A stretch of 64,000 nucleotides of DNA from assembly GCA_001695595.3 (NCBI GenBank), contig MBPM02000016.1, forward strand, positions 992,001 through 1,056,000, written 5' to 3'. Positions 1 through 64,000 of this stretch are shown one piece after another (the first letter of the stretch is position 1; the number at the start of each line of letters is the position of its first letter). The notes under the pieces are model-generated. The model saw only the letters and a list, made by a program, of their open reading frames with translations, made no database searches and was not told where the DNA came from. The stretch comes from Plasmopara viticola (lineage: Eukaryota > Oomycota > Peronosporomycetes > Peronosporales > Peronosporaceae). Both the position numbers and the translations under genes were made by a program.

Positions 1-1130
1 TTTATTGACTCTGCGCTTAATCGTAGTAGATCCATCAAAACGTGTAACTTGAAGAGTACTAGTGCCTGTGATATGTTTTAGCAGGCCATTCTGGATCACG
101 TTGCAGGTAGCGCTAGAATCTAGCATAATTTGTACATACTTTTGATTACATCGACCATTTTTGACGAAAGGTCAGTACCGGAAAAACGTTTATTATATGA
201 AGCGACAGTTGTATGTTGTACCATATTGACACTTTCATGCGTTACTTCAGTGTTATCGAAGAAATTGATCGTTTTGCGATGATAATTATTATTTAAAGTA
301 TTACGTCCATTCTTTTTGAAACAAACATCAATTGTATGACCAAACTTCTTACAATATTTGTATTTTTGTTTGCGATAACTACCACGTCCTTTATTACATG
401 ATTGAATTGGACGGGCATGATCAATTTCCGTAGGTTCTGCAGTGTCTGGTTCGAGAGTCGACGTATTCCCTGGGACAAGTGATGGCTGAGATGTTCTTGA
501 ACGATGTCTTCTATGATGATCAAAATCATAAGCGCGATCATACTCGAGAGCTTTGGACACTGCATCCGACACAGTAGCACAACGACAATAATGTAGTTCC
601 TCTCGAATTTCACGATGTAAACCGCGAACAAAATAAGTCACTTTATCGATTTCATGCATAGATTTTACTTGCGAAATCAATTGACAAAATTCTCATATGT
701 TTTTCTCAAGACCTTTACAATACTTCTGTTTTAGGGCGTAAAGCTGATCTCTCAACCGTGCTTGTAAATCAACGAGAGTAAATTCTTTAGTAAGCTCTGC
801 CTTGAAGTGATCCACACCGTTTATCGTGTCTCTTTTGATCATGTACCAAGCCGCGGCAGCTCCACGAAGATTAGCTGCTAACATTGCGATGATGCGACGT
901 TGTTTTTGAGTACCTTGTTGGTTGATCCCTTTTGCCCTAAAAAACAGGTTGGCTTGGTCAAAATATAAGCGCACTGACTCGCCCAACTTTCCATGGAAGT
1001 GAGGCATACTAACGCCTTCAACCTTGAAGTCCTTGTTACGGAGTGTTTGGAGATGTTGATCATGACGAGTAATCATCATAGTCAGCTGGGTAATTGCTTC
1101 AGCAAGACTAGGTTCGCTTGATGATGAGAC
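1..1130 (-). pseudogene. Ty3/gypsy-like gag-protease relic
   Basis: Read on the minus strand, 1130-120 gives a retrotransposon Gag. It has a conserved 'LRGAAAAWY' core with 'LRDQLYALKQ' downstream, then 'YFVRGL', and a basic region with a zinc-knuckle-like 'YCKKFGHTIDVC' at about 325-365. The frame is interrupted by a TGA at 693-695, and reading continues in the same frame on both sides of it. The Gag frame stops at 120-122. A one-base shift there opens a frame with 'MLDSSATCNVI', which resembles the retropepsin active site (family consensus D-S/T-G-A). The element runs off the left edge of the window. The stop, the frameshift and the lost first Cys of the knuckle mark it as dead. Assignment to Ty3/gypsy rests on Gag style and domain order; no RT is visible. 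Confidence 0.7.
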
Positions 1131-1249
1131 ACTCTTTGTTGAAAACAGACGGAATTAAGGAAAACTTATTGAGATTTCGTTCTGGGAGACTTAGAAAATT
1201 TCTCTTTTGAATGCTTACGCTTCGAGCTCCCTTCCTCTTTCTCTTGATG

Positions 1250-1531
1250 TTAACGTTTGATCTTACGATTCAGACAAACACCGATGATGTTATCCAAATC
1301 AGCGACCTGGACAAAGCAATGTTGAACAGTCGAATGAACAATGTTCCGAGTGATGTGATTGTCAGAAGTCAGAATTGATTGCCGGAGTTTCTGGGTCAGA
1401 AAAAGGACCCGGTCGATAGCGGCGGCAAGATCAGAACGAAGCTTGTTGATTTCGAAGTGTTGAGAGTATAGAGAGGAGAGAGGTTGCTCGAAGGTATAGG
1501 CTTCAGATGATGGTTTTTCCTTACGTGGCAC
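1250..1531 (-). pseudogene. Unassigned ORF upstream of the gag relic
   Basis: A 93-codon minus-strand frame lies directly upstream, in the transcription sense, of the gypsy-like Gag. It is charged and probably helical ('EINKLRSDLAAAIDRV'), which fits the N-terminal coiled part often found before the Gag core of oomycete LTR elements. It is not in frame with the Gag, and stops lie between them. I do not recognise it as a cellular gene. It is best taken as a degraded piece of the same element, but it could be chance. Confidence 0.3.
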
Positions 1532-4384
1532 ACACGGCTTGCTCTAGGTTCCTATCAACTGTCAACAACAATGACGGTAACGTCAACTTAGTAGGACTGT
1601 AGCTATTGGAATTTTAATTTTTTTGTCGCGTAGCGGTACAGGCCAATTTAATGACTTTAAGCCCAGTCCTAACAGCAAGAGTTCCCAATGTGATGCCAGA
1701 CTTTACGAGTGATATACCAACAGTGTCAACAGGACGGAAACCGACCAAGAGTTTTCAAATGCCCCAACGAGGAGATAACACGACCAACAAGTGCTACCAG
1801 ATGTACGGGTCGGCCGTACTTGATAGAGTTTCGAAGGTAGCGATAGAGTTTGAGAGGTTGAACGGCGAGGAACGAGGCTGAACAGAAGAATTGAAGTTTT
1901 AATACTTGGTGGTAATTTTAGAAGTGAGTTAGATCTAGCTACTGCTTTCATCTTGTGTCCTACGCTCTTTTTTTCTCTTTTCTGTGTTTTCTAGTTTTTC
2001 TGATTTTCTACTTGATTTATCTTCTTTCTTGAAGTTGCAGTTTAGAACTGCATCCAGTATTACTGGTGACATTTAATATCAACCATATATACATAAACAT
2101 ATGGCATGAACTCTGTACTTCAGCCATAACTAAGTGGGTGAGTCCTTACAATATTAAAAAATTAGTGGGATAAAATGGCACTCCGCCTATTGGACCTACG
2201 TTGCTTGTTAATGCCGCACCCCTCACGCTGACAGAAGGCGATGAGTAAATACTCAGCGTGAGCGAAGTTTTTCGGCTGACAGTCTAGGTTGAATAGTGTC
2301 TCGGTAGAATATTCTGCTACAGAGCTTGGTGTGTTTTTTGGAGTACTCGAAGCTCGACATGCCTCACGGCCGAGAGTAAACCATTAATTCAAATTTGTGC
2401 ATCCGTCGTGCTGATCCGGGACATGTTTGCTTAGAGCTCGAGAGAAAAGATCACGACTCAACTGGGGGGAAGCATGCTGACGAAATGCTTCATCCAATGG
2501 CTTATTGACGCCAAGATAATGTCATAATGATGGCAACAGATAAACGAAGTAGCAAACAATCCGATGTCTGTCGATTTTGGCTATGACGAGCAGACAGGGG
2601 ATGACTGTAAAGGAAGGACTAACGGGATCGACAGTTTACTCGACGAAGTTTAGCTGTTGATGAAAAAGTGAGTAGTTGACTGGTTACAGAGAAAAACAAA
2701 CCAATTATTCAGCCATTTGGCGTTATCACTAGATCATTCAAATACACTGATTACGTGGTCAAATAATCAGTTTGATCTGCTCATTCCAACCTCGTGAAGA
2801 TCAGCATAGTGGAGTAAGATGGCTAGGTTGGTATCCAATCTGCGTTGAGTCTCACAAATATTACAAGAGCACGAACGGAGACCACCGCAAGCGGGCAATG
2901 TAGGTACTCAACATTCTTTGAGTGATTTACCACGAAAGCGGGTAGCATTTCTCCGTGGAAAGAGAACGGAGCTGCAATACAATATTAGTTTACAGAGCTA
3001 CTAAGCTCTAGGCTAAATTGAAAGCCAAAATTGTCTTAACGGTCTTGTCGTAAAGTCTAAACTCTTTTTAAAGATTTGAAGTCTCCTCCATTCTAGATTA
3101 AGTCTCTAATTTCAAGGATCCAGTATATCCTCTTTAGATGAATACTCAGATGTGGTCGTATATTTACTTGTGCAGAAGTTGTTAATCTTCACTTAAAAGT
3201 CGTAGAGCCGGGGCGAGGACAGTTCTCTAGGCACCCCTTGACTAACACAGCCAGCTGCACTTTCACTTAAAACTTGTTGTGAAGCAGAGGTGTATTTACG
3301 GACGCCGCGACCTCCTTGTATATTGATGCGGATATACTTATATCAAATTGGTGGGAAACGTTAATTCGGCTTCGGTGATCTTTTTTTGCATTCTCTTCCA
3401 AGTTCACATCATAAAAATGACCGCATAGTAAGTAACTTTTAACCTATTGGTCGCACATCTGGGCTGGCGGGAGTGGCGTCGTATTTGCGCCCGCAGCCTG
3501 AAGAGTAAGCGTTTGGCTTGGCGTTATGCCAAAGCCCAGACATGTCTGAGATATGTTGCCTTGCCGCTCTTAGCTCACGGACAGACAGGAAAATGTTCAC
3601 GTAGCTGAGGTGATAATGGTGCTTACGTGTATCGCTAGACTGCTCTTATCGTACCATACTGCTAATCGTCATGAGAATGTATTCGACTTACTCAAATCCA
3701 CCAAAAAAGATGATGCATAATACAGCGTGCGCTCGAACATCTTGTTAACAACACGTCTTACCTTGCAATGGGTGTTTGTGCAGTGGTTTAGCTTATTGTA
3801 AGCATGGAGTAGTCGCTACTTTTCTTCATGTCGGCGAGTACAGAATTTTCGACTCCCGCACATCAATGTACACTCTGTTATCCTTATAAAACTATTCAGG
3901 CCCATCAATATATATTGCAGCAACGCAATACTTGTCTTTATTTGTATTGTATTGTATTACGTTATCGCGTTGCCAAGTTATGCACGTGCTAGGCTCTATG
4001 GCTAGTCCACGGCATAGAGTGTTGTCCGCATACGTCGAGTCTCGTTCGGCGGGCAGTGCAGCCAGCACCGAGGCCGTGAGGGTCTTCCATTATTTTGTGT
4101 AGTTCTGACTTGGTAAGAGCCCAGGTGGCGCCCTGGTGCTGGAGACCGTCGCGTCGAGGGTGAGAGTCGTTAGAGACCTGCAGATGCCCGAGAGCACCTG
4201 CCCGAAGCGCGCGAGCATTTAGCCTTCGCGCTTGGAAGGAGGGCGTCACCCCAACCTTTTCCGAAAACTTATCTTTATTGATAACTAAATATTGGGGTCA
4301 TGAAGGCTGAAGAGGCGTCCGCATCACCCCCCGATCCATTCTCTTCTTGAGGTCCATATCAAAACTATACGTCAAACCACGGCC
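1532..4384. other. Intergenic region without a supported gene
   Basis: No ORF here has family motifs or continuous coding character. Visible items are a pyrimidine-rich run at about 1970-2040, a 10-bp perfect inverted repeat at 2222-2262, a short TTGTA triplet repeat at about 3942-3958, and a GC-richer stretch at about 4010-4260 that stands out from its AT-rich surroundings. The last 120 bases should contain the promoter of the giant gene, but I cannot point to a certain initiator element. Confidence 0.6.
2222..2262. repeat. Perfect 10-bp inverted repeat (hairpin)
   Basis: CTCACGCTGA at 2222-2231 and its exact reverse complement TCAGCGTGAG at 2253-2262 flank a 21-base loop. It could be a small transposon end or an RNA hairpin. 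No neighbouring gene explains it. Confidence 0.5.
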
Positions 4385-4819
4385 ATGTTGCCTCGGCCTC
4401 TGATTGTTTGGACACTCATTGGCTGGACTTTGTTTCAACAGGGGAATTGCACGCCTCAGGGCTACACTACCTTTGCCAGCTCTCGCCCAACGGATGCGAA
4501 CGTAGAGCTTGTCCCATGTAAGATACGTAGAGGATGCATCTTCTCCAGGAATAAACAATTTCATCGCGGCTAATTGCTCTGCAGTTCTTCCAACGGTTGT
4601 CTACGATAACCTGGACGGGGACAAAACAGCGACTCTAGTTACCCCGAGCTCAGGAGTGCTTGTGGCCCATGTGAATTACAGAACGGTAGTTGTGTCAGTT
4701 AATATGTTAAAAGTGACAAGTTGCTGAATTTATTTGATGCTCTTGTCAAAAATCGCAGGATCCACGGTACTATACGGAACATGCTTTGGAATCGAGGCTG
4801 AATTACCCGAGTACGATAC
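4385..4819 (+). CDS. Exons 1-3 of the giant receptor: signal peptide and N-terminus
   Basis: Exon 1 (4385-4517) starts at an ATG and encodes a basic-then-hydrophobic leader (MLPRPLIVWTLIGWTLF...GNC), a good secretory signal peptide. The donor is gtaaga at 4518 and the acceptor is tctgcag, ending at 4584. Exon 2 (4585-4685) begins in the matching phase, with donor gtagtt at 4686. Exon 3 (4759-4819) follows a cgcag acceptor and ends at gtaatc. The phases are 1, 0 and 1, and the join into the long frame at 4875 is in register. Exon 3 is also open in a second frame, which would require other splice sites for exons 2 or 4. RNA reads would settle this. Confidence 0.65.
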
Positions 4820-7800
4820 GTAATCCGCCACCCTGATAGCTAGACGAATATTTCATATGTGTATTTAATTGTAGTCTCTATAAGTCCGTATGCAAAAATT
4901 TCGTATACTTCAAAGCCTGTGTCGGCAACCATGTATAAAGCTGGACAAGGGGCCATTTTCCAGAAGGACTTTGATGCTGCGAGTGCACCTGTGGAGAGTG
5001 ACGGATTCTGTGAGCGTGAGCTGTCCACGCTTGGACCGCTGACAAATGCTCAAACTGACCTATGTGGCCGATTTAAACAGGTAGATACAAATGTTGGATT
5101 TCTATTACAAGTTGAATTTGTTGAGCCTAGTCCCACCACTACAAGCTGGTCCTGGTACCTCGGATTACCCTTTCGCATTGGTAATGGTGCCGTAGTTGTT
5201 CTTGATGGGGTTGTGATTCAAGACTTAATGGGTAAATCGGGGTATTGGAAAAGCGTGTTGTCGAAGGCAACACAAGTCGATATGAAAATCACCCCTGGTG
5301 TTCATTCATTAAAGGTCTATGGACTTTCAACAAAGTTCGAAACGTCAGCAGTGTACTTCAGCCGGGAGGGATCGACGCCAGCTATAGCTTCCGTTTCTGC
5401 TATCGTCGGAGAAGTAACTAAATGGTCTTCGTTTGCCCCTTCTGATCCTACGATATCATCATTACTTTCTGCTGAACTAGCAAATAAAGTGAGCAGCGTC
5501 GGAAGAGGTGTCTCAGTCTTGCAGTTTCAAAATGCTCCCATTGACGGAAGATTCGCGCTGCACCTGGGGACAGTTTGGGCAACAGACACTCAAAGCACCA
5601 CGTATAATTCATCGTCTCTTGTCTCTTTTTCGTTTTTACCCAGCGCCACGTGGATGAATGCAAAGGCGACTCAGACGGCCTTTCTGACATCAGTCACTTC
5701 ACAATGGAGTGCCATATCTGGATTGACTTTCTCTCTACCTTCTTCTCCTAACGGTGTTTTACTTTGCTCGTTTACAGGAAGATTTTTCGTGGACAAAAGC
5801 TCGGTGAAAGCTTTTCGCCTTGATCTCGGATTTGGCTCAAACTTGTCATCACCAGTTTCGAGTTTTCACCTAGATGAAACATTTATTGACCCATCTGGAG
5901 TGCCACTTGACTTTTCTTACTTTGCCAGCATCCCGACAAAAAGTGCACTGAATCTATCCGTCAGTTATCAATACCAAGGAACAAAAACAGGAAAGATTAT
6001 CGGTGGCAGAACTACGGCTGTATACTTTTTAGGGGCTTCGCTGACTACCGACAAAATAAGTGAAGTCACGGTGTCTATGACAGCTAGACTCTTTTCGAAA
6101 CAAGTTGTAATGACATCTCCGAGCACTCTCGTGATCCGTGTTGCGGGTATCATTTGCCGCAATTCAGCTACTGAGGCATTCCGTGCACGTATAATAAAAA
6201 ATGGGGATCCACTCTTTGATGGCGACTTTGTTTCTGTTACTGGGACTGTACCAAGTGGAGCCTGTGAGACTCTGACCATGCATTCTGTTGTTGACGCTGT
6301 TACTGGCTCGCACACAATCGCGATTGATGCAAAGACATCGACAAGTGCAGGCTTTCGCCTAAAAGAAACTCAGGTCCAAATTGTTGTAATCGAGAGAGGT
6401 GCCATGATTTCACAGGATTCATGCCAATCTCGCTGTAGTCGACACGGTCTTTGCCAATCAGGTGTATACAACACTGTGACAAGCACATGTAATCTGTTTA
6501 TGCTTCGCAACACGTCTTCCATGTCAACAGATGCAACGCGATTGACTTATGTGCGAGACCAAGAATTAGCTACTTCTAACTACTCATGGACAATTCTTCG
6601 CGATACTAAGTGGACTCTTAGCCAAAATTTTTCATTACAAGCTCCATGCAGAGGAAATTCATGTGATAATGCTGTATGCGCTAAGGCGTACTCGCTAATA
6701 GATCGCTGTCGGTGTACTTGTCAATATAGCAGCAACTGTGTCGGATTGACAATTACAGATGGAACGTGCTACGGAATTTCAGCAGCCGACCTTCGCCAGA
6801 ATGTACTGTCGGGCACTTACAATTTCCTAAGTGGAAGCACAATCCATCTTAACTTGCCTCAAAATTGCTACGCAATCAAGGCCAACGCACCAAATGCCCT
6901 GAGCGGGCGCTATGCAATCGCAACCAATACAGGAATTTATGATGCCTTTTGCAACATGACGGCTGATAGTGGTGAGGGCTATACAGTTATTCCATGCAAC
7001 ATGGGTACAAGCGATATCGAATGTCAAAGCAGTACGGGTCCAAAAGACAATGATAGCTGTAAGGCGATGGGTCTCCGGCAAGTTGTGCCGCGCTCATCAG
7101 GTCATTTTGTATCAATGCACCGAAAATTTGGGTCGCTCTATTTTTCTACGGTTCCTGGTGTAACAAATGCTTACGTGGGTGATTCTGTGAAATTACCAAG
7201 CGATGAAAATAATGTAATAGATTGGACGGCAATTGATGGTGGAAGATGGTGGCTACGTGATAATGAAAGCGTCTGTGATGTTGTGTCCCCGGCCGACGCA
7301 CCAGGCGAAAGAAGATGGTTGGGTATGCATTGGGCTTTAAATGGTCAAAATGTTCTCGATGGTGTAAGCTTAAGCTTTGATCCGCGTGGCATAGGAACAA
7401 CGAGATATTTGTGCTCAACAAACGATGTGAGCCCCTCCGTGTCGTGGACTTTTGCTTTTCAAGACTCGTTTATTGGAAGCGGCGACGACAACTTGTGGGT
7501 AACGTCGTGGGGCAACACAGATAAATGGTATTCGCTATGTCAAGGCATTGTCATTTTTGGTGGAAAGTCGTTTGCGCGAACAGGCTCTTCTGTAAGTCGC
7601 AAATTGCCCTTAATCGCCACAACCGATAAGCCTACAAGTGTGCGCGTTAAGTTTACGTACTATTTTGTGTTTGATCCTCTCTATTGGATCACTCTTTTTC
7701 TTAAATCTTCTGAGCCTAGAACTATTCGTGTTTACCTTGGCTCTCAGCTGATCCGACAAGTCCAAATCGACGCATCGGTGACGTACGCTTGTTACGGACA

Positions 7801-10800
7801 AAATTCAACATCACTTCGCCAAGCGTATTTTTATAGAGGAAGAGAAAGCTTTGTTGTAAGAGGTTTAATCGGAAATCTTACTCAGATTCGATTCGACGTT
7901 GATTTCGGATCATTGAGTATTGTTGCCTTCGGAATCGATGACGTATCCGTGGAGGTTGAATCAAGCTTTACAACGTCACTAGGATTGTCGATGGGTAATG
8001 CAGCAGTGTCATGCATGCATCTCAAAAATGAACGCCTCTTACGCGGAGATACTAATCCAGATGGCCAGTATTACATTCAATTCAATTCAGACGTCGATCC
8101 GATCAACATTCCTTGCTCCGATGGCTGGATTGTAGCACAGCGTCGAATGAATGGCAAAACAAATTTTAACCGCAATTGGAACGAATATCGCGACGGATTT
8201 GGCTTAGGTTCCTCTAGTGAGTGGTGGATTGGGAATAACATCCTAACGGCTATCACAGCCCGAGCCACCGAAGCAATGATTGTAATATCGAAAAATTACC
8301 AATCTTATTCTGCGTCTTATCGTGATTTTCGAGTCGCAAACGAGAGCAAAAAGTACCTTCTCACTGTGGGAGGATACAACTCTAAAGCAAGCTATGTCAC
8401 AGATGCTTTAAGTGCCCTTTCTAATGTGTACTTTAGCACGCCTGACCGCGATAATGACTTGTCTGCGAGTCAAAACTGCGCCAAGAGTAGCCGAAGTGGA
8501 TTTTGGTACGCAGACTGTCTTACCAATTCTTCAAGATCTGATTTAAATGCGCCGTTTGATATGCTTCCAATTTGCTCTTCTTACTCAGCGTGGGCACAAA
8601 GCTGGTGCGGAAAGAGCGGAGGTATTGTGTGGGACTCTATAGATGGGTACGATTCTTCTATGCTTTTGCTTCGACCAGATAGGTGTGACCCAGGCTATGT
8701 TTTATCTGTGAGCCAAGAGTGCACTCAGTGTCCTGCGGGTACATATTCTGAGCCACATTCACAGATTTGCAGTGCTTGTCCAGCCGGCTCTTACAGTCCT
8801 TCGGCTGGAGCGTCTGGACTTGCCGCGTGTATTAGATGCCTCCCGGGATTCAAATGCCCAAATAATTCAACAGCACCACTTAAGTGCCTAGCAGGCACAT
8901 TTTCTGATGCCGGATCAAGCGAATGCTACAATGCACCAGAGGGTTACGCAAGTCCCTTTGATCGAATGTCTCGCAATGACTTGCTTTCGTGCACGAATGG
9001 AAGTTACTCTAAACCAGGACAGCTAAGCTGCAGTCCAATACCGGCTGGATTTTACTGTCTGCAAAACGTTGTTACCTGTGGCTATACCTCGTTGAGTCCA
9101 TGCCCGTTTAAAAGCGTGTACTGCCCCGAAGGAAATGCTGGTCCAACTGTTGTCCCACCTGGATATTACTCCATTGGTTCAATGGTCAACGAGCAACAGT
9201 CTGCAATATTACCTTGTCCTAGAGGATACTATTGTCGGAGAGGCATCGCATATCAATGTCCGCCGACAAGATATGGCGATCAAGTTGGTCTTACAAGCCC
9301 TCTTTGTTCGGATCGATGCGCCATTGGGTGCGTTTGTAAAGCTGGCAGCATCAGCAGATGCCCCGATGCTCCAAGTAGTCGAGATCAAGTCGTGTTGTCC
9401 CCAGCGTCAATTTCGTGCACAATTGCACCATTGACAATGCAGCCCAGTGAGAGTGCTGAATCTTTTAACCAAAGCATTGCCTCTGCCATGAGCAGTGAAA
9501 CAGCAGTGGCTATCGACGTTTTCGAGTTCAAGGACGTTAATCAGACATTTTTCAAGACAGGGTGGTCTTTTGGATTTGCTCACAACATTACAATATCGTA
9601 CTTCGAGCGGTCTCAGACTGATCTGAAGTACGAGTTTCAAATGCCAATCGCTGGCTTTGATTGGGGTGCTGTTGTATTGCTGGATGGAAGTGTATTAGTT
9701 CCTCGATCGAAAAATGGCACTCTTGTATTTTCATACGTGTCGTCATGGGGTCAACATCGCATAACTATTGTTGCAGCCGAATCACGTTTTGTCACAAAAA
9801 GGTCAATTCTCTTCCGAAAATCAATTGATTCAAGCTTTAGCAGTCTGCGTTGTGATCGTTTGGACGGACAAGCGATATCATTACATATTGATATAGGTTT
9901 ATGCTCCGCTAAGACCGTGGATTGTACAAATGTGGCACGCATTAATGGAGAAGTGGCAAAAAATCTTGCTCAAGCCTCGAATTCTGTCGATATTTTAGTG
10001 TATTCTGGAAGGGGTCTTTTGAACTCAGTGCTTAGCAGTGATGTCTCTTCAATTGCCACTTACATGCCAGCACTATCTGGAGTGGATGTTGGAGGAATAA
10101 CAATCATTATTGGCACAAAAATTAAGGTGCTACCATTGTCTTTACTGACCTGGATCAGCGCATATGGTATATCACAAGCCGCGGTTGAGGCCGCATCCTC
10201 TGGCTTCGTCTTTGTAGCGGTCAATGATAAAACATCAACTGCCACTTTTGATGTTGCTATACCAGATATGAGCTATGCCTTACAATTGGTGCTGCCACTC
10301 TCCCAGGGCATAGCATACTACAATTTCACCAGTGCTCCACCAGGCTATTATTCTTATCCTGAAAATGCGTCTGATGGTCGACGAAATGAGCTGCGAAAAT
10401 GCCCATTGGGATACAGCTGTTCTAATGGTGTTCGCACACTTTCATTCGTCTTTCCTAATTCAGTTTGCGTGGACAAAAATCACACGCTAAACATTTACGA
10501 AAACGACGCCGACTACGTTTCTGGTGTAAGCTTTAGTCCCAATTATAATCCTGTTGGTCTGACGTTTCAACTGAATGCCCAAGTTTCCAATTTGTTTACA
10601 TTAGACAGTCAAAATCGTATCAAGCTTCTCAAAGCGTTGAATTACGAAGCACAAAATGCCTATGACATGACGTTGTTGCTACAAGAAGCACAAGCGAATG
10701 TGCCGTATGCAGCCTGTCAAATTCATGTTAATGTGATTGACGTTAATGAAGCTCCCAGCGTGATTTCTTATGACGCCTCTCGTATTGTAAAAGAAAATAC

Positions 10801-13800
10801 TTTGCCACCTGTTTCACTAATACCTGCTATTGGTGTGACTGATCCTGATTTTTTCGATTCTTACACATTAAGTATTGCCAGTGGTGGAACTGATAAATTT
10901 TCAATCAATCGAGATGGCTCTATCGTCGCAACCCAGTCACTAGATTTCGAATCGACGTCTCAATTCATACTGAACGTTGTTGCTAAAGACCTTGGCGGAT
11001 TAGAAAGCCACGCTAATGTTACCGTCGTAGTTCAAGATATTCCGGAACCACCGATTTGTGCTCCTTTCACATACACTGCTCCAGAAAATACATCAGTCGG
11101 GACAGTCATTGGTAATATCACTGACCATGCTTCGGACCCTGATGCGGGTGACACTATTTCGTACCAGTTGCTTTATCAAAGTGTACCAGACTCCTTGATT
11201 GTTAACTTGAATAATGGCACGATAATCTTACAAAAAGCTTTAAATTTTGAAGTACAGGACACGATCTTCTTCAAGGTACAAATTACAGATAAGACAGGTC
11301 TGCAGGCTAAGTGTGACTACACGATTGCTGTGACGGATTCCAATGATGCCCCAGTTTTGACAAGTGCTACTTTTCGAGTTTTAGAAAATTGTGTAGGAAA
11401 CGATTGTTTGGTCGGCAATCTTGCTAAATATACATTTGACGAAGACAAGGGTGCAGAATTTACGTTTGCATTAATTTCGAGCAGTGAATTGTTTTCTATT
11501 CATGGCTCTCAGCTATGGGCAGTCGGAAGTTTGGATTTTGAAAACACTTCTGTCTTTTCCATAATTGTTTCTGTTGAGGACGAAAAAAATGGTCATGGTG
11601 AAGCTGCAATGACAGTGCAAGTCGTCGATGTAAACGAGGCCCCGACTGGCTCAGTCTTTTCGGAGCGCGTTCAAGAAAACATTCCTGTCGGCACTGTTGT
11701 TTGCGCGCTTAAAGCCAAAGATCCAGAAGGAGATCGTCTATCGTATATGATCGTGAATGCTGGTCCTGGATTTGAAATTTTGTTCGAAGTTGCAGGCAGT
11801 AACTTGGTGACCATAGCCGCAATAGATTACGAAGCTTTGGCTGTCCATATGTTTCAGACTAACATAAGTGTTTGCGATCCCCTTCGATTATGCACTGAAA
11901 TCGGACCCAATCTGATCGAAATTTTAAACGGTCCAGATGCACCAACTTTTGAAAAAGCAGCCACGGCAATTTCTGTATTAGAAACAGCTACGATTGGATC
12001 TGTTGTTAATGCTAACTTTACATTTTCAGATGAGGATGCAAATCAAAGTGCACTGCTTGTATACGCAATCTACTCCGGCGACCCACAGCACCAGTTTTCA
12101 ATGTCAAAATCAACTGGAGAGCTGACAGTGATCTCCGCGCTGAATGCTGAAGTTGTAAACGATTATAGTCTTGTTGTGCAAGCTACAGATGTAGATGGGC
12201 TAACTGGTCTTTCGACTCCGATCGAAATTGCCGTGCAAATGGTGCCTTCACCTCCTTTTTTCGTTGGTACCTCGACGCAAACGTCCAATTACAACGTTGA
12301 TATAAGCCAGTTGAGTGATGGGTCGTATTCAACAGTCTCTTTGCCCATAGCCGATAGAGATCCGGGACAACTTGGTGGGATATGCTCAATTATGACACAA
12401 CAAGACAAGTTTTTAGTTAAAACAAGCAGTGATGGAACAGCTTGCGTTTTATCGGTCCTCCACAATGTCTACATTCCTGAAGTCATTGACAATGAGCGCA
12501 TCCGTGTCGTGGTGCGAGTGGCGGACACGTATAATGTTTCGTCTTATAGTGAAGTTACTATCAGTATACTTTCTCGCGACATAAATCACCCTCCCAAATG
12601 CACTAGCGCAGATTCTCAGCTCCTTGAGAACTCACCTTATGGTACTTTTGTTGGAGCAATATCTGGTAGTGATCCAGACGCTATTGACACAGTCTCCTAC
12701 TTTATTGACTCCGGCGACGATAGTGATACTTTTCACATCAACTCTTCTAGCGGCATTGTAACCGTAGGCACCACTTCACCTGATTTCGAGACTACCCGCC
12801 AATTTACGTTAACAATTCGCGTGCAAGACGACGCCGCGAGTCGTTTAACTGGTGTTTGTACCTTCATCGTTAAGATTTTGAATGAGCTCGAGTCTCCGTT
12901 ATGTGCTGTGGCAGTAGTCTTTACAATTGCTGAAAATGTCGCGATAAATGCTCATGTTGGAGTTTTTCTCTGGAAAAATTGCACTGATCCAGACACAGGT
13001 GTCGGCAATTCCACAGCCTTCCTCTTTGAGATTGTTGGAAACGTTCCAGCATTCACAGTCGACAATAATTCGGGTCAAGTAATGACGAGCCAAGTACTTG
13101 ATTATGAGCAACAAAAACTCTACAATTTGACGCTTGTAGTCCGCAATGTGTTTCGTCCAGCGAAAAGTACATTTCTTGGCCTCACTGTGGAGGTAATTGA
13201 CCAAAATGACCCTCCTCAATTATTCTTCCAACCTGCATTTCCAAGCTCTAAGCTTGGTTGTGTCGACGTCTTGGAAACGTCTGTGGTTGGTACATCGATT
13301 GGCACTGTAACTGTTTATGACGAAGATGCTTACGATGTTTGCACGGTCATATCACGACATTCCCTTTTTCTTCTTGAATTTATCAACTCTACAACGTATA
13401 ATATCCTTTTAACCAAGCCTGTTGATTACGAAACTCGTTCGCTCTTCTCACCTCAAGTAGTTGCAACAGATACAGCAAAAGCGTCCACGACGCTCACTGT
13501 AGACGTTCGAGTTATCGACGTCAATGAGGCTCCATACTTCGCCCCTGACCAGCACTTCTTCATTGAAGAAAACAGTGATACACACACAGTTTTGACATCA
13601 AGATTTCGATTGCGAGGTCCGTGCGGTATTGCCGATGAGGCCACCAAAATTGTAATTAAAGCTGCTGTGTCATATGGAAATTGCTTACAGCAATGTCTTC
13701 ATACTAATGATTGCGAAGCGGGTGTTTACAATTATACCTCCTCACAGTGTAATCTTTACAAAGTAGTACCCAAATTGTGTGTGCCATGCAATAATTGCGA

Positions 13801-16800
13801 AGGATTTGATAGTATTGCTGAAGCGTCAGCTAACACTGCGCTTCAAATAACGAATGATACTTTAAACGTCTTCCAAGACAAGTTAGTGCGTGTTCCGACC
13901 GCCGACTTTTCGCTCGAATGTTGGGTTGCTATCAACACAAACGAGGGGACGCTTGTGACGTGGAAGGACAGCAGCAATTCTTTAACAAGCTTACGATTAG
14001 GTTATTATAAAGGAAGTCTCCGGGTCACTTTACATGGTGTTGCGATGAATACCAAGGTTGCGTTGATGCCAACAATATGGTATCATATAGCAGCAACTTT
14101 CGATAGTATTCGAGGTGAGCTGATGGTGTACTTGAATGGCGGGGTCATTCTCCAGCAAGTCCTAATTCTCAACACAATAAAAAAGTGGGGCCCATCAGCT
14201 GCACTTATAATTGGCAACTGCGCTTATAGTGAAGACTGCCCAGTGAAACCGTTTACGTTTTCAATTGACGAGGTAAGTGATTTGCGTGGTCTTACTGTTG
14301 ACTCATTATTTGTTTGCTCATTCGCTTGTACGTGCTGTAGCTGCGGTTGTGGAATACAGTGAGAAAAGTCAAGGCCATACGATCCGACCTAGCCCGCTCG
14401 CTCAGTCCAGATCGGCCTTTTTTACTTGCCTTTTACAGGTAAAAGAATATTCAATTTCAGCGTTCATCTTTGTCTTCGTTAGCTTATGGTTATTTGCCTG
14501 CCATATGTAGATTCAACGGCGATTTTACTGATGCAACACTAAGTGGATCTACTTTGTCCACTCCAGACGGTAATGCCGCACTTTTTGGTAGTGCTCCAAG
14601 TATCAGTGAGTCATTTGAGCACATGGCTAAGAGATGGCGCCTAAAAGTTTTTTCGGAGAGTACAAATTTATCCTTTGGAATCGCAGAGCTTGGTTGGTTT
14701 TCGGAAGGTATAAAAATTGACGTGGTGGCAGTCGCTGAAAGCTTTAAAACATCAAGTGGCTCAGATTTTAACAACGCAATTGATGGTGACCCAAGCACTG
14801 TCTCCTACATCGGTGCTGATTTAGCTGGTGGCACTGGTTTATGGGTTGAGGTCGTGTTTCAAACACAAGTAAGCGCGTCTAAAGTTGTCCTCGATACGGA
14901 TAGCAATCTCACGCACTGTGTCTCCGTTGTGGCAATCCAATGCTGGGATCCTGACAAATCAGATTGGGTAGTATCGTCGTACTTTCGAAACATTTATAAA
15001 CCATCCTCGCGCTTTGCCTCGTATGGTAAGTTTAATGTATATACAAACATTTTCAAACCTAACGCTATCTTATATGTTGCGAAGCCCCGGCGCAGTTCAT
15101 ACAAGCGGACGACGATGACACTGATATGTCCAATCTAACGTATACTCTGACAAATGCAGAAGTTGCTTCAGTCTTTGAAGTTGACGCTTTGACGGGATAC
15201 CTTAAAAGTAGCAATTCAACCCTCGATTACGAAACCCAGAATTATTACGAGCTTTCAATCAGTGTCACAGACAGTGGCAACTTACTTGCTTTGACAACGG
15301 TGACGATCTGGATTGTAGACGTCAATGAATTACCAATTCTAGTAAATGACTCGATGCTGCAAGTTTCAGAAGCCGCGACGGCCGGTACATTGGTCGGGCA
15401 AATCAATTTATACGACCCTGACAATGATGAGCTAGCCGTTTCGATTGTCGGAGGCAACTACCGTAATGCATTTTCAATTGTGACGAATTCGGTGGTGGTA
15501 GCGAATGGCACATTGGATTATGAAACATACCCAACGTACTTGCTAAAGCTAAACATTACGGAGCTCCGCAGTATGACTCCGCTCTTCACGTACGGATACC
15601 TAACTGTCAGTGTCCTCGACATCAATGAGGCTCCTATTACTAGCAATCAGACCGAAAATGTGTTCGAAAACACTAGAGTTGGAACATCTTTTGGTAGTCC
15701 TCTTTTGGCTTCTGATCCTGATATCGCGCAAAAAGTGTCGTTTGCGATCATAAATGGAAACACCGACAGTTTTTTTGCGGTTGACTCGCCTACAGGTCAA
15801 TTGAGGGTAGGTCCGGGTCCTTTACAACAATTCAGTGGGTGCTTTTCACAAATTCGCAATGGGATGTCTGGGTCAAACAATTTGAATGGGAGCTCCGCTC
15901 CTTTCTCTGACTGCTACAATCGGTGCGCGTCGTATCAGTTTATGGCAATAGGCGTTAATTACAAATGCTGGTGTGCTAATGTGGCACCCGGTATAATAGA
16001 AAACCGACTTACGCAAGCCGCGTGTAATTTCGTATGCAATGATGCGTCAGATAAAAGGTGTGGTGGGGCGGACCAGTACGCCGTCTACCAGCTGGGCGCT
16101 TCATTGGATTTTGAAGCGACTAATCGCTACGTTTTAGTGCTTCAAGCACTTGATAATGGAAGTCCTGCACTTTCATCTGTGTTCAGCGTCACAGTAACTG
16201 TATTTGACGTTAATGAGGCTCCTACAATTGCGACATCAGACATTTATCTCGATGAAGATTCGACTGAAAGCGTAGATTTATCGAAAGCACTAGCCACTAC
16301 GGATGAGGACGCTAAAGACGTTTCTAGGATACTTCTCGTCTGGTGTGAGCCTGCTTGCCCATTCGACTACGATGATATTAATAACCAACTAATTGTTGTC
16401 CAAGCACTTGACTACGAGCAAAAAACCAGCTACATACTAACCTTTCGAGTGACTGATCATGAAGGACTCTTTGCCGACGCCAACTTGACTGTATTTGTTA
16501 AGGATGTCAACGAGCGTCCTGTCATCAGTGATGCCGACTTTGTGCTGCGCGAAAATATGCCTACTGGCACTCTCGTTGGGCTACCGATTGTAGCCTATGA
16601 TCCAGATCAAGGAAGCAGCGTCGAGTTTTCTATCGTTTCTCAAAGCTGTGATGGCTGCTTACAGATAGGAGCCCAATCTGGACAATTATCAGTTGCAAAA
16701 ATGTCATGCTTTGATTACGAATCCTTTTCCTTTGACAACTTGGCAGCTCCTAGCTTCACTGAGATACTTTTGCAAGACGCAGGCCAAATAAATATTACTG

Positions 16801-19800
16801 GGGTAAACTTTATGGGCGAATCGAAGAACCAAGCTATTGTTGAACTTCTCTACACAAGAAGCACGCAAGGATCTGCACCATTTTCGGCAACACTTCAAGA
16901 AGTCTTGTCTGTACGTGTAGATTTGTCAGGGAATGTTTTCTATGCTGTCCACGAAAACACCACACAAATGACAAACAACAATACCATATCTGGAGTACTG
17001 TCGATCGAGCTTCCACGACTGCGTATTGGTCATATACTTGATGTGAAGACAAAGAACACTGAGTGGAGCCGAATATTTGACGTCGCACAGCTTAAAAAAT
17101 CTTTTCAAGTGAAGGTTGCAGTCCACGATTCGTCGGTGGAAATGCTATCCTCGATGAAATTATTCAAAATCGACTTGTTGAATCAAATTGAGCCTCCAGT
17201 TTTACTTTCTGATCAAATTATTCAAGTGGTTGAAAACATTCCAATGGGCTCCTCTATCGAACCTGCGGTATTGGCTCTATTTAGTGAAGCTGAAGGATTG
17301 TCTGCCTTACACTTTTCATTGGTGGCTCAAAGTATTCCAGGGTCTTTTTATTTTGATTACTCTACTGGCCATTTGCATGTAGGAGGTCGGGGTGTCAATT
17401 ATGAGGAAAAGTCGGAACATATTCTTAATGTCACACTTTCGGACGATGATTTCATCTCAGGCTACATACTGACAGTGTCAGTTATGGATGCGAATGATCC
17501 ACCTAGTGTCACATGCCCACATGTCCACATAAGTGAAAGTGCACCCGCTAATACGCAGGTAGTTGAGGTCGTAGTCGTCATCGACGAAGATGTGTACGAT
17601 ATAGATTTCACTTATCGTGTTCAAAACGAATCCGAGATGTTTTCGGTTAGTAGTGATGGCAGTTTAATTTTAAAACAGCTTGTGGACTATGAGTCGCAGC
17701 AGCTCTATTTTGTTGCAATAAAAGTCACTGATCGCGGTGGGCTTAGTGGAGTGTGCGTAACATTAGTGGAAATTGTCGACGTAGATGAGCCCCCGGTAGG
17801 ACCAACGTATTATAATGGGTCGGTATATCAAACTGCACCTGTGGGGCATCATATCTTGAAATTGGGATTACAAGACCCCGAGAAAACACCTCTTACGCTA
17901 ACCATAGTAACCTCATCGATTGACAAAGGCAAGTTTGCGATTTCAGACGATCAAGTTCTTTATGTGAACAAGGCTACAAGTCTGTCGGCATCTACCCAAG
18001 TGCTGCTAACAATTGAAGCGAGTGATGGGTTTAACAAAGTGCAAGTGATCGGCCTTTTATCTATTTTGGTCGACCCGCCACCGATTCAGTGTTTAAAAAC
18101 AACGCAAAATTTATCAGTGTCCGAAAATGCTGTGGGAGCCCTCGTTGGTCAAGTTTCTGTCTCACCGTCGTTGTTTTTACCGATTGTATACGTACTTCAA
18201 GACTCGATAGTGCCGTTTACGCTTAATTCCACCACTGGCGAGGTTAAAGTTAACGATTTGCTGCCTCTTGACTACGAGCGCCAGTCCAGCTACTATCTGA
18301 CAATTGCAATATACTATTCCTCATTGGATTACATTGTCTGTCCAATGATGATACGTGTACTTGACGTTAATGAACCTCCGCTTTGTTCTACGCAGTCGAC
18401 TTCTATTCGCGAGAATCAGGCTGGATATAATCAGTGGATACTGCAGAGTGATGTCGTAGACCCTGAAGGTAGTCCTTTGACGTTCAATGTGAGCTCAAAC
18501 ACAATCTTTTATTCGAACGAAAGTGGCGCAGTGTTTGCTTACGATTTATCACTGATAAACTTCGAAGCTCAACCGTTCTATGCAATATCCATGTCCGTCA
18601 GTGACACGACTAACACAGTGGTGTGCCCAATCAATATTTACATCCTTGATACAAATGATTGTCCAAATATCCCCATGCAGACACGCTTCATTTACGAGAA
18701 CAGTATGGTTGGCACAATCGTCGGGGATGCTATCGTAGCTCGTGATGAAGACCATAGCTTTCGAGGTGATGGAAGGATTACGTTCTCGATCGACTCGAAT
18801 ATCTTCGCGATTGGAAAGTCAACGGGCATTTTAAGTATAACAAACTCATCCGAGCTGGATTATGAAGCACTGAAAGAAATCGAAATTTCTGTTTACGCGA
18901 CGGACGATGCAACGGAACCTTGTACTTCAAACTCAACGATAGACGTGATTGTTGTAAATGTCAATGAGCCACCTGCAATTGTGGCTGGCCAAGTTGGCTC
19001 GGTGCTGGAGTACACGAGAGCACAATCACAAGATCCATCGCTTGCTATCCTTAACGTATCAGCGCATGATCCCGATGAGAACGATGTGTTGATATTTTCT
19101 TTGAGTGTCAGTTCCATGAGCAGCTTCTTTCGAATAGAAGCTGAAACTGGACGCATTTATGTGACTGATGCAAAGGCATTTGACTTCGAAACACAAAACG
19201 TATATCATCTTGACGTAACAGTGACGGACTTGGGTGGACTTTTTATCACTCAGCATGTTGAAATTCGTGTCATTGACACAAATGAACCTCCTGTGTTCAA
19301 ACTATCTGACGGGTCTATCAATGAAAATAGCCCCGAAAAAACTGCCATTTTAAACCCTTCGGACACGATTGCCCTCGACCCAGAAGGAGACACTGTTTTG
19401 TACTATATCGATGGAACAGCAATTGATTTACCCTTTAAGTTTGAAAACAATCAACTCGTACTGTCACGTGCTCAGTTAGATTACGAATCAAGACCGCAAT
19501 ATGTTATCACAGTACATGCTTGTGATTCAAAAATCTTGTGCTCTGATGCTAATTTTAAGATCAGTGTTAATGATGTGAATGAGCCACCTATCATCTTTCC
19601 AACTCAAGTCGATATAAACGAAAATGCCGTCGAAAATGCACTAGTCGGCTCACCAGTGCTAGCGTCTGATCCTGATAGTGGGCAGCGTCTCGTCTATGAT
19701 ATTGCAAATGAATACTCGTATGATTTCTTTGGGGTCCAGCCCTGCAATGGACAAATCTATGTCAAACGCTCAAACTCACTTGATTTTGAGCGGTCATCAT

Positions 19801-22800
19801 CTTATCAAATTGTCATTGCTGTAAGTGATAGTGGTTTGCCGCCACTAACTTCATCAGCTACAATTACAATTAATGTTCGGGACATAAACGAAGCACCAAT
19901 TTTTACACTCGACTATTTGATAAGAGTTGAAACCAAAAAAGTCCACGCTGATTCCACCAGTATTCTTACAGGAATGGATCTTGCAACAATCGTTCGATCT
20001 GCTAGTCAACCAACTGGATTTTGCAGTCGTACTATTGATATTGCAACAAAAATCTCGAATCAAGCAATCTGTTCCGATGGTTTTTATGGCGAGTTCGGTG
20101 CAATGATCGAATTTAAATTTCTTTTAAGGTGGGATTCCATCGTAGCTTTTCGAATCTTGGCTAATGTTGCTATAAATGTCGTGCTTATGATCGACGAAGT
20201 TTTATATTCTTTGCAATCTCTTTTTCGCCCTGGCTTTGATATGCAATACTGTGATGAATCAATGGCTGGTCAGCTTCATCGCGGTGTCCACAATGTAGTG
20301 ATTTTTCTTTACTCACCATTAGATAGCTTGATATCGGTCGAACTCAAGATCAATTCAGATAGCTGGATACCAGTTTCTGTGTATAGCTTCAATGGCGTTG
20401 TAAACAAAGTGATTGAGCGATCGATTTATGAAGATAGCGCACCTGGAACGGCGGTAGGAGATGCTATTCAAGCAATCGACGAGGACGCGGACTCAAAAAA
20501 CTACTATGCTATTATTGAGCAAGAATCCCCGGGATTGTTTGCTATCGAAACAAAGACTGGTCAACTACTTTTGAGTCCAAGCAAGGCTTTGGATTATGAA
20601 AAGAAAGCCTCATACCGTTTGTTGGTTCAGGTAACTGACTTAACACTCGCAATCGAAGAATGGATTAGTGTTAAAATTGTAGATGTTAATGAGCCCCCTG
20701 TTCTGACAAGTCCTCAAATTTACTCTGTAGCAGAAAACTCGAACGCTTACGTAGCACTTGGTAGCCCTCTTTCTCCGACGGATCCTGAAGGTGTTGTCGG
20801 AAACTTTACTTTTCAAATCATTCAAGCAGAAGAGTTAATTTCTATTCCGTTTGAGCTATCTCCATCGTCAGGACAGCTCTTCGTTGCTGCAAATGGTGAA
20901 ATTGATTACGAATCACGAGATCAGTACCGTTTCCAAGTGAAAATTATAGATTGGGACGATTTATCAATAATTATCGATGTCATCATTAATGTCATTGACG
21001 TCAATGAACCTCCAGTTGCAATCGTCACAGTATCGCCACTAGTGGAAAATTCGCCGCAAGGAGCCATTGTTGCCCATGTGCAAGCATCTGATCCTGAAAA
21101 TGACACACTGTTATTTACACACGCATCTACCTTTGGTGGTGACATTAATGGTACTGCTTTTCGAACTGTTCATTTGTCCTCGTCTACGGCTCAAATTGAG
21201 CTGCGAAGTGCTCAAGTTGATTTCGAGCGACAACGAAGTTTTGAAATGTCCGTTACCGTGACAGACGCTAGTGAGAACAGTCTCTCAGTCTCACAGAGCT
21301 TTACGGTACTTGTGCTTGATGTCAACGAGCCTCCAGATCTTATTGTAGAATCCCCAATCTACATGAGTATCCCAGAAAATACTCCAAATGGCTCACTGAT
21401 TGGTACTTCTCTTAACCAGTATTTTGTTGATCAAGACACCGGCGACAGCATCTCTCTCACGCTCATGTCTTCCTTTCCTGTGCAAAAAGTTTTTTTCGTA
21501 AGCAGTACGGGTCAGATATCAGTTCAAGACTCTAGTCTTTTAGATTACGAAGTGCGAACAGCGATCCAACTTTCGTGCCAGGCCTTTGATAGTGGCAGAA
21601 ATGTAATAAACTTTCTGGTCTACGTCGAAATAACCAATGTAAACGAGGCCCCATACTTTTCAAAGTCTTTAATTCAAATTAGCATTCCTGAATCATTGGC
21701 TCTCGAAAGTGAAGTGCATCGTGTTAGCGCTGTGGATCCTGACGGTGATGGCGCTGACTTGCGGTACGAATTGGTCAGTAGTAGCTCTAAGCAAGGACTG
21801 TCCTTAAGTGAATTAGGCGCGCTTAAATCCACGCAAAAATTTGAAGCCACGGAAATTTTGAATTTATCTGTCGATGCCATTGATACGCTTGGCAGTGGAC
21901 TGCGGTCACAAATGAGTCAAATTCTGATTATATCGGTAAGCAGCGTCAACTCACCACCGATTGTTGACGATTTTGTGTTTCGCGTTAACGAAAATGTAGA
22001 TACTGGGTCCAGAATCGGTCAAGTCTGGGGAGTCGATTCTTATAACGAAAGCGTTTTGTCTTTTTTCACTGTGCCTGAAACAGATAGAGTTCAATTTCGC
22101 CCTGTGAACAAAACTACATCAGACGTTTACATCTGGGCACCAACTTTGAACTTTGAGGTTGAGTCCTTCATTACTTTAATATTATGCGCATCGGATGATG
22201 GAGCGAAAAATGATTTCGTCGAGGTGATGAAGGGCTGTGCAACTCTTACTTTACATGTCGACGACGTGAATGAGGCTCCAAAATTCGATGCTTCCGCTCA
22301 AAATACACGGGTCATCACTGAGATAGCACAACTGGACGAAGGCGTTGATGGAAACCTGCACTTTGTGTCGTCTGGGGGCAAGTTTCTGGGCAATAACTCT
22401 CATGACCTTCTCTTTGGTGGAAGTTATGACTTCGTTTTTGGAAATCTCGACTTTAGCGCGGCTATGAGTGTACGCACCACGTCGAAAGGGGGAAACATAT
22501 TGCATCTTTCTGGATCTACAGAAAGCGATTATTTTGACATTTCGATAGATGACAGAGGAAGAGTGAACGTGATCAGCGGTTCTTTGACCGCTCTAGGGCA
22601 ACGTGATTTATCGGACGGTGATTGGCATTATATTGCGATTATTGCAACAATTAGTGACCACTTCCTTCGCATTTATGTGGACGGTCGTCTCGACTCTATC
22701 ACTTTTGCAGTTTTGGAGGCACCAGTTATCGCGCAACATGCAATTTTGTCATCGCATACTGCGATGTTCACAGGATGGATTGCTCGATTTCACTATTTTT

Positions 22801-25800
22801 CTGGCGCCATATCGTACGCACAAATGCAAGAGCTTATGTCTTATTCAGGTATGAATGTCTCTTCTTTTGCAGAAGTGTATGAAAGGTTGTTTAACGCTCC
22901 TTTTGTATCATTTTTAGTACCTAGCTTCTTTAACGTTGAGAATATGGGCCACGATTCTGCTACAAGCATGAGAGGGAGCCAATACTGTATTAGCCAAGGC
23001 TTGCGTCTGTGTGACTTGATGGATTTGGAGACACTTTGTGTTCATGACCTTAACGGTTCTGCAACGTTTCCGTCCGCCAGCCAAGGTTTAATGACGGTCC
23101 CTTTTTGCTCTAACAACGCTACAAAAGCCGAGCAAAACGCAGGCAGCACCAATCTTGCATGCTGTTCAGAATGTAAGTTGCTACACGGTGTGGGTTTTAA
23201 TGGTTTTGCTCGTTTCTAACGATTTGTATAGATTCAGACAGCAAACTTATCGGCGATTCCACGCGCCCGATCCTTAGGACGGAGGCTTTGGCAGCAAGTA
23301 GCTTTCTTTACAACAACGTGCATCATGGTTATGGGTATGGAGGACTAAGTGTCCTCCGTAGCGATAACGTCAATGAGTCGTGGTGTCCTCAAACAAATTC
23401 GTCTTCAGAATGGGTTCAAATCAGCTTTCCGACACCAACTATAGTTTCTCGAGTTGAATTGTTTTCGGGTATAGACTTCAATCGCAACGTAGGATATCTA
23501 ACATCGTTTCAGATAGCATGGCGACGTTCAAGAAGTGACGTATTTGTTAAGCTAAGAGACAGTTCAGGCCTAGCGATTACGTTCTTAGCGTTGGATCCTA
23601 GCGCAAATACCTCAGCCGCGGCTAGTGTAGTAGTTCCCAATCCAATTGTCAGCGACATTCGAATTTATCCTACCAGCTGGATCGGCAGCGCATGCATGCG
23701 CCTTGAGCTGTATGGGCTTGATTCAGGTAGGGTATAACACAGTAGCGTCTGTCTACTCTGATGCTCCAGCATTTTAAGGCTAATTTTTTTATTAATGGTG
23801 TTCTGTCTCGAATAGACTTTCCTGTACCAAATATTCTGATTGCAACCGATGAAGATAGTAATCAAGTTTTACGATATCATCTTCGCGAGTCTGAGCGACC
23901 ATCAGGTGTTCAGATTGACACACAATCAGGGCTACTATCGATCCGTCGGCGTTGGATTGATTTTGAAATACAGAGGTCATTTCGGTTCATAGCTGAAGTT
24001 TATGACGAGTGTGGACTCAGCGATGGTGTCACAGCTTCAATTGATGTTAATGACGCTAACGATGCACCTGTATCTATTCGAACGACTTTCGCCTTAGCTG
24101 AAAATGCTTTAAAAGGCTCAATGATTGGGTCTTTTGCGACGGGGTCGGTCGAATTGACTGAGAAGCTTGCCGTTGTAATTGTAAATACCGACTGCCCTTT
24201 CACATTCGACCGTCTCTCCAGCAACCTGGTAGTTAAAAATGCTGCAATGTTTGATTTTGAGACCAATGCAGTCATTCGCTGTGTTTTCCTGATATCGGAT
24301 GATGCATTACTTCCACGCTCGACATACAGCCCAGTGACCATACTCTTAAGTGATGTTAATGAAGTACCAGAGATATCGACTGGACAAAGAGGTTTTATTC
24401 GAGAAAACGCTTACAGAGGCGATTACGTCATGACCATTCAGGCTTTCGACCGTGATATTAATCCGACGTGGTCTACAATACACTTTACTTTGATCAACGC
24501 GAGCGTTTTTGCAATCGACTCTGTGACAGGAAATATCACAGTACTTAAGCCTGAGTGTCTCGATTTCGAAACCACTTCGGAGTTCACTGTTCAGGTGCAA
24601 GTGATGGATGGCGGATTTTTAGCGGCACAATCCACGTTTTATGTAACTGTTCTAAATGAAGAGGAAGCTCCGCAAGTGCCTGCGTCCTACAATCTCACTG
24701 TTCCGGAGAATGCAGAAGTTCCTAGGTCTTTACTTCTCGTTAATGCCACGGATCCTGATCGAATATCGCGCGATAAGTTATTGTATTCTATGGTGGAAGA
24801 TGTGGAAGGATTTTTCATTAATGTAATGACTGGTGAGCTTATGTTATACAAGCCTTTGGACTTTGAATTGATCCACTCGTTGAGCCTTGTTGTGAAAATT
24901 GCAAAGATGGGGACTGCGATGGACGTCAACTCAACGATCCATATTGTAGTAGCAGACTTAAATGAACCCCCTGAGCTTTACGCTGGGGCAAGTGTCAACT
25001 TTTCAGCACCAGAGAATACAATAGAGGGCCTACCAATTGGGTCTTCGCTGTCTTCCTTTGTCTGGGATCCCGAGAATGATACGCTAAGCTACGTCTTGGA
25101 AAGTTCAGAATATTCATCATATTTTAGGCTTGATAGTTGTACTGGACAATTTCGGTCCAAACAACCGCTGCAATTCGAAGAGATGCCAAACACACTTACT
25201 TTGACCGTTTCTGTTTACGATCCTAGCAAAGCTCAATTGCGACTTCCTGTATCGGTTGCAGTTCTTGACGTCAACGAGCCACCAGTATTTTTGCAATCCC
25301 AATACAAATTTGCGGTAGAGGAAAACGCAATCGGCGAGACTATTGTAGGCGTGGCTGCTGCTTCTGACCCAGATAAAAATGATCAACTGCTTTATTTCAT
25401 TCAAGTCGCTTCTAAAGACAGTCCGTTTGGAATACAATCAGCAACGGGCGAGCTGATCGTGTCACCAGAAGCTGTGCTAAACTTTGAATTTCAATCATTG
25501 TATACACTCGAGGTCTGCGCTACGGACAACTTTTTGGAAGCATGCACGGTGGTGTTTATAAACTTACTCGATGTTAATGAGCCGCCTGTTTGTCAGTCCG
25601 AAGTGCGAACCGTTAATGAAAATAGTCCGATTGGGACAGTAATTACACCTCCGTTTGAAATAGTAGATGTTGATGCGATGGATCGCGGGTCGTATCCATT
25701 GTATACCTTAATTGATCAAGAAGGAGTTGGTGGCTTTCGCTTTATTAATGCGACCCTTATACTGCAAGATTTATCGCTGGATTTTGAAGCTCGAGATTCT

Positions 25801-28800
25801 TATAATCTTCAGTTTTCAGCTTGTGATACTGCCGGCTCTTGTAATGAATGCAACCTCATTATTCGTGTTGCAGATATTAATGAAAAACCAGAAATGCCTA
25901 GTCAGGAAGTGGCAGTGGCAGAAGGCACCATTGGTTCATTTTACTCTATTCAAGCTTCCGACCCAGATTTTAACCAGACTGGTACCCTTTCGTATGAAAT
26001 TATAGATCAATCTCCTTTAAAAATCTTCTCTGTGGCATCGAGAAGTGGAGTAGTCAGCGTTACTTATCCGAAACTTCTCGACTATGAGACGGTGGACCTT
26101 CATCAAGCATGGATCAATGTGCGTGTTACGGATTCAGGATCGCCTTCTCTTACTTCAACCGGACGTTTGATGCTCAATATTCTAGATATTAACGAAGCAC
26201 CAACAAGCACTGGTACTCTGGATGTAGCGGTTCCGGAAAATGCTAGTGCTGGAACATTAATTGCTTCCTGGAGCGTTCGAGACGAGGACTTTGGCCAGCA
26301 GCTTTCATATCAAGTGATGAGTGAAGAGTACGCTGGCATCATTAGTTTCCTCGATGTTAGCAGCCCTGACGTGATTTTAAAAGCTGAACTTAATTATGAA
26401 TTTTTGTCACACTATGAAATCACACTGCGGGCATGCGACCCTTATGCTGTCTGCACGAATAGTCTTCTCCGGATTGAAGTTAGTGACTGCAACGAACCTC
26501 CATCTTTTTCTCCGCTTACCAATGGCAGTTTTGAACTTGCGGTAGCAAGTCACGCTACTCCAGGAACTGTCGTAGGCATACTGCAGGCAATTGATCCAGA
26601 TTTTGGAGACGTGCTTACATATTCTCTTGTACCGTCAACTACTACACAGACATCTGGTTTAGAGGATGGTGCTGGCGTATTTTTTGTCAATCAACACACT
26701 GGTGAACTCTCTGTAACTTCTTTGCAAAGCTCCCAACAGCTTCAAACAGGAATCAGATTTCTGCTTACAGCGCAAGTGGCCGATCTAAGGCGACTTTCGG
26801 ACACCCGCATAATTGTTGTTGATGTAATAGCAAATAATGCGGCCCCACTTTGCCAAGGGAATCTCTCGATTGATATGGATGAAAACGCTGCTGTTGGCAC
26901 TGCTGTTGGACTTTCATTATCTTTATACGTGACGGATGCTGACATTGGAACTACATTTGTGTTTTCACTTCAGCATCCATTTCTTTCTGTAGATCCAAGC
27001 ACTGGCCAACTCTTTGTGACGAGTGAAAGTAACTTAGACTTCGAGTCTACTGCACGCACTTCGACGACAGCTAGTGTTGTCGTATCGGATGACGGTGCAT
27101 ATCACAACAATCTTGACACACTGGCTACAAGCTGCAACGTATTTGTGAGAGCGAGAGATGTCAACGAAGCTCCGACGACAACAAATCTCTCCCTAAGTAT
27201 CACTGAAGGTGTGTACTTTATATGAATTTGTTATGTCTGTTAAGTGAATAATACGCGCGTTAATGTCTACAGGAACTAATTCTAATCCATCGCGTGTTTT
27301 GCAAACCGAAATGTTTGCTTTTCCCGTAACTTCAACTCTAGATGATTACATTATTTTGAAGAAAGAGACGGGTGGATACACGGTTGACACATCCCGAAAA
27401 ACTTTTCCAATGGGTTACGACTCATTTAGTCAGTCTCCAGTTGGAATTGTACTTCAATTTAGAGATGTCCAGCTTCCAGATGTGATCGATCGTCTCACAT
27501 TGGCTCAATTGCGATTTAATGTGCCATCTGGAAAAATTGGTCCATTTTCGATCCAAATACGAGTCGTTAACGAGTCCAGGTTTCAGTGGGACTTAAATCA
27601 AGCGCTGGAAAACTTTGGTGTGCCTTCATTTGCTGAATGGACCTTGGAAAAGGAGATGTCAGCTACTACAATTTGGTCTCCAAGCATCACGTCGCTTCTC
27701 GTTGACATAATGCCTTACGTAATGACCACTAATAAATTGGCGTTTCTTATAACGGGAGGAGGTATTGGAGAGGTTAGTGCTTTCGATCGCGGTGCTGCTG
27801 TCGCTGCTGTTTTTGAAGTTACAGTAACTCAAGGTAAGTCATGTGGTCTTGATATAAATAGTGAAGTTATGACTAAATACTCTTTTGCAATATTTTGTGC
27901 TTGTTATCATAAATCAAGTCTCAAGAGTATCTGTCTCGGGTGGTATGGTACCTTTTGTTGATCCTGATGCTTTGGACAGCGTACAATTTGCTATTATAGA
28001 AGATAACCCGCTCAATCCTGTGTTTTTCGTGGATAAGAGTAGTGGCGAGATCACTGCTAATGTTGATTTACTAAACTATGAGGTACAAAACAGTTACGAT
28101 TTTCTGGTCTCAATTACGGACCAGCTAGGGTTAGTGGCTTTGTCAACAATTCATATTGCCATTCTAGATACAAACGAGCCGCCAGTCGTGCGCGAGATAG
28201 TTTGTTACGTTGCAGAAAATACACCTGTGGGATCGCCAATTTGCGCTATTTACGCCTCCGATCCAGACAGCTCAGAGCTAGCGACTGGCAAATTGGTCTA
28301 CTATCTATCTCACGAAAGCAATGATCAACAGGATACGGCGTTTCAGATCGATCCTATTTCAGGGATGCTGCTGGTCGCAAACTTAACACTTTTAGATTAT
28401 GAATCAAGACAGACATTGGTCGCAACTGTCTGCACACAAGATGGAGGGACTCCATCACTCAGCGGATGTGGCACCGTGACGGTTTATATTACAGATGGCA
28501 ATGATGCACCGGAAACAATTGCCCCCCACAAATGTGATATGAATGAGCATATGTACGATTTGACGGATGAACAAGTGACTCGACTCGTCGGTGCGGTTGT
28601 GTGCAATCTCACTATATTTGATGAGGACTATAGTGAAAGCGTAAATGCGTCTTGGAAGAATCATGCCTGGGAATTAGTTGAAGCCGAAATTGGCTGTCCG
28701 TTTAATCTTAGCTCTCGGGGCCAAATCGTGGTTGTAAGCCCTCGACGCATCGATTTTGAAGAACGGACGAGATGGACTCTGCTAGTAATGGCAACAGATT

Positions 28801-31800
28801 TAGGAGGCCTTTCAAGCCCTGCGCAGAAAATTGAAGTCTTTATTATTGATATTAACGAAAAGCCGCAGATAGACGCAACAACGTTTTACATCGATGAGAA
28901 CGCACTTGCTGGATCTTTTGCAACGGGAAATATTACTTTGTTTGACCCTGATGTGCGACGTGATGGCTACCCCGATACTGTCGTTCTCAGCTTACTGGGT
29001 GAGACTGGTGTATTTAATGTCTTTAACAACAGAATTCGAGTGGAGCTTGGCGAACTAGACTTTGAAACGAAGTCTTTGTACGTAATTTCAGTTGTGGCAA
29101 CTGACGAATTAGGAGCGAAAAGTGACATTCAAATCATTGATGTCGTGGTAAATAACATCAATGAAGCTCCAATTATTGATCCCATGCGGGTTTCATTTCT
29201 TGAAAATCAACCTATATATACAAAAATCATGCCAGCTGTTACTGCCAACGACCCCGATGGCGATACCGTTATCTTCAGTCTTATTTCAGAATCAAGAGGC
29301 ACTGGTGCGCAAGCCCCAAGCGCATTTGATATTGATGCGATAAGTGGTGTTTTGTCTCAGCAACTGGATCAACTTAATTATGAAGAAGTCATGGAATATG
29401 AGCTGGCTGTGAAGGCACAAGATGGTGCTGGACTATTTTCAGTCATTAATATTACAATTAAAATCACGGATGTTAATGAAGCACCTTCCTTACGGCATCA
29501 AAATGTCAGTATCCGAGAAGACACAAGCGTTGGCACAACGATTGGGCAAGCATTTTCTACGCTTTCATCGGATCCAGATCTGAAGAATGGGGTCGAAGTG
29601 CTTACATATGCACTGATCAATTCAACCCAATATCCTTTTTCAATTGACTTGAAATCGGGCGAAGCTGTGACATCTGGGCGCTTGGACTTTGAAACAATAT
29701 CAATATATAACTTGCGCGTGCGCGTAGTAGACTCAAACGATCTATGGGACGAAGCTGATTTTGTCGTTAGAATTATTGATGTCAACGAACCTCCAGTTAT
29801 CGGCCCTTTCATCATATCCGTTCCGGAAAATTTAGTACCTGGTTCCGTGTTTGGAGAAGCTGTTGTTGCCATTGATTTAGATGCAGGATCCAAGATTGAG
29901 TACGATCTCGAAGGAACAAGCGACAATGTCGCCGCTTGCATTACAATTAATCCATTTACTGGGCAATTCGCTCTTAAAAGTACTTGCTCTCTTGACTATG
30001 AGGCTGCTTCAGGGAATACTTTGCTAGTTGTTGTACGAGCTTCAGATGGAGAGCATACAGCGTTGACGAACGGAACAATTTACATTACCGACGTTAACGA
30101 GGCGCCGGTGTTTCTAGCCTCAGAATCAGCATTTGTTTACGAGAATTCTCTCGTTGAAACAGCAGTTACTTTTGTTATAATCCAAGACCCTGACATTTAC
30201 GAGTATCATGCATTTTATATCTGCGAGCAAAGCGTTTTGAATGCATTTAAAATCCAAGCGACTGGCTTAGATACTGCAGAACTTTTAGTCAACGATTCCA
30301 CCGTGCTGAATTTTGAAGCACATCCGCTGCTCTGGGTCGACGCATGTGTTCGCGATAAAGGCAATTTGGTATCAAGGGCGCGGTATACTATCAGTCTCTT
30401 AAACGTATTTGAGCCTCCGTCTTTTGTACAGGAAGTTGTGCAATTTACAGTTAGAGAGTCGATTATAGCTGAAAGCGATGTTGGATCATCTCTATCTCGC
30501 TTCATTATTGACGAAGAAAATTATAATTCCATCACGGAGTGTTCGATCAATATGATTATGTTGAACAGCACGTGTACAGGTGCCTCTTTTATCTTAAACA
30601 GTTGTGGTCAAATTACTTTAGCTGGTGGTGGGTTTGATTACGAAACAATGCCAACGTGTATAGTATATGTTTCACTTCCTGTGACAAATCTGTTTAATGC
30701 GAATACTTCATCTTCGCCTCTCATTAGTACTATCGCTGTGATCATAACGGTGACTGACGTGAATGAGCCCCCTACGTTCCAGCAAAATTTGTACCACTTT
30801 GCGCTTGCCGAATCTGCTATTAATGGAACCTTAGTTGGGGTCATGTCTGCCTCTGACGTCGACGCCGGTGATGTTTCGACGTGTCAACTATTAAGTGCTG
30901 AAATTGGATTTGAGGGGGTGTTTGCATTGTCTATGACGGGTGAACTTACACTAGTAGGCTTGCTGGACTTCGAGTCAAAGCAATCTTACCGACTCACGGT
31001 TCGCGTAATTGATCAGCAGAGGGCTTACAATGATGCGAGTGTTATAATTACCATTACGGACAGCAATGAACCTCCAATATTTCAAAACTCTCAATACAAT
31101 TTTAGCGTTGTCGAAAATGCTCCAATGCTTGCAGTTGTCGGAGAAGTCGTCGCCGTTAGCCGCGACACATATCAAAACAAGACACTCATGTACAGTATTA
31201 TCAGTGGTAACGATTTGGGTGCATTTACAGCTCTATCAATACTTGGAACTGGTAAAATAGTGGTGCAGTCGCAACAAGCGCTCGATTATGAACGGCAAAT
31301 TTCATACCGCTTGCTAGTGGAAGCAACGGACAATTATTATGGAGGATTACGAACTTTTGTCGTTGCAATTGTTAACATTCTTGATGTTAATGAGCCTCCG
31401 CAAGCATACTCGCTAAAAATGTATATACCTGAAGATGCAGTGATTGCAACTCCAGTGTGCACATCGGTTGCGCTCGATGAAACATTTACAGGAAATTCGT
31501 ATGCTTCGGATCCCGATGAAGGAGATACAGTGGTATTCGCGATTACAGACTCAACCGATACATTTGCCATTGATGCTGTTTCTGGTGTTGTGTTATCGAA
31601 GCGATTGCTAAACTTCGAAAGCATATCATACTACTCGATCGACATCACAGCGACCGATAGTAAAAATATGTCTGCTAAAGCAACGATGGATGTTGTTGTA
31701 TTAGATCGCAATGACGCTCCGGTAATAATTACAACATTGCTTTCGCTTGCCGAAAACAACTGTCGTGACACTATTATTGGTTATGCTCAAATTACTGACG

Positions 31801-34800
31801 AAGATTATGGTCAGCAGCATTTTTTTGAGGTGGTTGAATCCACATTGGTTTTGCGAGACAACTCGACTGAAACGAGATCCGGCGATGATGTAGTATCTAT
31901 TGGATTACTTTCAGGTGCGATTCAGATAGTAAACGAAAGTGTTTTTGACTACGAGGTGGTCCGCCAGGTAGTGATGGAGATTACTGTGAGCGATGACGGC
32001 AGTCCTATTCGACAAGCTACAAGATTCGTAACAACTGATTTAACAAACAATAATGAGCCATGTACTTTTGCGAATCCAATTGTATCGCTTTCAATTCCAG
32101 AAAACACCGTCGGGGTGGCCGGCCAAGTACGTGCTACTGATCCAGACACAACTACGTTGTCATTCTGGGGTTCCCTGAGCTACTATAGTATTGACGACAA
32201 ACTGGTTAGTAATGTTGCGTTTCTTTCTAGCACCGGAGACTTAGTGGTCAAAGCTCCTTTGGATTTTGAAACTCAACACATAATTTCATTTCAAGTTGTG
32301 GCAGTTGATGGTGGTGGACTCACTTGCGCTTGCTCAGTGCATTTACTAGTTGAGGACCGCAATGAACCTCCCACAATTCAAGCTAGACTTTATTGGGTTT
32401 TCGAGTCAGTGGGAGAAAATCTGGACTGGGTTCGGGCTGGTGACGGAAGTCATGCTCGCATTGAGGTTTGGGATTCTGAAAACGACTCAGTGATCCTTAC
32501 ACAAAACTCGTCGGATTGTTTCTCAATTTCCGAAGACGGTTGGATTTTCTTAGTAAAGCCTGTGAATTATGAAGTTAAGTCATCTTACGACTTACTTGTT
32601 ACTGCTACTGACACGTTTGGGCTTCACACAAGTGCAATCATAAGTGTTGAAATTGTTGATGTTAATGAGGCTCCAGTTTTTACGCCTCAACTGCCGATAT
32701 CAATTGCTGAAAACGCGTCAAGAGGAGCTGTCTTAGGGGTGGTGGGAGCTTACGATCCTGATGAATACGACGTGATTTTCTATCAGCTCCAGTCAGCAAC
32801 AGATCGCAACGGCATGTCAGTCGACTTTTTCATGATACATTCGTGCGATGGAGAACTTCGCATGAGCAAGTCAAGTGCTCTCGACTATGAAAACAATGAT
32901 CGCTTCGTTCTTTTTATCAGTGCAACCGATCGTGCTGGCTTAAAGACGTATTCAGAACCTGTTGTTGTGCAAGTTGTTGATGTCAACGAGGCACCGCAGT
33001 GTCGAGACGGGGTACTATCCATTTATGAAAATGCCACCGTAGACGAGCTATTTGGCCCGATTAAATGGAATGATCCTGATTCACCAATCAAAAACATTAT
33101 CACCGTATTTGAAGTGGTCAGTGATGTAGATCATGTTGGCTATGAGACATTTGAGGTCCTGCAGAGCGCTGACCAATACTGGATTAGCTTGCGGGATACT
33201 GCTAAAATTGATTTTGAGTCAGTGGATTTTTTCAGTATACGCGTTAAAATTGGTGACAGCTTTAATTCTGAGAATGATTCCACCGCTGCTATCGTTGTGT
33301 CTTCTCTGTTTTCAACATGTATTGTAACAGTGAACGTTTTAGATGTAAACGAGCCTCCTGTTGTAGCAAGTGTGGTCAATAGAGAAATAAATGAAAACTC
33401 TCCGCTCTACACTTGTGTGGGGCTGCCGATTGAAGCGAAAGATTTTGATGCACATGATGCCATGCGCTTTTATTTTGCAAGTGGTCAAGATGACCTCGTT
33501 CCATTTACAATTGATGTCAATTCGGGTCAAATTCGCGTATCAAAAGATCTAAACTACGAAACTCAAGCACTATACAAAATCAATGTTGTGGTTGAGGATT
33601 TGGGACTCAACATGGTGACAACGCAGATCGAAGTCTCGATCTTGGACATCAACGAGCGTCCACAGTTTTCTAGAAACTGCTTTGTCCGTGAAGATGGTGT
33701 AGCCGAAGACCACTTTGAAGATAATAAAGACGTGTGTTTTGAAGCAAATGAAGATTTAGGAATTGGCTCTATCCTTCACCGCTTTGATGCATTCGACCCT
33801 GACAGTGATCAACGTCTGTTCTATTCGGTGAACAAAATGTCAAATTCCTTCGTTCAAGTTGCACAAATTGATGATCGAAGATGTGAGCTCATCTATAGCC
33901 AAGCAATCTTTGATTACGAAAGTCTGCATGTGCACCAGCTACAAATGACTGTAACAGACACGGGTAAAGATTTTCTTTCTGATACAGTCATGATCTTCAT
34001 TTTTATCGTGAATGTCAACGAACCTCCGTTTCTTCTTGAAGCTTCAGCGGTTAATCTTGTTTTGGCTGAAAATGCTGCACAGGGACAATTGCTTGGGCAC
34101 TTGCGCGGCAAGGATCCGGAAGACGATCCGTTTATCTTTTCATGTAAATACTCTAGCCCGATTTCAATGGCTATTGAGATTTTTGAAAATGGTCAAATTT
34201 ATACAACTGGAGCTTCTGTTGACTACGAAGCGCTGTCAAATCTAAATTCCGTTCGGGCTGAGCCAGTGCTGACGATTGGGGGTTCAATTTCTTCATTCGA
34301 TGATGCGTCGACTCCATTTGTCTTTTTTATATCAGTGATTGATGTCCCAGAGCCACCTTCATTTTCCGCTGAGCGATACACTGTTGCTATTCATGAATTA
34401 GCCAGTGCAGGGACTCTCATCGGCTTACTTCAGGCTACGGACCCCGATTATAACGACACACAACGATTTATGTGGGATACGACCGATGCAGACACCAAAG
34501 CTATCACTTCTTTGTTTAGTGTTGATGAAATGTCTGGAATCATTTCGCTGCTCCAAAGTGGCGTTCTTGATTCCGAGCGCGCTTCAAATTACTCACTCGA
34601 GGTACTTGTTATTGATGAATCAGGGTTAGTAGATTCCTCGGTTGTAGTTATTTCGATTGTAAACGACAATGAGCAGCCACTTTGTCCTCTACTTCATTGC
34701 TGGGTTCTTGAGAATTCTGCGCAAATTTCTGATGGATTGCCTGGCACTCGAGGGTTATGTCAAGTGGAAATACACGATTTAGATCTTGATCAAAACCACA

Positions 34801-37800
34801 CATTCGAATTAATATCCACTCCTGTTAGCCAAAGTTTTTCGATCGATTACGCATCTGGAGTAGTCAGCTTTTCTTCGGGTCAACAAAGTTACGCCGATTT
34901 CGAGGTTCAAAGCGTATACCATCTTCGGTATCAAGCAAGCGATGTTCCTGATTTCGGCCTGACCTTAGCTTGCAGCAACATTATTGAGATCAGTGTGGTA
35001 GATGTTAATGAAGCACCAATAATTTTAGGAAAGGCGTCTTTTGCTGTAGCGGAAATGAGTGCAATTGGAACAATGGTGGGAACTGTCGACGCAATTGATA
35101 GAGATGCAGGTGATGTACTAACGTTCAGGCTGCAAAATTCTTCCAACTCATCATTTACAATCGAAGCAGACACTGGGATTCTTCGGGTCGTTAATAATAC
35201 GATGATCAATTTTGAGTTAGCTTCAGCGATGGATGTTAGCGTCGTTGTCTCTGATCGTGAGGGACTTCAGGCTGTGGCAGCACTAGTTGTTACTGTGATT
35301 AATACAAATGATCCACCAATGCTTCAGACAATGAACTTCTCAGCGAACGAGTATGCATTAAGTCGGAGTGGTGACCCGTCTGGGTCTCGAAATCTAGAAT
35401 TACTGGGATCAATACATTGCTATGACGAGGATAGAAATGACGAGCTTTCGTTTGCACTAATGGATGATAATCCCGCTTTCGTGATCGAAGCGAAAAGTGG
35501 ATTTTTGTACGCGGAAACCAAATTTCTTGACTTTGAGACGACCCGCGCTTACAATCTTACTATTCAATGCTCGGATGGACAAGCATATGCTGTGTCAACG
35601 TATTGGATATTTGTAAGAAACTTAAACGAAGCGCCGAATGTTTCTAATCAAGAATATCGCATCAATGAAAACTCGCCAGAAGGTACTAGCATTGGCTTTA
35701 TCACTGTTTCTGATGCTGAGCATGACGACGAGAATTACTTATCGATTATCGATATGGCAATAGGTAGCGCTAACGTAGTGTCTCGATTACGTGACAAAGC
35801 TTCTGTCTATACTGACAATACAGACGTAAAATGGATAAATATTCCCGAATTGCTTGTCGAAGCTTTTGTCATTGCCACCCCAACGGCCATGCCATTATCA
35901 AATATTACATTAAATCTTGCAAGTCCGGGGTACACATTTGTGCTTCCTGAAGACGATTCCAATGCGACATTAAGTTGGATATCGCAAAACTTGTTCGTTA
36001 AATTGGAAGGACAAACCATCACTGCGCAAAGTAGCACTAGTGCAACTAGCTATGACATTTTTATTCGAGAACAAAGTGATGATTTTGTGGTGCCTGATAT
36101 GTTTGGGTTTGATACGCCGTGCTTTTTTGGCGCATATCCTTCTTCCTTCAGTTATTTTCTCTACGGACCTAGAAGTGACTGGATAAATGTCACAACGTCC
36201 GGAGAAATGTTGCTAACTACCAATACAATCGACTTTGAATCAAACACATCTGATGAACAGCCGCTTCAAATTAGTATTAATGTCGTGGACAGTGGAAAAT
36301 TAATGGGAGAGGCAATACTTTCTGTCTTTGTAGATGATATAAATGAGGCACCTGTCATCACTAGCTGCTGCTTCGAAATTACTGAGAACCCAGCTACTGG
36401 TACAATGATCGGTGAGCTTACAGCGAGTGACCCTGATGCAGCAGACAAGATTACTTTTGAACTGGCTTTCCCGTCTACGGACGTTTCATTAACCCCCAGC
36501 GGCAGCTTGTCCGTGCGCAACAGCTCATTGTTTGATTTTGAACGAAATTCTCAAGTGAAGCTTCGGGTACGTGCTACTGACCAAGGCGGTCTGTCTCATG
36601 AGCGTGAGATTCAAATTTCCGTACTTAATGTAAATGAGCCACCACTTTTCCAGTATCCATCCTATTTCTTCACCGTTCCTGAAAATTCTGCATCTGGTTT
36701 GAATTTTGGAACACCCATTCGTGCGATTGACCCAGACCAGGGACAGACAGAAATCTTACGCTACGAGCTAGTAAATAAATTTGCTGGAGAGCTACCATTT
36801 CGGCTTGAGAGTTGCTCAGGCCAACTTGCTGTCCAGGGGGATAAATTAGACTACGAAGGAACAAATGAATTTTCGTTTAGTGTGCGAGTTGTAGATTCTG
36901 GCTACCCCACACCTCTGGAATCACAAGCGCAGGTGGTAATAAACTTACTCAATGTCAACGAAGCACCACAATTTGCTGAGTCTGGGGCGCTGATTATTTC
37001 GGAAAATGCTCCGATTGGAACGTTATTCGGGCAAATTGTTGCCGCAGACCCAGACGAAGCATCAATATTGAAATTTCGCACTAATGCCAGTGACTTTGTT
37101 TCGATAACTGACAGTGGCCAGCTTTATGCTGCGGTATCATTCGACTTTGAATCCATGCCTTTCTTTTACGTCTCGGTCTTTGTGGAAGACAACGGTGTAA
37201 ATTGCGATTATGATCTAGACTCATCCAATTGCAAGCCCCTCTCGGTCTCTATGACTGTTGTCGTCTCAGTACGAGATGTCAACGAGCCCCCTTGTCTTAT
37301 CGCTGGTACATTTGTTATTCAAGAAAATCTCTTTCCGGGGTCGCTTATTGGACAGCCGATTCAGATTGAAGACGTCGACGGTACTGTAGGAAATGGCTCT
37401 GGTTTTACGATTACAAGCGGTCTCTCGAGTGGCAATGAAACGGAGTTTTTAATTCGTAATGATGGTCAATTAGTGACGCTCGTCTTTCTGGACTTTGAAC
37501 GAAAAAGTGTGTATGATTTAATTGTCGCATATTCTGACGGTGAATTTACGTCACATCTTAGTATAAATGTCACTGTGCTTGATGAGAATGAGTCTCCTTC
37601 GATTATAAAGGGTATAGTTGGATTTGTCCAAGAGAATATGGCTGCTGGTACTACAGTGTTGGTCGCGCAGTTTACTGATCCCGATTTATACCCATTAAAT
37701 ATATTTACGCTGGTCGATCGCTACGCACCATTTACAATCGATCCAGTCAGTGGCGCTGTTAAAACATCTCGTACATTGGACTATGAATCGGATCTTACCA

Positions 37801-40800
37801 CTTTTAATTTGGATTTAAGAGTCTGTGATGCTGGCCAGACCACTATCTGCGGGACCGGTTATGTCACCGTCAATGTTAATGATGTTCCTGAAGTCCCCTC
37901 GATGAACGATGTAATATGTACACAAATAGAAAACACGGCTACATTGTTTACCGAGCAAAGCACAACTGCGTGTACTTTTATTGCCAATGATCCTGATAAG
38001 GCTTCATGTTCTTTCTATGCCATCGTCGAGGCTCATTCCCAGTTTGAGCTGGTACGTGACACAATCGTTGACGGGGTCGCTAGTACAGAGGCTCTTGATC
38101 CAATGTTTTGCACGGACGATCGAGTTGGACTTGCTTGGAAAGCATCTCCTCTGCCAGATTACGAAACGTTATCGCAATATGTGGTCACTGTTCAAGTCTC
38201 AGATGAAACTATTGATAGAACTGGGCTGTCGATTAGTAGTCGAGTTGTCGTAAACATTGTAAACGCCAACGATTGTCCCACATTGACCAATCTATCTTTT
38301 ACAATACGCGAACGCCCAAACGCTGGTACGCAGATTGGATTTCCTCTACCTGGTAAAGATCAGGATGTGGCCGATACACTTAGGTATTCAATCCTGGGAA
38401 CAAATGCTACGTTCGATCTGATTGCGGTAGACGGATTAACAGGGCAATTAATGGTAGCAAGGACACCTATAGGCAGTGAATTAGTATTTCCTGCACAGTA
38501 CGACGTCACCATTTCTGTGACAGATAGTAGTGTCAGCCGCTGTTCGACCACTGCAGTCATTACAGTATCTACCACAAATTCTAATTTCGCACCGGTATGG
38601 CTTAACTCGCTACCAATTACGTTTGGTATCAACGAGAACTCGGTTGCGACCCAAACTAAATTTTTAATCGATAGCTTTGTACGAGATCCTGATAACGATG
38701 TCATCCAGTTTACGCTGCAATCCAAGACCGATACGTATTGTGCAGATACATTCAACCTTGGCTTGTTGAGTGGAGCCCTTGAACTTCGTGAAGGTAAAGT
38801 TTTGGATTTTGAGCAGAGACAAGCCTACGTTTGTACTATTGCGGTGTGTGATCCGGCTCAAATGTGTGCGTCACAGGACGTCGTTATTCAAGTTATAAAC
38901 ATCAACGAAGCACCAACATTTAGCGATCAGTTATATGCATTCACGGTGCAAGAAAATGAAGCTGAAAATTTTGCGCTCCCTCGGTGTCTTGGTGCTGTTG
39001 ACCCCGACGAAGGCGATGTTGATGCCCTTACTTATACGACGTCATGTATAAATACCACTGACTGTGCTTTCTTTTCACTTAACGTTGAAAGGGATAGCAG
39101 CCAGGCACGATGTGCCCGACTCATTGTGAAGTCGAGTTTGAACTATGAAGCTAGACGTCGCTATAGCTTTGATCTTATTGCAAAAGACTCTGGCAATCTG
39201 ACAGCTATCTCAAGTATTGCCATTGAAGTGGAAGACGTGAACGAAGTCCATGCCTTTGTAAATTTTCTTACCACAAAGTCAGTGCCGGAGAACGCAGCCA
39301 TAGGCTCAGTGGTTCTGCGAGTCAACACAACAGATCCAGATATATACTCAAATGCCTTTAGTACGATTCGGTATTCGCTGATAGCAGTGTCTCCACCTGG
39401 TCTAAACACATTTCAAATTGAACCAACAACCGGTGACTTATATGTCAGTGGCTTAATTGACTTTGAGGCCATTCAAGCGTACATAATGACTGTTGAAGCT
39501 CGAGATTCGAGTGGTACCGAGGCCCTAGTTATTACCGAGGACCTCACGATTACGGTCGAAAATGCTGAAGACACAACGATCAAGACAGTTGCGCTCGTAT
39601 CGAACAACTCTTATTCATTTAATACTCTAGGTGGAGATAAGTTCATCCTTACAGGCTCGGATATTGGCTTTAAGCAACGAGCTGATAATTCTGTGGTGAT
39701 AAAGCAACTCGTTGTGAGTTATGGGGAGTATGGAACCACCTTGCCTTACGTAGCGGTAAACTGCTTATTAGTTGACGGAAACAGTGGTGTTGAATGTACA
39801 TCAGCTCCAGGTGTTGGAGCGAATTTATACTGGAATCTTACTTTGGTCATGAGTGTTCCGCATATTGGTGACACGACATATCAGGCCTCGTCCTCAGTCC
39901 CATTGGCATCGTATAGTCCACCCTTTATTGAATCGGTTGCGTGCAACGATGCATTCCCTACAAACGGCAGCAACAAACACAATATTTTTGTGTATGGTAA
40001 AAACTTCGGATCAACTCAGTTGAACAGCTCTGATACACCACCTGTTGTTTTGTATGGCTCTGATTTACAAGCACACAACTGTACACTGTTTGTCTCTGGT
40101 GATACGTTGTCTACTCGTCAATACGTAGCTTGTCGTAGTGTTATCGGTTCCGGCCAGAACCTTTCATTTACAATTATTGTTCGTGGTCAGGCGAGCGCGA
40201 CGTTCATTACCAATTGCCATTATGCTGCTCCTACCATCTCTGCAGTCACAAAGGTAGACGGAATGCGCACAACAGGCAACGACATTGTACTGATAAACGG
40301 AAGTGGATTCGGATGTCAAGGCTGTGCTAATATAACTGTACAATACACGAACGCCATTCACTCGTTCACAATGATCGACTGCAAGGTTACGGTGGAACAT
40401 GTTCAGCTGCAATGCTTGTCTTTACCTGGAGCAGGAAATAATTTTCGCTGGCAAGTATCTGTTAACGACCAACTAAGTGGACTGACGAGTGACCTTTCTA
40501 CCACCTACAACATACCTGAAATCTGGGAAGTCATGGGTTTTAAGGACGCTTCGACGGCAGGTGGAGCAATCTTTCACATTCGAGGTCTGAACTTTGGTCC
40601 TGATGAGGCCACATTTGTGGATCCAGTTGTTGAATATTCATTCGATAATGCAACTTTTCTTCGAGCTGTCAATTGCAAGCGAAAATATACTGATCCTCAA
40701 AATCATAACTTGATTCAGTGCGTGTCAGTTGCTGGTAGCGGGTCATTCCACTCATGGCGTGTATCTATAGAGGAGCAGACTTCACTATGGACAACGCAAA

Positions 40801-43800
40801 ACACGTCGTACGCTGGGCCAATCGTAAATAAGGTTTTCCGTCCGGATGGCGAAGTAGAACTTAGGACGAGTGGTGCCCAGCAAATTGTCATTACAGGCAA
40901 AAATTTTGGCACTTTTAATGAGTCTAGGATCAATCAAGTGACTTATGGTGTTAATGGGGATGAATTTACCGCAAGCGACTGCTCGATTGTAATTGATCAC
41001 GAACGCATCCTGTGCCTAACTGCATCTGGTGTGGGTATACGGCTTACGTGGATCGTCACGATTGATGGTTTAACAAGTTTGACGCCTACGATAAGCTATG
41101 CCAGGCCATTTATCACTTCACTTGATGGGAATGGAGCGGTTAATGGCCTCGTTCGTGGTGGACAGATTGTCGTAATATATGGTGGTAATTTTGGACCTAG
41201 TAATGTGACGATTGACACGATTTCTTATGGAACATCCGGACGAGACTACCTCGTGACGAATGTGATTGAGCACAATGACTCTACAATCGTTTGTACAACT
41301 GTACCTGGTGTCGGTGCGAGCCTTTCTTGGATCGTATCAGTCGGAGATCAAGAGTCGAGTTTGTCGACCGTGACCAGCTCATATGCCTCTCCTATAATTA
41401 CGTCCTTTTATCCATTGGTAGCCTTAACAGACGGATCAACTCAAGTCACCATTATTGGGGAAAATTTGAGTGCAAATGTGACTTTTGCGGCATCTCGAGT
41501 GATGTTCTCGCCACCCCAAGCGAGTTTAGCTCTGTATCGCATTCCAATCATTGCTTTTGGAGACTTTGGTGAGAGTAATACTAGTGAATACGTTGTCGTT
41601 CGGGTTCCAGCTGGGTACGGATATAAAGCTTCGTTGCAGCTGCTGGTCGGTACGTCGAGTGTTCAAAGTAGCTCTGTTTTGACGATAAGCTATGGTTCCC
41701 CATTGATTGACTCGGTGTACACTGATGAAGGCCCAAGCGATTGTCTGCCTTCGTGCATTCAGCTCACAATTACAGGTACAAATTTCTACTCCACTGGCCG
41801 TGTAATTGTGTCCAAGTATCCTATCACAATAACAAGTCTTGAGGTTGCGACTTATGAGTCCTCCGTCGAGTTCTCAATGTGGTCTCACGATACCATTATT
41901 GTGCCAAGATTTGTCGGAAGAGTGGGATATGTAACGCTTATAATTGGGAAAGAGAAAATTATAAGCAATTCGGCTCCATTCAATTGGAATGATCCATCTA
42001 TTCTCGACTGGTATACATACAGCTCGTCCTGCAGTGTGCTTGATTGTTCGACTTGCTATCGCTTAGATGGAAACACAAAGCTTTTCCAAACAGAGCCAAT
42101 TGGAAGCGCTGGATATCTGAAATATTTATCGTCGACTATGGGTGGGGCTACTCTAAGCATTTTCGCCAGGTACATAGGTCGGAATCCTCAGGTGTATGTC
42201 GGAAATAATATCTGCTCCAATGTCGTAGTGACCACTCCCGTCATACCGCTAAGCATTGTTTTATCAAGAGAAGTTACAGAAGTGAGTAGTATACGTTTGT
42301 TATCATGCACTGTTCCAAGCGGTCAAGGAGGTATGCTTGCTCTGAATATTATGCGCGGTACAACACCAAGCAGTCCACGCTTTTTTAGTTACATTTTACC
42401 TAGTGTGGATTGGGTTGAAAGTTATGCTACTAGCTCTTCCACTGCAGGAAAGTCTGTGACTCTGACCGGATCGAACTTTGGTACAAAACCAATAGTGACC
42501 ATGATCTCCACTTCAGATGTGTTTTTCATTCTATTAAACATAACAGCATTTGACCATTCTCATGCTGTAGTGACTCTTCCCCCCGGAGAAGGTCAAAATT
42601 ACACACTAAGTTTAGTTGCTGGTAATCAAGAAACTTCGACTGAGTTCCATTACGATCCTCCTATTATCAATAGTATCGAAGTAGACGACGCGACGACGGT
42701 CGGTGGATCTACGATGACTATTCGTGGCAGAAATTTTGGAGCAAGTTCACTCTCGAATGCGCACACCGTCTCGCTGGGTATTTCGTTTTCATGCATCATT
42801 GACAGTATCGACCATGAATTAATCCTTTGCACGACAAGTGAAGGCCAGGGGGGTGAGTTTGACGTCATTGTGACGGTGAGTGGCCAAACGAACGCCGATA
42901 GAACAACAAAATTCAGCTACGACTCCCCTGTTATCTACAACATCAGTGGGAGCGACGGTCCTACTTCAGGGTACACATGCAGCTGTACAGATCCAGACCA
43001 GCCGTGTGCTACGCTGGACACACCATATAAATGTCGCTATCTCGAAGCAAGTTCAACAAGTATATCTTCGCTTGACGTCTATTGTGTTCAAAGCACTTTA
43101 AACGGATCTTTACAAAACGTTACTGTCACTGCGGTGGAGGATGTGTATTCAAGCAACAGACCCGTGTATATGAGCGATGAAGAGGCAGATTTGGAGCTCC
43201 TGTTCACTAAAGGGTTTTGGTACCTACTTCAAAACAATACAGAGCTATATCGTGCTGGTGCTATTACAGCAAACCCGCCCTCAACAGGTTGGCTCGACGT
43301 GAGTGTAAATCCACCGGTTGGTCTCGCTACAATGGAAGTAAATTCAGGTTTTTGCACAAAGACTTCTTCACATGCATGTCCAGCAGGTACAGAATTGTGT
43401 ACACGTGTAGCTATCACGCTAGCGGGCAAAAATTTCGGTGTGCGGTCACTTGATTGGCAACTTGAGCTGATTCGCAACGATGATGTTTCAACTGACTCGG
43501 TGATAGTCACAAATGATGACATTGTATACTTTAGCCACTCAAATATTAAATTCTATCTGCCTCCTGGACAAGGCATTTCACGCCTTATCAACTTGACTAT
43601 TTCCGAGCAGCAGCTTGCCAATAAGCTGATTGAGTTTGGATACCAGACCCCAGAATTGATTGGATATGAAACTAGCACAAGTAATCTGTCGACTTGCGGT
43701 GGTTATACCATTACTCTTTACGGAAAAAACTTTGGGTCGACCCGAGCAAAAGTACTATTTGGTGGTCGAGACGCGCGTATTGATGGACAAAGTTCACATC

Positions 43801-46631
43801 CACGAGCATGTGGTCCCGACGCATGTGAATTCTCGACAAGCGGTCCTTGTATAGACCTTGAAACGTTCGTTTGTTCTCCATCCTTGTATGTCGTCAGGCC
43901 GACATTTAGCTTTCTTAATACATGTGATGGCACAAAAGGAACACAAATGCTATGTGAAGCTGTCAATCCCGCACCAGACCTGTCTGAGAACTTAGCTAGT
44001 CACTCTGACTTTGTGATCTCAACAATGGTTCCAGCTGGATATGGGGCCGATCTTAAGATCTATGTGATTGTTGACGATCAAGCTAGCAACGCGTTGACCT
44101 TCTCATACAACCAGCCATTGGTGGTGGCTCAGATGCCCAATCAACCCGATGCAAATGGAGCCAATGCTATTACGATAAAGGGCGCCGACTTTGGTTGTTT
44201 CCCGAACGATGCAATCACTATTTCATTTGTCGCGACCGACGCGGTGCAGCCAATATCGCGAATGTTGGGTGTGCTTGAAAATAGTTTAGAGTTGGCGACC
44301 ATACGTGATCATGAGGTTCATCGACTGCTGACTGATACAGCGACACCAGCGAGCTCAAATAATTCTAGTGAAAATCAATCCGGTACTGTTGTGTGGACGA
44401 GTTCTTCGGAATTAATTTGGTACCCCCCTAAGACGAAAGCTGGTACCACAAGAATTACTCTGTCGGTGGGTGGGAACGAAATGTCTTCTTCAAGTCAAAC
44501 CCAATTGAAATTTCAATGTGGCTCTGGGTATTACCGAAGCCAGTCTGAGTTTTGTGATGTATGCCCGGAAGGAGCGACGTGTGCTGGTGGTGATGAATTG
44601 CCGATGGCCAAGTCTGGTTACTGGCGTGAAGGTGAAATAGTTCTTGCATGTGACCCCAAATTTGCTTGTTTAGGGGCCAACAAGTGTGCCAACGGGTACA
44701 CAGACGTTCGATGTGGAGTGTGTGTATCGAACTACCACAAGCTTAATTCCGAGTGCAATTTGTGTCCTGAGAATCATTGGGGATCCGTCACCATTGTGGT
44801 AATTTGCATTGGTGTGGCAATCATCGTTAGTTATATGCTAACTCGAAAAGGTGTGAGTCTTGGTTTACTATCCATTGGCATCGACTATTTCCAGACTCTA
44901 TCCATTTTCGGAAACGCTCAAATTTCGTGGCCAGCGACACTAATTAACTTGTTTGCAACACTCTCTGCCTTCAATTTAAATTTAGAGCTAGTGGCACCAG
45001 AATGTTTTTCAATCCAAGTCTCGTATGTGACTAAATGGTTTGTAATTGAGCTTTTTCCAATATTTGTGGGGGCAACTTCTCTTGGAATTTTTGCCGCACT
45101 TTATGCATACAAGCGCTTTATCAAAAAACGTCGCACAAGATTAACGTCCCACTTGCCCCAATTGTTTGGCTCTACGCTTGTGATGATGTATTACTTATTT
45201 CTGTACCTTACTCGAACAACTTTGGATGTATTTAATTGCGTTGAGGCCATACCGTCCAATGGGAACTTGTACATGGTGGCCATCTACGCGCAGTGCTTCA
45301 AACGAGGCGGGATTCATATGCAGCTCTTTCCGTTCGCACTGTTGTCGTTTGTGATGTATTCGCTGGGTTATCCCCTCTTTGTGCTACTAACCTTGTCGCA
45401 AAATCGTGCGTTAGTGATGGAAGATCAACTTTTAAGAGCAATGCAGCGCGGGACGACTCGACGAACGAACCCCAATTGCTGGGACTTTCGCAAAAAGTTT
45501 TCCAAGCTTTACTATCAATTCAAGCCTGACTACTGGTTCTGGATGGTTCTTATTATCTTTCGAAAGTTCTTGTTGGCGGGTATCGGGCTTCTTTTCCGTC
45601 AAGATCCAGTATTTCAACTGGCTACGGCGACGTTTGTATTGTTTGTTAATTATGCGTTGCAAGTGCGTTGTCGCCCTTACATGAGCGCATATGAAACTCA
45701 GAAAGTGCTAGCAGACTATGCGAAGCGTGTGCTGCTTGAAACCCGTCGTGCAAAAGCCAAAGGGGAAGCCTTTGTTCAGCCAGCACATCTTCGTCTGGAA
45801 ATGCACGCCTCCACAATCACGGCCTGGAAAAGCGGTCATCGAGATCACGGCATCACTGGAAGTTCGGCTCCACCAATGTCAGGTTGGCGGGGTGCAAATG
45901 AAGCAATTCTTGCTTCACAAGAGCCTCAAAATTTGGTTGGATATCTTTGGGATCACAATACTGTGGAAGCATGTCTACTTTTCAGTGCTTCCCTCGTACT
46001 ATTGGCGGGCGTCATGTTTGAAAGTGGCCGCTTTGAAAGCGGTGAAACTAGTACGTCCTCCCAAATGTTGGCAATGGCGACCACACTTCTTGTACTTGGT
46101 AGTTGCGTGTACTTTGTCCTAGTTTTGATCACAGAGCTTGTTGTTGCACTTCGTCCGGACTACTACAAACGAATTACTCGCGTGCAAAAGCTTTTCAGTA
46201 CTCTACGCCGCAACCCTAAAGATAGCGCTGAGCACCAACATGGAAAGCATCGCCAAGCAATTGAAGATGATAATAGCGATGGCGATGACAATGATGAACT
46301 TGAAATGGTAGCGACTATGACGCAAAATCCACTGCACTTTAAACATGCATTAGCCGGACCCCGTGGATGTGCAACGCAAATGTTAGAGCATGATGAACTT
46401 ACTACGTTGTCAAAACTTCAAAATCATGAAAGCGGTCAGAGAACAAATATGCTACAACGTTCGTGTGATGAAAAATCTTCTTTAAAAAAAGAGCCAACTT
46501 CGCACAGGAGAAGATCTCAACGTCACCGAAGCACTTCTTTGACTAGAGAAGAAGCACGTGCCATAAGCGAAGAAGAGCTGACCTCGGCAATTGAGCAGAC
46601 TGATGACGTTCGAAGTAAAACAGACAATTAA
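4385..46631 (+). CDS. Giant multi-cadherin, IPT and multi-pass membrane receptor, 11 exons, about 13,851 residues
   Basis: Exons in my model: 4385-4517, 4585-4685, 4759-4819, 4875-14272, 14341-14438, 14511-15025, 15085-23172, 23232-23726, 23816-27208, 27273-27833 and 27919-46631. All introns are GT-AG, 55-89 bases long, and every junction keeps frame. Domains run in this order: signal peptide (1-22); PA14-like and beta-sandwich modules; PAN; fibrinogen-like (about 1141-1325); Cys-rich GCC2/GCC3 (about 1369-1610); cadherin block 1; PAN, laminin G, F5/8-C; cadherin block 2 with an inserted WSC; laminin G; F5/8-C; cadherin block 3; a beta-sandwich; cadherin block 4; IPT/TIG (about 11505-13145); Cys-rich; about nine membrane spans (about 13239-13692); cytoplasmic tail. 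Counting D-x-N-E-(A/P)-P-like linkers gives roughly 75 cadherin repeats. Cadherin repeats bind Ca2+ and adhere, so an adhesion or sensing receptor at the cell surface is the natural inference; ligand and function are unknown. No stop or frameshift occurs outside the introns. Exons 2-3 are the least certain. Confidence 0.88.
4875..14272 (+). CDS. Exon 4 of the giant receptor: PA14/PAN/fibrinogen-like/Cys-rich region and cadherin block 1
   Basis: This is a 9.4-kb exon (residues about 99-3231). In order it holds a PA14-like beta-sandwich with 'NGAVVVLDG' (about residue 202); further beta-sandwich sequence; a PAN/apple-like Cys motif (about 608-644); a fibrinogen-like start 'SGRYAI...FCNM' (about 758-811); a MAM- or jelly-roll-like stretch; a full fibrinogen-related domain (about 1141-1325); a Cys-rich GCC2/GCC3 segment; and about ten cadherin-like repeats (about 1958-2995) marked by VIDVNEAP linkers and LDFE/LDYE strands. 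A second PAN-like domain (about 3013-3065) and the start of a laminin-G fold close it. It ends at a strong gtaagt donor, phase 0, immediately after 'FSIDE', mid-domain. Confidence 0.88.
7990..8560 (+). other. Fibrinogen-related domain (FReD) in the giant receptor
   Basis: The translation carries family hallmarks: 'DGWIVAQRRMNG', 'FNRNWNEYRDGFG', 'EWWIGN', then 'YFSTPDRDND' with a nearby Cys and 'SGFWYADC'. The FST-x-DRDND motif is the Ca2+ loop of fibrinogen C-terminal domains. These domains bind glycans and acetylated ligands in animals. The last strands look degenerate. Confidence 0.85.
8684..9400 (+). other. Cys-rich GCC2/GCC3 (ephrin-receptor-like) segment of the giant receptor
   Basis: Repeated C-P-x-G-x-Y/F-S units ('CPAGTYSEP', 'CPAGSYSPS', 'CLAGTFSDAG', 'CPRGYYCRRG') with regular Cys spacing. 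Such segments are common in large protist surface proteins and often precede multi-pass membrane domains. Here the segment sits near the N-terminus, with a second one next to the membrane domain at about 44517-44780. Confidence 0.75.
14341..14438 (+). CDS. Exon 5 of the giant receptor: completes the laminin-G domain
   Basis: This 98-base exon lies between a ctgtag acceptor and a gtaaaa donor. It starts in phase 0 and leaves two bases, which pair with the first base of exon 6. It reads 'LRLWNTVR' and ends 'LLAFYR', joining 'FSIDE' to 'FNGDFTD'. This is exactly the 'IDE-LRLWN...YRFN' end of a laminin-G/concanavalin-like fold, which confirms the splice model although the exon is too short to show as a gene. 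Confidence 0.85.
14511..15025 (+). CDS. Exon 6 of the giant receptor: F5/8 type C-like domain
   Basis: Residues about 3264-3435. After the laminin-G tail it encodes a discoidin-like module with the hallmark 'NAIDGDPSTVSYIG' and 'LWVEVVF', typical of F5/8-C galactose- or lipid-binding folds. It ends at the strong donor gtaagt (phase 1). The acceptor is a weak gttgcgaag at 15084, chosen because only it keeps frame with the next exon ('APAQFIQADDD'). Confidence 0.78.
15085..23172 (+). CDS. Exon 7 of the giant receptor: cadherin block 2 with nested domains
   Basis: An 8.1-kb exon (residues about 3436-6131), phase 1 on both sides. It carries about twenty cadherin-like repeats with linkers such as VLDVNEPP and IVDVNEPP. 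Extra domains interrupt the array: a WSC domain at about 15834-16095, a beta-rich insertion at about 16735-17095, and a PA14-like insertion at about 19930-20400. After the last repeat there is a laminin-G domain (about 22320-22850, 'DGDWHYIAI', 'LRIYVDGRL') and a short Cys-rich linker. The donor gtaagt follows 'CCSE'. Confidence 0.88.
15834..16095 (+). other. WSC domain nested in a cadherin repeat
   Basis: The translation begins 'GCFSQIRNG' and continues with Cys at WSC spacing: 'DCYNRCASY', 'YKCWCANV', 'ACNFVCNDA', 'RCGGADQYAVYQ'. WSC domains are putative carbohydrate-binding modules of fungal and oomycete wall-associated proteins. The module sits between 'SPTGQLRV' and 'LDFEATNRY', which are consecutive strands of one cadherin repeat. 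Confidence 0.82.
23232..23726 (+). CDS. Exon 8 of the giant receptor: F5/8 type C domain on one symmetric exon
   Basis: Residues about 6132-6296, phase 1 on both sides. It encodes one discoidin-like domain: 'ASSFLYNNVHHGYG' at the start, 'SESWCPQ'-type loop ('NVNESWCPQTN'), 'EWVQISFPTPT', 'VSRVELFSG' and the closing 'MRLELYG'. The acceptor is tgtatag at 23231 and the donor is gtaggg at 23727. The frame before the exon is closed by a stop at 23217-23219, so the intron is required. Confidence 0.85.
23816..27208 (+). CDS. Exon 9 of the giant receptor: cadherin block 3
   Basis: Residues about 6297-7427, phase 1 on both sides. It has about eleven cadherin-like repeats with linkers such as VLDVNEPP, LLDVNEPP and ILDINEAP, regular LDFE/LDYE strands and 'TGEL/TGQL' turns. 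The acceptor cgaatag at 23815 and donor gtgtgt at 27209 are chosen by frame. A further frame-open ATG at 23761 is intronic in this model. Confidence 0.87.
27273..27833 (+). CDS. Exon 10 of the giant receptor: single beta-sandwich domain on one symmetric exon
   Basis: Residues about 7428-7614, phase 1 on both sides, between a ctacag acceptor and a gtaagt donor. It contains no cadherin linker. 'LTLAQLRFNVPSG', 'WSPSITSLLVDIM' and 'GAAVAAVFEVTV' suggest a DNRLRE-like or related carbohydrate-binding beta-sandwich. I cannot name the family with certainty. Confidence 0.8.
27919..46631 (+). CDS. Exon 11 of the giant receptor: cadherin block 4, IPT repeats, membrane domain and tail
   Basis: An 18.7-kb uninterrupted exon (residues about 7615-13851). 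About 35 cadherin-like repeats run to nt about 39580, including a non-cadherin insertion at about 35755-36160. They are followed by about 13 IPT/TIG repeats, a Cys-rich segment, about nine hydrophobic spans and a roughly 150-residue tail rich in acidic and then basic residues, ending at TAA. Two acceptors in the same frame are possible at the 5' end (exon start 27919 or 27928), differing by three codons. Confidence 0.9.
39590..44516 (+). other. IPT/TIG repeat array of the giant receptor
   Basis: About 13 units have the IPT/TIG pattern 'P-x-I...GG-x-x-I-x-I-x-G-x-N-F-G' followed by '...I-x-C-x-x-x-x-G-x-G'. Examples are 'AIFHIRGLNFGPDE', 'QIVITGKNFGTF', 'QIVVIYGGNFGPS', 'TMTIRGRNFGAS' and 'TITLYGKNFGST'. 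IPT folds occur in plexins, fibrocystin and many protist surface proteins, and here they link the cadherin array to the membrane. Confidence 0.85.
44517..46180 (+). other. Juxtamembrane Cys-rich segment and multi-pass membrane domain
   Basis: Cys-rich 'CDVCPEGATC' and 'RCGVCVSNYH' lead into about nine hydrophobic spans, starting with 'IVVICIGVAIIVSYML' and ending with 'LLVLGSCVYFVLVLI'. The stretch 'WFWMVLIIFRKFLLAG' with 'LQVRCRPYMS' matches the (W)-x-R-(R/K)-x-x-L...RPY pattern of C-terminal domains, often labelled TRP-like, in protist GCC2/GCC3 proteins. Channel activity is not demonstrated by the sequence. Confidence 0.75.
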
Positions 46632-46696
46632 TGCTATGTTGTCAAATACTAACGTTCATGAAGTGATTACATTCAATTTATCAGACAACACTTGTA

Positions 46697-48691
46697 TCAA
46701 TTGAGATTTTTATCTAGCTGTCTCAGTTTTTGCAATGCTGTCACTTCCTTAAACTCAGCTTGAAAAGAGCAAGCCTGCAGCTCCACAAGCTCTCTCCACT
46801 CTCGTATTTTATCCTCACCGATAGCGTTGTATTGGTTGTAAATGACAGCTTTGAGATACAAGTCAAGATGGCCAAGGTGCCTATATCCGTCTGCAAGAGT
46901 TTGCCACATTGCGGTTTTCTCCTGTTCACTTCTATCAAAGTGCTTCAGAGCGTAGGAGCACACGTCACAAGCCAACAAGAAGTGACCTTGCTCCAACGCT
47001 CGGTTTCCTAAATTCGTAAGTAGGTCCCATTTTTGTCGAGATGTCAACGCTCGGCCATTGCTTTGAGCGTTCGCACTCCTGCTCTCTAGGTCACTGTTTA
47101 TCTTGAGTCTCCAAAGCCGAAGTGCAGCACACCACGCTTCCTTTGCCAACGTTCCAGTAGAATCTCGTGTTTTTGGCGTTTTGACTGCTATGTGGGCTAA
47201 CTGTTCGTAATTTATTGCAACTAGTGCAAGAATGTCATGCTCCATGTACGGATACGGTGAAATATCATGAAGGTACATCAAATATTCGATACTTTGTTCC
47301 CTTGCACCTCGATGTTGCATTTGCACCGCGGCTAGTAGTACCCAAAGTGCAAAGTGAGGATGTCGTGGAAAACACTCAATCAATTTGGCAAGTAGGCGTA
47401 ACGAGTCACCAAAATCCTCCATATGCATCATGACGAGTGCAAAGTCTTGAAGCACGAGGGGGTCTACGTGTTCGCCAGATGTTGTAAAATCCTCAAATGC
47501 GGAACAGTATAATTCGTACGCTCGACACAAATTGAAGTGATCATAAGACGTATACCACGCCATGTGATGGGAGTAAGCAAGTGTTTTCTGCAGCACCCGA
47601 GTCATATTCCCTTTTTGAATTCGATAGAGTCTCTCTAAAAGAGATGCAGCATTCCAGAAATCCCCTCGATAATAACATTCGAGTCCATGTTTCTCAAGAA
47701 TGTTATCAAGACACATTTCTTGAGAAAGCGAGGCTTCTTCGGTCGCGATCAGTTGTGCAACTTCAATTGCAGCACATTGTCGGGTTTCAAGACGCTTAAA
47801 GTGCCATCGGATAAGACATTTCTGAAGCTTTTTGACTGCAACTCCTATTAGTAGTACACGAAGTCGATGTTGAATCCGAGAATTAAGATAGAATTGTTGA
47901 ATACGGATGCAGGCATTATTTTGGTACGCAAGCCGGATGGCAATTGCAGCTTGTCTCCATTTTTGAACGTAGCAGTGGTGCTTCCAAAAACATTGAAGAC
48001 GTCGGGTAGACACATTTTTCTTGAGCTTCAAAGAAGAACATACTCGTCGCTCGATAACACGACAGATTCGAGCTTGTGCTACCTCCAACTTCCGCTGCCG
48101 ATGCGAAATTCTCACTACTTCGCCATTCTTGTCTTCCAAATCCGATCTTTTATTTAATACTGCATTCTTAATATTTACGTGCGCTGCTCTCTTTGTACGA
48201 ACCCGACCGAGTAATTTAAAAAGATTTACAATAACTTGGACGTAAATACATACGATGGTAACTGAGAATTGCGCTTTGACTTTACGTCGTATTTCTTCAA
48301 GAACGAGGCGCCGTTGCTTGGCTCGATCAATTATTTGGTAGCAAAGACTGTAAGCGGCTACGTGACCATTCGCACTCTTGCATTTTGCAAACTGAGGGTC
48401 TGATATTGTTGCACGTTGATTGATCTTGGATGCAGTGTTGAAAGAAGCATAGCAATTTACCTCGAACGAAAACGCGTCATGGTCTTCACTCGCGACGCAT
48501 ATTCGCTCCATAACTTCTTTTAAAAAAATCTCGATCTCGACGCGTTCTCCTGTGGTACGGCTTGTTGGCAGATCGTCTTTCAAAAACAGCAAATAATGTG
48601 TACGTCTTTTTATGTACTGGACAGAATGGTCAATATCCACAAGATCCATATTCATTTCGTCTAAGAATTCCTCGCGAGCCGCATTCAGCAT
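46697..48691 (-). CDS. IQ-motif and TPR-like protein of unknown function
   Basis: A 664-codon minus-strand frame with no internal stop. The N-terminal third is charged and helical. Residues about 142-163 are hydrophobic ('FSVTIVCIYVQVIVNLF') and could be a membrane helix or a buried helix. An IQ calmodulin-binding motif lies at about 259-278 ('CIRIQQFYLNSRIQ'). The C-terminal half (about 330-650) is made of helical pairs resembling TPR/HAT repeats ('LECYYRGDFWNAASLLERL', 'ALEQGHFLLACDVCSYAL'). An IQ plus TPR arrangement suggests a calmodulin-regulated scaffold, perhaps cytoskeletal or ciliary, but that is inference. Its stop is 65 bases from the stop of the convergent giant gene. The frame continues upstream of the first ATG to a stop at about 48720, so the true start may lie in the upstream PHD ORF. 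Confidence 0.75.
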   Translation of the reverse strand: MLNAAREEFLDEMNMDLVDIDHSVQYIKRRTHYLLFLKDDLPTSRTTGERVEIEIFLKEVMERICVASEDHDAFSFEVNCYASFNTASKINQRATISDPQFAKCKSANGHVAAYSLCYQIIDRAKQRRLVLEEIRRKVKAQFSVTIVCIYVQVIVNLFKLLGRVRTKRAAHVNIKNAVLNKRSDLEDKNGEVVRISHRQRKLEVAQARICRVIERRVCSSLKLKKNVSTRRLQCFWKHHCYVQKWRQAAIAIRLAYQNNACIRIQQFYLNSRIQHRLRVLLIGVAVKKLQKCLIRWHFKRLETRQCAAIEVAQLIATEEASLSQEMCLDNILEKHGLECYYRGDFWNAASLLERLYRIQKGNMTRVLQKTLAYSHHMAWYTSYDHFNLCRAYELYCSAFEDFTTSGEHVDPLVLQDFALVMMHMEDFGDSLRLLAKLIECFPRHPHFALWVLLAAVQMQHRGAREQSIEYLMYLHDISPYPYMEHDILALVAINYEQLAHIAVKTPKTRDSTGTLAKEAWCAALRLWRLKINSDLESRSANAQSNGRALTSRQKWDLLTNLGNRALEQGHFLLACDVCSYALKHFDRSEQEKTAMWQTLADGYRHLGHLDLYLKAVIYNQYNAIGEDKIREWRELVELQACSFQAEFKEVTALQKLRQLDKNLN

Positions 48692-48757
48692 AAATTTGAC
48701 CAGTTGCCTGGCGAGTGCTTATCGGGCTTTTGTCAAGTGATCGCTGAGCTATGGTCT

Positions 48758-49522
48758 TTAACTCCTGTGAGCGCTGAATATTTTGTCTTCGCATCCCAAG
48801 CGCGCGCAAGCTTGTTGCAGTTTTTTTTTCGAAGCGTGAGCCTCTGAGTAGAGAACATTTTTTATAGATTTGTAACGAGTCGGATCATGGCAACTAAGCG
48901 TCTTAGCCTTTTTCATTTGAAACTGTTGCCAATCAAACCAATCTTCCGTTGCTTTTGTCCATTGAAAATGCGCTGAGGGTACTGACCTTGGATATAAAGC
49001 GATATTTTCGCCAAGATCCAATGACGCCGCCATGATTGTCAATCTGGTAATTGTCGTGCCTTTTAATTTGAGTTTATGGTCTTGCAATAATCTTATCGCT
49101 TGTTGCTTTTTCCTTGGTTTTGCCGAAAAGAACCTTGGCTTCACATTAAAGACAACCGACGTGCCTTCACACCTCTCGCATTTCCAAATCGGCGGGATAC
49201 TCTTTTCGTGTTTTTGAGAAGCTTGCTGCCGTCTTTGAATGACAAACGCAGGATGCTGCTTTAGCGGTGGCGTAAAGCAGTAGAGATGACAGCAAAACAA
49301 ACACGTCGAACATCGTACCATGAGCTTCCCATTAAGATCACTTTTGCAGCGGTTACAACATTTCGAATATATTCCGTGTGTCGGATCACCATTTAAATTT
49401 GCAGGAAATTTATCCTGGCACTTAGCCGAACATGGGTTGTTGATTCCTAGGCCTAGATCATTTGCTGCTACTGCCGGACCCTTAAGGCGTAAGCTTTTTA
49501 CCAAGACGCTATTCTTTTCCAT
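48758..49522 (-). CDS. PHD-finger protein
   Basis: A 254-codon frame from the first ATG ('MEKNSVLVKS'). It contains a complete C4HC3 PHD finger: C56-x2-C59-x11-C71-x2-C74-x4-H79-x2-C82-x32-C115-x2-C118, with the conserved Trp two residues before the penultimate Cys. PHD fingers read histone tails, so a nuclear chromatin role is likely. The C-terminal region is basic, with 'WFDWQQFQMKKAK', and has no other recognised domain. The frame ends 66 bases before the first ATG of the IQ/TPR ORF on the same strand, and an A9 run lies shortly before its stop. The ORF could therefore be the first part of a longer PHD-IQ-TPR gene split by an indel or an unrecognised intron. Non-ATG codons keep the frame open 60 bases further upstream. 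Confidence 0.7.
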   Translation of the reverse strand: MEKNSVLVKSLRLKGPAVAANDLGLGINNPCSAKCQDKFPANLNGDPTHGIYSKCCNRCKSDLNGKLMVRCSTCLFCCHLYCFTPPLKQHPAFVIQRRQQASQKHEKSIPPIWKCERCEGTSVVFNVKPRFFSAKPRKKQQAIRLLQDHKLKLKGTTITRLTIMAASLDLGENIALYPRSVPSAHFQWTKATEDWFDWQQFQMKKAKTLSCHDPTRYKSIKNVLYSEAHASKKKLQQACARLGCEDKIFSAHRS

Positions 49523-49999
49523 TTCGACTTGTAATGTGAATCGATCATTTAAAACTACCGGTAAATATGGTGTCCGCAGCAACAGAAACAGAGATTATTT
49601 ACCCATTTTTATCTTGATCTGCTATGCGACGGGTTGTAGTTTAAATCTGTCTTTGGAGTCACCACCTTGAGTTTAGTGTTAAAAAAATCTCATTTGCATC
49701 TTAATAATTGGTCAGATGTTTCACATCCGCACGAGATTATTGTCCGATGTGTTTGAAGGCTGACCATATATTAGCGCGTAGACTATACTTGTGAGGGGGG
49801 CAACCATAAGCAATAAACACCACCTGCGTCTCCTAGGCACGCAAATGCGTAGTGGGGCTCTGATTACTACCACCGATGAATGACGTGTATTGTGCCCATG
49901 GCCGAGAGCTGAAATGTACTAACGGTATGATCGCAACAGCAGAAATATGAGATGCTCAGAAATTATCGGCAACGGGTCAAACGATGGTGACCGAAAGGC
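49523..49999. other. Intergenic region between the PHD ORF and the copia element
   Basis: No gene is seen. It should hold the promoter of the minus-strand PHD ORF. AT-rich runs (about 49680-49700) and a G run (about 49793-49800) are the only marked features. Confidence 0.5.
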
Positions 50000-50004
50000 C
50001 ACGA
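50000..50004. repeat. Target-site duplication, left copy
   Basis: CACGA lies directly before the 5' LTR and is repeated exactly at 54465-54469 after the 3' LTR. Five bases is the usual duplication for Ty1/copia integrases. Confidence 0.9.
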
Positions 50005-50150
50005 TGTTAACATTACACCGCTGAATGCATGTTGAACAGGTGGATGGCTTTACAGTAATTACAAGTACGTCACAATTAGTAATTACATATGGTAGCCATT
50101 CATTGGTCAGGATAAATATATTCACTTCGGTTTTTACTTTCTTCTTAACA
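50005..50150 (+). repeat. 5' LTR of the intact copia element
   Basis: 146 bases, TG...CA termini with a 6-base inverted end (TGTTAA/TTAACA). I see no difference from the 3' LTR. An AT-rich box GATAAATATATTC at about 50111-50123 could serve as TATA element for the element's transcript. Confidence 0.95.
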
Positions 50151-50162
50151 GGTTAACAGCCG
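50151..50162 (+). other. Primer-binding site matching the anticodon arm of tRNA-Asn(GUU)
   Basis: GGTTAACAGCCG starts at the first base after the LTR. Its complement, CGGCTGTTAACC, is the conserved anticodon-arm sequence of eukaryotic tRNA-Asn (stem, then anticodon GTT). It does not match the CCA end of a tRNA. Copia-type elements are known to use half-tRNAs cut in the anticodon loop, and the position fits that mode. Confidence 0.75.
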
Positions 50163-50198
50163 CAAACAACAGCCTCGCATCACCACACCGTCACCGCC

Positions 50199-53100
50199 AT
50201 GACTACCAAGCGCACCGAAGTCCTCCTAGGAGATGGTAACTACTACCATTGGGAGTTCAACATGAGAATGGCCCTCGCAAGAAAAGGGCTGCTGGGACAC
50301 ATTATGGGCGCGAAGGGCGAGAGCGAAATAACGGAGACGTGGCTCGTGAATGACGCCAAGGCATTGGGTATAATTGCCCAGGGCGTCGAGATACAACACC
50401 AGACCAAGATACGGTCTGCTACTCGTGCCTTGGAGGCATGGGGAACGCTTCGCGATTTCTACCATCGTTCCACTTTACACAACCGTGTCACGATGACACG
50501 GCGCCTTCATGAGTTTAAGATGGAGAGTGGCACTCGCATGGTGGAACATCTGGACGCGTTCGATGAGCTGGTCGTGGGACTCCAGATGACGGGAGAGCCG
50601 GTGGATGAATCAAGACAGCTAGTGGTGCTTCTGAGCAGCTTGCCGGCGGAATATGAAATAATATCTTCTATCGTGGAGAACGCCAAGGACATCACTCTGA
50701 TCGAAGTCAAGGAGAAGCTGTTGAAGGAGTCAGACAGACTACAGAAGAAGGAAGCAAGTGAGAAAGCGTTTCGAGCCACATACAATGATGGACGGATCAA
50801 GGGCAGACGAGGAAGTGGCCGCAAGGATTACGCGCCACGCAAGGGCGGCGGTTTTCGGGGAAAATGCTTCAATTGTAATCAGACTGGTCATATGAAGCGG
50901 GACTGCCCAGCTGCTGAGAACCGTTCCAGAAACCGTTATAGCGGTAATGATGCAGTGTTTGCTGTGGGGGATGAGAAATCAGTAAGCTGGCTGATCGACA
51001 GTGGTGCGACTTCACACATGACCCCTCACCGAAGTGACTTGATCGACTTCAAGCAACTTAAAGACGACATCAAGGTAACAATTGCAGATGGCAGAAAGTT
51101 ACGCGTCGAAGGAGCTGGAACAGTGAAGCTTATCGGCTTAGATGGAAGACGCATATCGATGATGGAAGTGCTGCTTATCCCTGGACTTGACAGACGTCTA
51201 CTGTCGGTGGGAAAGCTTGCCGAACGTGGACTAAGTGTGGAGTTTCAGCGTGCTTCGTGCATCATTTGGGACAAGAACGAAGCTTTGGCAACTGGGACAA
51301 GAAATGGGAAAGCTTACACACTGGATTGTCAGCAAGAGGAGGCACGATTGGTGCAATACTCGGGAGTTGATAGTCAGTGGGAGTTATGGCACGCTCGCAT
51401 GGGACATCCAAGTGAGGACGTTTTAGTGAAAACTATGCGATCCACAGAAGGTATTCCTGCGCTAAAACAAGGTATCAAGACCCTGTGTGGTGGATGCATG
51501 AAGGGCAAGCAGACGATCGAAGCCTTTCCAGGACGCTCCATGACAAAGACATCGCGTGTATTGGAGTTAGTTCACACAGACGTGATGGGACCCATGAAGA
51601 CACTTTCAAAAGGAGGTGCTAAATACATTTTGACGTTTGTGGATGATTATTCACGATATGTGGTGGCTTACTTTCTGGCAAAGAAGAGTGAAGTTGCCGA
51701 CAAGATCAAGATGTTCAAAGCACTGCATGAGAATCAGTGGGGAGCCCGTATCAAGTGCCTGCGTTCGGACAACGGAACGGAGTTTGTCAACAAGACAGTT
51801 ACGAATTTATGTCAGCGGAACGGTATCATACATCAGCGTACAGTACCATACAGTCCCCAACAAAATGGTATTGCAGAACGAATGAACCGCACGATAATGG
51901 AAAAGGCACGGAGCATGCTACACTACAAGTGTGTTCCGACATGTTGGTGGGCAGAGGCAGTAAGCACTGCGGTGTACCTGATCAACCGCTCTCCTAATAC
52001 AGTGCACCCAAATAACACCCCATATGAACTGGGATTTAAGATGAAGCCACGGATGGATCATCTTAGGGTGTTTGGGTCTCATGGATATGCTCACGTTGAT
52101 CAAGTGAAGAGGACGAAGCTCGAAGCCAAAAGTTTCAAGTGCATGTTCCTTGGTTATGCCGAAGACACCAAGGGATACCGAGTTTACGATTTGGAGAAAG
52201 ACAAGATATCAGTATCACGGTCGGTGAAGCTGGACGAGCGTGAAGTGGGCGGCATTTATGAGACACACACGCCCAAACAAATAAAAGTGATACACGTTAC
52301 CAAAGACAACGATGAAAGTGCTGTGTCCGGGCCGACGGAACACCAACAAGATCAAGATGAACTTATGGAGGGTGAAGGAGAAGATGAAATTCCAGATGCT
52401 CCAATGAATGAAGAGGAGTCCGACACAAATGAGTCAAGGATCGAGATGCTTCGATTACCGACCTCTGTACACTCTGAGCTGACAGAGTACAGACCTCCTA
52501 CACTGGATGCACAGGAAGATCGATTGGTATTTCGACCGCAAGTGGAACGTTCAAGGCGTACAAATGAACCAATGTTATTGCTGGAAAACGGATCAGATGC
52601 CGATGAAAGTCTGGGAGGAAGCGAAGGACCACCATCTTCAAAGCGTGCAAGGATTGATGAAGACGGCCTGATAGCTGAAGCTATTCTCGCTTACGCTGTG
52701 AGTGTTGGTGAAGAATCAGACTTGCCTACCACGTATGCGCAGGCAATGTCTAGTGATGAGGCAGAACAGTGGCGACAAGCGATGGACGCCGAATTGCAGT
52801 CGCATCACAAAAACAAAACATGGACACTCGTTCCACGAGAATCAATTGGACGTACGATTGGATGCCGCTGGGTCTTTGCTAAGAAGCGTGACCAGAATGG
52901 ATGTGTTGTGCGCTACAAAGCACGATTGGTGGCTAAAGGTTTCAAGCAGAAATACGGCGTGGATTTCTTCGAGACTTACTCTCCAGTGGCCAACATGAAC
53001 TCAATTCGAGTTGTACTCGCAGTGTGTGCGGTATTAAGCTACAAAATGGAACAGCTGGACGTCGACACCGCCTTTCTCAACAGTGTACTGTCGGATCGTG

Positions 53101-54305
53101 TTCACATGGAAGTTCCAATTGGTGTAAAGGGAGCTCAAGGATTTGCGTGTCAGCTGAACAAAGCTATATATGGTCTCAAGCAAGCTGCAAGCGCTTGGAA
53201 CAAGACAATCGACCACGTCTTCAAGAAGAACGATTTTAAAAGTTGTGGAGCGGATCAATGCGTCTACGTGAAGAAAGTGGAAGAAGGTTTTGTGTACGTA
53301 TGTCTTTATGTCGATGATATGATCATTGCAGCCAAGACGAGCGACGAGATTCTAGAGGTCAAGGGGATGCTTAAAAGTGTTTTCAAGATGAAGGATCTCG
53401 GTATGGCGAAGTTCATCTTGGGCATGGAGATCGACCACGACATGACAGCTTCCACACTAATGATCAAGCAAACACGCTACATTAGCGACGTGGCTGAGCG
53501 ATTTGGGCAGAAAAACGCCAAGAACGTCGACAATCCGTGTACGTCCGGTCTCAAGCTGTCAACATCACAGTCACCAAGTACAGAAGCTGAGCGTTCAGAG
53601 ATGCGGTCAAGACCATACCGCTCACTAATTGGATGTCTGCTATATGTTACAACTTGCACTCGGCCGGACGTCGCATACATCGTGACACAACTGTCTCGAT
53701 TTCTCGAAAAACCGGGGTTACCACATTGGAACGCCGCAATTCGTGTATTGCGCTACTTAAATTCGACACGTCATCATGGGATCGTTTATCAAAGAGGGAC
53801 GGGAAAGGTGATTGTTGAAGCTTTTTCGGATGCTGACTGGGGTAGCAACACCGATGACAGACGGTCTGTCTCAGGTGTGTTGATCAACATTGGTAAAGCT
53901 CCGGTTGTATTCAAGTCCAGATATCAGAGAACAGTTGCACTAAGTTCCGCAGAAGCAGAGTATATGGCGCTCAGCTTGTGCACACAAGAAGTACTTTGGG
54001 CGCGCGCAATGCTCAAGGACATGGGTCAAGAACAAGTGGGAGGCACGCAAATATGGGAAGACAATCAAGGTGCGATAGCTTTGGCAAACAACGCGGGCTA
54101 CCACGCACGTACAAAGCACGTGGACATCAGACATCACTTTATTCGGGAGAACGTTCAGCATGGATTACTCAAGATTGGCTACATTGATACGAAGAGTCAG
54201 CTTGCAGATATGCTAACCAAGGCGCTTGGAACCAAGATGCTGAAGTATCTGCGCGAAGCCTCCGGAATCAAGACCAAGTCAGCAACAAAGGACACACAGC
54301 ATTAG
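50199..54305 (+). CDS. Copia Gag-Pol polyprotein (1,368 residues)
   Basis: A single frame without stop. The Gag capsid-like UBN2 region occupies about residues 1-200. The zinc knuckle is C-x2-C-x4-H-x4-C at about 223-236 ('CFNCNQTGHMKRDC'). The protease active site 'DSGATSHM' is at about 267. A GAG-pre-integrase zinc region ('HARMGHPSEDV...CGGCMKGK') follows. The integrase core shows the D-D-E residues in 'HTDVMGP' (about 458), 'RSDNGTEF' (about 522) and 'PQQNGIAERMNR' (about 559). RT has 'RYKARLVAKGFKQ', 'AIYGLKQA' and catalytic 'YVDD' (about 1038). RNase H has 'SDADWGSN', 'SSAEAEYMAL' and 'EDNQGAI'. It runs the full copy cycle of the element in virus-like particles. All catalytic motifs look intact and the length is normal for the family. 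Confidence 0.96.
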   Translation: MTTKRTEVLLGDGNYYHWEFNMRMALARKGLLGHIMGAKGESEITETWLVNDAKALGIIAQGVEIQHQTKIRSATRALEAWGTLRDFYHRSTLHNRVTMTRRLHEFKMESGTRMVEHLDAFDELVVGLQMTGEPVDESRQLVVLLSSLPAEYEIISSIVENAKDITLIEVKEKLLKESDRLQKKEASEKAFRATYNDGRIKGRRGSGRKDYAPRKGGGFRGKCFNCNQTGHMKRDCPAAENRSRNRYSGNDAVFAVGDEKSVSWLIDSGATSHMTPHRSDLIDFKQLKDDIKVTIADGRKLRVEGAGTVKLIGLDGRRISMMEVLLIPGLDRRLLSVGKLAERGLSVEFQRASCIIWDKNEALATGTRNGKAYTLDCQQEEARLVQYSGVDSQWELWHARMGHPSEDVLVKTMRSTEGIPALKQGIKTLCGGCMKGKQTIEAFPGRSMTKTSRVLELVHTDVMGPMKTLSKGGAKYILTFVDDYSRYVVAYFLAKKSEVADKIKMFKALHENQWGARIKCLRSDNGTEFVNKTVTNLCQRNGIIHQRTVPYSPQQNGIAERMNRTIMEKARSMLHYKCVPTCWWAEAVSTAVYLINRSPNTVHPNNTPYELGFKMKPRMDHLRVFGSHGYAHVDQVKRTKLEAKSFKCMFLGYAEDTKGYRVYDLEKDKISVSRSVKLDEREVGGIYETHTPKQIKVIHVTKDNDESAVSGPTEHQQDQDELMEGEGEDEIPDAPMNEEESDTNESRIEMLRLPTSVHSELTEYRPPTLDAQEDRLVFRPQVERSRRTNEPMLLLENGSDADESLGGSEGPPSSKRARIDEDGLIAEAILAYAVSVGEESDLPTTYAQAMSSDEAEQWRQAMDAELQSHHKNKTWTLVPRESIGRTIGCRWVFAKKRDQNGCVVRYKARLVAKGFKQKYGVDFFETYSPVANMNSIRVVLAVCAVLSYKMEQLDVDTAFLNSVLSDRVHMEVPIGVKGAQGFACQLNKAIYGLKQAASAWNKTIDHVFKKNDFKSCGADQCVYVKKVEEGFVYVCLYVDDMIIAAKTSDEILEVKGMLKSVFKMKDLGMAKFILGMEIDHDMTASTLMIKQTRYISDVAERFGQKNAKNVDNPCTSGLKLSTSQSPSTEAERSEMRSRPYRSLIGCLLYVTTCTRPDVAYIVTQLSRFLEKPGLPHWNAAIRVLRYLNSTRHHGIVYQRGTGKVIVEAFSDADWGSNTDDRRSVSGVLINIGKAPVVFKSRYQRTVALSSAEAEYMALSLCTQEVLWARAMLKDMGQEQVGGTQIWEDNQGAIALANNAGYHARTKHVDIRHHFIRENVQHGLLKIGYIDTKSQLADMLTKALGTKMLKYLREASGIKTKSATKDTQH

Positions 54306-54307
54306 CG

Positions 54308-54318
54308 GTGAGTGGGAG
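54308..54318 (+). other. Polypurine tract of the intact copia element
   Basis: The purine-rich GTGAGTGGGAG abuts the 3' LTR and lies three bases after the polyprotein stop. This is the expected plus-strand primer position; the tract contains two pyrimidines. Confidence 0.6.
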
Positions 54319-54464
54319 TGTTAACATTACACCGCTGAATGCATGTTGAACAGGTGGATGGCTTTACAGTAATTACAAGTACGTCACAATTAGTAATTAC
54401 ATATGGTAGCCATTCATTGGTCAGGATAAATATATTCACTTCGGTTTTTACTTTCTTCTTAACA
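54319..54464 (+). repeat. 3' LTR of the intact copia element
   Basis: 146 bases, identical by eye to 50005-50150. Confidence 0.95.
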
Positions 54465-54469
54465 CACGA
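54465..54469. repeat. Target-site duplication, right copy
   Basis: CACGA, matching 50000-50004. Confidence 0.9.
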
Positions 54470-55309
54470 AAGGTTTTCTGCCCAGCATTCCGAATAGCTA
54501 AATGAAAATCAAGTAGCGTTTGGGAAACCTACGTCCTTATTGAAGACGCCCATCAGACAACATTTATTGCGTTATACCTTCTAGGCTTGGAGTTTCGCAG
54601 GACAAGCCGATTTAACCTTGTTGCCAATATGCATCGATGTGATCACGGTACAGTCGCGTCCCAGCTCAACGTAGTCAGCACACTCTTTTACTATTAACGA
54701 CTTAAAAGTCTTTGAGGTGGCCGAGATATCGTGTATTAGATATACAAACAAAATTAGAGGAGACTTTCTACCATTGCACTAATACTTTGCATAATTGATA
54801 GTAACAGTGTGAATGACAAGCACGATGCCGTGCTCAGCATCCACCACAACGCTTCTTCAAATCGCCCAACTAGCCAAAAAGATCCCAGTTTGCATTGAGT
54901 CCGGTCTCAAATAGCTACCAACATCCTGCGATAGAGACACTAGCGTGTCGATAAACCCCATAATCTAAAAGTACCATCAATCATGTAAAACTATCAAACG
55001 ATACCAACACCGCGTCTTAGAGCTGGATTTTCATTTGTAGTGCATTCTGTATAATTCTACATCGGTTGACTCAAAATTTGATGGAATATGTCTATCAATA
55101 TGTGCATCTGCATAAACGCTTTGTCGTGTGCGGATTACTATTTTACACCACACAGAGATGCACAGCACCTTGCACAGATTAGACGTTTAGAAAGATTTGC
55201 AAAATTCGTGTTCACTACTCTTAGCATCGAAACGTGCAAGAAATAATAAGTTTTATATATTACGATATCTTTTTTTCTTCTTCTTTCGTTCTATATCTTT
55301 TGAAATATC
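54470..55309. other. Intergenic DNA without supported features
   Basis: AT-rich, with stops in all frames and no family motif. Nothing can be named here. Confidence 0.5.
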
Positions 55310-55510
55310 TCATTATACATCGGATTGAAGGCACGGGTGACGACACAATGTTACGGACACAAAACAATTAGTACCGGTAATGTGATGAAACATGGACTGA
55401 CGTCACAGAGAAGCAGGGGTGATTTTGGGTGGTTTTTAGCTTTAGAGTATCAAAGGGCAGCGAGCGAGGTATCTTTATATATTCATTCCGTCTTTTACCT
55501 TTGATAATGA
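55310..55510 (+). repeat. Probable solo LTR relic of the same copia lineage
   Basis: GAAGGCACGGGTGACGACAC at about 55327 resembles GAAGGAGGCGCGTGACGACAC in the 5' LTR of the decayed element (about 57573). ATATATTCATTCCGTCTTTT near the right end resembles ATATATTCACTTCGGTTTTT in the intact LTR. Order and spacing fit an LTR. No internal region follows, and the boundaries are approximate. Confidence 0.5.
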
Positions 55511-56611
55511 GCACATGGTCCTGAACCTTAGGTGCTTAGAATCATTGTTTGTCGAGTAAAACCTCTGGTGAAACATCGAATATGAGATACTTACTCAAAG
55601 TTAGAAGCTTTTTGCAAGGTAAGAGGCAAATATAAACACTTAAAGCTCAAAAAGTAGATTATAAACTTGTTTGAAATATAAGCCATCTTTTTCCCGATTT
55701 AAGTCGTTTCTTCGGTGTACAAATAAATGGCCTTCATTACCTCCACGTGAAATTGATTAACCTTAATCTACCGGCACATACCAATCGTCTTATAACACGA
55801 TTATAAGAGTCGCTATTAGGATCCCTCATGAATTGCTCATTATATTATACGAATTGTTTTCTTTCTCTTTTCTTGCTTTATTACTATATGAATTGATACG
55901 TGGTTCTTAACTTCAATGATAAAATTACGGACTCAGTTATGCCATACATAAGGTGCAAATTTTAACTATGCTTTCTGGCACCAGTGCACATCCTTACAAT
56001 AGCGCTAAGACCTCGACTGTACGTAGTCCACTCCCACTCCATGTCCGCCTTTGCCACCGGCCGCCTCAAATATCTTCGTTGTGCCGACCTCGCCTCGACT
56101 CGCCGAACACGCCATTTTCCAGATTTAACCTCACAGTATTTTCTGCCCAACTTGTGTTTTACACTTTGTGTCTACCCCTTTGTACCCTCGCTCTACTGAG
56201 AAATACGCGCCCTACTCCTGAAATAAAAGCGTAATTTAGCGAACAATGCTTCTTCTTAATCGCTGGTGGAACGCACATTCAAAATCGAGCTTTGTCAGAG
56301 CATACTGTTTCACTCTCCTGGTATCTAGTGCATATTTAGGTCGAATCGGGGGAACATAAGAAGCACCTTTTAAGGAATTCACAGGATTAGATTCCGAAAT
56401 TTGGAGCTGCAGCCACAATACGCTAAATATAAATGTACACCTTGCGTTGCGAGGTATACAAATAAAACGCTCGCTACTTTGTGCGGTAAATCGCTCAAAA
56501 CTTGCGCTTGCACTTTGACTGTACTCAATGAATTGAGTAGGTTTTTATCAAATCTATTGATTTAGTTATATAAGTAGTTTCCATAGCAAGATTAAAAAAG
56601 ACGGCATACTA
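55511..56611. other. Intergenic DNA without supported features
   Basis: AT-rich apart from a C-rich patch at about 56020-56110. Short open frames there (about 55953-56234, both strands) have no recognisable motif. Confidence 0.5.
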
Positions 56612-57077
56612 AGAGTGCATCCCAAAGTTTATCGCACCATCTTTTGGGGGGTCAAAATTCTCTCTTTCTCCGGACTTTTTCATCCACCACCAGCGAAGTC
56701 GAGCTTGCCAAACCAAACTTCGACATACATCGGTGCGATGCGCTTAAGCTATTCTCAAAGTCAATTTTGACTTTAGACCGCATATTTGAAGACACGTTCG
56801 CCAAGCCCGTTATTAAATAATTGTTGATGCTGAAGTTCGTCTCACCTGCGCAATTTATGACATAGCTTTCAAGATAAGCCAGATTCTACTGATTGTGCCT
56901 AGTGCAGCGATACAAGTAACCTGCTTTGTACAAAACGACCCTCGTGAACTTAGTATGATTTTGATTGAACGCACCGATCACTGGAAACCCGTCTATCAAA
57001 AAAAAACTATTCGCAATGGTCTGAATCGCTTCGTTTACTTTGCACAAAACCAGATTCCAAAAAATTTGGGACATCAC
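56612..57077. mobile_element. Candidate short TIR element (mariner-like relic or MITE)
   Basis: The left end reads AGAGTGCATCCCAAAGTTT. The reverse complement of the right end reads GTGATGTCCCAAATTTTTT. They share GTG...TCCCAAA.TTT, and both ends abut a TA dinucleotide, the target duplication of Tc1/mariner elements. The interior is about 430 bases with no recognisable transposase, so at most it is a nonautonomous or decayed copy. The TIRs are imperfect and chance is possible. Confidence 0.35.
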
Positions 57078-57523
57078 TAGGGAAACCTATACGAAGCACC
57101 TCCTTTCTTGTACTCGGGCAATTGCATGATCAATTTCTACCCGTGTCTCGTCATCAATAAGATGGCACGCTACATTCGGATCCCCCTTCCCGATTTATTT
57201 GGCTGCGCCAAGAACGAGAGGCAGAAAAAAATTAGCCGGCAAATTGGAGAGAATTTCGCAAAAAAGTACACGTACCCGTAGTCACCATCTGATGATTTGA
57301 TTATCAGCTCTTTGCAGCTGTCACTGCAGCATGCTAGGTAACCTTCATTCCATATAGCAAACCAACGAGGCTCCATGACGTACATACAAGGATAGTCGAG
57401 TGTAATCTGTGCACAACACATTGTATCCTCTTACTACTATCGAAAGGCACCTGTGACTACACTCTTCCCCTTTACCATAATCAAAACTCTTGTGGTGACA
57501 GTATACATCGATTTGTGAACCCG
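57078..57523. other. Intergenic DNA without supported features
   Basis: I see no gene or repeat. An 83-codon minus frame (57170-57421) lacks family motifs. Confidence 0.45.
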
Positions 57524-57750
57524 TGTGTACTACACCACCGAATGCATTGGACAGGACGATGGCAGTACATTGAAGGAGGCGCGTGACGACACATGATTAT
57601 GGAGTGATTAAGCCTGATACCGGGTAGTCCACAACGTCATACACTAACGTTAGTCGAGCCTCTAGAAGATCGAGAAGGGTAGAACCAGGCAGCAAATCAA
57701 GGACCTAAAATACACTTTATTTCACTTCGATGTTTTTCTTCTTCACAACA
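57524..57750 (+). repeat. 5' LTR of the decayed copia element
   Basis: It runs from about TGTGTACTACACC to TTCTTCACAACA and is followed at once by the primer-binding site. The left boundary may be off by a few bases. Confidence 0.65.
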
Positions 57751-57762
57751 GGTTAAAAGCCG
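57751..57762 (+). other. Primer-binding site of the decayed copia element
   Basis: GGTTAAAAGCCG differs from the intact element's site (GGTTAACAGCCG) at one base. Its place directly after the LTR is the same, so tRNA-Asn priming predates the split of the two families. Confidence 0.6.
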
Positions 57763-57839
57763 CTTTTTAGCCTTCCTCTGCAGTAATGTTCGGGCCTATC
57801 ATGAAAAGAGACGCACAAGAGTCCTTTTGAGAAAGATGT

Positions 57840-60800
57840 TTCCATCAGCGCTGATGTTCAAACTGAGAATGGCTTCGAAAAAGAAGGGTCTTTTGGGACA
57901 CGCCGTGGCCGTGAAGGATGAATTGATTTCACGGAGGTGTGGCTCTTAAAAGATGTTAAAGCCTTGACCATCGTTGCTCTGGACATTGAGAAGTAGCACT
58001 GGATGAAGACTTAATCGGCAACACGCACCATTAAGGTATGGAAACACTCCATGATTTTGACAATCACTCGACGCTCCCGTCGGAATATAATTTGATTTTT
58101 TTCTAGTGTGGGAATTGCTGAGGATTTCACGTTGATTGAAGTCAATGTAAAAGTGCTTGGGAAGGAGGTAGCAAAGAAATCACTCTGCGTAATTGAGGAA
58201 AGCTAGAATATTCGGGGTAAATGAGGAAAAATGGAGATCCGCGCAATAACGGCAAAATCGAGGGCAACTCCTTTCCTGTGATTATTCTGGTAACATGAAG
58301 GGAAAATGTCTAGCTAAAAAACATTTAAGTAGCAATAACGCAGTATTTGCAGGAAGCGAAGGAAGATCATCAGGATGTCATGTCAAAGTAGGGCTCTATT
58401 ACTTCGATTTGATATGGTTAAACGCCAGCTCGAAGTCACGGCAAGAATGTGCGGGTGACAAGTAGGGTCATGCTCACTGGACTCGACGGTTTGTCTGTCA
58501 AGATTGCTTAGTACACGAGCCTTTCAACTAATTTATGAGCAGAAGTGATGAGCATCACAATTTGTTTGATAAATGTCTCGATAAATACAGCCCACCCCAA
58601 CATCACGCCGTATAAGTTCCGTCAAATTGAGATTTCTATGGATCACTTACACGTGTTCGGGTCACAGGGGTAACGCTCACGTCAAAGACGTGAGAGAACA
58701 AAGCTGGAGTCCAAGTGCTACCGTTGTATTTTCTCGGCTACGCGGAACAATGTCAATGGATGACACGGATTTAAATAAAAGAATATCAAAATCAAAGTGA
58801 CCCGCTCTATATTTGAGAGGGCGTGAGGTAGGCGGCATTTAAGACACTTGTATCCTAGACATACAAGAGCTCAAATCAGCCGCAATCGTTGAAATATTGG
58901 AAGACAGTGATAAAGCCAAGCATTAGCGGCAAGAAGATAAACATCAGGTTCTGAACGAGCCCACAACAGTATCGAAAATCTGGTTGTAATCATTGAAATG
59001 GACGATTCAAATCGTATATTTAGCGTCAATTTACAGATGCTAATAAGGTTTGAGCGCTCCGTTGCGAACATGCTGAAGCAAGTAGAATATAATTCACCGG
59101 CTCAAGCGCAGAAAGAAAATCGTTCGGTATTCGGTCTGGAGTGGAGCGAGCAAGGTAAAATTGTGAACAGATTCGAATGTTTAGGAACAATTCAGATGAC
59201 AAAAAGGTGGCAGGAGAAAGTGACGGCCACCAACTCCGAAGCTTTAAGAATCCCCTTATTAAAGTTATCACTGAAATAGCTCTTGCTTATGCTGCCAGTA
59301 TTTGCGAGCACCCGATGCCCTAACTACGTACTAGCAAGCGATATATAGAAAATACTGTAATATCTGGCAGAAAGCGTTAGATGTGAGGCTTATGAACGCC
59401 CAAAAAGATAGTCCAACATTTGCAGCTGATTGATTTTTTGCAAAAAAAGAGAAAAGGGCTGGGACAAATGATGTGCAACAAGGACCGACTTGTTGCTAAG
59501 GGCTACAAGCAGATTTTGGCGTCAATCCTTTCGAGACAAGCTCGCCTGTTGCAAACATGAGCGCTATCAGAGCTGTGCTGGTTGCGAAATGATACGTAAC
59601 CGAAAAGGTGAATTAAGACATAGCATTCTAGAGCAGCAATTTAAAGAAAGAGGTGTGCATTAGACTTTTTGCGGTATTGCCAGTACCGAAAACACGATGT
59701 ACAAGCTAGAGAAGAAAGTTTACGGTCTTTGACAAGCTGCAAATGTAAGGGGTGATATGATTTGTGCTGTCGTTCCGCAAAGAGATCATGCAAAGTAGCG
59801 GAAAGAAAATAAAAGCTTACAAATCAATCTACACTCGCTTATGCAAATCCCAGAGTAATGCTACATCCTCTTCTCAGCGAGTCTTCGCTATGCATCATTT
59901 TTTAGCTGTGGGACTATTACGACATGTGCCAAACGTATGGTACCGCTGATTTATATATTTTACTTCAACACGTAAAGCTAGTACCAAACGACTCCCATAG
60001 TGAATGCCAGAGGAGTGTGATAACAATAAAAATTCTAATGACAACCTTAGGAGGATACAATTTTTTAGATGTAGATTATGATAGAATACCTTTGTATCGT
60101 GTTCATGGAGCCTTAATTACCTGAGGGGCGAAGCAAAGAGCAAGAAAAAGATCGGTGAGATTCTTTACCCAAGTATTTTGTGTCCTAGAAATTCATGAAC
60201 GATCAACGTAGAGCAACAAATCAAAATTGATTATCCTCTTCTTCTGAAAGCAAGGGAGACTCAAAATTCATTGACATATAGGATTTAAGAGAATTGCGGC
60301 CTCCACTTTTGGTTTTCGACTCTTCAAGTCAAGGTGACAAGTGCATCTGCGTCAAGAGATCAAATAGCAGCTAAATGTACGTTTTCCTCTACGTTGAAAT
60401 TGTGATCATCCCCGCCAAGATGAGCAAAGGAGTACAAACGTAGAAATAGCACTCAAGAATTTGTTTAAAAAAAAGCAAAGCCAAGTCGACTCTTGGAATG
60501 GGAATCGACCCCGGTCGTACCTACAGCACGCTCAGGACACAATAGACACGATGCACTGATGACGTGGTGATCAGATGTAGCTAATACGGCGCTAAGAGAG
60601 TGATTAATCCTTGGAAGCCAGTCTTTAGCTGTTGAAGATGCAATTTAAAGAAATGGTCGGCAAAAACGCAAATATGCGATCACACCATCCAGATCCCGGA
60701 TCTTAATTTTTGCTGTACATCACGGCATATACGCGTCCAGATGGCGTGTATGTGGGTCACAAAGCTGTCGCATTTCTTGTTAGACCAGAGTTAGCAATTT

Positions 60801-61320
60801 AAAGGCCGCAGTTTGCGTATTTCGTTTTTAAAAAGAAAAAAGAACTTTGGAATTGCCTAAGCTGGAATCGCCAACGAGGCTAAGCTACAAAATATACGTA
60901 TTTAGAATATAGACAGTATATTTGATAATTGACGGTCACTAACGGGGACGATACTAATATTTGGATGGTTTTCAGTAAAATAGCAGCAGACGCTGGCACT
61001 GAGCTTAGTATAGGCAGAGTATATAGCTCTACACCTGTCTTAATTAAGAGTTATGGGGGCCTGTCTCATTTCTAAGGATTAGGGTCAAGAACAAGTAGAA
61101 GCAACCTTGTTTGTAAAGATATTCAAGGCAACAAAAGATGTGCAAACAAAACTGGCTATTATACCAGAATCAAGCACGTCGTCATCATCGATAGCTTTAT
61201 CCAGAGAAACAGGGCCTGTGACTTCACCAATTTAAAGCACATGTCGCCATTGGACCAATTAGTAGACATGCTTATGAAAGTTCGTGTTGCGAAATGACTT
61301 TAGTCCCTATTGCAGGATAG
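57840..61320 (+). pseudogene. Broken copia gag-pol remnant
   Basis: Recognisable pieces, in changing frames: Gag start at about 57850-58000 (compare 'MRMALARKGLLGH' of the intact copy); integrase end at about 58590-58750 ('TPYKF...MDHLHVFGSQG', then 'FLGYAE'); RT 'RLVAKGYKQ' and 'SPVANM' at about 59490-59560; 'KKVYGL' and a stop at about 59715; 'YVFLYVEIVII' at about 60375, where the catalytic YVDD has become YVEI; 'TAYTRPDGVYV' at about 60725; an RNase H tail with 'IKHV' at about 61165. It is not functional. The RT part contains about 0.57 kb of unrelated DNA. Confidence 0.75.
59750..60320. other. Insertion nested in the RT region of the decayed copia element
   Basis: In the intact copy the 'YGLKQA' and 'YVDD' motifs are about 145 bases apart; here the corresponding remnants are about 680 bases apart. 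The extra sequence has no similarity I can see to the element and no clear terminal repeats. Boundaries are approximate. Confidence 0.5.
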
Positions 61321-61358
61321 TTACATTAGAATCAAACGCGAATAAAATAAACTACATT

Positions 61359-61606
61359 GTGTCATACCGCTAAATGAAGTGAATTGCGTCAGAATGAAGT
61401 GACGAACGACAGAATAAAATTACAACGTGAATATAGTCAATACTGGTGAGGCCATGATGTCATAGACTGAAGTCACTGGATTCCCGTCATTGAATGACGT
61501 CATCGAAAAAGCATCTAGGGGGATCAAGAAGGATAGACTTTAAGTAGCCCAGAGCGGCGACCTAAGCATCTAAATACATGATTTTTGATTCTTACGCTCC
61601 ACTTAA
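61359..61606 (+). repeat. 3' LTR of the decayed copia element
   Basis: It starts TGTGTCATACCGC and shares with the 5' LTR a start block, an internal block (CATCTAGGGGGATCAAGAAGG against CCTCTAGAAGATCGAGAAGGG) and CTAAATACAT near the end. It is strongly diverged and its right boundary is uncertain. Confidence 0.55.
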
Positions 61607-64000
61607 AATTGCTGATAGTTCACACACTAGGGTGGCTTACAGTCTGCGAAAAAGGTGGGTCATTCTACCTTAAGTTTACATTTGACGGCACCCACCGCAC
61701 AATTTTCTTGAATTGGACATTCTCTTTTGCGCAAATCATACTTTTTATATCGAACTAGGTCATTTTGAGCAAACGGAAATGCCTTGTCTAAACAAAACTT
61801 TTCGAATTATAGTTCTTGTTGAAACTGTACCGAACCGATAGTTTACCTGCGTTTATACTTCGATCGAATAGGATATTGTATAACAATGAGATTCTAAAAC
61901 TATACTTCAATGCATGGGGATACAGAAGCTGGAAGACCAAGCAAAATAAAAGTTAACATTTTGATGACTATGATCATCGAAAAGTATAGGGCTAGTCACA
62001 GGCAGTCGCTTAATAGTAAAGGGAGAATACAAACCGTGGCCCATACATTAAGATAGATTATCATTGTTTAGATGCCATAGAGCCTTGTTGGCTTGTTATA
62101 CTGAAGAAAGGTACAATCTCATTTAAGCCCTATTTGTAACCAACTGATATTCAAACTTGAGCTATTTGTTTAATGACCCGATTAGTCACACAATGGTAAC
62201 CGCACCACTCTGTAGAATTTGACGCTTGCTTCATATATTATAGCCTACAAATAGTCATATATGGGTGGACATTTGGATTGTTTTTGCATGTATCCTATTA
62301 GGGATGCATTGAAATATGCTTATTACAGGATGTGTGTCAAGCCTACGTAGCAAGTATTTGTAACTCTAAAAATGTAAATAATCGTGTTACACTCGACGTT
62401 AAAGAATGTTTGTCGAACCATAAAGTAAAAGGAACAGAAAATATTAAGCGAGAAAGCGCTTTTTCAGCAACTTATGCGTAAACAGATGACTGCATTACAG
62501 TCGCAAAGAATAACTATGAGGACACAAGTGTTTGCTTAGATGCCTGTATGCAAAGTTAGAGTCTCTCTACAAGAAGCTCATGAGGCCTCGTTTGTTTGTT
62601 ACACCGAAGAAGGGCACCCTTATAATGAATCTGAAACATGTGCTGAATAAAATAATTTTGTAAGAGTATACGACTACAACTTCAATTGACTTGTTGAAAA
62701 CGTTCAGATTGTACATAAAGAGCGGTCATATCTAAAATTAGAATTAGAAGCGCTCGCGGTCTTATATACCAAGGTGGTACCTTTTCACATTCTGTGACAA
62801 ACCCAGTGTGTCCCCCCATTTGGCGGAGCTGCCATACTGTGGAACATACGTCATGCGATGTTTTAGGCAAATAAAAGAAGATTTAATAATTTAAAACGAA
62901 AGGAGGTATAATATTCTTGGCTTCATGCATATTAGTAGGCACTACTATCCTTGACTGTAATCGAAAAATTTATAACTGATCTTTGCTCTAGAATTAATAA
63001 TTATTTTAATATCGAAAACATTACCAAGTTTCCGAGTTTCTTTTTCTTTAATTTCTTACTTCGGTTCCAGCATGCAGTTGTTAAAAGTTTAAAAAAATTC
63101 AAAAAATAAATTCAAAACCTTCAACAACTGCAATCCAAGAGTCAATTTAAGTTTCTGATTTTCTGGATTGAAAGTAAAACAAGCTTGTAGAGTTAATCCG
63201 ACATTTGCGCTTGTTCTAGAATAGAAAATTGTATCAGAGACCTCCTCTCACGCTTCCTTGAGTATATAGCCACTGGATCCCTGCTGCACGAGGCAGCTTT
63301 TCTGCTCAATCTAAATCTTAGTCGCTTGGACTGATCCTTAGTGAGGAGGGAGCCGTATTAGACGAGATTAATACGCTAGCAGTCCTGCCCGGCTCCAAGG
63401 GGCTGCAGCACCTAGCTGCACAATGGGCTTCGATCGTTCATCTGAGGTGAAAACCACCATTTGCGGTTAGTGTGCCTTGTGCCAAGGTTGCTGGTAGAAA
63501 GACCTCACGGTCAACCAATCGTTTGAATTGCCACGGGGAGACGAAAACACTTATCAGGCGCAAGGCAGTCCGATGGAGAACTTTCAGGAATGAATGAAAG
63601 ATCGAAAGGATTGACTTCAAAGTAAATCGTAGAGTTTAAGTACACCTTGTATGTCCTTTTCTAGGGTTTATTAGCTCATGGCTGTCAGGTGATTTCGCTT
63701 GACGTGGACCAAAGGAAGCTGATCATACGTTGAGGCTATACGAGGACACCAAAATGCACATAGCTTATCGATTGAGATATTGCCGAACGCTGTAAATTTT
63801 AAAATCTATATCAAAATTCGACTTATGGCGTCCCGATTTCTTGTTTTTCTTCCAATACCTCAGGTACTGCCTACTTCGCTCCCAGCAGAGCTTTGATAGG
63901 CTTCTGAGCTACTTCGACAAACAACAGATTCGCGCGCGCGGAAAGCGCAGCCACAGTATCGTATCAATCTTTTTATTAGACGTCAAAGAAATGCGAACAA
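61607..64000. other. Unassigned DNA with short RT-like scraps
   Basis: No intact gene. Two similar pieces at about 62083-62125 and 62585-62630 read 'LVILKKGT' and 'LFVTPKKGTLIMNLKHVLNK', the latter like the 'FV-x-KK-x-GTLRM...LNK' finger motif of LTR reverse transcriptases. A GC-richer, structured block at about 63240-63480, with TATATAG and several CTGCAG/GCAGC motifs, may be part of a long terminal repeat, but I cannot pair it. The right edge is cut by the window. Confidence 0.4.

Follow-up and report, generated by a model that had tools for sequence, protein, structure and literature searches.

The main question raised by positions 4385-46631 of the window, by which we mean the whole stretch of Plasmopara viticola DNA analysed here (64 kb, GC content 43.5%), is whether one gene runs through all of it and, if so, what kind of protein it would encode. 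The first-pass annotation had joined seven long frames and a few short ones at phase-matched GT-AG introns into 13,852 codons, and this holds in detail. Ten introns, all GT-AG, of 55-89 bases and compatible in phase, connect seven exons of at least 165 codons and four short ones into 41,556 coding bases with zero internal stops; the codon count includes the stop, so the protein has 13,851 residues. A frame this long would be found by chance with a probability of about 10^-347, at 0.056 stops per codon (the rate in the flanking non-coding DNA). The gene and its exons, with the basis of each assignment in brackets, are:

4385-46631, plus strand: whole gene, 11 exons, 13,851 residues (splice model with one terminal stop; Phytophthora models over all junctions)
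4385-4517, plus strand: exon 1, ATG at 4385, hydrophobic N-terminus resembling a signal peptide by eye (splice model; P. capsici model aligned from residue 1)
4585-4685, plus strand: exon 2 (splice model; alignment of relative)
4759-4819, plus strand: exon 3 (splice model; 3-residue length difference from relative beside exon end)
4875-14272, plus strand: exon 4 (long open frame; splice model)
14341-14438, plus strand: exon 5 (splice model; relatives across junctions)
14511-15025, plus strand: exon 6, weak discoidin-like stretch (PF00754, E 0.084, below cut-off; relatives across junctions)
15085-23172, plus strand: exon 7 (long open frame; splice model)
23232-23726, plus strand: exon 8, a discoidin (F5/8 type C) domain in one exon (PF00754, E 7.4e-10; relatives)
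23816-27208, plus strand: exon 9 (splice model)
27273-27833, plus strand: exon 10, a 187-residue stretch between two cadherin blocks (relatives at both ends)
27919-46631, plus strand: exon 11 (long open frame; splice model)

Alternative acceptors existed for intron 3 and in the region of 14.3-15.1 kb, where the choice was made by domain read-through. Near 14.3 kb it was made in favour of the present junction because the sequence after intron 4 reads as the last part of a laminin-G-like domain: the first laminin-G-like match ends at model position 138 of 151 and exon 5 continues, by eye, like the remainder. The relatives later agreed with these domain-guided choices, at this domain as elsewhere. 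Nine of the ten junctions are gapless at the junction in at least one Phytophthora model. The P. capsici model P0065 aligns from residue 1 and spans introns 1-3, differing in length by 3 residues next to intron 3. Among the eight models compared over introns 4-10, P. nicotianae P0062 spans introns 4-6, the first two of which P0065 spans as well; P. pseudosyringae P0005 spans introns 7 and 8, and introns 9 and 10 are each fully spanned by P0004, P0005, P0008 and P0009. Another frame, P0063, runs into introns 3 and 4 and, since it reads intron sequence, looks like an unspliced frame. The exon 10 stretch has no Pfam match at E<=1; both of its ends can be aligned to four Phytophthora models.

Could the region nevertheless hold several adjacent genes, with breaks near 14.3, 15.1, 23.2, 23.8 or 27.2 kb? 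Ten introns cut it, all orthologs found are partial models, and the P. capsici model stops at residue 3332 inside a 1.9 Mb contig. However, every junction is crossed by relatives, the laminin-G-like match halts before the end of its model exactly where exon 4 ends, and where an ortholog piece ends varies from species to species. P. capsici P0065 corresponds to residues 1-3332, P. nicotianae P0062 to 1994-5748, P. pseudosyringae P0005 to residue 5987 onward and P. idaei P0009 to 6349-13851 (70% identity), while a further piece starts at 6983; at most residues 5749-5986, within the single open exon 7, are left uncovered between these orthologs. Of the 57 anchor-domain relatives, 18 entered this coverage comparison. 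Since the pieces end at differing places and jointly span all junctions, the breaks appear to reflect where annotations or contigs stop. A check for separate orthologs, suggested at the outset, has to be read with caution: annotated orthologs do come in pieces, but with differing ends and with all junctions crossed. We regard several genes as very improbable. That Phytophthora proteins run over every junction argues, at the level of sequence, that 4385-46631 is one gene, as had been claimed, and it is readable here from end to end, whereas the models of its relatives that we found are all partial.

Two frames lie on the minus strand beyond the gene. A 664-residue frame at 46697-48691 converges on it, and 65 bases separate the two stop codons; the frame has no Pfam match at E<=0.01 and appears IQ- and TPR-like by eye only. 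In the frame at 48758-49582 a PHD finger scores below its cut-off (E 0.0017). Further on, about 3.4 kb downstream of the cadherin gene, there is a Copia retroelement (50005-54464) with one open frame (50199-54305). Its two 146-base end repeats are identical and the same 5 bases lie on either side, so the insertion is probably recent.

The laminin-G, discoidin, fibrinogen-like, WSC and IPT modules of a surface cadherin, which the first-pass annotation had recognised by reading, were recovered by domain scans. In addition to the discoidin exon listed above, the chain ahead of the membrane part contains:

6407-6517, plus strand: PAN-like domain (PF00024, E 1.2e-4)
8060-8530, plus strand: fibrinogen C-terminal-like domain (PF00147, E 6.6e-36)
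10532-13513, plus strand: cadherin block 1, residues 1985-2978 (own cadherin profile)
13886-14272, plus strand: laminin-G-like domain, to the end of exon 4 (PF13385, E 7.9e-10)
15099-22211, plus strand: cadherin block 2, residues 3441-5811 (own cadherin profile)
15831-16067, plus strand: WSC domain within block 2 (PF01822, just below cut-off in one scan and above it in another)
22437-22820, plus strand: second laminin-G-like domain, in exon 7 (PF13385, E 2.6e-5, 24.8 bits, cut-off 27.6)
23836-27114, plus strand: cadherin block 3, residues 6304-7396 (own cadherin profile)
27945-39524, plus strand: cadherin block 4, residues 7624-11483 (own cadherin profile; collinear in relatives)
39603-44363, plus strand: IPT/TIG stalk of at least 11 repeats, residues 11510-13096 (PF01833; own profile)

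The blocks number four if the exon 10 stretch is counted as a break and three if it is not. The early estimate of about 75 cadherin repeats was close: a profile built by iteration from the protein's own sequence finds 76 at 10 bits or more, and the Pfam cadherin model (PF00028) finds 43 at E<=0.001. With loosened patterns for the calcium motifs, D.D is present in 61 of the 76 repeats, an LDRE-like motif in 65 and the linker motif in 58; all three occur in 45 repeats, and 31 repeats lack at least one. The maxima over 200 shuffles were 37, 7 and 6, respectively, and 1 for all three together (mean 0.0). The LDRE-like and DxND-like motifs by which true cadherins are recognised are both present. 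All 167 N-glycosylation sequons lie ahead of the membrane part. In the genome search, the 43 PF00028 matches at E<=0.001 all fall within this gene (52/52 first-look candidates were scored), and the Pfam cadherin model reveals no second cadherin locus in the whole assembly (92,937,831 bases, 358 contigs), where the nine-pass membrane domain described below also occurs only once.

The repeat array appears to be fixed in number. In 11/11 models compared, each repeat that falls within the aligned span has its one-to-one counterpart, at identities from 71% down to 36% (P0009 45/45, P0005 46/46, P0004 39/39, P0006 35/35, P0010 26/26, P0011 35/35, P0012 34/34, P0013 34/34, P0014 35/35, P0062 28/28 and P0065 9/9). 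These are 11 of the 14 Phytophthora or Phytophthora-like models, with P0007, P0008 and P0063 left out; P0006 and P0011-P0014 are termed Phytophthora-like by make-up alone. P0004 and P0062 are the close P. nicotianae relatives of the gene. Gaps of at least 40 residues total four across the 11 models: P0005 is short of 125 residues in one place and 121 in another, perhaps through annotation error, perhaps as real variation, and P0012 and P0013 have 45 and 54 extra residues. Within the protein, repeats compared with each other show a median identity of 25% and a maximum of 47%. Among the 45 remoter proteins with the anchor domain (P0015-P0059), counts range from 0 to 44 repeats and 39 proteins have 2-10, although the profile behind the counts in all 56 relatives (P0004-P0059) was trained on this protein and may undercount, and some of the frames are open-ended. 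A constant repeat number would be expected if filament length or tension mattered. In our search of open-licence papers, a fixed repeat number in nonagonal cadherins, the family discussed below, was not found in print.

What holds this array at the cell surface? The multi-pass membrane end proposed earlier is seen in two structure models (mean pLDDT 70.8 and 82.7; pTM 0.81 for the second) as nine long hydrophobic helices and one short helix, in line with hydropathy over 34 aligned rows (33 anchor relatives and the window fragment, also used in the profile work), which gives ten peaks, one of them weak. The C-terminal region comprises:

44514-44765, plus strand: cysteine-rich neck ahead of the membrane (cysteines invariant across 34 aligned rows; PF24633 below cut-off)
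44775-46151, plus strand: nine-pass membrane domain (hydropathy over 34 rows; two structure models)
45486-45689, plus strand: stretch matching PF06011 (TRP-like) below cut-off (E 7.2e-4, 23.6 bits, cut-off 28.5, in the genome search)
46152-46628, plus strand: tail after the last helix, on the putative cytosolic side (splice model; structure model)

No Pfam match for a catenin-binding tail was found in the C-terminal fragment. Cadherin repeats together with laminin-G domains are also found in CELSR, and the public record of P0005 bears the name 'cadherin, EGF LAG seven-pass G-type receptor, partial', so an adhesion GPCR with seven passes, as in Flamingo/CELSR, has to be considered. The helices, however, are nine rather than seven, and 7TM families are absent from the Pfam scans; we find such a receptor extremely improbable.

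Extracellular cadherin repeats and nine long hydrophobic helices are instead the features of nonagonal cadherins, and both are found in this gene. These proteins owe their name to the nine membrane passes and were reportedly named by Fletcher, van West and Gachon in 2016 in Gene 593:64-75. The chimera, initially left unplaced, has a home: the combination of cadherin repeats with a nine-pass membrane domain defines a named stramenopile family (PMC7409359, PMC8164589), which includes an oomycete-specific tri-modular subfamily with the P. parasitica member PPTG_11709 (PMC7409359). Judged by its predicted module make-up, the gene is a further member of this family.

The closest resemblance of the anchor to a channel family is remote. 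PF06011 matches 4 of 14 family members (13 relatives and the window fragment) at E<=0.1, the best at 9.3e-5, also below cut-off; apart from it, that scan lists a single membrane family, CNNM, with one member matched. In precomputed annotation PF06011 is assigned to 2 of the 57 anchor-domain relatives found. The window fragment scanned alone shows no PF06011 at E<=1 or at E<=0.1, and no Pfam family reaches its cut-off over the membrane domain. Elsewhere in the same genome (G000) six PF06011 stretches exceed the cut-off (loci L010-L015), and profile-profile comparison of the anchor with these six proteins in hhalign gave scores of 44.6-52.4 and probabilities of 62-82% over 177-244 columns. MFS, ABC, PKD-channel and amino-acid-transporter controls reached at most 21.2 and 0.5% (five of six loci for MFS, where L017 has stops in frame, and five of six for unpadded PKD, where L031 is too short), reversed profiles at most 18.9, and 30 block shuffles at most 25.8 and 1.8%. 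An HMM built from the six PF06011 proteins did not separate single anchor sequences from the controls, and in a PDB fold comparison of the anchor models no fold stood out, even for the confident second model. The anchor may be a distant relative of PF06011 (Pkd2/FLC), as the profile-profile comparison supports and the single-sequence and fold tests do not. A TRP-like anchor of nonagonal cadherins was not found in print among open-licence papers.

Conservation bears on whether the anchor does more than hold the chain. Protein identity in 500-residue steps is about 48-81% against four Phytophthora models (leaving aside a 7-residue end step of 43%). It peaks in step 13001-13500, which covers the neck and first membrane helices and where P. 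idaei shows 81% vs 62-76% in other steps. If the protein were a passive extracellular or cell-wall spacer, with the nine helices a mere anchor that gives no signal, one helix would do, the neck and first helices need not be the most conserved part in P. idaei, and many anchor residues would hardly have stayed unchanged among relatives that are about 30% identical. The chain does consist mostly of structural repeats and its anchor lacks a clear PDB fold match, but on balance we think a passive spacer somewhat unlikely.

We consider it probable that the locus encodes, as a single gene, a giant cadherin of the nonagonal type: a calcium-stiffened filament of fixed length on the plasma membrane, with adhesive modules at its tip and an anchor that relays contact. 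The protein would sit in the plasma membrane with its repeats outside. Calcium would stiffen the repeats and, at about 4.5 nm per cadherin repeat, the filament would extend to roughly 0.3-0.4 micrometre at full stretch. Towards the tip lie modules of sugar- or protein-binding kinds, which would hold a neighbouring cell, the cyst coat or a host surface, and the anchor would pass the contact on to the cell. We suggest the wall-less zoospore or cyst as the site of action because a P. parasitica relative has a low-level zoospore transcript, as reported for PPTG_11709 (PMC7409359). The authors of that report, who call the mechanism of zoospore adhesion and aggregation largely unknown, used a human FAT4 antibody and favoured fibronectin-like proteins over cadherins in aggregation, while giving cadherins other adhesive functions (PMC7409359). 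A role in contact with the host during infection, and not in the spore, would suit the lectin-like kinds of module. The anchor domain, however, also occurs in Cafeteria roenbergensis, a free-living flagellate, which makes host contact unlikely as the original role, and we give this alternative a low probability.

A bolder form of the proposed giant cadherin would make nonagonal cadherins tethered force-gated calcium channels, in which the filament catches on a surface and pulls via the IPT stalk on a nine-helix TRP-like pore akin to Pkd2/FLC. The profile match and the fixed repeat ladder point this way, and force gating would explain the absence of repeat-number drift; we offer it tentatively, as a rather unlikely possibility. 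Fission yeast Pkd2 is a PF06011 member. Its membrane domain comprises nine helices, and under membrane tension the protein becomes active and admits calcium (PMC11277609); it has been grouped with Flc1-3 as a mechanosensitive family (PMC12028594). A fixed array on an anchor that is possibly kin to mechanosensitive channels turns 'adhesion' into a testable idea, with length and tension as the signal.

How does the gene compare with systems already described? Oomycete cadherins were reported in 2010, and those of Pythium ultimum and Phytophthora likewise have repeats with calcium motifs, including a run of three repeats common to Pythium and Phytophthora (PMC2926784). Pythium genes have 2-17 full repeats each, in contrast to 76 here, and P. 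ultimum has four cadherin genes as compared to one locus here; accurate Phytophthora cadherin models were lacking there (PMC2926784). Fat, Dachsous, CELSR and cadherin-23 of animals likewise have long cadherin arrays, in some with laminin-G, and the named animal matches among the best 120 of 236 matches show about 23-30% identity. These animal cadherins have one or seven membrane passes and up to about 34 repeats, and are not known to carry an IPT stalk. In the animal tip link, the channel and the cadherin filament pulling on it are separate. PF06011 channels are not known to carry a cadherin array. Fungal Pkd2/FLC, the TRP-like channels of that family, likewise have a nine-helix membrane domain (PMC11277609), the similarity being remote and below the Pfam cut-off. 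If nonagonal cadherins were force-gated channels, they would combine in a single chain what the animal tip link keeps apart.
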